Of a stretch of 64,000 nt of DNA, positions 1-64,000 are shown piece after piece; position 1 is the stretch's first letter; each line of letters starts with the position of its first letter. Source of the DNA: Taxawa tesnikishii (nom. ined.) (Eukaryota > Ascomycota > Dothideomycetes > Dothideales); contig JAPDRO010000023.1 of assembly GCA_030247885.1 (NCBI GenBank), positions 124,001-188,000 of the forward strand. The letters run 5' to 3'. Both the position numbers and the translations under genes were made by a program. The notes under the pieces were generated by a model. It was not told the origin of the DNA, made no database searches, and was given only the letters and a program-made list of their open reading frames with translations.

Positions 1-471
1 GGTACTGCTTTCAAGTCCTCTCCCTTCGGTGGTGCCTCCCACGCCAAGGGCATCGTCCTCGAAAAGGTCGGAGTTGAGGCCAAGCAGCCCAACTCTGCCA
101 TTCGGAAGTGTGTCAAGGTCCAGCTGATTAAGAACGGCAAGAAGGTCACCGCTTTCGGTACGTGTACACCATATCTGGCATCGGACAAGAAGGAGGAGCA
201 GCAGCGGCTTGTTGCAAGTGGCGAGGAGCAAAAATTGCAAGGACAAGAAGTTAAACAATCAAGGGCAACGGCTAACATGAGTACCTCCACAGTCCCCAAC
301 GACGGTTGCTTGAACTTCATCGACGAGAACGACGAGGTTCTCCTTGCTGGTTTCGGTCGTAAGGGCAAGGCCAAGGGTGATATTCCCGGTGTTCGTTTCA
401 AGGTCGTCAAGGTCTCTGGTGTCGGTCTGCTTGCTTTGTGGAAGGAGAAGAAGGAGAAGCCAAGATCGTAG
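1..471 (+). CDS. RPS23: 40S ribosomal protein S23 (uS12), 3' part
   Basis: Small-subunit ribosomal protein of the decoding centre, acting in cytoplasmic translation. The reading frame enters the window already open, so the 5' end lies outside. Exon 1 (1-157) gives [18 protein letters not shown] and the loop [13 protein letters not shown], whose proline is the conserved residue hydroxylated in other eukaryotes (family knowledge). An intron at 158-292 splits a valine codon. Exon 2 (293-471) gives [16 protein letters not shown], then [20 protein letters not shown], and ends in PRS-stop, the usual C-terminus. The sequence is almost invariant across fungi, so the identification is firm. A reading frame that starts inside the intron at 235 is an artefact of reading through it. 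Confidence 0.97.
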
Positions 472-749
472 ATGTGGCATGGCATGACGGTTCTGGGTTG
501 GCGAATGGGTCTCATCATTGCAAGCGTTATGGTCACGCTTGCAGGTTAGCAAAAGAAATGCAAATACCAAGCGTCTGCTTTCGAACAACACTCTGCGGCT
601 GCAAGTCCGCCTCTCGGTCCCCACTCGCCGGATGCGTTTTCCTTGGAGAAACAACATGACTGCATGATGAGGCCAGTTCCTGTTCACATAGACTGTGGAA
701 CACGAGTAGTATTCGGCAAAAGATTGCTGAATGAACAAAATGCCGTCGA

Positions 750-3086
750 CTACCTCTTCTCATTGCCTCTGTCCTTCAGTCCCTCCACGCCCTGTCCCCA
801 AGCACCAGCCTTCTTACCCCACTTCATCGTGCCCCAGATATGCGTCCAGCTGAACTTCGGCGGCGGCTCCCTCGACGTCCTGAACGGACTAGCACCGTGT
901 CTGAACATGACCTCATCCCTCTTCTCGTCAAGTTCCCTACTCGCACCCATCTTCGCGTCCTCTCCGTCCACCCCCGCTGGACTGTGAGCAGCAACAGGCG
1001 CAGCAGCAGCAGCAGCAGCAGCCACCGACCTCTCCCACCTCCTCACCTCCGCCGGCACGGGCTTATGCCAGCCCTCCTCGCCCCTGGCCCACCACTTCGT
1101 CCCACACATCTCCCAGAGCCTACTGCGGGCCCGCTTGTACGCGAACCTCTCATCCTCGCCCGTGAACGCTCCCGTGCGGCCGAAATCGGGCCCGGGTCTT
1201 CGTCTCAGTAAATCGTCGTCCGGATCCACGGGTCCTCGTTCCCTTCTGATCCTGTTCGGCGGGTCATCCTCGAGGGAGTCAGGGGCTAATACGCCCTGCA
1301 ATCTCGCGTGCGTATAATCCGGCTCCGGACTCGGGATGTGTTCAGGGTAGGATTCTTCGGTGTATTCGGGGTTCTGGCTTAGGACGTTAGGCCGGAAAGG
1401 CGCGGTGACGTCTTGGTAGGCTTCGGAGAAGGTCTCTGAGTGCACTGCATCGCCCTCCTCTCCTTCCCTTGTCTGTTCGGGGAAGAATAACTCGTCCGGT
1501 CCTGCGGCGGCGGAGATCAAGAGCTTGCATCGCGCTTCGTACAGAGCATCGAGCAGCGTGATGAACCGGCGTGCTTCGTTCTTCTGCAGCCAGACGAGGA
1601 CGGGAATGTCTGTTAGGACGAGCGTGTGGTAGGTCGATGCGAGGGTTATGTAGTCGGCTGGTCCGAGGGTTGAGCCGCATAGTTCGGCGAAGGTCCAGGA
1701 TGTGACGCCTGCGTGAGCGCGGGGAACGGAGATCGTGCGACCGTAGACAACCATGCTTGAGGATTGCCAAGGGATACTGTTTGGAGAGTCAGACGGGAGG
1801 GATACCGCGCGCTTTTCTACGGCGGCAAGATCGGCGTGGAAGGCTGTGAGGTCGCTTTCGGGCGACCCGGGTGGCGGGATGATGAAGTAGTTGCGAGGAG
1901 CTTTGGGTGATGGCGGTTGCTCGACCACGCTATCTGCTCTTGAAGCAGGTGCTGTTTCACCCTCCTCGGGTGAAGCGAGCTCCGGATCCATCATCAGCTG
2001 GTTTGCCGCAGACTTAGGGATTTTGTGGAAGTCGTCGTGTCCGTCAAGCTGCCATTCCTCCAGCACCTCAATGGGCGGCCGAGTGTCATTTTCTTGCCTC
2101 CGGTAGTCTTTACGACCTTCCATCTCCCATACTTCGCATCTTGCTCTGAGAACCTCGAGGAAGCCGGCGAACTCCCCTTGGCCTGCGAACATACTCTCGC
2201 TACGCCCACTGCTCCTTGCCCCAGCCCCAAAGCGCCATCGGAGGGAATCTAGCCTGGAAGGTGGGGGTGCAAAAGTTGTTCCTGCAGCCTTGTCGAGTTC
2301 TTCGGGCATCCTGTTGCTGGTGGCAATGAGTACACCGCCAAGTTGGAAGAAAGAGGTCATCAGATTCGTCATTATCTTGCTTGCAGCTCTATCCGGAAGT
2401 TGAAACTCGTCCAGGAACAGGATTGGGGATGTCTGAATCATGTCTCTGGCAAGCCATAACAGCGAGTGATCATCCTGTTCGATGCCAGAAACGGTTGGAG
2501 GGATCCTTGACAGTCGATCTCGCCTTAGTTGCTCCAATTTGGCAATGGTCTCCAGCATGAACGTGTTAAAGTGCCAACGCCGCTTTTTCCGATTAGGAAG
2601 ACAGTCCGCGAAGAGATCGATGAGCATACTTTTGCCCGTGCCAACCTCGCCGTGGAGCATGAGTCCTTTCGGGGAGTCCATGCTAAGCGCAGCTTCATGG
2701 CTCGTGAGAACGCGAGTGAGGGCTAAAGTGTCCCTCTTCTCCTTCTGCGCCAACAACGAGCGCCATAGTCCTCTCGACCCGATACTTTGTTCTGGAGGGG
2801 CATCTTGTTCCGAGGGGACGTTCGGTGAACCAACTGCCCGAGAGATCTGCTTCAGGCGCTGGTTGTACTCGACAGTGGGTTCGTAGTCTTTTAGCCTCTC
2901 ATACAGTCTCTGAAGATGAATCGCTATGTATGGTCGGTATATATCCGCACTAGGAAACGAATGGACTCACCTACCTAATCTATGCTGCGCGGCATCTGGC
3001 ACGATTGAGTTGGTGGCGATCAATGCACGATACAAGACAAGAGGGTTTGTTATTGTCAACCCGGTACCAGACGCCGGCAATACCAT
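750..3086 (-). CDS. AFG1: Afg1/LACE1-type mitochondrial AAA ATPase
   Basis: P-loop ATPase of the AFG1/ZapE family, which in yeast and animals sits at the inner mitochondrial membrane and helps degrade respiratory-chain subunits. Exon 1 (2975-3086) starts MVLPASGTGLTITNPL and continues LVLYRALIATNSIVPD. A 51-nt intron (2924-2974) precedes AIHLQRLYERLKDYEP, the typical family N-terminus. Walker A is GEVGTGKS (about residues 129-136) and Walker B ILFLDEFQ (about 205-212). Near the C-terminus are ARSRLWEMCGTKWWAR and FSWTHIWGTMKWGKKAGAW. The predicted length is 761 aa, longer than bacterial ZapE because of a serine/proline-rich insertion and a poly-Ala run. The start at 3086 follows an in-frame stop five codons upstream. 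No clear presequence is visible, so an upstream non-adjacent first exon is possible. Confidence 0.93.
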
Positions 3087-3582
3087 GATCAAGACGAATC
3101 AAGGACAAGACATATGTACAAAAGAAGATAAGATAACAACAAGAGAAACCCACAGTCGTATGCCATTCATAGCCGTTGCAGTCGATGTATAGAAGACGTC
3201 ATTAGTGGTATCTCTGAGCACGCTTGCGCACTTGCCAGCACACTGCCCCAGCAAAGAACAATCACCAGCCTCCATTCAATCGCTCGGCCTCGGCTTCTCA
3301 TATCCTTGCTTCATGCAAGCAATCTCGCAGCAAGCTTCACACATGCACGGAACCAACCCCCAGCCACGCGTAGATGGAGCACGACTCGGGTTAAGTAGAC
3401 ACTTAGTTTTCTTTCATTCATCTCCTAGTCACTCTTCTTTCTTTGCAATCATGCTCTAGTATACCTAAACCAATAGATCTTGCTACTTCACGCTCCCTCT
3501 TTTCACCGATTCAAGTCGACGAACAATTCACGCTGGTCACGACCTATACCCTTCCCCACCAATTCTTGTACCGGCCTACAGC
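3087..3582. promoter_or_regulatory. Divergent promoter region, AFG1 / cysteine-rich GPI gene
   Basis: This stretch separates two divergently transcribed genes. It is pyrimidine-rich on the + strand towards 3580, as expected for a fungal leader. I see no coding potential and no specific binding site that I could defend. Confidence 0.4.
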
Positions 3583-5340
3583 ATGCGCGACCTTACGACG
3601 ATGCTCGCCCTGCCCGCGTCACTTATCGTGTTGCTATGCGCTTCGTCCGCTCTCACCAACGGCCAACGCCAGCCTCACGAGAAATACTGGCCAGAGCATG
3701 AGGAACGGATGAAGAGGGACTCGGAGATCCAACAGAAGCTTGTACTAAACGCTCCAGTGGGAGTGAGAAAGATGAGCGAAGATGAGGGGAGAAGTTCTTT
3801 CTCGATTACTGGCAATTGGAGGGACAGGATGCACCGGATCCATCGTCAGCGCAAGAGCCTGGAACAGAGATTGGCAGGATTGCCCAATCACGGGGGCCGG
3901 TCCTTGAGGATGACTTAAAACAATATCAGAACGGATCTGTATCGTTGCCGTTACATCCACCGTTTCCGCTGCATGCCGATGCCGAGCAACGGTCCGGTCC
4001 CCAGAACTGGTTCTTTGCGCGTAGTCTCTTCCAGCGGGACTTCCAATGCCCCAGCGGGACCAGCGATTGCTCGTCAATTGGCCAGAAAAATTCATGTTGC
4101 CAGACCGGAGAGTCATGCGTCAAGATCACAGACACTGGTCTAGGTGATGTGGGCTGTTGTCCGGCAGGACAGACCTGTGGTGCTTCGATCAGCAGTTGTG
4201 ATACCAAGAACGGATATACCAGCTGCCCGAACAGTCCCAACGGCGGATGCTGCATTCCAGGGTATGCGTGTCAGGACGTAGGATGTAGGTTTTCCGTGTG
4301 TGCGTGTACTGATGTAATATGCTAACACTCCTCAGGCATTCTCGTTGGGACGCAGACAACAACTACAACGCTTCCTACGGTCACAGTCACGGGAATGTCC
4401 ACGTCCATCTCTTCTGATGGCACCAGGACAGTTACGTACGTCGTTTCCGCTGCTGCAACTCCGGCATCTCCTTCCGTTCAAACTGTCACGACGACCTTAA
4501 TCGTCGCCCCTTCATCGACTGCAGCTCAAGTCACTACCGTCACACAAACTTTAGTCGTGACACCATCGACAAGCGCCGCTCCGTCCACAACTTTGATCGT
4601 CCAGGGTCCGTTGACATGCAGCTCCGGTTACCAGTCCTGTCCCGCTACCCTTGAAGGCGGATGTAAGTCTCCTGTTCGCGCATCTACCGATATATGTACT
4701 GACACTTCTCAGGCTGTCCCACCGACCGCGCCTGCGGATCCGCAAGTTGTCCCCCATCTTCAACCACTGGCGTTGCCGCGCCCCTGTCCGCCCGACCAGC
4801 GACTCCAGCACAAGTGTTCCACCAACAGCCACAACTACAACCGCTCCATCATCATCGGTGACGAGCACAGTCTCCTACTCCGGATGTCCCACAGGCTTCT
4901 ATATGTGCAGCGCGTACTACATGGGTGGATGCTGCAGAGTTGGACGGAACTGCGATACCACGTCCTGCCCCGCCTCTGAGAGCACTTCCGTCATCCAAAC
5001 TACCGGCCTCACGATCATTGCACCGAATGGTGCGTCTTCGGCCAGCGGAGACGGCGTCGTCACTATCACTAGTACCACTACGCCTGGCGCTGTTGGAACT
5101 GCGTCTGCTGCGCAGAGCCAGCAGGGCAACTGCGCGAATGGGTGGTTTAGCTGCGCTGCTGCTCAGGGTGGTGGGTGCTGTCCTTCTGGGTACGTGTGCG
5201 GTGCGAGTTGCACGGCAACAGTCAGTGGGCAGAGTGATGTTGGAAAGGCTGCGCCGAGTGGTGCCGAGCACGCTGTTTTCTTGGGATGGGCGGTGTTGTT
5301 GGTTGGGTTGGTGGCGGGTGCAGGGATGGTGGCGCTTTGA
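3583..5340 (+). CDS. Cysteine-rich GPI-anchored surface protein, four C-rich modules
   Basis: Predicted secreted wall or membrane protein. It starts with a signal peptide (MLALPASLIVLLCASSALTN around residues 7-26). After a conserved stretch around KMSEDEG and FFLDYWQLEG come four cysteine modules, each with a GGCC- or GCC-type core: CPSGTSDCSSIG...CCQTG...CCPAGQTCG, CSSGYQSCPATLEGGC, CPTGFYMCSAYYMGGCC and CANGWFSCAAAQGGGCC. They are joined by Ser/Thr-rich linkers. The C-terminal hydrophobic tail FLGWAVLLVGLVAGAGMVAL is typical of a GPI signal. Exons are 3583-4284, 4336-4662 and 4713-5340; both introns split a cysteine codon of the motif. Two one-base breaks interrupt the frame: at GGGG 3786-3789, between KMSEDEG and EKFFLDYW, and at CCCC 4781-4784. 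With these allowed for, the product is about 552 aa. Function unknown. Confidence 0.8.
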
Positions 5341-5505
5341 AGCATAGGTATGGTTATGGGATTTACGATACCCGTTCATAAGACTGAAGAGGCCCGAAAA
5401 CAAGGAAGACCTCTGGTAATCATAGTTCCCAGTAAAGGGTCAACACAAAAAGCGATCACCGCACGTGTCAGACAATAAGACCCAGATGGAATGCGCAGGT
5501 CCCCA

Positions 5506-6182
5506 TCACAACAACCTCCATGCAATCCACGCCGCCGAGCCCGCATCCAACACCAATCCAAATCTAGCTCGTGTCCAATCCGTGCTTCCGAATACCAACC
5601 ACTCGCTCCCCCAGTGCCAGACCGCAGCGCTTAGGGTGATGAGCGCCGCGACTTGTGCGCCTTGATCGTCCAAATGGAGCGCAGCGTAGCTGGCAAGGGT
5701 CAGTACACCATGGAGACTCGTAGTATTATAAGCGGAAACAGAGCATGTGCCCGTTCTCAACAGGCTATCCGGAGCACAGGTTGACTCTCTACAGGGACAT
5801 GGTCCGCAGAGAGCTTGGGTCGTCAGCAACGAACGGCTCAACATGCGGAGACCGTGGATCCTTCTGCTGTCGAGTGGATGACTTGTTGAGAACAACTTGC
5901 GTCTGACACTGTTCATTGAGGGCGACTGGGGCTACGTACAGACGAACGGCGCCGGACATGAGCGTCCAGGTACCGAAGATGCGGTTTAGCAGAGGGTTAG
6001 TGTGGCGGATGGCGAGCGGGTAGCTGTTGTGCGTGTACGTTGGAGAGGTGTAGCAGAGGAAGGTGTTGAGGAAGGCAAGGAACGCCATCTGGACGCGTGA
6101 TTAGAGACGGCTGTGCATGAGCAATGGGGCGGAAAGGGGGACTGCTTACGAAGAGAAGCCAGTATGAGAAGGGGTCGGCCAT
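5506..6182 (-). CDS. ERG28: Erg28-like ergosterol biosynthesis scaffold protein
   Basis: ER membrane protein that tethers the C-4 demethylation enzymes (Erg25, Erg26, Erg27) to Erg6 in sterol synthesis (family role). Exon 1 (6150-6182) encodes MADPFSYWLLF. Exon 2 (5940-6088) continues MAFLAFLNTFLCYTSPTYT, then the hallmark RIFGTWTLMSGAVRL. Exon 3 (5506-5788) holds VWHWGSEWLVFGSTDW and ends WIAWRLL. The hydrophobic helices and the FGTWT and SEWLVFG motifs fit the family. The chosen introns (6089-6149 and 5789-5939) give 154 aa, close to the 148 aa of yeast Erg28. The acceptor of intron 2 is the least certain point: the chosen one keeps the frame but adds about 15 residues that I do not recognise. 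Confidence 0.85.
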
Positions 6183-7453
6183 TGCGGGCGTTGAGCTGGG
6201 AGGAAAGCGCGTACAGAAGCAGTTGGTTCCTGGAGAGACAGTAAAGCGGACGCAGCGTGATTTTGGGGTTGTACGAAGCATGGTTATACCAGACCTTATA
6301 ACACGGCTTACAACATTGAGCGGTCTCTGGTGGATGGCCTGAATCCTTCGCGTGACACAGTGCGTTCAAGCTTCGATAACCAGCCCGAACTCAGAGACTG
6401 CTCGATCAAGATACAACTGCATTGCAACTGCTGTCCATCCCTTGCTAGCTGACACTGTATGAGACTTTGGAACCTCGGGAAGACCAGTTCATGCTGTATG
6501 CTGAAGCTGGGCACTACTATTGGTCCGTCTGGTTGCAGACGTGGAGCTGGCACGCTTCTGAGCTGTCCGCATGATCCAGAAATTACTCAGTACCGCCAAC
6601 GCATGCGAATCTTTATGGAGGAGGGTAATGACGACGATGAATGGACCCTCGGCTCTCTATCACATGCAAACATGTGTATAGTGGACGCGGTTGAAACGCG
6701 CAACTTTACGCGGATGGCTTGATCTGGTTGGACCAGGCAAGGAAGCTCTAAGCTTCTTTGTTTGGCCCGTTCCTTCGGGCCTACCCGACTACAGGTATGT
6801 TCTTGGAGGTACGCAGCCCTCAACGCAATTGAGGCAGCACTGTGCAAAGTTCCAACTACCCCGAACAGTACGTGTATGTCCTGTAACATGAGACGAATGG
6901 CTGATGTGCAGTAAATGACAACCATCCAGTATAACCTAGAAGCTTTGTATATGCGTGTTTGTGAGGGGCGCACAACGTCATATCAGGCATAGTCACGGTC
7001 CGACCTTAACTTAAACTGTCCTTGCCAAGCACCAGGAAATTGGATCCGATCGTCAACTCTCACATCCACCATCACGACTCCACACTCGACCGTGCCACCA
7101 ACCTCACCTTCACCCCGCCTCGAAACGAGATCCCAAACCCAAAACCCCCGACCGAAACGAAACGAGCACTGCTGTTGCCGTTGTTGATTGCCATTGCCGC
7201 CGCCGCGTGCCTCGAACCGGACAATCGCTATAACCACAAATAGCGTACACTAACACGACTGTGCGCGTCTAGATACTCGAGGGAGGTGAACCCCCAGCAC
7301 ATTCTGTGCGAAAGAGACAAGAGAGGGAGAGAAACACGCAAGAGTAGGGTATCTGATCAGCTCCTCCATGGAGCAGACTGGGCTCCTGGCCATATCGCTT
7401 GCACCTTTGAGGACGAGTTACTAAACGTCTTCATAGCTTGCGGTCGAGCCAGA
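6183..7453. other. Intergenic region between ERG28 and the carrier gene
   Basis: About 1.3 kb separating divergently transcribed genes. Several short open frames occur on both strands, but none has recognisable family similarity, plausible splice structure or codon bias, so I call no gene. No tRNA fold was found. Confidence 0.6.
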
Positions 7454-8746
7454 ATGCCTCAGCCTGCCGGAGGAGACGGCAGCTCTGAGAAGGATGATAG
7501 GAGCCCGGACAAGAAGATGCTCTATTGGGGGTTCGAATACACTATGAGCCCACAGACCAAGAGATTCCTGAAGGACCACCGCACTCCGGTCTGCTCCATG
7601 GGCGCCAGCCTTGTCTCTACCTTCGTCGCGGTAAGTCTGCACCATGATCCAACTGCACCTCCAGTACTGACCTTCTCCAAAAGTTTCCACTAGACCTCGT
7701 CAAGTCGCGTATGCAAGTGCACCACACTGGATTCCTCGAGACGACCATCTACGCTTACCGCAATGGAGGCATCAAGGTCTTCTGGCGCGGTAAGTTTGCC
7801 CAATGAACCGCGAGCTCAAACATGCTGATCGTTGAAACCAATGCAGGTGTTGTGCCACCCCTCATGTCCATCATGGCTGTTCGCACGGTGTCCATGTCTG
7901 CATACCAGAAGTTCAAATACTTTTTCGACGATGTGATCTACAAGGCTACCGGCACCTCCCCTCTCGCGCAAGCCAACGCGCCCAACGCCAAGCCGACTTT
8001 TCACACTATCCTCTGCTTCGGCCTCTCAGGTGCCGCCTCCGGCGCCCTGATCACTCACATCGCGTGTACGTATGTCTGTATCAACAGCCGACGAAACTAC
8101 TGACATTGCGCAGGCCCGTTCGAACTCACAAAGATCAATGCCCAGCTCGCAGGTTCTGCTTCGGGTAGCATGTCCGACAAGGCGCTGGCCGATGTCAAGT
8201 CTGGTGCCTGGCGCACTGCGAAGCGTCTCGTACGCGATCGCGGATGGCGTGGCCTCTACTGTGGATACCGTCTTCATCTGGGTTAGTTGTAAGATGGTTT
8301 TGATCAACGGGAAACTAATTGTCTGCCTTCAGCGCGTGACACCATAGGCACCTCGGCCTACTTTATGACCTACGAGAGTGCAAAGCAGTTGCTCAGCAAC
8401 TCGCGTGGTCACTCACCATCACACCCTGGCGCCGTCGCTATCGCAGGTAGCATCTGTGGTATTGTATCGTGGGCCTGCGTGTATCCTCTTGACAAGGTCA
8501 AGACGGTTTTCCAGAAGAATCAGCTGTCCTCTGGAGGCACCAACACAATCCGTCCGAAGATTGAGTGGTTCACCAAGGACTCTTACCGAGGTACGACAAG
8601 ATTCGAGGTTCTTTGAATCTCAGTAGCTGATCATGTTTGCAGGCTTGGGTGTCTCGGCTGGTCGCAGTGCTTTCGTCAACATGATCTTCTTCTCGGTCTT
8701 CGAAGCCGCCAAGAGACGGGTCAATGCACTGGAGACCGATGACTGA
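7454..8746 (+). CDS. Mitochondrial carrier family (SLC25) transporter
   Basis: Inner-membrane solute carrier with three repeats of about 100 residues. The carrier signatures are PLDLVKSR (repeat 1, just after the first intron), PFELTKIN (repeat 2) and PLDKVKTV (repeat 3). The protein starts MPQPAGGDGSSEKDDRSPD, has no cleavable presequence (usual for the family), and ends FSVFEAAKRRVNALETDD. Six exons are joined by canonical introns: 7454-7630, 7684-7789, 7847-8065, 8114-8281, 8333-8590 and 8643-8746. Together they make 343 aa in one unbroken frame. The ATG at 7454 is chosen because the upstream in-frame extension has no ATG. The substrate cannot be read from the sequence with confidence. Confidence 0.93.
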
Positions 8747-10064
8747 GCGGCATCACTCCTTCGACATCTAACGTCGGCTTCTCATTTTCACGGCCTTTTT
8801 CACCCACTTCAGCATTCTCGACGCGGAGATACATATGCAGGCATATGGCGTTCTGGGCGGAGCGATTGTCTAACCACGGTGGGAATTTTTGGAAAAGGAG
8901 TTTTTCGGCGGGCAAAGTGGGATACCAATGGAGCATTCGGGATGTAAAATACTTTCTCTTGCGCGGCCAATGGGCCAGCGCGACATAGTGATGAGACAGA
9001 CAACGGATCGCAATGGCCGCTTCTGCATATGAATTCCAGGCCAAGAGCGCCATGTTACTGCTTCAACAACAGTTCTTCCGTCTCTTCCGTTCCGTGTAGG
9101 TGCCGTGCCGTGCCGTGCTGTGCTTGTTGATGTTCAGCCCTGCTGGATTAGATGTGCAGTGTTCGCCATGCTTCTCGACCGTGTCACAAGATGAAGTTGG
9201 ACACGGCTTGTTCCCGCAGCGCCCTAAAGCCATACCCAGCCATCCGGTAACGTAAGCCCGACCATTGTCTTTCCCTACCGCTCCCTCAATTGACCCATTG
9301 AACTGTGGCTCTTCACAGTACTGAACAAGAGTACCGATTGCAAAGGAGTACGACCGCATCCCACCGCCTCTCGTGTCTCTGTCACCAACTGTTTGCTACA
9401 ACGAATACTAAGAAGCATTGAAATGCCGTTTTTCCCTTTCATTTGTTCTTGATGAAGTCGAGTCAGCTTACGCGATCGAACGGTCGGCAACCTGGCCAAG
9501 CGAGGCTGTCTCCCAAGCAACCGATATGCTTGTTGATGCACCCCACGCATTGTACAGGGACTCAAACCTGAAAGCAGCGACAAAGCCGGTGCTTCCAAGA
9601 GACTCCATGGCGCAATGCGACTACTAGCGGCTCGAGTTGCTCCGGCAGAAGTCTAACGCCTCGTAACGGTGGTCAGTGTTGCTGTCCTGAGCCACGATTG
9701 GCGGTTCGAGGCCTTCTGTCGCATCCTCTACCGTGGCTGGTGCAGCGTGCGCCTCTGTTTACCTTCACCCGCCAACCCTGCACGCTTGGCCGCATGTGAA
9801 GGCACCTGCAGCCAGTCTCGTATTTTCTGCCCATTGTCATTGTATACTTGTCAGCCCCGCCCGATACTTTTCAGCATACACAGCCACTCGTTTTCCTGAT
9901 ACTCCGCATTGTCGACGAACTCCCTCCTCCACTACCAACACAGACCAAGAAAGTTGGAAGAGGAGGCATTGCTGAATGAGATGATGTGTTAGACGACCTT
10001 TGTACTATATTCGACCTCTACGTGTCACAGACCGCATTCTGGAATCGTTCTCTCGCGCTCTAAA
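8747..10064. other. Intergenic region with a short GCCGT tandem tract
   Basis: About 1.3 kb with no supportable gene. It contains a short pentanucleotide tract (GTGCC-type units, the last imperfect) at 9101-9124. The part next to 10065 is probably the leader and promoter of the kelch-like gene. Confidence 0.6.
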
Positions 10065-13000
10065 ATGCCTCGAAACGGGCATCCTACGCAAACATTGAGC
10101 CTACTGGCGCTCTTTGCTGCTCGAATAGCGGCAGGCTTTCCGTACAACCCCACACGCATATTCCTTTCACAACAGGACGACAGGGACATCGCCTACGTCT
10201 TCCAGCCGAACGGAGAAAATGGCCAATTCCTCTCACTCGAGATCAGCAAGTTCTCTTCGATCTCTAACCTACCACTTCAGACACTGTATTCCTCACTGCC
10301 TTTCACGGATTCAAGCACTTCGACAGCTTTCACGCCTTTCCTAGACGAGAGTGGAAACATCACTGTTCTCGCCGGAGACTGCACATCAAGCGCGAATGGA
10401 GCTGAACTGTGGAGATTCACGCCGGATGCGCAGGCGCAAAACGGCAATGGCTCATGGTCGAAAGAGACAGTATCGCCGCACGATGTCGCCGGAGACGCAA
10501 TGGCCGGTTCCAACTTTTTGGGTGCTGGCGTTGCATTCTCGGAGATGGTGGGTGGTGGACTGGAGGATACAAGCCTGTACATGTTTGCTGGCATGTGTCC
10601 TACAGCGGGTGCTACGGTGGCCAACTGGATCACTGCGGCCACTTACTCCAACTTCATGGTCACACTGGCTCCGGAAGACGCGACGGAAGCACCAACGGAC
10701 TACAAACTTGGACTTACTTCCACCCGCGGACCACCAATTGCAGAGGCGGGATTCAGCATGACGGCTCTACCGGCACTGTCTGGAGCGAACACGAGCAGCG
10801 GCCAGACCCAGCAGCAGAACTTCGTGCTTCTGGGTGGCCACACCCAGACTGCCTTCATCAACATGTCACAGGTCGCGCTGTTCTCGCTCCCCCAGGAGAA
10901 CTGGGCCTTCCTGCCTGTGGATCAGCCTTCATCGGCGAAGACGGACTTGGCCAAGAGAGACGCTGCAGTCGAGATTGAACCAAGGTCTGGCCATACTGCC
11001 GTACTTTCTGAGGACGGCAAGAGCATCATCGTTGTGGGTGGCTGGGTGGGCGATGTGACCACAGCGGCCACTCCACAACTGGCCGTCCTGCAGCTGGGGT
11101 CCGGCTATGGTGGTGATGGAGACTGGGAATGGAGCGTTCCGGATCAGACGGGAGTCTTTGCTTCGTTGGGAGCAGGTCTTTACGGACACGGTGCTGTCAT
11201 GCTTCCGGGAGGCGTCGTCATGATCATGGGCGGATACACGATTTCGTCGTCTGCATCGCGCTTGTTCCGCCGCGACAGTCAGGTTGCGAACACGAAGTCG
11301 CTTTTCTACAATGTTACTTCGAACACGTGGCTCTCTAGCTACGATCCTCCTGCTACAGTAACGGCAACCTCGGCGCAGGACAACAAGTCTGGTGCTCTCA
11401 CCTCCAGCTCTCAGAAGGCAGGTCTCGCGGCCGGTCTCACGCTCGGATTCGTCATCGTCGTCTGCCTGCTACTCTTCTACTTCTGGTACACTCGGCGACT
11501 AGGTGCCCGTCGTGACAAGAGAGCGAGCGACATGAGGCACCTGGTCAACCATTCACACGATTTCGACGACCCTTTCCTAGGCAAGACCGGTATAGATGGC
11601 CGTGGTGGTGATATCTACGCCGCAGATGTATGGGACGAGGAGGAACGCGCTGCTAGGGAGCACCCTTGGCTGCCCAACGGCCAGCCTCCTCCTGGCTGGA
11701 AGAGTGACCAGGCGAGAGCCAGAGAGGTTGAGCGGACCGGTCTCTTCGTTAACATCCCGAGTCCAACCAGAGGCCTGAGAAGAGGCCTCACTACCAGAAA
11801 CAACTTCCAGTACCACGCAGCGCCTAGATACGATGAGAGTCGGACGAGCCGCCACAGTGGCAACATCCACCCCATCGAGGAGATTGAAGAAGAGGCATTA
11901 TCACAGCTCGGCTCTCCACGCATGAGTGAAGCCGAGCGGAAGCTGAAGGCGCTTGAAGGTGTCTTCGGCGACGACAACCAGCGAAAACTGAGGGCCGCTG
12001 CCAGCATTCTCTCCGAAGACGCAGCGCAGGATCCGTTCAGGGATCCTCTTCCCAACCCTCTGGGCAGTCACCCCGTTTCGCCAGATCTCAGCCATCCAGC
12101 CAATGCCAACATTATCAACACAATCAAGCGGGTCCCTACCAACGCCAGTCACGCCGCGCCTTCGTTGTTCAACCCCAACGCCGAAGAGCGGGAGAACCTG
12201 GCCAACTGGGTCAGCGAATGGAGCCACGCTGGCGGTCTGTTACGCTCAGCAACCCTCCCCAACGGACGGGTCTCTCCGACCAAAACTGACGACCGCACCT
12301 CCTCGACCCTGAGCGAGCAATCCAACCGTTCGAACCTCTCTGCCAACTCCATTGCACGCACGGCATCGACACGTACAGCCGCCATCTTCGGTGCTTCAAC
12401 AAACCCCTTCGCATCCCCTCAGGCCTCGCCGTCCGAAGAGCGCACCTCCTTCCTCCAGAGCGGGCGCAAGTCCCCTTCTACTACAACTCACGCGCCCGCT
12501 CAGCCACGACCTCGTCCGTGCGTCCCGCCGTCCCGGACCTCCCACCCCAACACGACCGGTCCGATTCCTTCACCACCGCGCGCAGTAACTTTGCCCAGCT
12601 GCAGAGCGAAGGCGAAGCCCTCCTCGGCCCCTCCGGCGACACGTTCACGCGCGGCCACCGCCCCCAGCTCAGCGACACCACGTCCGCGATCCTTCGCGAC
12701 GCAGGTCCCGCACCCCCGTACCCCCGCGCCGGAGGCTGGGCTGGATGGGCAGCCTGCGGCGCGCGCTGAACGGCGGCGGCGGCGACGACCGCAGCGTCAG
12801 CGCAACAACGGCCAAGCCCGGCATGCCGCAGCGCTACAACACCGTCGATCGCAGCTCGTCCAGCAGTCCGACCAAGTACCACTACTACCAAGGCGCGTCG
12901 GCCGCGCCACGACGCGCAGCTAGCGACGGCGGCGCGTTGCTGCGCGCCAAGCGCGGGAAGCACGACTGGGAGGCCGAGGGGGATTCGTGGCCGGCGTACA

Positions 13001-13343
13001 AGGATGAGCCGGACGGGGGGACTGGGGCGAGACGCCCGCTGCCGACCCCACCTCGCCATCCGGGGACTCGATTGAGCGGGGAGAGGGGAGGGGAGGAGAG
13101 GAGGATTGGGATGTGGAGAAGGCGGCGGCGAAGAGGGACGTGCAGGTCATGTTTACGGTGCCGAAGACGCGGCTGAGGGTCGTGAATGCGGATGTGGAGA
13201 AGGCGAGCCTGAGGAGCGTGAGTGATGGGGGTAGGAGCTTGGATATGTCTGGCGGCTTAGGCGTGGAGAGAAAGGAGAGCTTGAGGGAGAATGGGGTCGA
13301 GGAAAGAGATATGATCCAGATCAGAGAGGAGAAGGACAAGTGA
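10065..13343 (+). CDS. Kelch/galactose-oxidase-like single-pass membrane protein
   Basis: Large type I membrane protein with an extracellular beta-propeller. A signal peptide (LSLLALFAARIAAGFP) is followed by about 400 residues with kelch-type Gly-Gly turns such as NFVLLGGHTQTAF, SIIVVGGWVGDV and VVMIMGGYTISS. One transmembrane helix (LTLGFVIVVCLLLFYFWY, near residue 455) leads into a long Ser/Pro-rich cytoplasmic tail containing SEAERKLKALEGVFGDD and, at the end, VQVMFTVPKTRLRVVNA. Three one-base breaks lie in the tail: CCCC 12472-12475, where KSP should continue FYYNSRARS; GGG 12738-12740, before GWMGSLRRALNG; and the G-rich stretch 13078-13095, before EEDWDVEKAAAKRD. With these allowed for, the product is about 1093 aa with no intron. 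Fungal relatives exist, but I know of no defined function. Confidence 0.82.
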
Positions 13344-14584
13344 GGAGGGTGTGGTTTTATGTTTTCTCTCTTCGAAACGGCCTTTTCTGGTGGGACCGAG
13401 AAAGAAATTTTTGGCGTTCTTCTTGGGCGACTTGGGGAAATGGGTATATTGAAGTACGCAGGGATTCCTCTCTTGTTTGGTCTCCTGGAAGCGCTGTGGT
13501 GCTTGGAGGAGGACAAAGGGGGTTCCTGCCGCGCGTGGCTGTTCATATGGGGAAGTTACGTAGATAGCAGTTAGTGCCGGCCAGGTACATGATGTATGAT
13601 CTCTCCCTACTATTGCTGCACCACTTGGAGCCACCCAACCTTCCTTGATCCGGTACATTGTCAATCACATCGTGATCACTCACGTTGCCCTCGTGCTGAT
13701 GCAAACGGAGCAACACGCTCTCCACTCGGGAACAGAAGGATCGGTCACCCGCTGATCCGCCAGATCACGGCCGGCAGCAGTCGGCGTCTTCTCTGAGGAT
13801 CAGCTCGCGACCAATGCTGACAACAAACAGGGCCGAATCTGGCTGCCGGTCGAGGTCGCGGACCCGCAGGACCGCAACGACCTGAGCTGCACATTTGCTC
13901 TTAGCCAACGTACCCGGATGATATGGCGGAGAAGTTACACGTTTTGGCTGGAAGAGGCGGCGGTGAAATATAGCGAGTATCAACCAGCGGAGACGACAAC
14001 GTCGGAGCGGTGAGCAGTGCAATAGAAGTAATGCAGCGGCTAGAATCCCCTTTTCAAGGTCATAGCCGACGAGACGGAGCTCTGGCGGGAATCGACCGCT
14101 GTAAACCCCACCCCTAACCCCCTCCTTTTGAGGCAATGGCCGGTGTGTGTCCTCTTCGATGACAAGCCCGTGGCTGGTTGCTGTCAATGGGGACCACGTG
14201 GTTGCCCGGTTTCACAGGAAGCCGCTTTCGCGATGTATTGTGCAACCATCAAGCGGATCTGTCCTTGATGGACCTCGCCCGCGTCCACTGTTTCGAAGAG
14301 GTGTGTGCAGAGAAGCGATCTCAGAGCTTAGAGGGAAGAAGCGAAGCTGACACGGATTCGTGGAAACGCCAACCAGCCAGGTAGGTAGGTAGGTAGGTAG
14401 GTCTACAGCGACGGTGATTCGATGATCTTGCAACGAACGAAGAATACTCTCGAAAGTTATTGTCCGCGTCTACAATGTTGCAGATATTGTACATGGCTCA
14501 TACTACTATACAAAGCTATGGTACAGAATTATCCGACACCAGGTATCATGAAAAAGATGTCCCAAACACCAATCGTGAGAGGCA
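13344..14584. other. Intergenic region with an AGGT microsatellite
   Basis: Space between two converging genes. It contains a (GTAG)n tract at about 14380-14402. Short frames at 13765-14187 and 14147-14350 show nothing recognisable. No gene is called. Confidence 0.6.
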
Positions 14585-16540
14585 TCAACCAGCCTCAACA
14601 TTCAAGCAGTCACACTCAGAGGTAGGATTCATCTCCCACTCAAGCAACATATGAGCGACCGCGGCCATGGCCCGGTCTCGCCTCGGGCACGTAATCGGTG
14701 TCAGAGACATCGGTGATACCATGCTGCTCAGTCGCGGGCGGGACCCCTCAGCCCTCTGCTCACTCTCCATGCCCGCCGCGTCCGCCTTTTTGATACCTCT
14801 ACCACCGGGCGTGAGGTTCAATGCGTCCGTGTTCGGGAGCTCATCATCCTCGGGCGCGACCCACTTGGAGCTCTGCCAGGGCTTGACTTCGTAAATGTAC
14901 ATGGTATCGATCTCCTCGAGGGTGCGACCCTGACTCTCACAGACGAAGAAGTAGACGACGGCGGCGCCGGCGAAACAGCAGGCCGCGAAGACGTAGCCGT
15001 AACGGTAGTCGATGCTGGCCGTAATGTAGGGCGTGAAGAAGGAGATGAGAAAGTTCCAGAGCCAGTTGCTGGCGGTTGCCAGGCCCATAGCCTTGGCGCG
15101 GTAGCGGGAGGGGTAGATCTCACCGACGATAACCCAGACTGCGACACATTAGCGGATTGACGGGGGAATCGGATATGGTTGGGATGGTACGAACCCATGC
15201 AGCCCCAGCTTGCTGCGTAGCCGAGAATGAACAAGCAGGCGAAGACGATCATGGCCGATCCCGCACCGGGCGTGTTTGTCGGGGTCACACGATCGAGCGA
15301 GAAGTGACCGATGGAAGCGAACACCATGAAGCAGCAGAACATCCACAGACCGCCGATGATCATGGTCTTCCTGCGACCAAAGTTTTCCACAAAGTAGATT
15401 CCGAGGAAGGTGGAGCCGAAGTTCACGCCACCCAAAATCATGGACGTGACGAAGCTGTTGCTTAGACCGGTGGCGGTGAAAATGGTTGTTCCGTAGTAGA
15501 AGAAGTAGTTGGCGCCGGTGAGCTGCTGCAGAGCTTGCAGTGCGACACCGAGAAGGGTTCGGTACATCATTCTTGGACCGGTGAAGACTTCGTGCCAGGG
15601 GTGCTTTCCGCCACCGGCGTTCTCAGCGTCGAGTTTGGCCTTGATCTCGCGCATCTCACGAGCGACTTCCCAGTGGGTTTCCGGCACGCCGTACGTCTTC
15701 GCGATGGTGGTCCTCGCTCTGTCGATCTTGCCGTGGCGGTAATCCCAACGAGGACTCTCGCGCAGGAAGCAGATGCCGACCGCCATGATGATCGGGAAGA
15801 TGAAACCCACGCCCATAGGGATCCTCCAGGAGTTGGCCGAGCCGTCGGCTTCAGTACCATAGTTGATGCAGTACGCGAGAAAAATGCCGAGGGTAATGAA
15901 CAGCTGATAGCAACTGATCAACGAGCCACGGACTTGCCTTGGAGCGGTCTCGGACTGGTACATTGGCGTGAGGACGGAGAGACCACCGACTCCAAGACCT
16001 GCGACCCATCTGCCGAGTGCGATCTGGTACCACGTGGTTGTGGTGGTGATTTGCACAATGACACCGACGCAGAAGATGATGCACCAGAAGACGATCGAGG
16101 CTCGGCGTCCGAAACGGTCCGCGATGGGTGCACCTACAATGGCTCCCAGGAGCGTTCCTATCGAAAGCAGGCCGACGATGGTACCTGAGCGCCCGTTTGA
16201 GAATGCTGGTTTGCCAGTCTCGGGGTCGGTCGAGTCTGCGAAACGCGCCAGGAAGTCTGGCATTTCCAAAACCCGGAGATTTGACCCTACAGGATGGGTC
16301 AGTCTGTGGGCGCAAACGCACAACAGACAACGACGGTGGACTTACAGTGTCGTAACCGAAGATGAGACCGCCAAGCGACACGATGAGGACCATAGCAAGG
16401 ACCCGAAGGGAATAGATCTTGACGGGCGACTCATCGTGCTTCTCGATATCCTTCTCCGTCCCAGGCGATGGAGGTGCGTCCTTGATAGCACCGCCCTCTG
16501 CAGCTTCGCGCTTTCTTTCAAGCCGTGATAGTATACCCAT
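14585..16540 (-). CDS. MFS sugar-porter family transporter
   Basis: Plasma-membrane hexose-type transporter with 12 predicted helices. Family marks are GGLIFGYDT at the end of exon 1, then GQISGF and LEMPDFLARF, the ADRFGRRAS loop, FLRESPRWDYRHGK, LQALQQLTGANYFFYYGTT, VENFGRRK, the VIVGEIYPSRYRAK region across the last splice site, and VCESQGRTLEEIDTMY. Exons are 16346-16540, 15195-16286 and 14585-15138. A single base is missing in the A-run at 16268-16271 (T-run on the coding strand), between GQISGF and LEMPDF. With it the protein is about 613 aa. The C-terminal tail after the last helix is long. The substrate is probably a monosaccharide but is not determined. Confidence 0.9.
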
Positions 16541-17568
16541 GATTTCAGCAGGCCTTGGCGGAGAATGCTGAAGGAGGAGGGGTGATGGAACCAGGCGGGG
16601 GTTCTATATATCTAAGCCAGCGGGCATGGCGGATGTCTCAGTGGCATAGACGAGGACTGAGGTCATGTTCCGTGACATATCCGATGTGCGACTGCCTGTC
16701 CAATGCGCACGCTGCACCGAGAGCAGAGTCGGGGTGGATGTGACCACTTACGTCATGTACTTAGCGTTGTTCCATGGCAGAAGACGACGTTGGAGCAAGA
16801 AGAATAAAGTAGACACATCCGAGCGCTATGCTTAATGCCTGCTCGCAGCCTCTCATTCGTCCGCTCACACGCCAAGGATCTGCGGCACACCTACGGCCGG
16901 TGAGCAGCCGGTGAGCCCTGACGCCGAGCAGCCACCGATTGCATGCATCGGGAAACAAACGTCATGCCGGGTGTTCGGTGCTCGTCTTCCTCCCTCACAA
17001 ATTCCAAAGTCAAGACGCGTGATTATCAAGCATACAGCGAGCGAACAAGCGAGCAGAGCGAGAGACAAAAACTCTGCAAACCCTCTGATGGACCGCATCG
17101 TTCTCGGTGGAGACGCGGCATTTGTACCCGTGCCGATGGCCCCTTTGCAATGAGCTTCTGCTGCAATCTCGCACCGCCTGACTGTCACCTGTCCGCACGC
17201 GGTGGCCATGCGCCTCCACCGCCTCCACCGTCTCCACCCCTTCTTCATCCTGCCGCGGAGCCAGAGGGTATGACGGCAGCAGAGTGTGAGAACAACCCTA
17301 CCGGCCGAAGAGTTCCAGCTCCCCCGAAATGGCTCGTCAGGTAACATTGGCTGAAAGGAAGGGATGTGGTTTAGCTATTCAAAATATATCCTTCGTGTGT
17401 GTGTTGTCTATACAGAACTTGGCCGGACTATCCTCTGCGGGATTCGACTCGACGAGAACAGGACTCGGCGCATGGAGGCAGAGCCTCGTGATCGTGCAGG
17501 TGCTCAGTCAGAACCATCATGTGCAAGGTCGAGCAGGATGCCGCTCGCTGAAATCTTATCGCACCCTC
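16541..17568. other. Intergenic region
   Basis: About 1 kb between the MFS gene's 5' end and the 3' end of the GNAT gene. It should hold the MFS promoter. Frames on either strand are short and uninformative. Confidence 0.6.
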
Positions 17569-18522
17569 TCAGCTCCCTGTAGTATATCCTGAATCACCAC
17601 CAAGACCCTCCCCGCCCAACTCCTTCCTCATAAACACGACATACCACTCAATCTCCTCCCCTCCAAGCTCTTGACATGAAACCTCACAGCCTCCTTGTAC
17701 TGCACATACCCCTCCGCTTATACCAAACACTATTGTCCCTCTTGGGCACCTGCAGGCCAAGCTTCGCCCAATGGCCCTGCTCCGCTCCGCCAGCCAGGTG
17801 TCGTGGGCTCATCGTGTGCACGGTAATGGCCTCACAGTTCGGGTTTCCATACGGTGATTGTTGCGCCATGGCTTCGCACTCGTCCATAGCGAACGCGCCC
17901 AAGCGTAACGCCTTGAACGCCGGTAGCACGAAGAGCGCCGTGAGCGTCAGCACGCGCCCGTCGCCCGACGCCAGACTCGTGTCTGGTTCCGTGCCATCTT
18001 CGCCCCTGTCCACTCGATCTAGCGAGACGTGGCCCACGGGTAACCGTTCCTCCTCCTCTTCCTGCTGCTGCTCCTCTTCTCCTTCCCCATGGCTAGTCCG
18101 TCTTCTAGCCCTTCTTATCCTGGGCAGTGTAGCCAAGTCCTCCAGCGAAGTCGTCGTCGTGGGAGCAGCCGTGTCCTCATCCGGTCGGCCAAAGCCATCA
18201 AGGGGTCGGCGAAGGTCGTTGATCCCCGCTCTTGACCCTCCTCCTCCTCCTCCTCCTCCTCCTTCGGGAGGTCTGTAATCCTTCGGCAAAGTCACCCAGA
18301 ACAGCGTCCGCTCGCCCTTGGCCATCTGTTCCCGCCATTGGGGGATCTTTTCCTTGTTCCAGCCGCAGATCTCTCGCTGCTTGTGCAGGATGTCGCGTTC
18401 GTGCTCGTCTTCAAGATTGATGGGGATCATGCGCGCGCCCGCTGGGGGTGCTTGCACCGGGGTGGTTCCAACCCTGCGGGCACTGCGGGTGGGTCGTGTG
18501 GCGCGCTCGTGAGGACGCTCAT
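17569..18522 (-). CDS. GNAT-fold N-acetyltransferase
   Basis: Predicted acetyl-CoA-dependent transferase of a fungal GNAT family. The start at 18522 gives MSVLTSAPHDPPAVPAG, followed by ARMIPINLEDEHERDILHKQ, REICGWNKEKIPQWREQM and LFWVTLPKDYRPP. The core strands are LPVGHVSLDRVD, LTALFVLPAFKALRLGAFAM (the acetyl-CoA loop region) and MDECEAMAQQSPYGNPNC, then NSVWYKRRG and YVQYKEAVRFHV. Low-complexity poly-Gly and poly-Glu/Gln insertions lie between the N-terminal part and the core. Three one-base breaks are inferred: CCC 18472-18474 (least sure), CCCC 17709-17712, between YKRRG and YVQYKEA, and CCCC 17658-17661, before EEIEWYVVFMRKEL. Allowing for them gives about 318 aa. The substrate is unknown. 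Confidence 0.78.
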
Positions 18523-19410
18523 GCTGTGAGTCTAGACGGGGTGTGGGAGAAAAAAGAAACAGACGTGCGGGTAATTTGAAACTTTGCTCCTTACCTTGAG
18601 GCGCAGAGGAGGTGGAGCCTTTCTTGTACGAGTTGGCAAAGAGATCATGACGGCCAACAGTACGGTGACCGGCCAAACACATATGACAACAACGGTGGCC
18701 CCGACTGGGAAGGTGTGGAGGGCACGGGGCGCGAGATCAGCGAGACCGCCGTCTGTTTTTGGCCACGCCGACGTTTTTCGCCTAAGCGGCAACATACGAC
18801 GAGGATACCTCAAGTCATGTACTGAATAACACCTGAAAGTAGTGGACGGTCGACTCCTTCCTTTGCACTTCGATTGATTTTAGCAAACTTGGCTTGACTG
18901 CCTTTCATCTTATTTAAGCTCTTCTGTTAAGTCGTTCGGTATTTGCTCAAATCCTTCTATATTGAAGACACGTTATGGATGTTGTAAGGTATTGCGTACA
19001 ACCGCGCTTCTGATAGAATATAAGGCGTCCACCTCTGCGCAAAGGAAATCGCGGTCCGAGGAGCTAAGAACGGGTGTAACAAAGTCTAACTGAACCGTGA
19101 ATGATCGTTAGTGACTTATATTCCAATCATTACATGGTATCTCATGCAACACGATTCTGCCCATCATCCCCTTCTATCCGTTTAGCAAGCACATGAGCAA
19201 GTTCGCGAGGTCCATCAGTCCCTCTATTCCGCATGACGGGCAAGTGCAGAAGGCACGGTCCCTCGTCCGCATCGGCATACATATGAGCATCGCCATCACT
19301 CATAGCAGAGATGCCCAGGTCGTAGCTTCGATGAACACACCCGCCATAACTCAACCCCAGCAGCCAACGACGGTCACGAAGGTGAACCCCGCATGCGCGG
19401 TTCAGGGATT
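18523..19410. other. Intergenic region
   Basis: Just under 0.9 kb between two minus-strand genes. It is more AT-rich in 18840-19140. It probably holds the GNAT promoter and the 3' flank of RQC1. Nothing else is supportable. Confidence 0.55.
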
Positions 19411-21471
19411 CTAATCCTCACGACCGGCATGTTCTCCCTCGTGACCGGCATGCTCCCCAGCCGGCCGCTCCGCCTCTTCCAGATCAACAGCACCCATCAA
19501 GCGCTGCTGCAATTCCATCATCCTCTGCGTCCGCTGCACAATCTCCTCTTCACTGATCCCGCTATCAGCGATCCTGCGCTCAATCTCTTCCTCATTCATC
19601 TGCGGCTGGTCATTCGTCTCACCAGTGGGATTAAACCAGGGAAATAGGTTCGAGAAGAAGCCGTACAAGCCTTGCAGTTCACGCAAGTTCTCCGCAGGAG
19701 TGCCCAGGCGCTGCTGGTTCCGCGCTATCGACTGACGTGTGGATGGGGTGTAGGAAACCAGATTGTCCTCCGGCAGGAGCGGATCCGACGATGATGAGAC
19801 TTTGTTGGTGAGGGAACGGGGAAGGAGGGCTATCAAGGCCGGGGTGTCTGTGAGGAAAACGTGTCTCGCTTCATCCGCACTGATGGGCGTATCAACGACG
19901 GAAGGCTCCACAAGGTCGCTGCTGACGGCCGAGCTGATCTCGGTAAGGAGCGAACTGGCTTCTGGCGTGTTCCACACGTCCTTTGCGCGCGTGGCGTACA
20001 ACTCTGTAAACAGCTTCTCGTGATCCGTGCGCGGTTGCTTGCCCCAGACGCCAGGCGGAGGGTCGAGGTTGAGTTCTTGAAACAGGCGTGACACGACCCA
20101 AGGGTGCCGACTCACAGCCGTGTAGAGCGCTTGTTTGCCCTTGCCCGCTTGTCCCGACTGCACAAGGGCGAGACCGCGGGAGAGCTGGATGTTGGGCAGG
20201 CCTTTCCATTTGGTCGCAAAGGCAGCGCTGCTGGAAAGATCGAGGAATCCTTGTGGCTGGCGCGCCCGTAGCGCGTACTGGTCAATCACCAGGCCGATGC
20301 AGTAAGGATCGGTTTCTGGATCCAGGCTCAGCAGGAGCTTGGCCCATTCGTAGACTGTTCGCCAGGTCGCGCGCATGCCCAAGTTGCTGATGTATCTGTA
20401 TGCCGCGAGCCAGAACTCGCGGTTTTCCGGGCGCCGGAAGTCCAATCTAGCTTTGCCTTGCGAGAGGTTTGTGGCGAATGTCGAATGGACTGCCCGGCCG
20501 AAGGAGAAGAGTGCCCGCTCAAGAAGGTCGCCAGATGTTGCGTGGTCACGCTCCTGCTTGGCAATCTCGGAAACTTGCAACAGTGTAGATATGTGGTACG
20601 GGTTGAACTGAAGCAGTTGGATCATCCGATTCGGGTCCATAGAAGCGACGCATACTTCGAACTGCCCTTGCACGTCCTGGTATGCGCGGTTGTGCACGAA
20701 GCGGTACTCCACAGTCCCATCTGGTCGCTTTTCCACAATCTCCATGCCCAAGCCACCTGCTGTAGCAACCGGCCATTCTTCTTTGCCCTGTATGAAGATG
20801 TTGCGGCGCAGTCCCAGCAGGCCTAACCCACTGCCTCTACCGCCCGGGGCGCCTTGCCTTCTCCCAAGTGCTGCAGCCAGGCCGACCTGCTGTCCACCTC
20901 TATTCCGCCTTCTGCCGCCGGCGTTCTGTTCCTCGTTGTGTTCTGACTCCAGCGCAGCACGGCCAAACAACCGACGCATCTCGTTCGCTGCATGCAGGTG
21001 CTGTGAATCGACGGACAGTAGGCGGCACGCCTCGGCAGTACCAGAATCATGGATCTCCTGTTCCGTACCTCCGGCGTCCTGTTTTGAGCTCGCCGATAGT
21101 GACTTGAGCGCCAGATCTATCTCATCGACAGAACTGTCCGTGGTTGCTGTTGGCGTGTCCGTAGCAGACTTCCCGCCCTTGCCCTTCCTCTTCTTCTTCT
21201 TTTTCCGTTTTGCAGAGGACTTGGTTGCTGTGGCTTTCTCCTCGGGTTCTGAAGTATCTGGATGCTCTTCGTGCGCTTCGGCGGCAGAACCCTCGTCTTC
21301 GTCCTCGGCTTCAGGTTCTTCTTGATCTAACATGGCAAAGACGCTTTGCTTGGCTGCTGGGGCTGGGGCTGGTGCAGGCTCCTCATCCTCCTCTTCCTGC
21401 TCTTGATGCAGTTTGCGTAGTTGCTCCTCCTCCCGCTCACGCTGGAGCTTGCGCAACGCTCTGGCGGACAT
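19411..21471 (-). CDS. RQC1: Ribosome quality control protein Rqc1 (TCF25/Nulp1 family)
   Basis: Subunit of the complex that clears stalled nascent chains from 60S ribosomes, working with Ltn1, Rqc2 and Cdc48 (family role). The start at 21471 gives MSARALRKLQREREEEQ, the family N-terminus; the open frame upstream to 21564 lacks an ATG. An acidic stretch and a very basic stretch (KRKKKKKRKGKGGK) precede the TCF25 domain, with LRRNIFIQGKEEWPVATAGG, YRFVHNRAYQDVQGQFEVC, LLQFNPYHISTLLQVSE and LLLSLDPETDPYC. The gene is a single exon of 687 aa with no frame break. It diverges from the PP2C gene across 556 bp. Confidence 0.95.
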   Translation of the reverse strand: MSARALRKLQREREEEQLRKLHQEQEEEDEEPAPAPAPAAKQSVFAMLDQEEPEAEDEDEGSAAEAHEEHPDTSEPEEKATATKSSAKRKKKKKRKGKGGKSATDTPTATTDSSVDEIDLALKSLSASSKQDAGGTEQEIHDSGTAEACRLLSVDSQHLHAANEMRRLFGRAALESEHNEEQNAGGRRRNRGGQQVGLAAALGRRQGAPGGRGSGLGLLGLRRNIFIQGKEEWPVATAGGLGMEIVEKRPDGTVEYRFVHNRAYQDVQGQFEVCVASMDPNRMIQLLQFNPYHISTLLQVSEIAKQERDHATSGDLLERALFSFGRAVHSTFATNLSQGKARLDFRRPENREFWLAAYRYISNLGMRATWRTVYEWAKLLLSLDPETDPYCIGLVIDQYALRARQPQGFLDLSSSAAFATKWKGLPNIQLSRGLALVQSGQAGKGKQALYTAVSRHPWVVSRLFQELNLDPPPGVWGKQPRTDHEKLFTELYATRAKDVWNTPEASSLLTEISSAVSSDLVEPSVVDTPISADEARHVFLTDTPALIALLPRSLTNKVSSSSDPLLPEDNLVSYTPSTRQSIARNQQRLGTPAENLRELQGLYGFFSNLFPWFNPTGETNDQPQMNEEEIERRIADSGISEEEIVQRTQRMMELQQRLMGAVDLEEAERPAGEHAGHEGEHAGRED

Positions 21472-22027
21472 GGCGACCTTCTGACCGTATGGTATAAGAG
21501 TGCCGCCACAAGAGGAGAGGGAATTGGCGTTCCAGTTGCTGAGTTGCAGTGCTGGTCCTATCAAGTGCGCTGTTGGACTAGATGAAGTACAGCAGGCGCT
21601 TTTCTGTTAGTATATAGTCTACAAAAGGTAAAGAAAGAGTAACAGCGGGGCAGGTCGCATTCACTTTTCTGCCACTTTTCTGTCACTGCAGCACAGCACA
21701 GCACAGGGCGATGAGATCATCTTCAACAGGGACCGATGGATTGGATTCCGGGAAAGACCGATGGCAGTCGCCCGCGATCACGAGCTGCAAGACGCCAGCG
21801 CCGCGCCTTGCTTCTTTTCGTCGTATACTCCGGTAATACTAAAACAGTAATACTAGAACAGTAATACTAAACCAGTAATACTGTAGGTTGAGCAGGGCAC
21901 ACGACTCGAACATCACTCGCCATCAACGCTTCCAAACACATCTGATCCCCAATCGCTGAAAGAACAGACCGTGTTTCGCCGCTTCTTTGCAGCCGCCCCC
22001 TCCATCAACACCCTCCCCTCCCTCCCG
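21472..22027. promoter_or_regulatory. Divergent promoter, RQC1 / PTC5-like
   Basis: Short bidirectional promoter between RQC1 and the mitochondrial phosphatase. It contains a CAGCA-type tract near 21687-21706 and a regular 14-bp tandem array at 21833-21884 (listed separately). Confidence 0.6.
21833..21884. repeat. 14-bp tandem repeat array in promoter
   Basis: The octamer GTAATACT recurs at 21833, 21847, 21861 and 21875, exactly every 14 bp. The spacers are AAAACA, AGAACA and AAACCA. The even spacing, the core kept identical and the location in a divergent promoter suggest either a small satellite or a set of protein-binding sites. Binding is inferred, not seen. Confidence 0.85.
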
Positions 22028-23928
22028 ATGCGTCGGGCAGTGGTACAGAACCTCCGTACCCTTCGTCGTCCCTCGCCCCGTAAAGCCCTCAAACTCCGGA
22101 ACGCGAGCCATGCCGTAGGCCAGCGGTCTGCATCCTCCCGGAGCACTCAGCCGACGTCGTCTATGCGCTTCCGCCGCGTCTCTGCAGCAGTGGGTGTCGC
22201 TGCTGTCGCCGGCGGAGTTTTCTACGCCTACCGTACCAACAACAATGCCGGCCTAGCCCCGCAGCAGACCAGATACGCATCCAGCGCGCAATCCGCTTCA
22301 CCCACCGGGCCGCCATCCGACGACGTTTCCGACGCGGTGAGGAAGGCATTGGTCATCGAACCGACCGCGCTGTATACCGCCGTCCTGCCGAGCGATCAGC
22401 CAATATCCAAGGACACCGACGACTACGGACGGAAGATCGTGGAGATGATGACGCCGGATCAGGTCACGCAGAAGCTGAGGACGAACGAGGAGTCATACTT
22501 GGTTGGAAGGGGCAGGGGAGTCGTCCGATACGATGTCGTTCAATTGCCCAGCAACAACCCTATCGAGGACGACCATGCCGAGAAGATCATAGACGTACCC
22601 CAGACAGTCGCTGCGACCGAGAACGGGGCGAACAGCACCGATTGGATGTTCTGGGGCGTCTTCGACGGGCACTCGTACGTTGGGAGCGCAACCATTGGTT
22701 TCGGGGCTTGCTGCTAATGCCCTCACAGTGGATGGACTACTTCTGCCAAACTTCGTCAAGCTCTCATCTCCTTCGTCGCGCGCGAGCTGAACGACACGTA
22801 CGCCTCCGCTCTCAAGAACCCTTCTGTCAACCTTCCAACCTCGGAATCCGTGGATACAGCGATAAAGAAGGGCTTCTTGCGCCTGGACAAGGAGATCACC
22901 GAGGACTCTGTGCAGAAAGTCCTGAAGGCGCAATCCAAGCCTCTCGCAGCCGAGCTTCTGGCGCCTGCTCTCTCAGGCTCATGCGCGCTCCTCTCCTTCT
23001 ACGACAGCCGCTCCAAGGAACTTCGAGTAGCATGCACTGGCGACTCTCGAGCCGTCTTAGGCCGACGTAACGCCAACGGCAAATGGACCGCAACAGCACT
23101 CAGTGTCGATCAAACGGGCGGCAACGCAGCGGAAGAGGCGCGCATGCGTGCAGAGCACCCAAACGAGCCGTACGTGATTGCTAACGGCCGCGTGCTCGGC
23201 GGTCTAGAGCCGACACGCGCATTCGGAGACGCGGTGTACAAGTGGACGAAGGAGACGCAGGATCTGCTCAAGCGCACCTACTTCACCAGGACGCCGAGCA
23301 GACACCTCAAGACACCGCCCTATGTGACGGCCGAGCCCGTCGTCACCACGACAAAAGTGCAACCGGAGAGCGGCGACTTCGTCGTCATGGCCACCGACGG
23401 CCTATGGGAAATGCTCACGAACGAAGAAGTCGTGGGTCTAGTCGGACAGTGGTTGGAGACCGAAGCTCGTAACAAAGGCAGCTCGCCCCCTTCCTCCAAC
23501 AGCACATCTGACTCCTGGCTCAAATCCTGGTTCGGCAGCAGCCCCGGCAGCGGTAGCGCCAACACCCTACCCGTCGAGTCCTCCCCATCCTCCTCCTCCT
23601 CCTCCTCCTCCCCCAACGACTCCACCGATGCAGGGGCCAGCGCGCGCCGATCCGACAGCAGCAATGGGGCGTCAATGCGGCGAACGAGCGCTTCGTCGTC
23701 AAGGATCGCAACGCGGCTACGCACCTTGTGCGCAACGCGCTGGGCGGAAAGGATGAGGACATGGTGTCCGCGCTGCTCACTCTTCCGAGTCCGTACTCCA
23801 GACGCTACAGAGATGATCTGACGGTTGAGGTCATCTTCTTCGGCGAGGCAACCGGTGACGGGAAGGTGGAGTTGAACAAGGAAGCCAGTGCCAGTGCGAG
23901 CCTCGAGGGCGTCAAGGCAAAGTTGTAG
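22028..23928 (+). CDS. PTC5: Mitochondrial PP2C-type protein phosphatase (Ptc5-like)
   Basis: Mg/Mn-dependent phosphatase; the yeast relative Ptc5 reactivates pyruvate dehydrogenase in mitochondria. The start at 22028 opens an Arg/Ser-rich presequence (MRRAVVQNLRTLRRPSPRK), followed by a hydrophobic segment (VGVAAVAGGVFYAY). Catalytic motifs are FWGVFDGHSGWTTS (metal aspartate and glycine, split by the intron at 22675-22728), ACTGDSRAVLG and VMATDGLWEMLTNEEVV. Then come a poly-Ser insertion and RQQQWGVNAANERFVV, with THLVRNALGG and DDLTVEVIFFGE at the end. One base is missing in GGGG 23632-23635, between DAG and QRAPIRQQQW. Allowing for it gives about 615 aa. A PDP-like role is inferred from family similarity. 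Confidence 0.9.
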
Positions 23929-24289
23929 CGAAAGGCAAGACTTGAGCGTCAAAAGCATCTTGGCCGGAGTTTTTGGTTAAAGAGGGTGGGGTTCCCTGGA
24001 GCATCCGCACTGGGCTGAGACTGGGGCCAGTCTTTACACTTGCACGGCGTTGACAAGCTCTGTTGGCTGTAGCGTACCAAAGGCGTAGGATCGTTTGGGA
24101 TCACTCGCGTGTCCAAGTGCTTGGGGTCATTACCAACAATCTCAACAAGAATTTCTCTTTTCTTCATCTCGTCGGAAGCATCTAAATCACGCGTACCCTA
24201 AAAAAAGGCTGTTTGCCTTTCATAGCCATCCTTCAGGCCAACCCTTTATCTTTCTCTTTTGTTCTCGTAAGCGTGGGCAAGGAACCACG
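23929..24289. other. Convergent 3' intergenic region
   Basis: Space between the converging ends of the phosphatase and reductase genes. Nothing is recognised. Confidence 0.5.
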
Positions 24290-25217
24290 CTATAACAGCC
24301 CAGGTATAATCGCCTTCCTATTCCCGACCTTCTCCTTGCCGAATTTCTGAATATACCACTCTTTCCCCTGCAGCGCCCTGGGTAACATGGTTGTGATTTC
24401 GTTGAACAAAAAGCTCCTCGCAGGCGTACACCCCCAACCACCAATCATCCAGAAGCCGGCCCACTCGATCCACTCGCACAAATAGTGCGGATAAAGAATG
24501 TAATGAAACAGGCCGTTCTTCGGGATCATGTAGAGCTTCTGCACTCCTTCGACGGGCTTCTTCTCCTTCTCGGCCTTCTCCTTCTGCTTGCGCAACGCGG
24601 TCCGTCTGATCTCGCGCAGGTCGTCGTCGTGGAAGATATTCCCCAGCAGCGCCCAGCCCCAGATCACGAGTCCGATTTGGATCGTGTACAGCCGGCCGGC
24701 CCAGTCATACACGGTCGTCGGCCCGTACCCGGCCAGCCAGCCGGACAGGCAGAGCGAGTTTGTCAGGTTGAAGCTCACGGCCATCAGGAACACCAAGGGG
24801 TGGATGGGGCTCATGGACGGGTTGAGCACGAGCGGCGCGAGGATGGCGCGGTAGACGTAGTGCAGCGTGTACAGCCCGGCCATGGTCCAGTTCGCCCAGG
24901 GCAGAGGCCCCAGGCCGAGTTCCTTGGGTAGGGCATTCATGTTGTAGAGGAGGGTGATGAAGCCGGGGCATTCCATGAGCGCCCAGGCCCATTTCCCGGG
25001 TAGGTTGAAGCGCGAGTTGATGCTGGTTTTGCCTTGAGGGTACCAATTTGTGAGCCATTGAACGCCGGTGACCTAGAATGAGTGTTCAGTTGAGGGCTGA
25101 GGGGAGGTGAGGGGTATATGGGGGGGGGGGACGCACGATGGGGAAGAACTGCCACCAGTAGTTTATGAGTTCCCAGTTTGCGCGCGATGGCGGGAGGAGG
25201 CCTGGAATGAGCACCAT
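24290..25217 (-). CDS. 3-oxo-5-alpha-steroid 4-dehydrogenase family protein
   Basis: ER membrane enzyme of the steroid 5-alpha-reductase family, NADPH-dependent and with several hydrophobic helices. Exon 1 (25137-25217) encodes MVLIPGLLPPSRANWELIN and YWWQFFPI. After a 64-nt intron (25073-25136), exon 2 (24290-25072) reads VTGVQWLTNWYPQGKTSIN and ends RKAIIPGLL. The C-terminal hallmark is NGLFHYILYPHYLCEWIEW, followed by GWGCTPARSFLFNEI. The total of 287 aa is in the usual range for SRD5A1/DET2 proteins. The frame is intact; the intron contains a run of 11 G. Fungi lack classical steroid hormones, so the natural substrate is open: sterol, fatty-acyl or polyprenol compounds are possible. Confidence 0.88.
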
Positions 25218-25576
25218 GGTGGTGAGTGAGAGACTCTGCGAGGCTGTTGTTGCAAACAGTCGTGTACAGCAATGGGCGCTGAAGTGAATGGATGTTTGTA
25301 GATGATGCGGAGATGGTGAGCAGATCCGCGTGTCGGCATGTCGTCATCATCGAAACTTCACGATTAATTGATCTCACGTGCCATCGCGTTCTGTTTACTT
25401 GCTTGCGATCTGATCAGCCTTTGCCTAATGCAGTAAACAGGGGGCGCATGCACGTCGTATACAGCCTAACACCGGCACGAAGTTGGATATTGAAATCGCC
25501 AAAGAATTCGATACCGCAAGTCTTTCCACACAGCACCACCAAACTCTTCCGGGCACGGTTCTCGACATTGCCGGAT
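25218..25576. promoter_or_regulatory. Divergent promoter, reductase / PNKP
   Basis: About 360 bp between divergent genes. It contains the upstream in-frame ATG (25448) that would extend the PNKP N-terminus by 43 residues. Confidence 0.5.
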
Positions 25577-26962
25577 ATGCCTGGTACGCTGAAGCGCTTG
25601 GCTACAGAAGATGGAACTGTGTCTCCACCACCTACCAAGAAAAAGGTCCAAGGAACGACGACGAGTCAGTCATGACGCTTTACGGACCAGTTCGCTGACC
25701 GGCTGGCTGATCCGCAAACGCAGATAAAGCTGTAGCGAACTTCTTCAAGCCGGCATCTCAGAGAGAACCCGCAAAGACCACTTGGCGGACAATAGACGAC
25801 TCGCTCCTTGTCTGCACATGTGTCAAATCCGACCCGAAAGTAAATGAACGACCGCGCAAAGTTGCCGCTTTCGACTTTGTATGCCTGCTCCGTTGCTCTT
25901 TCATCACAAACGCAGAGGTAGAGGGCCACTAACGACGAGCAACAGGATTCTACTCTGATTTCCTCGGCTTCCGGCAACCGCTTTGCTCGCGATGCAAATG
26001 ATTGGAAGTGGTGGAACTCAATAGTTCCAGGGAGACTCCAGGAGCTAACTGCAGAGGGGTCAGTTCGAATTCAACAGACCAGCGCCACCGCAGCCGCTGA
26101 TCGTAGTCTCTAGCTATCTGGTGGTCGTGCTGAGCAACCAAGCCGGAATATCGTTGAAAAGCGCATCCAAGACCGCCAAAACGGACATGAAACGATTGAC
26201 CGACTTCAAGACGAAGGTGAACGCAGTCTTGACCCATCTCGACCTTCCCATTAGCCTCTACGCCGCGACCGCACACGACAAGTACCGTAAGCCTCGGACC
26301 GGAATGTGGGATGAGTTTCTGAAGGATCAGGGCTTGATTCATCGTGACGCTGTGGATCTGGCATCTTCGTACTTCGTTGGTGATGCTGGTGGTCGTACCG
26401 GAAGCGGTGCAGGCGGTGTGGCGAAGGACTTCTCCTGCTCTGACCGGTAAGCGGCTTCTTGTTTTCAGGTTGTATGTCGAGACTCACATACCTGCGTCAG
26501 GGATTTGGCTGCAAACGTCGGCATAAATTTTCAAACGCCTGAGGAGTTCTTCCTGGGCGAAGAAGCCCGCCCCTTTGCTAGAGCATTCGATCCGACAGCG
26601 TATCTGAGGACAGTACTACCAGCGAAAACAGAGACATGTAAGGGTCATGCACCCTCTGAAAAGAACCTAGCTGAAAGAACGACAGCCCCAATCGTTTACA
26701 CAAAGAAGAACCCGTTGGATTTGGTCATGTTCTGTGGCAGCCCAGGCGCTGGAAAGTCGACATTGTACTGGAAGCATCTCAAACCGCTGGGCTACGAACG
26801 AGTCAACCAAGACATCCTGAAGACTGTATGTCAGGTGGATCGATGAAATCCTTATCACTCTGCTGACATAGCGATAGAGGGAGCGGTGCCTGAAAGCCGC
26901 TACCGAGTTCTTGTCGGACAACAAATCAACCGTGATAGGTGTGTCAACAATAAGTCAATCAA

Positions 26963-27009
<47 letters not shown>

Positions 27010-27477
27010 GACTGCCGTGCTGACAGGCTCGTGCGCCTACAAGACAATACAAACGCAGATCTCGAAACGCGCGCACACTGGGTCGAGCTCGCGAAAAGTT
27101 CGATATTCCGATTCGGTGTGTGCTATTTACAGCATCTGCAAAGCTGTGCGAACACAATAATGCCGCAAGGGCAATGGGCGGTTCTCTAGTATGCCCTTCG
27201 TTCCGCAAAACGGCAACGCCAGTAACATGCTGACGGCAGCTCAACCACAGATGAACCCAGAAAGCCGAACAATGCTCCCCAAAGTCGCGTTCACGGGGTT
27301 CGCTTCCAGGTACAGGGAACCGACGCTCGAAGAAGGATTCCAGGACATCACGAAGATTGACTTTCAGGTAAGGGGGATTCCCGCTTGTGCCAGACCAGAC
27401 GAGATCGCTTACCGAGCCGCAAACAGTTCGAGGGAACGGACGAGCAGAGGGCCATCTGGAAGAAGTTCTGGGTCTGA
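25577..27477 (+). CDS. pnk1: Polynucleotide kinase 3'-phosphatase (PNKP/Pnk1)
   Basis: DNA end-processing repair enzyme that removes 3'-phosphates and phosphorylates 5'-OH ends. The HAD phosphatase half shows AAFDFDSTLI (nucleophile motif, cut by an intron after F), VVVLSNQAGI, RKPRTGMWDEF and SYFVGDAGGR. The kinase half has Walker A FCGSPGAGKSTLYWK, then VNQDILKT, VIDNTNADLETRAHWVELAK and MLPKVAFTGFASRYREPT. It ends RAIWKKFWV. Nine exons: 25577-25664, 25724-25878, 25946-26058, 26114-26446, 26501-26825, 26878-26938, 27044-27188, 27251-27367 and 27427-27477. One A is missing in 27094-27097 (ELAK to KFDIPIRC). Allowing for it gives 462 aa. An in-frame ATG at 25448 would give 505 aa with a presequence-like extension. 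Confidence 0.94.
26965..27007 (+). repeat. (CT)21 microsatellite in a PNKP intron
   Basis: About 21 uninterrupted CT units lie inside intron 6 (26939-27043) of the PNKP gene, upstream of the acceptor. They could act as an over-long polypyrimidine tract. The copy number is probably variable between strains. Confidence 0.95.
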
Positions 27478-30400
27478 TCGCGCCGCGGATCCCATGTGTC
27501 TTTTCCCTGCGTCAGCGCGGGAACGCGTTGCGCGGAGAAGAGAGCTATCAGGCTGTTCAATCAGGTGACATACACACACCCCGCTCGAACTGCAAAACTC
27601 TCGATCTCGAAGCTAGCAAAAGTCTGGCTGATCTCTCGAAGCCATCTTCCCTGGCCCGGTCGAGGCTTCGGGGCAGTCGAGCAAGGTGGTTTGCATAATC
27701 GACCGGGTTGGACCGCTTTCAGTTCTGTGAGTGGGCCCCTTCCGAAGAACCCAGAACGTGGGTTTTCTAAAGCAGCCACGGTCGCGTTTAGGCAGATGCA
27801 ACGAGGGTCAACGATCGTCGCATCTATTGAGCCCACCACTACCTCAAAGTTACGAGCCCATCACCTCGCTTAGCCATGTTTTCAGGGTCTTCTGATCATG
27901 TAACATCTACTAGAGTCATGTAGCTGACTCGTGCAGACTTGGCTCCAAATGTTTCGTTTGTAATGAAAGCACTCAGGAATCTATAGGGAACAAAAGTTCT
28001 TAGTTAATTCATAGTTAATGAAAGCATGCATAATTGGCATACTTATGCATACATCTTGGACGAATGAGAAGCCGCTAGCCATGTCGACTCATGACTTGAA
28101 TCATGACATATTTTTAGCGTGATAAAGTGGCCTTAGTAATACAGCTACGGTACTAAGCGAGGTGATGAGCTCGTAACTTTGAAGTAGTGGTGGGCTCAAT
28201 AGATACGACGTCAACGATGTGAACTCAACGCATGCAGTCGGGGATGGGGAACGGAACAGGTGCGAGCATGCTTGGGGAAGGCGTTTCGACGGTCTTTTTC
28301 CCCACTGTTTGCTTGGATAGGCCTGCTTGTACGCGGCTTGGTCCCTCGGACTGAGTTTTGGCTCAGCGCGTGCACGAAACAGCAGATAAGATAAGCAACA
28401 GCGTGGATGAGAATTGGATTTCTGGCAATGCGGTGTCGGTTCACGTTTATCGGAACTGCCGAGATTGGTAGAGCGGGCCAATCAGATCACGAGATATCGT
28501 ACCGAGCACGTGGCATGTCGGGCTTGTAGTAGACCAGCAGACGTTTCTGTCTGACCTTTAGTAGATCTTTGCATCAAATTGATGAGATCCTTCGTGATGG
28601 GTTTTTCCTTCTCACCTTTCCTCGGTTGCTGGAAAGGAAGAGACGCTCTGTCCGGCCTTCAAGCGGCAGTACTGTGCGACCTTCCCCTCCGGCTAGGTTG
28701 CTCAACAGAAAGAGCCAAAGACCCAATCCCCACATAGCCGATGCATGGAAGTGCACGATTCATAGACCGGCAAAACGCCGCTTCAACGCTTCCTTCGCAT
28801 GCAGCCATAGGACTGTCGCTTAGACGAACCGCGTGGGATCCGACCCTGGGGAGAACCGTCTAGCGCTTCCTCGGCCACGTTTTCCATACAAACCACAAGT
28901 GAGCGAACATACGCCATAGTTAACGGCAGGGCTGCAGAGAACTCTTGCAAGCATTTCGTTTGTCTAATCGTGGCGATTGATCGCAGCACATCTCCCCACC
29001 ACGGACCCGGAACCGCTCAACTCGAGCGTGCAGCATAATGAATGAGACCCGACCACAAACGGTACGTCGTCTATCTCCAGACGAGAAGAGCTTCAGACGG
29101 GTGTGCGCTGTTACCACCACCACTTCACGCTCTGTACGTTTTCCCGAGGCTGACGCGTTCGCGCGGTAAGCTTCTGGCGAAGGGCTTGGGACGCTAGGGC
29201 TCTGCGCCCAGGTACCCGGACCCGCTACGTCAAGGAGGTCCATGTTTGCGGAAGGGCCTTCATCACTTCCCCATTAGCTGCGCTCCGTCGAGCACCGGAT
29301 GGGTTCCAGCCCGACTCGTAGGCCCGAAAGACCGCCGCAAGAGGAGGGGCCGCGCCGCAGTTCTGTAAGTCTGTCTGCAGATCGCTGTCGAAAGGGCTGC
29401 TGCAAGCTGGGTTGGTCGTTCGCACACTTGTAGTCTCTGTTTCGAAGCATCACTTTTTCTGTAGAGAAGGGTCGGCAGTCGGTGTGGCTTTTCGCTCCTG
29501 ACCAGCCAACGTTGTCCGCTGCAAGGAGAAGCTCACACTGACCTGGCGTTGGTCGTTTGTACCTTACGCCGTTGATCTGCACTCGAACCGTCGGAACGCG
29601 GTGATTCAACGGGTGGGTGACACGGAGCAACGTTTGACAAGGGTCCTCCCGGGCGGCAGAAGGAGACAGTTCTTCCGCACCTGCAGCAGGTCCAGCGAAT
29701 GGATCCTCGCGGCGCAGATGGTTAGCTTTTGTTTGGTAGTTTGTGCATCTGTAGCGCACAGCGTGCGACGTGAGTGGCTGGAAGCATGCAAGCACAACAT
29801 GCTGTTCGGCAACAGTTGACGGTCTTCACGCATGCATGCTGTTTCTTTTACATGGCTTGTAGAGAATGGCATCAGCCGCCTTCTGTCATCGAGCAGAACC
29901 AAGCGCACGTTAGCGGGCGCCAAAGCTGCCCACCGTTTTTGCTCTTGGGGTTTCGCCGCGTGATCTGAAGAGAAGCAGCGGGCGACTAGAATCGGCGCGC
30001 CGGAGACGCAGACGGAAACAGTCACAGAGGCCGAGCGAGAGGAAGAGGCCGACTGTGGGTTTGGGCCTGGTTGACAAAAGTCGCGAAACACATGACGCTC
30101 TGTTTCGGTGCGACGGCTTGGGCCTGACACAGAACCAGACTGGCCGAGCTGCTAGAGCATATCCGAACCATAACTTGAGTCTGACAGGAAAGATGGGGCG
30201 CGACCGCTTTCGGACGCGTGGACCGGCTGCTGTGTCTGAGGCTCTGACAGACAGCAGCTGGACGTGCATATGTACTCGTAGCAGCATGCGGCAGCAGTGT
30301 AGGCGGAGGAGGAGAAAACGGCAGTCAGGTAGGCGACGGTTGGGCGACGTTGTGATCTACGTGCCAGTGCCGCCTGCTTTGTCTTGTGTGGCAGGACGGT

Positions 30401-31240
30401 AAGACGGGTCATCCGTCCATCACATATGCAAACGCTCAAGAGAACGAGTCGCGGAGCGGTCGCGAAGCACAGCGCGAAAAGACTCTCTCCAAGTGACGGG
30501 GAAGGGAAGGGAAGGGAGGGAGGGACCTTGCCTCGCGCGCGCATGTGTGATAAATTGATTTTTGCCGGGGAGTCCCTTTGAGAGGCGAGGCAAGTTCACG
30601 CTAGCGCTCATCTGGCGTTCGGACACTTGCGATGGGCCTGAGTCCCTCCACAGCCGTCTTCTTCAGTGCAGTAGCTCACTCACACCGGACCTCTCGCCCA
30701 CTCAAAAATCCACGACCTCTCCGCCCCGGGCTCCCACTCCTCGTTTCCTAGGGCCCAGTAGGTCATATCAGTCCCTTCCTCTCGTACCTGCGCATCTCCC
30801 CAAACACGCTCCCTCCTCCTCCCTCACGGTCCTTCACCTCTCTGTGCCATTCCACCCCGCCATCCACACCTGCCACCGACTCTCTCCTGCATCCGAGGCA
30901 GGCGCATCACTTCGCATACTCGTATTGCGTCGCATTGAGACAGCCAACGCCCGAGACACCTCTTCCCGTCCAATTGGCAGAGCTCGAACAACCCTCCAGC
31001 GGCGCCAGCGCATCCTCCCGAAAACCACACATCGGCGCCCGAAGCATCATCGTTGCACCTCTACCCACACGAAACAGCTCTCGGCTCAGCCACACGTCTA
31101 CGACCGACTTTTCTCGCATACGCTCGCGCATCGCCCGCACACACACTCTCCTCTAGACTCTACGCAGTTCGGCACATGAATGCTCTCTTATAGCACGGAC
31201 ACCGGGTCCCTTTAGCACATATACACCGCCTGCATCCAGC
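27478..31240. other. Gene-poor 3.8-kb region
   Basis: No frame here shows a recognisable family, good splice structure or conserved motif. The longest frames (28920-29243, 29274-29795 and 29606-30130, all minus strand) are rich in Arg/Ser/Cys, as expected for random GC-rich DNA. A foldback element lies at 27816-28211. The part from about 30600 to 31240 is pyrimidine-rich and probably the promoter and leader of the downstream gene. A long non-coding RNA cannot be excluded. Confidence 0.6.
27816..28211. repeat. MITE-like foldback with 53-bp inverted repeats
   Basis: The arm at 27821-27873 is repeated in inverted orientation at 28153-28205 with only three differences over 53 bp. When the right arm is read in reverse complement, all three are C in the left arm and T in the right. 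A few more matching bases extend the arms outward. The roughly 280-bp centre is AT-rich and has no open frame. Size and structure resemble a non-autonomous DNA transposon (MITE), but I could not identify a target-site duplication or a superfamily. Confidence 0.55.
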
Positions 31241-32850
31241 ATGCGACCAAACAGTCTCCCCAAACTGCTCGTCAAGAACACATCCCCCAAAATGGCCGGG
31301 TCCTCCGACGCGAGAAACTCGCCGTACTGCGCGTCCAACCACTCGCGCGAGTCTTCTGGCGCTTCAGACAACTACTCTCCGCTGACACCGACTTCTTCGT
31401 TGCGCGACCACTCGCGCTTTCCTAGCTCGAGCTCCTCCCTGGCCACAACCCCGCCCATGTACGAACATCCAGATTCACCCACTAGCGCTGCCAAGCCCGC
31501 ACTCGACGATCTCGTCGAAGACCCTACAGAGAGAGAGGACGAGTTCGAGTTGTGCGACGTGCCGCACGATTCTCCCTGTCGATGTAGGTCATTTAGCTTT
31601 GCACTAAGAAAGTAACAGGCGTCTAACGGGCAGCAGGCAAGGTAGACTCGTGCTATTCAAATGCAACCCTGACCGGGGAAGTCTTTGCAAGATCCAGCTT
31701 CGACTACGATCTTGCGGATGGTTTCTGCAGCGATGGCGAAGTGGCATTTCAGGATGCAAAACGGAGAAGGGGTTCGGGCGATTCACCCGTCCAAAGGGTC
31801 GCCTCGCGCTTCGGCCACCGCCTACCATCGTTGACGAAACGGTTCAAAGAGAAGATGCCAACAACGGCTGTCAACCGCCAAGGCGTGCGGAGCGCTCCAC
31901 CATCGCGTACACCATCACGCACAGCATCCTTCCGTATGCCTTCTCTGACCAAGTCTCTCATGACCCAGCTTGAGACTTACAACATCATGACGCCGCCTCA
32001 GACACCCGTCTGCGCTGTCCCGGATGAGGAGCTTGCTCTGCGGCCGACAGCTCCATTGGAAATCGCCGCGCCAGTAATCGAGGAGCCGATTGATCGTCAG
32101 GCTCTGGCCTCGACTCCTCTGCTACCACCGTCTATGATGGAGCGTCGGGATAGCGACTCGGATTCTGTCAAGTCGCCTCTGCAATCGCCTACTGTCGCTG
32201 GAGCCAGGAATACTTTCTCATTCGTAGCTTCTCCTGAAACCACGCCAAACCTACATCCGGTCACGCTTACGCCACCCCTTTCAAGCAAGCCATCGACAGC
32301 GTCTTTCGGAATGGCCAAATCCGGTGCATCGGTCTCTTCGTTGGACATACCCCCAATTGCTATCTACGATTCCGACGACAAGTGGGCTGACGTACTTGGA
32401 CACGCCAACTTCACCGTCTATCCAGAGCCGTACATGCCGGAAGTGTTCGACAAGAGCACCTGCAAGCAGTTACTGGCTGATTGGGAATCCGCGCGCAGGC
32501 AGTACATGGCGCAGGCCGTCCGGACTCGGGAGCACTACGGCCCTACCTCTCAGGTCTTCAAGTTGACTGAACAGAAGTGGACAGAGATTGACGCTCAGTG
32601 GAGAAAGTTCCACGATGGCGCTGTTCAACGAGCCACTGCGAAGGGAGAAGCTCCTATCCGTCAGACTCTTGCTGAGCCTGCACCGCTCACCAAAATCCCA
32701 TCTTTCGATGGTCCGGGCAACAGCGGCAAGTTCCCACGATTGGACGAGTCCGATATCGTCGGACCGATGGTCCAATACGCGAAGGTGCAACAACGCCCCT
32801 CCAAGCGCTCAACCTTCATCAAGTTCTTCGGCGATCTTCGACTCCGGTAG
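31241..32850 (+). CDS. Conserved serine/proline-rich protein of unknown function
   Basis: I do not recognise a named domain. Exon 1 (31241-31583) begins MRPNSLPKLLVKNTSPKMAG and is Ser/Pro-rich. A 53-nt intron (31584-31636) splits a cysteine codon. Exon 2 continues KVDSCYSNATLTGEVFARSS, with basic patches (DAKRRRGS, HRLPSLTKRFKEK) and a better-ordered C-terminal third: WADVLGHANFTVYPEPYMPE, DWESARRQYMAQAVRTREHY, LTEQKWTEIDAQWRKFHD. It ends STFIKFFGDLRLR. The helical C-terminal part looks conserved, and the rest looks disordered. It is intact at 517 aa. It resembles a family of ascomycete proteins known only as serine/proline-rich; a cytoplasmic or cortical location is a guess. Confidence 0.82.
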
Positions 32851-34234
32851 CGCTACCGATCAACTGCTTAGACTGCCGCTTGGAGCAAAGTTTGAAGCGT
32901 TGCCTGGGTGGCTCCGCTGTCACATATGTCTATATTGTAACATACCACGCGCATCTTTTTTTCAGCAATGATGCTACGGATCTACGACTCTTACGAAGTG
33001 CATCTTCTTCCAGCGACGACGCTATGCCATTCCTTCCGCACTTCACGACGAATTTCCTTTGTTCACTACGGACGAACCCGGAAGAAAAAGTTCAGCGAGG
33101 CGCTTTGTGGGAGCATGGTGAGCAAAAACGCAGTTGTAGAGGGGACGACGGAACTGAAGCGCAGGTGTTCGGACGGGCGTATTGGTGTGGTTGTCAAGAG
33201 AACCTCGTTCTTCTCGTATTGCATATGGCTCTTCAGCCCTTTTCGTTTTTCTTTTTCCTTCGTCGAGATTTCATCATAGCATTGACGGCTACACCCTCCC
33301 TGGACTCCAGGAGAGCTGGGATAAGCGCAGTCTTCGGCTGGCAGGAGGATAGCCTTATGCACGCACCAAAAGAAGCCCGGGTTTTCCAACTGTACGATAT
33401 AGGAGGACGGGCGTGCAATGGGCAGGACTTGCAGCCGGTAGCTACATATTGATGCGTTCGAAAGAGCATTATGTGTATTAGCACGACGTAGAATCAAGGG
33501 AACCACCATGTACTACTTTGTTCTATCGAAAGAGCGATCGCCGGCGGGCATATCACTACTTCACTCACGCCTCGTTTAGGCTTGATTCGCCTAGTTTCAC
33601 TTTGACTGTTCGCTTTCTACCATCGGTAGAACACGGTAGCACTGCGCCTTCACACACCTAAAGATGGTGAATCAGTCAGTCTCTCTCTTTCTCTATCGCC
33701 GCGTCATTTGCCGTTCTGTGGAAAAGAGGCACAGCGTCTCGACATCACGCGACTCTATTTTCGGTTCACCGACACACTTCCACCTCTCACCCAGCAGCCG
33801 GGTTGTTGACTCGGTTCGTTTTCTCTGTGCCTTCCGGTGATCTGGGTGAAGTCAATTCCGGCATGTTGATCCGGCTCGCCTGACACGCGGAGAATCGAAT
33901 CCCCCATGGTCACTTCGGCTCGAGTCCCGGCATCATAAACCAACGCTTGCTAACAAACCCCCCACTTGCTGCTCCCCAGGACGATGCCGAACCCAATGCC
34001 ATCCCCATACACGGTTTGCGTGTCGGCAAGAGCGTTGCAAACACTGTAGGCTGCATATATTGAGCTCTGCTGAGCGTCTATGCCATTGTAGGATACTGCA
34101 CATATTCCCTGCTGCTGCTGTGTGTGTGTGCGTTGAGCGGCTTGAGCGACTTTTGTTCTTCTACTTCTTTTGGTTTCTTGGGACCCGTAACCACCAGCTA
34201 TCAGGAAAGCAAACAGCCAGGAGCATCAACGCCA
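32851..34234. other. Intergenic region
   Basis: About 1.4 kb between two same-strand genes. Frames at 32880-33452 and 33066-33509 lie on opposite strands and have no recognisable content. The region likely contains the 3' flank of the upstream gene and the promoter of the monooxygenase. Confidence 0.55.
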
Positions 34235-35591
34235 ATGGCACGACCACAGATGCATGTCGGTATCGTGGGATGCGGGTTAGGTGGTCTGGCAGCTGCCATT
34301 GGCATTTCGAAAGCCGGGCATAAGGTCACATTGCTTGAACAAGCTCCCTTCCTGGGGAAGTGAGTAGCTCTTGCAAGCAGCATACAGCACGCGTGCTCAC
34401 GCATTCTAGGTCGGTGCCGGCATTCAAATCCCTCCTAATTCATCGCGTATCCTCAAGCGATGGGGCGTCCTACCCCAAATCGAGGCCGTCTCGGTGCGGC
34501 CTAAAGACTTTGTCCTACGATCCTACAGAGATGGAAAGATACTGTCCAAGCAGAATATGGTTCCTTTCGCGGAGGAGAAGTACGGCGTGCCGTACCTGCA
34601 CATCCATCGCGCAGACTACCATCGAATCCTGGTGGAAGAGGCACAGAAGTCCGGAGTGGTTATGCAGCTCAACTCAGAGGTGACGGCAATAGACTTCAAC
34701 AAGCCTTCGGTGCAGATCAAGGACAAGCCAGATTTTCACGCGGACATCATAATCGGGGCGGATGGGTTGAAGTCGGTATGCAGAGAGAAATTGCTCGGGA
34801 AGGCCGATCCTCCACACCTCACGGGCGACCTGGCATACCGTATCACTGTACGAAAAGAGGATATGCTTCAGGTCCCAGAGCTTAGAGAGCTGGCGGAAAC
34901 ACCGCAGATCACGTACTGGCTCGGCCCTGATTCGCACGTGGTATGCTACCTACTCCAGCGAGGCGGCCTCTACAACATTGTGCTCGCCTGTCCCGACAAT
35001 TTGCCAGAGCTCGTCAACACGGCCAAAGCCGACTTGGACGAAATGAGGGATTTCTTCAAGGACTGGGACCCGACACTGAGGGCGCTGCTCGGCCTTGTCA
35101 AAGAGACGAGCAAATGGAGGCTGCAGAACAGCGAGGAGATGAAGACATGGAGCCACGCGTCGGGCAAGTTTGCACTTCTCGGAGACGCCTGCCACGCCAC
35201 GCTTCCGTACCTCGCCCAGGGCGCTGCCATGGCAGTCGAAGACGGTGCAGTCCTCGGGGCTTTGATGGAGAAGCTCGAGTCCAAGGCACAGATCAGGGAC
35301 GTGCTGGTCATCTACGAGAAGCTGCGCAAGGAACGAAGCACACGGGTAGTAAAAGGCTCGACACAGAACAGGAACATGTGGCACCTCCACGACGGCGACA
35401 GGCAACGGGAGCGTGACCGACAGCTCACGCAAATGGAGCCCTTTGAGGGCTTCGCGAACCCTTGGGCGGACCCGGTGTTCCAGCCGTGGCTGTTCGCTTA
35501 CGACGCCCACGTCGAAGTTGAGGAGGCGTGGAGGACGTACAAGGCGGGCAAGTTTCCCTTGACCTTTGGCTACTTCAAGGCGAATCTGTGA
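34235..35591 (+). CDS. FAD-dependent monooxygenase (salicylate hydroxylase-like)
   Basis: Class A flavoprotein hydroxylase that uses FAD and NAD(P)H on aromatic or similar substrates. The dinucleotide-binding start is HVGIVGCGLGGLAAAIG; the second FAD motifs are IIGADGLKSVCREKLL and ALLGDACHATLPYLAQGAAM. Exon 1 is 34235-34359 and exon 2 34410-35591. The conserved block LGE-VGAGIQIPPNSSRIL spans the intron, but one G is missing from GGGG 34354-34357, which puts the exons out of phase. Allowing for it gives about 435 aa. The C-terminus PLTFGYFKANL has no extension or membrane segment. A salicylate 1-hydroxylase-like reaction is likely from family resemblance. It is not in a visible metabolite cluster. 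Confidence 0.9.
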
Positions 35592-36227
35592 GACGTGGGG
35601 CTGTATGGTTCTCGTGAAGCGGTCCGTTACGTCGACCAGCTGTCGAAACAATTGATTTGGGCATGGCGCGTTTGAGGTGTTGTAACAAGGCGTTTGGGGA
35701 TTATTGGAACGGTCAGGGCGTTGTGACCGCAAGCGGAAGCCTCTTGCGGAAGCCAAGCCTGCTACTGACACCCTTTTGCTTGTTAGCATTAAAGGCTTGG
35801 CCATGTAGCTCACCTACATATACACCTATTTTCCAATCAAAGATCGACTTGTATTGTGCGCATATTGAGAAGTCACGGGATCAGCTATTCTTGTCATTCG
35901 CCTTGCTCTCGTTCTAGTTAGGCGCAGCGATCAAACTGTTGCCGGGTCCGCTGATCTCGCTTGCCTCTTGTCTATCTCCATCAGCGACACCACCTCCGTC
36001 ATTGATTAATACTTGACACTATAGCTAGCTGCTTATGCAACCGGCCTCCCACTTTCTATGATCTTCGACACCACACCCCACCGCCGCCGCCTCTCCTCCT
36101 CTCCGCACTGCCACTTGCATATCAACTTGCCCTTAAGGAGGAGAGAGTGAGAGGCTCGTGCGTGGCCTTCCTGTATACTAACACTTCATCCAAGGCGTAA
36201 CACTTCGGCCAAGACAGTCGCGTAACC
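35592..36227. other. Intergenic region, promoter of the TCP11-family gene
   Basis: About 640 bp between two same-strand genes. It becomes pyrimidine-rich (CCACCGCC- and CTCC-type stretches at 36060-36120) just before the start codon, as fungal leaders often do. No gene is seen. Confidence 0.5.
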
Positions 36228-39200
36228 ATGGGCGCGCCTACACCGGAAGAGCAACCGACCGTTGGCGAGGTCATAGATCGCAAGGAGGCTATCGACCACC
36301 TTGGCCACCTTGACGCCGACTCTACTATCCCTGAAGAGCAAGACCCGCTCGTAATCATGTCCGACGATGCCGGACAGGTCTATGCCCCGCCAGCACACCT
36401 CGCAGCACGCTTCTACCGTAACTCGGCCTCGTCTAGGCGCAAGTCCTCTGCCGCCTCATCGCGGCGTAATTCCCTGTCATCCACCCACTCTCATGGATCG
36501 TCCCGATCGGGCCGCCAGCACAGTAACCACATTGCGCAACACCTCCGGAGAGCGTCTATAATCGAGTCGCGCAAAGCAAGACTTGCAGACCGGGCTGCGC
36601 ATGCAGAACAAGTACGCCTGCGCGCCGCTTTGGCCAAAGCGACGCCAAGCACGAGTACACGCTCGAGCGAGGAGAGGGCGTTGGCGGCGCAAATTGCAAG
36701 GGAGAAATACCTAGCCAAAGTTGCGGCACAATGCGCCGAAGAAGTGCAGAGGGCAAAGCAGAAGGCTCAGGAGATGAAGCAGCGGAGAGAGGAAGAGGAA
36801 CAAAAGGCAAGGACTGAGATGGAGGAGAGACTCGCCGAGGCAGACAAAAGGAGGGCCAAATACCAACGAAACCTGTACACGCGGCGGACCAGGCGAGCGA
36901 GCAGCACGGAGAAGAAGCTACCGGTTGTTGCGGAGGATGTCGACACGGAACCCGATTCTGCTCCTGATGCCGATATGCAGTCGCTGGATACGGTCCTGAA
37001 CGATGAGACAGCGGCACGACGTATTCAGAAGGCGTGGAGGATCAAGCAGAGAAAGACGATTGTTGATGCTTACATGGACCTTGACCTCACGTTCGACCGA
37101 AGTAGGGATATAACGTTTGAAGAAATGGGAGCCCTGGTATCTGATCCTCCGGTCATTGAAGCCACTAGCAGGCTTCTCAAGCTTTTGGACCTGCAAGACC
37201 GATCTGCTCCGCCCACCGACGCCAGCACAAGGACCTTTCTTAGCGCTTATCTGATTGTAACACATCCAACAGCGGTTTTGAGCAAGAATGGAGCACAGGA
37301 ACAGGATCTAGTCTCTAAAGCGAGAGAATTCGTTGTCTTGTTCGAGTCAGTCGTCAGCTGGCTTGCACCTTGGAACGGCTACAATCCACTGCCAATCAGG
37401 CTTGAAGGCTTAGCGCAGGCTCACACTACCTACACCGCAGCCTTTGATGCATGGAGAACCCAGGATTCTTCTGCCCTGGTTGAGGCCATGGTCGCACAAT
37501 TCGTTGAATTAGACGCTATCTGGCAAACTGTCAAGGATGATACGCGGGGCGAGGTCGCCAGTGACTACCGCGAGGGCATTCGAGACAACCAGGTCGTTCT
37601 TCTAAGCAAAATAAGAAAGCTCGCGGGACCAGATCGAGCCGACTTTCTCATCAAGAAAGCAATCAGGGAGAGCAGAAGGAAGAGGGTCAAGAGGAGGTCA
37701 CCAGCTGAGGTGCGTCCGAGAGTTGCGGAGGGCGAATCCGCTCCAGCGACCTCCGATGCTGCGGGCCCATTGTCGGCCGCAGCTTCAGGACTGTCAGAAG
37801 AACCCTCGCAGCCGCAGGACGGTAGCCATCAGACCCAGAGCTTCAGCCGCTTCTTCTCGCCAATCCCGAGTAACCGTATCATCACGCACGAGTTGGCCAT
37901 TGACAAGGATTACCGCATCTCCGCTTCTTCCGGTCGGGACGCTCTAAATCGTGAGATATGCGACAATATGCGGATTGCCTTTGAAAAAGGTGAGGGAACT
38001 TTGTGGACTGTAGCCATGGCCGAGAATATCCGTGGCAAGTTGCTTCACATCCTCAAACCGGGAAATGCGCTGTACGAAAGCATCAGCGAAGTTCTAGACA
38101 CGGACCACGTTTACAGACAGGCATCGGAAGGGGTGTTCTCCTACGAGAAGTTTTTCTCATGGATTGCTGCGATCCTCCCCAAGCTCTGCGCACCCTTCCG
38201 AGACGAAGAGGTCAACAAGCTCGCGCACGACCTTCAGAACGTTTCCGGCGATGTCGGGGAGATGATCGAGATGCTGTTCAGGCTTCTGCATGTCATAGAC
38301 TTGCTCTCGCTCGACTACTCGAATTTCCTGCTCATGAACGCCGCTCCCGTGCTCATTCGGGAGTCTGCAGGCTACGAGCAACGGATGTTTGCGCAAGATC
38401 TGCAATCAGGTGCCATCACTTTGCAAAAGACCAAGCGCTGGTGGCGCAACGCGAGCGTCAACATGTTGACCGAGGCGGACCGCCGTGATCCCGAGCACAT
38501 CAGGGACCCGGCCGACCGCCCCTCGGCGCAAAGATCTACTCCAGAGGCCTAATCGACCTCGCCATAACGGAAGACTGGAACCACGCCGCGGCCGATCTGC
38601 CAGAAACGCTGCACCTCGACACCTCCCGCCTGCGCGACATCAGCACTCAGGGGCGGAAGATGACCACGATCGGCGCGATTCTGCTCACGGCCAAAAACCT
38701 GCTCAAGCGCGACGTGCGCGGCCAGTGGAAAAAGGAAGCCGCCCGCCTCATGGACCTCCTCCACCCCTCGACCTCTCCGCCCCCTCTACCGACCCCGTCC
38801 TCGTCGCGCAGGAGGCCTTCCGCATCATCGAGTCGGCGCACAACATGCCCGACTCCACCAAAACAACCCTGCAGGCCGCAATCGCCCGCTTCCTGAACCA
38901 GGAACGCGCCGGCAGGTTCTCGGACCCGGTCATGAAGGTGCTGTTTCAGAGGCTCAGGAGCCACGTGTTCTCGCGCGTGAGCGCGAGTTCGAGCATCGAG
39001 CGCGTCAGGGCCGCGAGCACGGCCGGCGAAACGTTGGCCATGGCGGGCTTTCCGGAGTTTGTGGCCCGTGTGGGCGAGGTGGTCGAGTGTCTTAGGAGGG
39101 TTGCGGAGGTGGATTGGAGGGCGCATGGAGTTTGGTATGAGCAGGTTGCGGCGGAGGTCCAGGGGCTGGGGAGGAAGTGGCGGGTTGAAGCGGGCGACGG

Positions 39201-39276
39201 CGTTGTGGAGCCTGCAGGTGTGGGTGGTGGGATTGGCGGAGCGTCTCGCACAGGGATTGAAATATGTGGGATGTGA
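36228..39276 (+). CDS. TCP11/Sok1-family protein with an IQ-like motif
   Basis: Member of the TCP11 family, whose yeast relative Sok1 acts in cAMP-PKA signalling. The N-terminus has Ser/Arg-rich and coiled-coil stretches (KQKAQEMKQRREEEEQKAR). An IQ-like site, AARRIQKAWRIKQRK, sits near residue 264. TCP11-type helices follow: RIITHELAIDKDYRI, WTVAMAENIRGKLLHILKPG, GVFSYEKFFSWIAAILPKLC, LARLL-like segments and NFLLMNAAPVLIRESAGYE. Two one-base breaks occur: CCCC 38519-38522, before AKIYSRGLIDLAITEDW, and CCCC 38764-38767, before LDLSAPSTDPVLVAQEAF. With these allowed for, the protein is about 1016 aa in a single exon. A signalling role is inferred from Sok1 only. Confidence 0.88.
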
Positions 39277-40811
39277 AATGCGGCGTTTGAGGCTGACGGG
39301 GGTTCTGGCCTTGTTTTCTTGCTATACCTGCATCGATCTAGGAGGCACGGCGTTCTTTTCTGGGACATGGGGTTTCTGCGATCGTTATGGGCTGTAGCGC
39401 GCAATTAGATACCAAACGAGCCCTTCTTTCTACAGCTTCGAGGCTGCTGAGTCCTTTACCCAAAACCTACAACCTGAATGCCCGAAGTGAACACAAAGGT
39501 CAACTTACAGCTCAAGTAGGACCGAAGCTCACTTCGAAACGTAGCAGACATTGTGAGAGACCAATTTAGGTTGTCACTAACTCCCACCACTCTGGCTAGT
39601 TCGGTTTCGCGTAGATATGTATATACGCCTTCCTCTTCCACTTCCTCTTCCTCTTCGTGATCAAAGCCCTTCCGCGTCTTGTCTTCGACAGTCTCGAGGC
39701 GATCCACTAGCGCCTGTCCACGAAGAAAGCACAACACACTGCCCCCACTGACGGCAACCGGCCATAGGCCCGTTCCTCCAAGGGGGATCCTCAGCCGGTG
39801 AAGGGGGAGGCGGGGGCGAATGTACACGGAGCCAGGCCATTGTGGAATTGCGAACGAGACACAAACATGGCTGTTCGACCCGACTAGGCGGGCCAGGAGA
39901 TATGTATGTACTGCCCAATGTTCGGCTGAAAACATATGTCGAGTGAAATTTCGAGACGGGAGGTGCAATGTGTGATTGGCAAGTTCGAATCCGGTTGCTA
40001 TTGATCCTCACCGCCCTGGGTTAGTGCGGTGGCTTCGTAGGTATATATACTCAGTTCTCCTCGGTCATCTTAACCTCCTCCTCTTGTTGTTCCTCATAGC
40101 CTCAAGTGGAGATATGGCCTCCAAGGGAAGACGAGTTCTCACTGGGTAAGCTGACCGTCGGATCGCCGGCTAGGGGCCCTACCGCGTATGCAGACTCCAT
40201 TGATAGCAATCGGCTATGAGCTGGTCGCCGAAGGGGTGCCTCAGACATTGACGTTTCCTCATACGTTCGAGCTGGTCACGGATACACAAGCTCAAGTCGA
40301 ATGGACAAGAGCACCGCCAAGCAAATCACCGTCTCGAATCCAACGCAACTCGTCATAAAGAGCACTACTCTACTACAATTACAAAAGGCTTCTGCCAATC
40401 CTATCTCTCCATTGTTCCTTCCGATAAATCCCAAACTTCCGGCATCCAGCCGCGGAGATCCAGATAAAGAGTCCCAATGAGTTATTTGATTCCAGCCTTA
40501 CGCTCGTTCCGGAAGCAGACATTATATCCAGCCTTCTCTGGAAAGTCTTATGCCAACCACCATCCAGGGTACTGTGAACGCCTCAATGCGCCGACGCTTA
40601 ACCAAAAAAGACCAGGGGAAGGAAAAGGATGCCGAATCGATGCTAATAGTACAGATAATGCCTTTTTAGAACGCAGGAAAGGGTGTGGTTAAGGGTATAG
40701 AGCAGAGCGTGACGCATGCAGAGTTACGAAAATAGCAGCTTTGGTAAGGGAAAAACGGAGTGGACAACTCGGCGCGGATGCGACAGTCGAGCGAGGGCCG
40801 TGATGTTTTCC
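39277..40811. other. Convergent intergenic region
   Basis: About 1.5 kb between converging genes. A GTATATATAC TATA-like site (about 40040) is followed by a CT-rich stretch and an ATG at 40114, but the frame closes after 11 codons and no exon continues it, so no gene is called. The minus-strand frame at 39456-39968 has a poly-Glu tract and no family match that I can see. Confidence 0.55.
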
Positions 40812-43800
40812 TTATTTTGACTCGCTCGCAGGGAGACCGAGCATTGACGGGATGGGCTTGCGCTTCGTCCTGTTTTGCAGAATGCGCGGCGCGCCTTGGA
40901 GTGCGCGTGGTTCTTTCATCAGCGTCGGATCCAATTTTGCGGGTACTGTGAGTGCATCAAGTCAGCCACAGTGCATCAAGCGTGCAGAGCAAGAACAGAT
41001 AGAACTCACTTCTGGTGACGACGGATCGGTAGTTGCCGGGGAAGCGACTGTTGGGAGGAGCGGCAACTGCAGAGCGCCAAAGGTGATCAGATGTGTCAGA
41101 AAGGAACGAGATGGCTGCAGCACGGTTAAGACGCTGAGTCGAAAATCGACGTGAAAGCAACTGACTGGACTTGGAGAAGATGGAAGTCCGGCTGCGGTTC
41201 TTCTTCGACAGGACGATCTCGTCGAACAGCTTGATTGACGGATCTTCGCCGCGAGTGGATTCACGTTCATGTATGAACTCATTGAAGGCTGGCCAGTCAG
41301 CACAGCTTATCGCTGGTTGGTCGAACAAACTTACCTTGAGTTTGCTGTAACATAGCCATATACTCTGCATTTTCTTGCGGAAGGCTTCGAAGGAAACCCT
41401 CCATATTGAAGTGGTAGAGCAGGCCAGCTTTGCGACGGTCACCGGAAGCAGGGTGGAGGAACCGTCTATAGGTATAGAACAACGTGGCGAAGCAGCGTAC
41501 AAAGGCCGCGCGAACGAGATCAGCACAGAACGCTGCCGGACAAACAAGGGTTATTTGACGCGCACAGTGACTGTGAGCGGTGACTGAGCAGCCTGTGGAG
41601 GGTTAGCAGAAAACACCCGGTGGTAGCAGACATGGCTCACCTGTGCAGCGATAGACGCCCTCATGACACTTCTCGTCGCAGATTGCGCAGGTGGTTCTGT
41701 CCTCACGCGGTCTCCACGCCAAACAGTGACCCTCGATCCACTTGGTGGTGTCTGTGTCCCTGACAGGCTGCGCTGATACACCGGGCATAACGGTGGAAGC
41801 AGCGAGTGTAGATTGTGCATACGTAGAGGGTGCGTATGTGGAAGCCGTTCCGTTGGTGATATTAGAGGTAGACATACTTAAAGCGTGGCCCGTTCCGGTG
41901 GCACTAGGTCTACGCAAAGCATTGATGGAACCGAAGCCAATCTGATGTTGTGCATCGTTAGAGATGGTTCTTGAGGAAGTGAGGATTGAGAGGGTTCGTC
42001 TAAGAGAAGATGTGCGACGTACCGAGGAGTTCCGTCTGGCTACGGAGTCAAAATGACCAGATCGCTTCTCTCGCAGCGATGTTTGCAGACCGAAGCCGGA
42101 ATCGTTGCGGGAGACTGGTGTAGTAGGAAAAGTGAGAGAGATAGGGAAGGTGCTGTAGGGGAAGGTGGGGATTGAGTCGATGACGGCCGGCTGTCTTGTC
42201 CAGTCGAGCTCGTCGAAGGACGTTCGTTGCCTCTGCTGGTGTCTTGCCGTGTCGGCATAAAGGCGTTGTACACTGAGGGTTGCCTTTGCGCACGCGGCCC
42301 GTCATCACCAAATGCGGCTGAGCTCATACTAACCTGCGCGGCCAACGTCGATGCTTCGGGTCGTGGACTGAAAACTTGAGGGTTTTCGGAAGGGAAGGCA
42401 TCGTTCGGGTATGTCTCGGTAGCGTATGCAGGAGGTCCAATAGGTGTGCCGAATCGAGTGTGATGCGGCGCAGCGGCTTGCAAGAGAGCCATGAGCTTTC
42501 TACGCTGCTGTCGCGGCAAGCATGTTGGCCTTGCAGTGCTTTCAATGACGTCTTGATCCAGGTCCACGAGAACAAAGTCATCGTCGGGTAACTCCAGTTG
42601 GTCATACCTCCTTTCCACGCCGATGATGTATGGACAAGGTGCTTCCAGGGCCTGAATGAGTCGATATGGCAGAACAGGTATGAATACACTAGCCCATTTC
42701 ATCGGATACAGTAGGCTTGCAAGCGCAGCACTTGCTAGATGGAGCATAGCCGTATGTGATGAGAGGAGGATGATGCGTGACTCCGCCAGTGCATACTCGA
42801 ACAAGGTAACGATGTTAGGTATGGAAAGAGCCCTGAAGAGAGCATAGAGATCGGTGTTGCGGGATCCGGGAAGCTCGTTGATCGCCTCTTTCCGTGCATA
42901 CAAGCGCAGCTCCCGTACGGCAACCTCCACCTGAGTGATTGACGACATCGGGCTAGGTGCTTCGACGCACATGTTGACCACATACCGCTCTAGAGGCTGC
43001 CACATGCCAACTTTTGGCGAGCTCGGTGGCACTCTCAGTACCCCACCATTGGTCATTGGAACGATCACTGCTCGAAGCCATTCTTTCCAGAAGCTTGTCA
43101 GACCTCCATCTCGGCCTAGTACGCCATACACTCTCGGAATCCAGAAGCCAGTCTCACCATCCGTAAGTCCGTCAATCTTCGAAGCCGCGCCATGACGGAC
43201 AGGTCTCAGGAGATCCGTCATAAGCGAAATCTTCTCCTCTGTAGCACTGATCTGGTCCTCGAGTTCTTCTCTTCTTGAGAACCTGACTTCGCCGCAGGCA
43301 GTGCCGTGAGTAGCCTCGACAGCTTCGCTCTTTCCCCTGCCAGACGTTCCCCAAGGCTGCTTGCTAATTCCCTCTCTTCGTCGCTCATGTTTGCCTTTCG
43401 CCAAACGTCGCATTGTCGCTCCAATTCCGCAGACGCTGACTGGTTCAGCGGCAGCCAGATGGTAGTACAGATGCCGTGCAGCTTGGAGCCATCAGCATTG
43501 GTCATAACAAATCCGTGCCATGTGGATTTTGGCCGTTCGTCAGATGAAACCACGCCAACATCGTTCGGGAAGGCGAACATAGGTACATAGTCCGGGAAGG
43601 GAGCTCTCCGCTTCGATTCGTCTACCATCGCTTTCGTGGGGTATCTGTCGAGCAACACAGGTTCGTATCGCCGCCTCAACGGATGCATGTCTGGACTGCT
43701 CTGAAAAGGCTGTGGGGTTGGAATGACCGAGTTGTACCCACTCAAGCGCTTGGATGTTCGTATCGATGCTGTTCCTCAGTCAGTGTTCAGGTTCTGCCAG

Positions 43801-44453
43801 AACAACTGTACGAGCCCGCAAAGGGAGACAACAACATGTCTTACATTGTCGTGCAGCAGAAGGCTGCCTTTTCAGGCTGTTCATAGTCGACAACCTCCGC
43901 CGCAAGCTCCCCACACCCCTCTCAAGCCCGATCCAGAGTTTCCAGTAGCGGCATCGTCAGAATTCGTGATCCGTACAGTCTTTGTTCGGTGACGGCTTTT
44001 GTTTGGTGTTGGTATAACTGTTCCTGCAGATGTCTGTATCTCCTCCAAGAAACTCTCTCTTTCCGTAGCAAATTTTCGCAATGCTTGCTCGAAGTCTTCG
44101 TCACTGAGCCCACCGCCAATCTGAACTCCTTTTATTGTTGTACTGCTACGGTTACTAGCAGTGCCCTTTAGCTCTGAGGCGCTGATTATGCTTCCGATGC
44201 TCTTTCTTGCTTCGAAACTGTATCTAGACCTCCTCTTTCCACCTTCGGGTGAACTTGGCGTGACCGGTCTCGGGGTGCGTGGGTTTGTCTCCAAGGCTTC
44301 ATCTTCGTCAATGGTCGTATCCACTGGCGGGGACGCAGAAGGAGGGGCCGGTATCCGGTCGTCGTAGACTTGTGAAGACTCGATTCCAGCAATGAAGAAA
44401 TGGTCCGCGAGCGGGATTGACGAAGTGTCTGAGGATGGAGGTATAGGAGCCAT
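40812..44453 (-). CDS. DENN-domain protein with a C1 zinc finger
   Basis: Probable Rab guanine-nucleotide exchange factor. The N-terminus carries SIPLADHFFIAGIESSQVYD (uDENN start), then PDYVPMFAFPNDVGVVSS and WHGFVMTNADGSKLHG. The cDENN core has SRIILLSSHTAMLHLASAAL and EAPCPYIIGVERR. A complete C1 finger (HCLAWRPREDRTTCAIC...CTGCSVTAHSHC...C, fitting H-x12-C-x2-C) lies before the dDENN-like helices VRAAFVRCFATLFYTYRRFL. Exons: 43845-44453, 42023-43768, 41641-41941, 41335-41592, 41010-41288 and 40812-40945. Three one-base breaks: CCCC near 43916-43919, the purine repeat 43262-43280, and GGGG 42167-42170. Allowing for them gives about 1109 aa. The C-terminus ends VTRIPAKLD...GLPASESK. The Rab partner is unknown. 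Confidence 0.88.
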
Positions 44454-46757
44454 AGCGAAGATCTGCTAGTACTGCAAAGTAGAGCAATGGAGCTGGAGAA
44501 AGAGAAAAGGCTACTGATCAGGTACCAACGCTCGCTCACCCCACCGCATACAGTTTCCTCAACGCTTCCCAAGTGAGTGCGTTTGATGTTGCAGGTGAGG
44601 TGCGTATCCGGTCACAAAGCTGCCCGCAGCCGACGGAGGAGGTTGACTGATGTAGTTGAGAAACAATAAAGCTGGAGCTTATCTTTGCACGTTCCAAGAT
44701 GGCGTTGATCGTGTGTGAACCCCTGCAAGTAGCTAGAGTAACTAGAGCGAGGTAAAGTTGAAAGACATTGATTGCGCACTACCCTGGCATGGGAAAGTGT
44801 TAAACCGCTGTTCAGGGATTAATATCGATGCAGACCCTCCAGATCGCACAGTGGCGGCAGATCAGAGGGAAGGATTCAGGATTGTCGTTGCGTAAGTAAT
44901 TTGCTTGGGGCCTTGAAGAATGGCAGAGCAGGGAATATCCAAAAGGCAGTCGTTTGCGGTGGTTTATGGCAGATGCAACGAACGAGGATAGGCGGGATAG
45001 GCTTTACCTCCCCTGCAGCTCTCTTGCTAGGTAAACGTTCCTGGCAGTCCAACCGCACATGCTAGCCCTCGTTCAGCCGGTATGCCAGGAACGAACGCTC
45101 TGGTACCGTGCGAGTGCACAGAGCGCCGACCTCGATAGAGTTGTGGAGGCCTGTGGCTGACGTATCAGAGACGAAGGACGGCGGTGCGCTGCGTATCCCA
45201 AGCGCCCACAGTAGCGACACAGTGAGAGAGAGCCAATTGCACGCGGGCTGAAGTTGCGCCAGTTCACTATGCCACTCGCGGATAAAGGGTTTCAGCCTCT
45301 TTTCAGGGGTCTCTGCGTGGTGCACAAGTTTTCGTGTTTGTCCTCGTTCGCTCGGCACAAGCAACCAAAACATTCGTTAGTCGAAAAGGCCCGCGGCGCT
45401 AAGACCCCCGTACATAAACTATTTCTCTGTGTCGTCTCGCAAACAGCAAACGTTGGGTTTCTTAGCCTCTAACCGTCGAAGCATGCAACTCTGACTGCAT
45501 TGTGTTTGTGATCTTGTGTAACACACCCCTCACGGCTTTGCAGGTACGAAAAAGTAGAAGCAAAGCCCGGGCCTAGATGACCGCGCAATCCTGTACCATA
45601 CAATGTTCCTCTGTCTCATGACCGCTCTCCATCTTGCGTGCACGGCTCAAGTCCGATCCGCGGCCGCTATTGTTTGACCACCTTCCACCAGAGCCCATTA
45701 CGTACCAAGCTCTCTGCTAAACAGATTCTCCGCAAGTCGAGAATAGCAATTCGCCCGCCTGATGGCAAGGCCCGTCGATAGCATGTCCCTAAGCTCGCGT
45801 CTATTGCTTCCGCGTGGGCTTGGATATACAAATATACAAAGTACACGCTCCGACCACTTGGGAAAGTGAAGGAAATCAGATATACAAACCTCAACGCCAA
45901 GAGGTAAACACATCTTATCTTTCAGCTAACCACACCTGCTCAACACACGCGTCCTCCAAACAATAGACGCGTAGGTTCTTGCATGAATGCACAAGTGCAC
46001 TGGCTCACTGACTCACTGACTCATGCCGAACTTGGGCCACCTCGAGCGGTACCAGCCGGATGGACCACCAAGGTGCTAAAGATACTACCGCGTATGCTTC
46101 TATCGAAGGAGTCCTCCGTCGAGCACGCCAAATGCCGTGGCACCCATCTGGCTTATACTGCAGATTACGACGTGACAGAGGCGTGTTTCTAGGAGGCTCT
46201 ACTCTCGTATCGCACCAAGAATACTTTGCTGTTTCTTAAATCAATAGCACCTAGCTGCGGTCCGCTCCCGGGCTCCTGCCGTGATGCTCTCCATACAGGA
46301 GTACATGCTTTGTGGTACAGCTGCACAATCGATGCTTTTCTCTTATATACACATCGGTCATTCGTGTTGTATGCAACGAAAGGTCTAACATCTCCGGAAA
46401 CTCCCAGAATCCGACGTTCCCGTCAACAGCGTGTCCGCACGCGAAAACGGCCACCACTATGCACTACACGATGAAGAACGGGTTCAGGGACCACAGCTGC
46501 TCGAACTCAACCCTTGTTCGCCGCAAACAGAGGAATTCTACGCTGCGACCAAAGGTTCTAGAAGCGTGCAACATACAGCGGTCAACGGTCAGTATCATCC
46601 ATCACCTCCCGCTCTTGGTGCACTGATCGATCGAGTACTATCTAATGGAGAGGGCCAAAAGGAACAACTTCTCCACTCTGAGCGAACGAACACTGGTGGG
46701 ATGTCGCCGTTGGTCTATAATTCGACGCAGCACCCGTCACCACTGCAAAAACATGTT
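44454..46757. other. Intergenic region between the DENN gene and tRNA-Leu
   Basis: About 2.3 kb with no supportable protein gene. Frames at 45062-45373 and 45667-45900 are short and uninformative. The part next to 44453 should hold the DENN gene promoter. Confidence 0.55.
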
Positions 46758-46853
46758 GACGAGAGTGGGATTCGAACCCACGCCCTTTCGGACTGCCGAT
46801 TTCAGAGTGGAAGCTCCTTAAGACAGCGCCTTAGACCGCTCGGCCATCTCGCC
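46758..46853 (-). tRNA. tRNA-Leu (anticodon AAG) with a 17-nt intron
   Basis: On the minus strand the acceptor stem GGCGAGA pairs with TCTCGTC (one G-U). The D arm is TGGCCGAGCGGTCTAAGGCG, a leucine-type arm. The anticodon stem CTGTC/GGCAG encloses TTAAGG...C, giving anticodon AAG, with a 17-nt intron (AGCTTCCACTCTGAAAT) after position 37, the canonical site. A long variable arm (TCCGAAAGGGC) marks it as class II. The T arm is GTGGG-TTCGAAT-CCCAC. It decodes CUU/CUC leucine codons. The CCA end is not encoded, as usual in eukaryotes. Confidence 0.95.
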
Positions 46854-47457
46854 CGATTGCTGTACGATGGTAAATCAATTGGTAACATGTCCCTCAACAA
46901 ACAGCAGCATTACCGATCCAAGATCGGGCGATGCGTGCAGTGCCCAGAATCGTTGTTCTGTTCTGCTGAAGAGAACTCTACTGTGCCAATCAAGATTCCT
47001 TAGTGCATTTCTTTTGTGGTATAGAACTAGAGAGTCCCGTTGGTCAGGGGCTGGCCATTATCATGTGCCAGATGAGTGGCTCGAAACATTCTACTCTTGC
47101 AGGGAATGTCCGCGTGCTCGGTTATTCGAAATGCATGAATCATCCAAGACGTCTAGGAGCTTGAGTGAAATTACATAGAATGAAAACTACTCCCTGAGAT
47201 GCTTATTTGTTCAACCGAAGATAAACCAACGTTTAGCTTTTGTTTTGGCTTGCCGAAGTAAGCGAGCAGTAGCCGAGATCTGGAGATCTGGAGATCTAGG
47301 TAGAGAGCTTCACACGCGCTCACCTGGACATAGTACTCAAAATTCCACCGCGACCTGTCAGCAGTAACAACGGCGTACTGCCTGCTGCTGCCACTGCTCC
47401 GCAGAGTAGAAGTCCCAACTAGTGTCAATTCTCTGGACAGGAGCGTACTACCGAATC
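46854..47457. other. Intergenic region between the tRNA and SPF45-like gene
   Basis: About 600 bp holding a short direct repeat (GAGATCTG units, 47275-47300). It probably contains both promoters. No gene is seen. Confidence 0.5.
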
Positions 47458-49356
47458 ATGCCTTCGCTGTACGCAAACCTCCTTGACCCGAAAGCGACGT
47501 CCGAGGCCACCATCTCCGGTGCGCCAGTCAAGTACGAGTTCAAGCCGCAAGGATTAGACGGCGCGAATGACGAAAGAAAACCTGCAGACGGTACCTGAAA
47601 AATGCCTCCCCATGGCGTTCCGCATGTGAAAGGCGCATTGCTCACTTGTATGCGTTTTGCTGTGTAGCCTCTCTTCGCTTCCAACCTGTCAAGAGGCCCC
47701 AGGTGGCTTCGAACAAACCCAAGCCAAGGAACATTCCATCATCCAGCTCTCCGGATAAGCTCCCAGAGACTCGCAAACCACCTCCGAGTACTATTGGAAA
47801 CGCGAACTCGATACAGAAATGGACCGCTCAGGACGACGATGATGATGATCCGTGGGCTGCTGAATACCAGAGACGCTTGGAAGAAAAGAAGGAGGAGCGC
47901 AAGGCGAGGAGAAAGAGCAAGAAGAACAAGAATGCTGTGCGCTACATCGACTGGGACGCCGTGTACGACCCAGAAAAGCCTACCAATCCGAAGGACTACA
48001 AAGGCAGTGAAGAACAAGCGCAGGCTGAGGGTGATTGGAAGCAAAGACTGCACGCACACCAGTTCAAATTATGGCAGAAGCGCGAGCCTTCGGAGGACGA
48101 AGGTATGGATAGGGACACCCCAAGATATCGTAAGCATCCACCGATGAGCACGTTCATGTCGAAGGTTACTGAACACGGGACAGGTGGTTTTGCGCCGCCG
48201 ACCAACTATAATTTTGCACCACCAGCAGAGCTAGATGCAGCAGTTAGGGAGCAACCTACACCTCCGGCAGACGATGATGATGATGACTACTACGAGCCTC
48301 CGCCGGTTGCCTACGAACCTCCACCAGTTGCCACAGTCTATGATGATCCTACGGGCGAAGATGCTTATGCCCGACGTATGCGTATGAGTGGTATTTCGAC
48401 CGCTACTAACGATCCTCCACCGCCTACCTCAGTCAACGAAAGCTCCGCACCCCCACCTCAACCCGCAGGAATGTCACGACTACCCCCACCCCCAGTCGAG
48501 TCGCCACCACCTGTACTAGGTCAGCAATTCGTCGCTCAGACGCAATCTGCGCCAACGCCACCAGCACAAATGGGCGCCATCATTTCTCGCGAACCGGTTC
48601 GATACATCCCGCCGCAATCTTCGCCGCCTGTTTCCGCAGCAGCAAGTGCCACCATCTCGCGCGCTCCAGTACGCTATGACGTCCCCGCAAAACCATCGCC
48701 ACCCCTGCAGAAGACGAGGACACGGAAGCTGAACAGTCCCACGGTGGTCTTGGTCTAGGCGCTGCCGCGGATGTGCCACAAGATGACGAACCCTCACCTG
48801 CACCAGACGAGGACGCCCCTCGCTCCAACCGTCCCGGTCAGAAAGGCTTCGCCAAGCGTTTGCTGCAAAAGTACGGCTGGCAAGAAGGCGAAGGCCTGGG
48901 AGCTACCGGCTCTGGTATCACCACTGCTTTACGCCACCAAACCCAGAAGCGCAAGAAGCGTCCCGATGCCGAGGGTGGCGGGTGGGCCAATCCGGCTGCT
49001 ATGGGCCGCATTGTCGGTGGTAAGAAGCGCAGGACCGAGGACGAAGAAGGCGGGCAGTGGAGCATTGTCGTCAAGCTTGAGGGCATTCTGGATGGCGTTG
49101 ATGTCGATCATGCTGTATCGGAGGGTAATCTGATGCAGCAGATTGGTGATAAGATGAGCGAGTATGGACAGGTTGAGAGATTGTTCATCGATCGCTCGAA
49201 AGAAGGAACGGAGCCAGTGTTCGTCAAGTTTACGAGTGCGCTGAGCGCGTATCGGGCGGTTCAGGCAAGCAATGGCACTGATTTTTGGCCAACGGTCGCA
49301 TGGCGAGGGCGGGCTTCTTCGATGCGGAGAAGTTTGAGCAAGGGGACTACGACTGA
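47458..49356 (+). CDS. SPF45/RBM17-like splicing factor (G-patch and RRM)
   Basis: Nuclear pre-mRNA splicing factor; SPF45 proteins bind 3' splice-site factors through a U2AF-homology RRM. Exon 1 (47458-47590) starts MPSLYANLLDPKATSEATIS. After the intron (47591-47667), exon 2 gives LRFQPVKRPQVASN, then a basic stretch, YIDWDAVYDPEKPTNPKDYK and a long proline-rich linker. The G-patch is LLQKYGWQEGEGLGATGSG. The C-terminal RRM has YGQVERLFIDRSKEGTEPVF and ends GFFDAEKFEQGDYD. Two one-base breaks: CCCC 48702-48705, before AEDEDTEAEQSHGG, and TTTTT 49282-49286, between GTDF and LANGRMARAGFF. With both allowed for, the product is about 607 aa. Confidence 0.92.
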
Positions 49357-51156
49357 TGAATCAAGGAGCCTGCAAACAGGGGATAACGTATGGAGACGGA
49401 AGTGCCGTTTTTCAGGTTATCCTCACGACACTCGGAAACCTCTGACACGGACGCCTAAGAGCGCTTGGAACATGCTGTAGTACTAGTTCATGAACAGGAA
49501 CTTTGAAACTGTATGGTTATGAAGGCATATGGACGTTGAGCAGTGTATCCGCAGTTCAATAGCACTATGGCAGTTGGCGACAGATGCCAAGAGTCACTCG
49601 TGAGATTGTCTTCAATAACATAGTATGTAGGTCACTGAGTTGCTGCAAGGATCAAGCATCCACCAGCGGGGGCAATCAGCAACCTGTCATCCTTCTCTTC
49701 TTGACTACCTTCTTCAACACAGATGGCGTCGGCCAAGCAGCATCTGATGGAATTACAGTGCTTGCGACACTTCTCACTCTCATGGCAGAGTGATCGACCA
49801 AGAACGGCTTCATCAGCTCTGACCTTGCATTATCGGCAGTCCTGGCAGCGACAGCATGTGTCTTTACCACTTGCATGTCGTGCAGCACACTAAAGTTGAT
49901 GTTATCTGTTAGTACCGGTACAAGAGAATTATACGTAGATCCAGATGCCACTACCGGCTGCAACCAGGCCTTGAGCCGCTGTGGAGTAAAGATTTCGAAA
50001 CGATGCAGTGCGAAACATCCGGCCACCCAGGATCAATCGCTGCACGACTGGACGCGTGTTGCTCGGTGATGCACAAAGTGCACCAGTCAAGCGAGCATTC
50101 CGTGTCTGGGCCCTTCGTGGTGGCTTATATCTACGATAGAGGTAGGCCTTTCCTTCGCTTCCTTCAGTCGAATCCCCTTCACGGAGCTGTGGAGTCTCCA
50201 GTATTGCTTTATGCGAATCCAACGCCCCAAGCAGTAAATACCGATGGACCGCGAAGAGGGCGCCGAAAGTATTCCGGAGGAGAGTTAACGACAAGGGTGG
50301 GCCTTGCCTTGACGGGCTCACTTCTCTCACAACAGAGAGAGGGCCTTCGGAAGTGCGACCGGGAGAACACCGCAGACGCGTCCTGCAGGGCATTACGATA
50401 TGGAAAACTATACCACTACGTTCCGTTCCCTCCCTTCTCATACCCTTCCTGTTCATGGGGAGAAGACAACTCGCTGTACGACACAACAAAACGCTTCACG
50501 AAGACATCGGCATGAGCCTTGTGCATCAAGATCATTTCCAACCTCTCTCCTCTTCCGTTACTCTACTGACCCGCTCACATGATGGCTTAGTTCTGTGCCT
50601 AACTGTCTTGTCGCGCCATGGATCGATGGGCATGCCGTGTAAAGAGGAAGACCCAGCATCGAACCCCGTACGGTGTAGCCCTTTGTTTGCAGCGGATCTC
50701 GTGCGTCTCGCGCAGGAGACACGTGTGTGCAAGTCGCGATTGACTACTGAGGAACGACGATTTTGAGAAGACTCAATTCGTCTCAGTGCGACTTCACGAT
50801 TGAGGCAAGTCGTCATGGAATCTGTCTCTTCACCTGTTGAAGAGACGCGTTCCGGAGAGGGCTGTTGCAGTGGACTATGGTAGATAAGACGAAGGAAGGA
50901 AGATAGGTTTATGGGGGAGAAAGTTAAGCTTCGATACGAGCTGTATATGTACGTCAAAAAGAGCCTGCGGCCTTGAAAAAGCTCAAACCGCAAACCGTAA
51001 TCGAACAAGCAACATGAATATCCAAGAACCAATCCTCGATCAAAATCCACTCATTAGTACATTGTCGCGTTTGCCATAGTGAACAACCAGATAAACCACA
51101 TATTACCACTCAACCATCTCCGATCTTCTCATACGAAATTGTTGTCAGCCGATCGC
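49357..51156. other. Convergent intergenic region
   Basis: About 1.8 kb between converging genes. Frames at 49929-50489 (-), 50003-50515 (+) and 50532-51050 (-) overlap each other on opposite strands and show no known domain. No gene is called. Confidence 0.55.
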
Positions 51157-53241
51157 TTAGAGCATGAAAGCCGCGGCGACGATCATGGCCGCGAAGCCCA
51201 TGCCGGCCTTGAGACCGCTGGCAGCGCCAGTGAAGGCCTGGACACCGGTGGTGGAGGCGGCAGGGCAGGACGCGCCACCAGAGCACTGAGCAGCACCAGA
51301 GCTGCCGGCTGGGGTAGTGGCGGCAGCTGGGGTGCTGGTGGCAGTGACGATGTTGGAGGTGAGGAGCTCGGTGCTGACGGCGGTGACATAGGTGGAAGCT
51401 GGGGCGGAGACGGTGCTCAGGATGGTGGTCTGAGCAGCTGGGGCAGTTGGAACTGGGTAGTTGACAACAGTGGAGCCAGCTGGGCACATCTGGGATCTGT
51501 GTTAGATCAACGAGCGGGAGAATGAAGCAAGAAAGGGCTTACCGAAGTGGTGGTGTAAACGGTGTTCATCTGGGTGACGGTGGCAACGCTGGCAGAGAAG
51601 ACGTTGACGGTGACCTGAGCGTATGGGCAGCCAGAGCAAGCAACTGGAGTTGGGACAGCGGTGACAGCGTTGGCAGTAGAGGCACCAGAAACTGGGCAGA
51701 CGGTGGTGTAGAGAGCAACAACATCGGTGACAGTGGCAGGGCCGTTGCGAGCTGGACAGTCGGTGACAGTTGCAGCGCAGCTGGTGATGGTGCGGAGGCT
51801 GGTGGTGTAAACGGTCGAGGTGGTCATTGGACCGGCAGCACCAGAGACGACACCAGAGCCCTGGACAGGGTTGGCAGTGACAGCGCCAGTGCCAGCAGCG
51901 GTAGCGGGGCAGACCTAGGACAGTCAGTTCATATGGATCGTGATCTTCGTGCCAGGAGTAACTCACAGTGGTGTAATCGACAACAACGCTGGTGACAGTG
52001 GCAGGCTGGCCGGCACGAGCAGGGCAGTCCTAGTAGTCGCTTAGCAAGGAAACTTAATTTGGCATCTCGTGCAATCAACATACCGTGACGGTTGCGGCGC
52101 AAGAAGTAATGGTCTCAACCTCAGTGCGGTAGACAGTCGAGGTGGTGTATGGCACAACGGTGGTGGCAATTGGGACAGCAGTCGTGATAACGGTAGTGCT
52201 GTCAGCTGGGCAAGCGACTCCAGGAGCGCAGCGAGTGATGGTCTGGGTCTGAGTGGCGAACTCAGTAATGGTCGCGCTGGAGGCAGCAGCGCCAGTAGTG
52301 GCAGCGGCATCATCGCCGGGCAGGACGAAGGCAAAGTCGATGCCCTCAGAGTAGTAGGCGCCACCGATCTCGCTGAAGTAGGTGCAGGTCTCAGCGTTGG
52401 TGTCGAAGGCAGTGGCAACACAGCCAGCAATAGCGTCGCACCCTGTCAAGCAGTTCTCGAGGCTTGGGTTCTGGACAACAGCCTGGCGCTTCTGGAGGGC
52501 GTTCTCGGTGCGGATAATGGTACCAACGTGGTTGCGGTTGCACTCAATCATGTAAGACCTTCCGTTCCTGTCGGCGTAAGCCTGCTCATCAAGGTATGGG
52601 CAGAACAGGTCCACAGTGGCAGTGGCGGTAGGAGCGGAGGTTGTGTTGGTTGGGCGCACACCGGTAGCACCTGGCATGGTGCCAGATGGGTACATACCAG
52701 TGCCGTTGCCTGTAGGGTAGCTTGGGAAACCAGTGGATGCCATGGCGCTGGAGCTGGTGGAAGCGCTTGGGACCTTCTTGGCGAACTCGACGCCAGCAGC
52801 CGCGGTAGTGCCAGTGATGGCGCTAAACAGCTCGCACTGCTCAGTGTTGGTGTTGAAGGAGGCTGCCACGCAAGCATCGCCGAGGGTAGAGCAGGTGGTC
52901 AAGCAGTCAGAGAGCGAAGTTGGGCCAGTGGCTCTCTTCTGGGTGGTGTAACCAGCTGCGTTGTAGTTGAGGAGGACGCCGATGGCGTTCTGGTTGCAGG
53001 CAATGCTGTACTCGACGTTGAGGCCATCCTTGGTGGTCTTGCCGTTCAGCTGAGGGCAGAACTGGTCCGGCTGCGCAGTGGAAGTTCCGATAGGCAGACC
53101 GCTAGAGCCGGATGGGATCACCGAGATGGTCGCATTCGGGTAGGAGTAAGCCGAAGAGCCGGAAGCACCTGGAAGGGCAGAAACGGAACCGCAGTAGGCG
53201 AGGATTGCTGCCGCAGCAGAGAGAGTCATGGACTTGGACAT
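51157..53241 (-). CDS. GPI-anchored surface protein with two PAN/Apple-like modules
   Basis: Secreted wall protein, 641 aa. A signal peptide (LSAAAAILAYCGSVSALPG) is followed by two related cysteine modules of PAN/Apple type. Each opens FCP-L, with IACNQNAIGVLL in the first and IECNRNHVGTII in the second. Each continues CLTTC/CLTGC, then CVAASFNTNTEQCELFS or CVATAFDTNAETCTYFS. A Thr/Ser/Val-rich stalk follows with a duplicated unit ITSCAATVTDCPAR. The C-terminal tail GLKAGMGFAAMIVAAAFML fits a GPI signal. Exons are 52084-53241, 51967-52029, 51543-51914 and 51157-51489, in one unbroken frame. PAN domains bind protein or carbohydrate, so an adhesion role is plausible but inferred. Confidence 0.87.
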
Positions 53242-56137
53242 TATGGCTGTTGATTAGGTATTACGGTTGAGTAATGAATGAGTGGACGGCCGCGGCCAGA
53301 AAATCACAAATTAGAACGAAGGGGTAAAAAGAGCTGAAAGAGCTGATTGCTTGTTGTGCTGATGTGAGTGGATGAGAAAGAAGTTGATCGAGGTATTAGA
53401 GAAGAGGATATATAGCTGAGCTGAGTGGCAAAGGGGTGCGAACCCACAGTTCTTATATGCATGGCCGTTAAGCTTCTGTAGGAAAGAGATGACGGACGTT
53501 GACCAGGAGAGAGACGGTGTATCCTACCGTTGCATGTTCGTATCGTCGCCAAGCAACAATTGTACAACGCCTACTAGACACTGGGACTGTTGTTTGTTGC
53601 AATCTGAGGAATGAGCACATTGCGCGCAGGTGCGCAGGCGAGCGGCGCCTGGATGGTTTGATCGATATACTCCTTCATGCAGGAGAGAAGAGGAAACGAG
53701 TGAATGTCAGAGATTGGGTCAAGCTTCTTCTTACCCACCACAAGCGGCATAGCGCCATGCGGCTCAGCGGCACGACCCCCATACTTCCGGATCGGGAACA
53801 AGCTTGTTTTTGCTGCAGCCCCTTCAACCTACATGATATGACACGACAGCCCCGGTGATGGCCATGTTGCTGTTTGTTTGCTCAACACACACATTGCCCG
53901 TTGCGGACATCTCAACAAACAAAGAACGTTGCGTTTCAGCTAGTAGGGGTCTCCACTCGATGCAATAACATCACAACCTCCCTACAACGGCCAGCCAATC
54001 TCGTCAGGTCACCTCTTCTGATTGTGGCCGCTGGGAATATCCTGATTATAGCAACCTCGTAAACAACGTCTGCCAAGTTTTTACTCGGAATCGTCCCATT
54101 GTGGAGCTAGCGCAGCAGATCTCAATGCCATCATCACCACCGCTCTTCTCGTAGTTGGTGTGTTTTTCCGCACGGCGATGCTTTCCCGGGTCGAGGTGGT
54201 GGCTACTGTGCCCCGACGTCCCCATGCATAGAAGAGGAGAGGAGGTGGGGCTGCCTGGATGTCGCAAGCGGGCTTGTTGTGGGCTACGGGCCGTGGCCGT
54301 ACTTTCTCCGCGATCCACTCCCTGCGCACCAATGTACCTCTCCTGAATATCGCTCCACTCCCGTTGACAGATGAGGTCAGACAACGTTACCCTTCGCGTG
54401 CGGCTGTAAGACACCCTTTCAGGCTATTACCTTACTGAAAGGCCTTTTCGCACGAGCACAGAGTCTCATACGGCTTTGTATGGCCCGATTGAGGGCACAG
54501 TGGCGATCGCAATCGTACAATTTTCTTGGAAATACTGATAGTGTACCAATACAGGCGGGTCAGCTGTAGGAGTCCTCTAAGATTAGAAGCCCAGCAATCG
54601 TCCGATGAAAATCTGAACACCAACGGGGATCAGCAGACATGCCCTGCAAGACTCTGTCATCGGTTGAGGGTTTGCTGTCACGATTTACGAGCGCACGTGC
54701 TCGTCTTGATCACAGTGCGGCAGCCTGTACAGATCTGGAAGGGCGACGGAGCCAATCCATGGCTTGTTGTCATGCCGCATGGAAAGACGACAGATGCTGC
54801 GTACGCAGATTCCATAGGGGAGAGCTTGTGCATCGTGAGGTTTGAGAAAGGGCTCACTACTTCGTCGACCATGAGGAAAATCGCAGGTGTCGGCCGTCTT
54901 CCTTTGAAGCCTGAGGTGGAGTGGTAAAGGCAGTTGATATGCCTCTGTCGACGCAGAACAGTCACCACTGGTCAAGGCGCGTGTGTTTCCTAAGCAGCAC
55001 CAGAAGGAATGCTAGCATAACCCTCACATTGCCGCTTCATATTCTTGACTTACGTTTACCATGTCATGTTGAGGGTTCTCGACCCTTCTCACCTCGATCG
55101 GCCGGGTCTCAGGTCAGTTATCTGTCAGACCCTGCAGCGCGTCGGACCCTTCAAAAGTTCAAAGCATACCGAGACATGCACGCGTGCACCTGACGTCTTG
55201 ATCTTCGTCAGCGGGAGTGGCGAGTTTGGAGACATGTCCAACATTCCTTCATACTGGCTGTGTCCAGGTTTAAATAGTACCAGGAATTTATTATCTCACA
55301 AACCCCATATTGTGGGAGTGCGATAGCACGCCAGCTGCCACCGCTTAGGCTTTCCACTCCGTGACCGCAGGTGGCGTTGCTGGGTGCAAGATGAAATAGG
55401 ACAAGTAGCTCAGTATAATGTCATTTTATCGTGAAGGACAAGAACTGTGTGGGTTTCTGGGGTATCGCAATGTTCGTGCCAGGTTTTCCTGCCAGCCCAC
55501 GACAGTAGCTATACTAGTTCGTTTGATAACTGGCATACAGCCAGTCATTACCAATAGGGCCGTAACGCGGATATAGATTGGAACCGATCACCATGTTGTT
55601 GAGAGGGTTGAGTGTCGAGATGATCAGCTTGCTGAGTGTCATTGAGCAAGTCGCTGAAGTGACAAGAGGAGCTGTATACATCTACAGTGGAACTACGCTA
55701 GTGGTGGCGGTGCGAGCTCGTGGCCAACCCAATTAGGAACTACTTATCGCATAGCAGCCTTATGAACAGGCTCTTTATGGACAGGGAGGATGATCAGTCT
55801 TCAAAGTGTGACAGAGCAAGACTGTCATCTCGAGCGTCAAGAACCACTACTCAACAACTGTGCTCAGCACACCAGAAAATGAGTGGGGAACAAAGGAGAT
55901 AACACAACTTTCGTCTATGTGCGTTCTCATGACATATCAATCATGCAATGAGCCTGTGTGCTGTTCCTCCAAAAGAAGTAATGTTAAGAGAGCGACAAGA
56001 AGATTCTAGAGGGTTTTCAAGACATTCATGTCCTGCATGAATGCCTCTCATTTTTCCATCCCACCATTCTCCATCGCGCACACCTTGCACCAATGCACCT
56101 GCTGCTTTGAACTCTTGTTCGGGGTGAAGAATAGCGT
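53242..56137. other. Gene-poor intergenic region
   Basis: About 2.9 kb with no supportable gene; AT content rises at 55300-56000. The part just above 53241 holds the promoter of the PAN-module gene, including a TATATAG at 53409-53415. The frame at 54526-54927 lacks recognisable features. Confidence 0.55.
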
Positions 56138-57951
56138 TTAGAGACCGGCAGCAGCGACGACCTTTTGAGCTGCAGCAGCAGTATCGCTGCCGTAGTCAAG
56201 GTGAGAGCCCTGAACGTTACTGGGGCCACTAGCGCAGATCGCATCAGATTGACCGCAGACCTCGATTGTCTTGTCGGCTGGGACGCCTTTGAAGGCCTGG
56301 CCGTTGAAGGGATCACCGAAAGCGACGACAGCGGCGGCCTTGCTGCAGTCGAAGGAGCCGCAAGCGTTGTGAACGACCATGCCACCCTGGGAGTAACCAC
56401 CGAGCACGAGCTTAGTCTGAGGGCACTGGGAGAGGGCCTGCTGGGCGAGCTTGGCCATGGTAGGACCACCGCTTGCGCCAAGGTTTGCGTTACCGGCAGC
56501 ATCGGCGGGGTAGTCGACGCCCTGGACGGCGAGAGTGTGAGATCCGAGGGCGGACTTGAGGCCAGACTCGAGACCAGGCCCGACGACGTAGCCCAGCGTG
56601 CCTGGCTCACCAGTACCACGCGCGAAGACGAGGGTCATGTCTTTGCAGCCAGTGTTGTCAGTAACGTCGTTGGGGCTGTTAGAGGAGCCGCCAGAGGAGC
56701 CGCCGAGGAGAGAGCCGAGAGAACCCAGAGAACCGAGGCCGCTAGCGGCGCCAGAAGATTGAGCAGAGGAGGCAGCGGGGAGGGCGGCGGTGCCAGTTGA
56801 GGCGGTGCCAGTCGAGGAGCCGGTCAGGCTAGTGGTGCCAGTTGCACCAGTGCTGCCGAAGAGAGAGCCAAGAGAGGCGAGGCCAGAAAGGCCAGACGAG
56901 CCGCTACCGAGAGAAGACAGACCGCTGAGGCCGGAGGAGCTGCCTCCCAGAGATGAAAGACCGCTCAGACCGGAAGAAGAACCGAGCTGACGCTTGCGAA
57001 GGCTGCCACCACCAAGGCCGCTGAGGGAGCTAAGGCCAGAGCTGCCACCGCCGAGGGATGAGAGACCGGACAGGCCCTCACCACCGCTCAGCGAAGAGAG
57101 GTCAGGTAACGAGCTTGACCCACCGCCGAGGGAAGCAAGGCCAGGGAGACCCGAGGAGCCACCCAGAGCAGACAGGCCTGAGAGGCCAGACGAGCCACCA
57201 AGAGAGGAGAGGTCGGGGGCGCCGGTGGACAGGCTGCCAAGCCCGGAAAGACCAGAGAGGCCATTGAGACCCGAGGTGCTAGTGCCGCTCAGGCCAGAGA
57301 GACCACTTAGGCCGGAAGAGCTGCCACCGAGACCTGAGAGCCCGCTGAGCGAGCTCAGATCTTGACGCTTGGCGTGTTCGCGGGAGCCGTACCCGTCGCC
57401 TCCGTATTCACCGCCGCTAGTAGCGGAACTGGCTGGACGAGGTGGTTGAAGGAGGGAACCGGTGCCGACTGGAAGAGGAGGGACGACGCCAGTAGGCAGG
57501 GCAACGCCGGCACCGTGGAGCCCTCCATGGCCGCGGAGGCCTGTGGAGCCAGAGCCCGTAGCATCAGCACCAGCATCGGCGCCGGCACCGTCACCAAGAG
57601 AAGCAGAACTTCCAAGAGAAGGAAGGCTAGGGAGAGGCCGCCGGAGAGACCAGCACCACCACCGAGAAGGCCACCAAGAAGACCACCCTCGCCCTCGCCC
57701 TCGCCAGAGGCGGAGCCAGAGCCACCGAGGCCACCGAGGCCACCGGAGAGCCCTCCCGCGAGACCACCCATGTCGCTGCTGCTGTGGTGTCCGGAGTAGC
57801 TTGTTATGGATGGGAGGTCCGGAGTAGTAGCACTGGCGCTGCCGTAGGTGCTAGCACCGCCGTACTGCTCAGCGCGCTTAAAGCTGTCGACAGGAGCGCC
57901 TGCGACGAGGACGGCGCAAGCGAGGGTAGCGGCGGTGAATGAGTACTTCAT
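56138..57951 (-). CDS. Cutinase with a long Gly/Leu/Ser-repeat N-terminal domain
   Basis: Secreted serine esterase of the cutinase family, hydrolysing plant cutin or similar polyesters. The signal peptide is MKYSFTAATLACAVLVAGAP. From about residue 27 to 430 the chain is almost only Gly, Ser and Leu, with units such as SSGLSGLSSLGG. It is punctuated by dibasic Kex2-type sites: SFKR (about 26), HAKRQ (about 197) and RKRQ (about 320). The catalytic domain starts near TGCKDMTLVFARGTGEPG. The nucleophile is in LVLGGYSQGGMVVHNAC, the aspartate in EVCGQSDAICASG and the histidine in GSHLDYG, with paired cysteines. One base is missing near 57640, in the CTCTCCCTAGCC stretch. Allowing for it gives about 604 aa; ordinary cutinases are about 200-230 aa. 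Confidence 0.88.
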
Positions 57952-59743
57952 GGTGAGGATGTACCTTTAGATTTTCAAAGGAGAAAACGGAGAGATAGCG
58001 GTACTGAGTGAAGAGTAAGAATTTGAGAAACGTGGGAACGAGAGAAAGCTGCAAGCCTGCTTGAGCGGTAGAAAGACGAACGAGAACGATTGCTGTGTGT
58101 GAGGATGGTTCTTCTCTTGCTGGCTGACCAGCGGATACTTATACCTTTTGCCTCCCCGGTTGCCGCGATGGCCGCTTCTTGCATCAGGGGGAGTCAAGAG
58201 GTCTGCGGAATGATCAGGGATACTCCAAAACGGCCATACCGCTCGGCAGGCCCGCCATATTCGGGTTGGACCTGCTTGCTGAGCAAGGATCCGGGTTTGC
58301 GAAGCCTTGGGAAGGGTGTGATGGGACTCTGGGGTGGGTTTGTCGCGCCATGAGTCCCGAGCGCACCAGTCGCAGTAGCTGACTCGTAGGGTGAGGTGGG
58401 TCGCATGGCAAATGGCCTCGGTATGCAAAGAATGGTGGTGCAAGAATAGGACATGACACTATCGATCTAGCGGTTTGATCTTTGGCTCTCCACGAGGCCG
58501 TACGCCAGCGAGTTGTCTCACGGATGGAATGCAGTTTCTTGTTCCTGCATACCAGATCAAGATACTGTACAGTTCAATGCATCTTGCCTGTATCCTGAAT
58601 GATCGGTCTAATGCTGGGACGTCCTTTGGTAGAGTACAAGAGTTTAATAGCAAAAATGTTGCACAGGCTCACTCTTTTACGCCTTCGCACATGTTGACGA
58701 AAATGCTCATGGCCAACCATCAATGGTTGTGGTGATGGGCCTCGGTATGTCCAGCAACCTTAAGAGAGTTGTCGTGCCAGCGTTTCAAGAGTAGGATGCT
58801 GTTACAGCCACATCTAGCAAATCTTGGATCGGGCCTGAACATTGCGGCGATCTCCAGGGTTGAGTAGACGCTAGCCGGTAACGGAAGGCTGAACCAACCT
58901 CATTTCAAACAACAGACAACTCATGTTTTGGAAAGACACGATGGCTATGACCAGACAGTGGACGTCCATGTGACGACTGGGGTCTGCTCACGGCCAACCT
59001 GCAAAAGCGTTTCCGAGCTTTCCAAGGCTGCGTAACTACAATCAGGTACCCTCCACGGCGCCCCCTTACCGGCTCCTCGTGAGAAAAACAGGTCAGGTCG
59101 AGTGCTCTTCCCATGGCGATGGAATCCAGAACAAGGACTATGGACATAAAGGCATCTGTGAAGCGACTGCCCACACCGTCGTCACAAAAACAAGTTTTAC
59201 TTGCAAGCAACCTCCTGCAGCTGCGGCCATCCTGGAATAATCTCCTCGGAGTAAGAGTCTACTCGACTGTTCAATGGAGACAATGAAACCCTGTTCAACA
59301 AAGAAGGCAAATGCACTTCGACAGAGAACACTCAAACATGGCTTCCTACATCAAGTCTCTCACAGACGTCTTGCCGAGGCACAGCACCAAACCGACTGGG
59401 CCAACCATCACGCTTTTCCACGACACTGTCGCACTCAAGCCTACTGATCAGAATGCATGATCACTGCTGATTCAGTCATTCCTGTAAACGCCGAGATACA
59501 GGATACCGAGGTTCGTTGAAGAAGGGGCAGAAACTCCAGTCATGAAGGCGTCTCTGCTGTCTCCCTGTCATCGGCAAACGATACGAAAGAGACGAGAGCA
59601 ACCGAGGCCTCAAACGTATTCCAAGGGAGTTGCGTCGTGATGAAGATCTATCCATTGCTTTTGGTTTGACAATACAACCCGACAAGTACTCCAGACAACA
59701 AACATCATACTGTCCACGTGCGTTCCGATCCGCTTCGTCACAT
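57952..59743. other. Intergenic region
   Basis: About 1.8 kb upstream of the cutinase gene and downstream of the citrate synthase gene. It should include the cutinase promoter. Frames such as 57967-58443 are uninformative, and no gene or RNA is recognised. Confidence 0.55.
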
Positions 59744-61429
59744 CTATGCGCCCTCAGCAGCCTTGAGCAGGCCCTTCAGATCGATACTCTTGGGTCTCTC
59801 GATTGGCAACCCGACAGCCCTGTCCCAGACCAGCTGCGCAAGAGGACCCAGAGCTCTGCTGACGCCGAAAATGGCAGTGTAGTAGAGCGTCTCCTTGATG
59901 CCGTAGTGGTGGAAGAGCACGCCTGAGCCGGAGTCGACGTTGGGGTAGGGGTTCTTAGTCTGCATTGCACACATCGTTAGTCCTGCGTTACAATGTCGCG
60001 AAAGAGGGGTTTAGGGGTTGCGGGACAGAGGAGAAGGCAACAACGTACCTTTCCGTGCTCCGTCAGCACGCCCGGCGCAACTTGCGAGTTCTGCTTGACG
60101 AGTTGGAAAACGGGATCGTTAGAGATGTCCGGCCTGGACGAGCCAAACTCGATCATAGCCTCGAACCTGGGGTCCGGCTTCCGCAACACGGCGTGTCCGT
60201 AACCTGGGATCACGCGTCCGCTCTTCAGCGTGCTCCACAGGTAGTCCTTAATGTCCTGCTCTGAGAACTTTGTGCCGATGTGCTCCTGCATCTGCAGGAT
60301 CCATCTCAGCACCTCTTGCGCTGCAAGGCCGTGCAACGGACCGGCAAGACCCTGCAAACCGGCAGAATACGAGAGGAAGGGGTCAGACAGAGCAGAGCCG
60401 ACGAGGTGAGTAGCGTGTGCGGAGACATTGCCGCCCTCGTGGTCACCGTGCAGGGCGCAGTACAGTCTCAACAGATCTTGGAAGCCTTCGTTCTCCTTGC
60501 CACCCTTGCCCAGCATGGCAGCGTAGTTGTAGCACCAGTCCTGCTCGGGGTCAACCTGAGCTGGCAGCGCACCACCACCGCGGTACGAGTTTTGGTACAC
60601 TTTGGCGGCGATCGTGGGCAGTTTTGCGATCAGTGTGATCGAGTCGTCGAATGTCGGCTCCCAGTAGTCCGCCTTATTCATTCCCTTCTCGTACATCTTC
60701 GCGAACTTGCTCTCGTGGTTCAGCGCGGAGACGGCGCAGGCCATCTGCGTCATGGGGTGCATGTCCGATGGGAAGTTGTCCAGCAATGTCTCGACGTAGT
60801 TCGGTAACGAGGACTTGTCGGCAAGCTCGCGGGAAAATTGACGGACCTGGTCAACGCTGGGAACTTCGCCGGTGAGGAGTAGCCAGAACATAGATTCTGG
60901 CAGCATCTCAGTGCCGGAGGTGCCCTTCGGTAGCTCGTTCTGGCAGTCCTTGATCGTCTTGCCGTGGAAGCGGATGCCCTCGTTTGCATCCAACACTGAG
61001 CCTTCCCATACCATGACCTTTGCTCCTCTGTTCCTGATCAGCCCACCGCCCACGCGATACCGAGGCAATCTGAATTGTTGTAGTACCTCATGCCACCAAT
61101 CGTGTTCTCCACCTTCAGGTCTCCGATCTTCTTACCTGCCTGTGCCTTGACCTTCTTGAAGAGCTCCCGCTTCTCCGGAATGACCTTCTTAAGAGTCTCT
61201 TTGAGATCTGGCTCGGACGTCGAAGCATATGTCCGCTTGGCCTCATATTCTACGGCGTGTTAGAGGAATTGCCGTTTGTACTAGGATGGTAACGTAACAT
61301 ACGGCAGAAGGCAGGACTGGCTTGTGCGAGCTGGATTGCGTCAGGCTTCTCCCCATTGCTGAACCGTGTTCCTTTGCTAACCTTGGAAGCTCTCAGAGCT
61401 CTTGAAGCGGTACGCGCACTAAGGGCCAT
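59744..61429 (-). CDS. CIT1: Citrate synthase, mitochondrial
   Basis: Condenses acetyl-CoA with oxaloacetate at the entry of the TCA cycle. The presequence [20 protein letters not shown] is rich in Ser/Arg and lacks acidic residues. Catalytic regions are [14 protein letters not shown] (first histidine), [16 protein letters not shown] (second histidine) and [18 protein letters not shown] (aspartate). Other marks are [33 protein letters not shown] and [20 protein letters not shown]. Exons are 61303-61429, 61087-61249, 60049-61027 and 59744-59959, making 494 aa without a break. The N-terminal [17 protein letters not shown] recalls fungal 2-methylcitrate synthases, so that activity is the main alternative; overall the sequence reads as citrate synthase. 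Confidence 0.92.
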
Positions 61430-62351
61430 GGTGGGGTGGTTCTAAGCTTCAGACGTGGAATACGTGAGATATTCTGGCTGACTGGTGGGATAGTGAACGT
61501 CTTAAGAACTTCTACAACATCAGAGGGAAGATACAAAGGTACGATCCCAATGGGTGAATATGTAGAAGTCCGAGAGTACTCCGGATGCTCTTGTGTTGAC
61601 TCTCCGCATCTCCCATAACCCGCATGATAGCCGTTCCTGGACCGAGGCATGACGGCAATGATGGCGAGATCGTGGGGAGGGAACAGCGGAGGCAGGGATT
61701 CCATTATCCGATCTTCTATATACAACACAAGCCGGTCTACCAAAGGGGACAGTGGTTGTTGAGCAAACCTCTCTTTTCATACATAGTTCTCTGCTGCATT
61801 GTGCCCGCTTTTTGCGGCCCTTTCCTCCGAGTGCTTCGCGCTTTGTTGGAAGAAGGACGCTGCCAATGAAAATCAGTCGCTTTCGTTCCTTGTCTCACTC
61901 TGCACTCTCCTAAAGCACAACGAAGCCTGAGTTTATCCAGTAGAATCGCGACACGCTATTACGTTGGTAAAGGTTTCAGTGCTCCGCATTCCCTTGCCAT
62001 TCCTCCGTAGCCCTCCTACAAGCTGTTGAAGGCCCCTATTGCACCGTGTAAAAGCTCGTTAAAGTCATTGTGAAGAACTAGTGGTGTCAATCTGTTGGCA
62101 TTACAGAGCCATGATCGGCACATTGCTTTGCCATTATTTACATGTCATGGCTGTGCCTGTTGGGCCATGAACGAACGATCATTGAAACGCCAGAACGCTA
62201 GCTCGCCCTTTCCTGTACAGCGAGCGCATACCAACTTCGTACCAACCCCTCCCATTCGCTTCAGCTCCAAGAAATCATGCAATGGTTGACGAGTAACAAC
62301 ATGCCGACATCATGGACTTCTACCTCTCCCGGTCGGAGCAAGAGCGTCCGT
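61430..62351. other. Intergenic region
   Basis: About 0.9 kb between two minus-strand genes. It holds the citrate synthase promoter and the 3' flank of the HECT ligase. Nothing further is seen. Confidence 0.5.

Positions 62352-64000
<1,649 letters not shown>

What the first reader, a model, noticed from the sequence alone, without database searches (positions are those of the whole stretch)
3786..57645. About 20 one-base deletions, nearly all in homopolymers, across 11 genes
In eleven genes family-type sequence continues on both sides of a break but in another frame, and each break is mended by assuming one missing base. Sites: 3786-3789, 4781-4784, 12472-12475, 12738-12740, 13078-13095, 16268-16271, 17658-17661, 17709-17712, 18472-18474, 23632-23635, 27094-27097, 34354-34357, 38519-38522, 38764-38767, 42167-42170, 43262-43280, 43916-43919, 48702-48705, 49282-49286 and about 57640. 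All are losses, none gains, and nearly all lie in runs of three to five identical bases. Both strands and essential genes (SPF45-like, PNKP) are affected. This fits under-called homopolymers in the assembly far better than pseudogenes. Automatic annotation would split or truncate half the genes here.
Basis: partly seen in the sequence, partly recalled or inferred. Interest (0 to 1): 0.75.

Follow-up and report, generated by a model that had tools for sequence, protein, structure and literature searches.

The report
Sequencing error shortens base runs
About twenty gene breaks in this stretch of fungal DNA are really in the sequence, but are almost certainly sequencing errors that drop one letter from runs of identical letters, so the genes themselves are probably intact and ordinary.

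Summary
The window is fungal-looking nuclear DNA. Planted losses and gains were found equally (96 of 96 each). Protein relatives continue across the four breaks searched. New here: run lengths in the whole window fall smoothly to five and then collapse: 7 runs exceed five, 19-37 expected. A cap at five is published for k-mer-based nanopore base callers (PMC5889714, passages). The breaks prefer CCCCT/AGGGG (11 of 18 intervals, 0.96 expected), equally in both orientations to the gene, which speaks against ribosomal frameshifting.

The parts
3786..3789 (+). frame break in a Cys-rich secreted-looking protein gene (about 3580-5340), at a run of four
   Evidence: 90% interval 3786-3789; frames; not called by the decoder
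   Evidence: not called by the decoder
12416..12473 (+). break in a kelch-type protein gene (about 10065-13343)
12723..12761 (+). second break in the kelch-type gene
13009..13025 (+). third break in the kelch-type gene; reader placed it at 13078-13095
16267..16277 (-). break in a sugar transporter gene, just after an intron (intron by eye)
   Evidence: alignment across it; Pfam Sugar_tr; the decoder explained it by a longer intron
17658..17689 (-). break in an acetyltransferase-like gene (name recalled; no Pfam match)
   Evidence: gene not decoded
17698..17710 (-). break in the same gene
   Evidence: small margin; gene not decoded
18449..18495 (-). break near the start of the same gene
   Evidence: gene not decoded
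23635..23669 (+). break in a PP2C-type phosphatase gene
   Evidence: Pfam PP2C
27094..27097 (+). break in a PNKP-type polynucleotide kinase-phosphatase gene
   Evidence: ungapped alignment to PNKP chains across it; interval 27065-27154 with small margin; gene not decoded
34354..34357 (+). break in a FAD monooxygenase gene, just before an intron (intron by eye)
   Evidence: ungapped alignment to 8gsm_G across it; frames; the decoder explained it by an intron
38498..38547 (+). break in a Tcp11-family gene
   Evidence: Pfam Tcp11 split over frames
38745..38791 (+). second break in the Tcp11-family gene
42215..42259 (-). break in a DENN-domain gene; reader placed it at 42167-42170; no run of four in this interval
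43263..43367 (-). second break in the DENN-domain gene, between uDENN and DENN
   Evidence: Pfam uDENN and DENN in two frames; not called by the decoder
43900..43948 (-). third break in the DENN-domain gene; sign not settled by codon statistics
   Evidence: disagree on the sign; frames; not called by the decoder
48688..48743 (+). break in an SPF45-like splicing factor gene
   Evidence: Pfam G-patch
49282..49287 (+). second break in the SPF45-like gene, in its C-terminal RRM
   Evidence: alignment to PUF60 chains across it
57596..57640 (-). frame change in a cutinase-like gene, described only
   Evidence: two open frames; Pfam Cutinase; decoder event at 57596
1..64000 (.). window-wide cap on run length: 103 runs of five, 4 of six, 2 of seven, 1 of eleven

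Best explanation
The breaks are consensus errors of the assembly: runs of five or more identical bases were called one base short. The probable source is a nanopore-only assembly from a k-mer-based base caller, in which runs longer than the k-mer cannot be told apart, so that run lengths are capped near five and a fraction of five-base runs, chiefly C5 before T (or G5 after A), come out as four. The genes in the organism are then intact. Shown here: direction, location in runs, run-length cap, context bias, and homology on both sides of the four breaks searched. Inferred: the sequencing technology, the true run lengths, and that reads would show longer runs.
For: 17 of 18 tested breaks are best read as one base short and 17 of 18 intervals hold a run of >=4 (5.2 expected; 0 of 5000 placements). 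Equal-cost decoder: 12 losses, 3 gains; equal power for both signs, 96 of 96 each. Homology crosses the break at four of four genes searched: PNKP-like, FAD monooxygenase, sugar transporter, SPF45-like. Run spectrum 36794, 9547, 1908, 456, 103, then 4, 2, 0, 0, 0, 1: 7 of 110 runs >=5 go beyond five, against 154 of 795 in 25 archaeal loci of 50-60% GC (Fisher P 0.0005) and 44 of 178 in 50 kb of E. coli K-12 (P 0.00005); means of 18.7 to 37 runs >=6 in Markov simulations of order 4 to 1, lowest single value 11. C4 before T in 11 of 18 intervals against 0.96 expected, with 6 runs in each orientation to the gene. [quoted passage not shown]
Against: No reads, RNA or close relative were available. 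The comparators for run length are prokaryotic, not fungal; the lowest archaeal band (60-75% GC, 5 loci) has 0.156 of runs >=5 beyond five, against 0.064 here. The codon model was trained on genes of the same window. Upstream frames and region limits were set by eye, and limits at four sites were changed after a first run. One site (43916) leans to the opposite sign, and one interval (42215-42259) holds no run of four. The C4-before-T class was defined after seeing the list. A fungal nanopore study found more over- than under-calling after polishing (PMC7500977, passages), so the direction depends on the pipeline.
Confidence: 0.93

Rival explanations
1. Real one-base deletions: a set of decaying genes, or a strain with a mutation bias towards run shortening.
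For: Deletions in runs are common real mutations (general knowledge).
Against: Eleven genes of unrelated, in part housekeeping function in one window; family residues persist on both sides of the four breaks searched; of three decoder gains two are not needed because the frame stays open and one is unresolved; the run cap also holds outside decoded coding sequence (A/T runs there: 142 of four, 43 of five, 2 of six, 2 of seven).
Confidence: 0.04
2. Programmed minus-one ribosomal frameshifting at many genes.
For: The direction is nearly uniform, and CCCCT/AGGGG recurs.
Against: An in-frame canonical slippery heptamer (second triplet A or T only) was found in 0 of 18 intervals; the recurring motif lies equally in both orientations to the gene (6 and 6), which translation would not be expected to produce; it does not explain the window-wide run cap.
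Confidence: 0.01
3. Short introns or wrong gene models mistaken for frameshifts at part of the sites.
For: The decoder explains 16268 and 34354 by introns, and four of its events at gene ends (2894, 14755, 24534, 42074) look like model errors.
Confidence: 0.02

Closest known systems
Homopolymer truncation in nanopore reads and assemblies (Jain et al. 2018, PMC5889714, passages seen)
   Same: cap of run length near five and more deletions than expected through truncated homopolymers
   Different: here inferred from the sequence alone; the C4-before-T preference was not in the passages seen
Nanopore-only fungal assemblies with broken conserved genes (Drechmeria coniospora, PMC7500977, passages seen)
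   Same: fungal conserved genes broken by errors in homopolymers (runs of four or more were counted there)
   Different: there polishing introduced more insertions than deletions; here nearly all tested cases are losses

Membership tests
homopolymer under-calling artefact (nanopore type) | errors are mainly losses | tested here: met
   17 of 18 sites; 12 losses to 3 gains
homopolymer under-calling artefact (nanopore type) | errors lie in runs | tested here: met
   17 of 18 intervals, 5.2 expected
homopolymer under-calling artefact (nanopore type) | run lengths capped near the caller's k-mer length | tested here: met
   comparators prokaryotic only
homopolymer under-calling artefact (nanopore type) | accurate reads show longer runs | not testable with these tools
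   no genome held and no read tool
programmed minus-one frameshifting | in-frame slippery heptamer at the site | tested here: not met
   0 of 18 intervals (second triplet A or T only)
programmed minus-one frameshifting | signal in one orientation to the gene | tested here: not met
   6 sense, 6 antisense
pseudogenes | gains as well as losses | tested here: inconclusive
   12 losses, 3 gains called; two gains not needed, one unresolved
pseudogenes | loss of coding constraint after the break | tested here: inconclusive
   homology on both sides at four of four breaks searched; 13 of 18 one-short readings score above noncoding, 5 do not; substitution rates not tested

The most novel reading that the evidence does not exclude
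The fungus has a real genome-wide bias that shortens runs to at most five bases, above all C5 before T, and expresses the affected genes by some tolerant mechanism such as transcript slippage.
Probability: 0.01. Interest if true: 0.85.

Novelty: not a real feature. Interest (0 to 1): 0.1.

Why it matters
It is a warning for annotation. A run-length spectrum of one window, with no reads, is enough to flag such an assembly.

Tried and rejected
The window's own genome is not held. No fungal relative was found: the GTDB scan with ribosomal protein uS12 listed 80 loci (of 418 relatives), all archaeal by their titles, and three viral-contig scans gave no relatives. So no close fungal comparison was possible.

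Decoder events not accepted: the loss at 2894 (an intron with a first exon upstream is the likelier reading, by eye); the loss at 14755 (unverified, at a gene end); the gain at 24534 (the frame stays open to 24290 and matches Steroid_dh nearly to its end); the gain at 42074 (the frame stays open to 41603). The gain at 47568, near the start of the SPF45-like gene, is unresolved.

Changed after a first result: the limits at 27094 reached into a probable intron and those at 49282 took in the gene's own stop codon, and 'one short' lost at both; I cut both regions. I also shortened the region at 12738 (no change in verdict) and at 43916, where 'one short' had won by 42 nats, probably through a stop codon inside a likely intron, and loses by 3.6 nats.

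A literature search for the CCCCT preference showed nothing on point among the 8 titles listed of 5810 papers; that is no proof of absence.

Full report
What the window is. Pfam scans show ordinary genes: AFG1-like ATPase, sugar transporter, kelch protein, TCF25, PP2C, steroid dehydrogenase family, FAD monooxygenase, Tcp11, uDENN and DENN, G-patch, PAN, cutinase, citrate synthase, HECT. The citrate synthase is closest to 2-methylcitrate synthase among solved chains. Short introns with branch-point-like motifs and the gene content suggest a filamentous ascomycete (recalled, not tested). The genome is not held.

The breaks. Three-frame translations of 19 sites show, by eye, coherent protein on both sides. 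I scored 18 sites with a codon model against three hypotheses: no shift, one base short, one base extra. Upstream frames and region limits were set by eye. One base short wins at 17 of 18. At 43916 one extra wins by 3.6 nats; margins are small at 17709 and 27094. At 5 of 18 sites the one-short reading still scores below the noncoding model, so the codon signal alone does not show coding there. In the first run one short won at 16 of 18; four limits were then changed, as told under Tried and rejected. The two sites left out are 34354 (next to an intron) and 57640 (cutinase-like gene, described only).

Independent decoding. A decoder with introns, both strands, and the same cost for a gain as for a loss called 12 losses and 3 gains in the window. 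It missed the other ten sites, mostly because it did not decode those stretches as coding. Two of the 3 gains are not needed, since the frame stays open; one is unresolved. Planted single losses and gains in eight stretches taken as unbroken were recovered with the right sign, within 90 bases, in 96 of 96 and 96 of 96 cases, so the excess of losses is not a matter of power; most of these stretches were also training data, and two of the eight showed a spurious loss at an edge before planting.

Homology across breaks. Four proteins were searched with an X at the break. PNKP-like: aligned without gap to PNKP chains (E 3e-5). FAD monooxygenase: aligned without gap to 8gsm_G, named 4-hydroxybenzoate decarboxylase (E 9e-56). 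Sugar transporter: aligned to GlcP and STP10 through the break region, where gaps lie nearby and spacing is less exact. SPF45-like RRM: aligned to a PUF60 chain (E 1e-5) with a three-residue gap just after the break.

Runs. Seventeen of 18 intervals hold a run of at least four identical bases; random intervals of the same lengths in decoded coding sequence hold one in 5.2 +/- 1.8 of 18 cases, and none of 5000 trials reached 17. By class: C/G runs of four before T (read on the C strand) 11 of 18 against 0.96; other C/G runs of four 7 against 2.3 (P 0.006); C/G runs of five or more 5 against 0.6; A/T runs 4 against 2.2 (P 0.18, not significant). The twelve C4-before-T runs lie six in each orientation to their genes. 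In noncoding sequence C4 shows no excess before T (53 of 147; C3: 211 of 593).

The cap. Over the window the number of runs falls by a factor of 0.20 to 0.26 per added base up to length five, and then by 0.04: 103 runs of five, 4 of six, 2 of seven, 1 of eleven. A geometric tail predicts 32 runs of six or more; 7 are seen (Poisson P 1e-7). Markov simulations of order 1 to 4 give means of 37 down to 18.7, with a lowest single value of 11. Archaeal loci of similar GC and E. coli K-12 show a much smaller drop (0.19 and 0.25 of runs >=5 go beyond five, here 0.064). This evidence needs no gene model and points to a limit of the sequencing method; a fungal comparator was lacking. Jain et al. report such a cap at five for nanopore callers of the k-mer type (PMC5889714, passages). 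Huang et al. say that nanopore systematic errors are mainly indels in homopolymers and shift reading frames (PMC8011154, passages). A fungal nanopore assembly had the same kind of damage, with more insertions than deletions after polishing (PMC7500977, passages).

Conclusion. The breaks are there, but as consensus errors. Nanopore as the source is inferred (about 0.7); under-calling as such is far better supported (0.93). Programmed frameshifting and pseudogenes are disfavoured for the reasons given under the rivals.

Noticed in passing
27816-28210: Inverted repeat with 58-base arms (95% complementary) 279 bases apart; looks like a small non-autonomous transposon.
   Followed up: partly
26965-27007: Perfect CT repeat of 21.5 copies inside what looks by eye like an intron of the PNKP-like gene; this two-base repeat is long although single-base runs are capped.
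   Followed up: no
46757-46853: tRNA gene on the minus strand found by Rfam and missed by ARAGORN, perhaps because of an intron.
   Followed up: no
25120-25130: A run of eleven G, the only run beyond seven in the window, in an intron called by the decoder.
   Followed up: no
window 1-64000: Break intervals prefer C4 before T or G4 after A (11 of 18 against 0.96 expected); possibly a base-caller context effect.
   Followed up: partly
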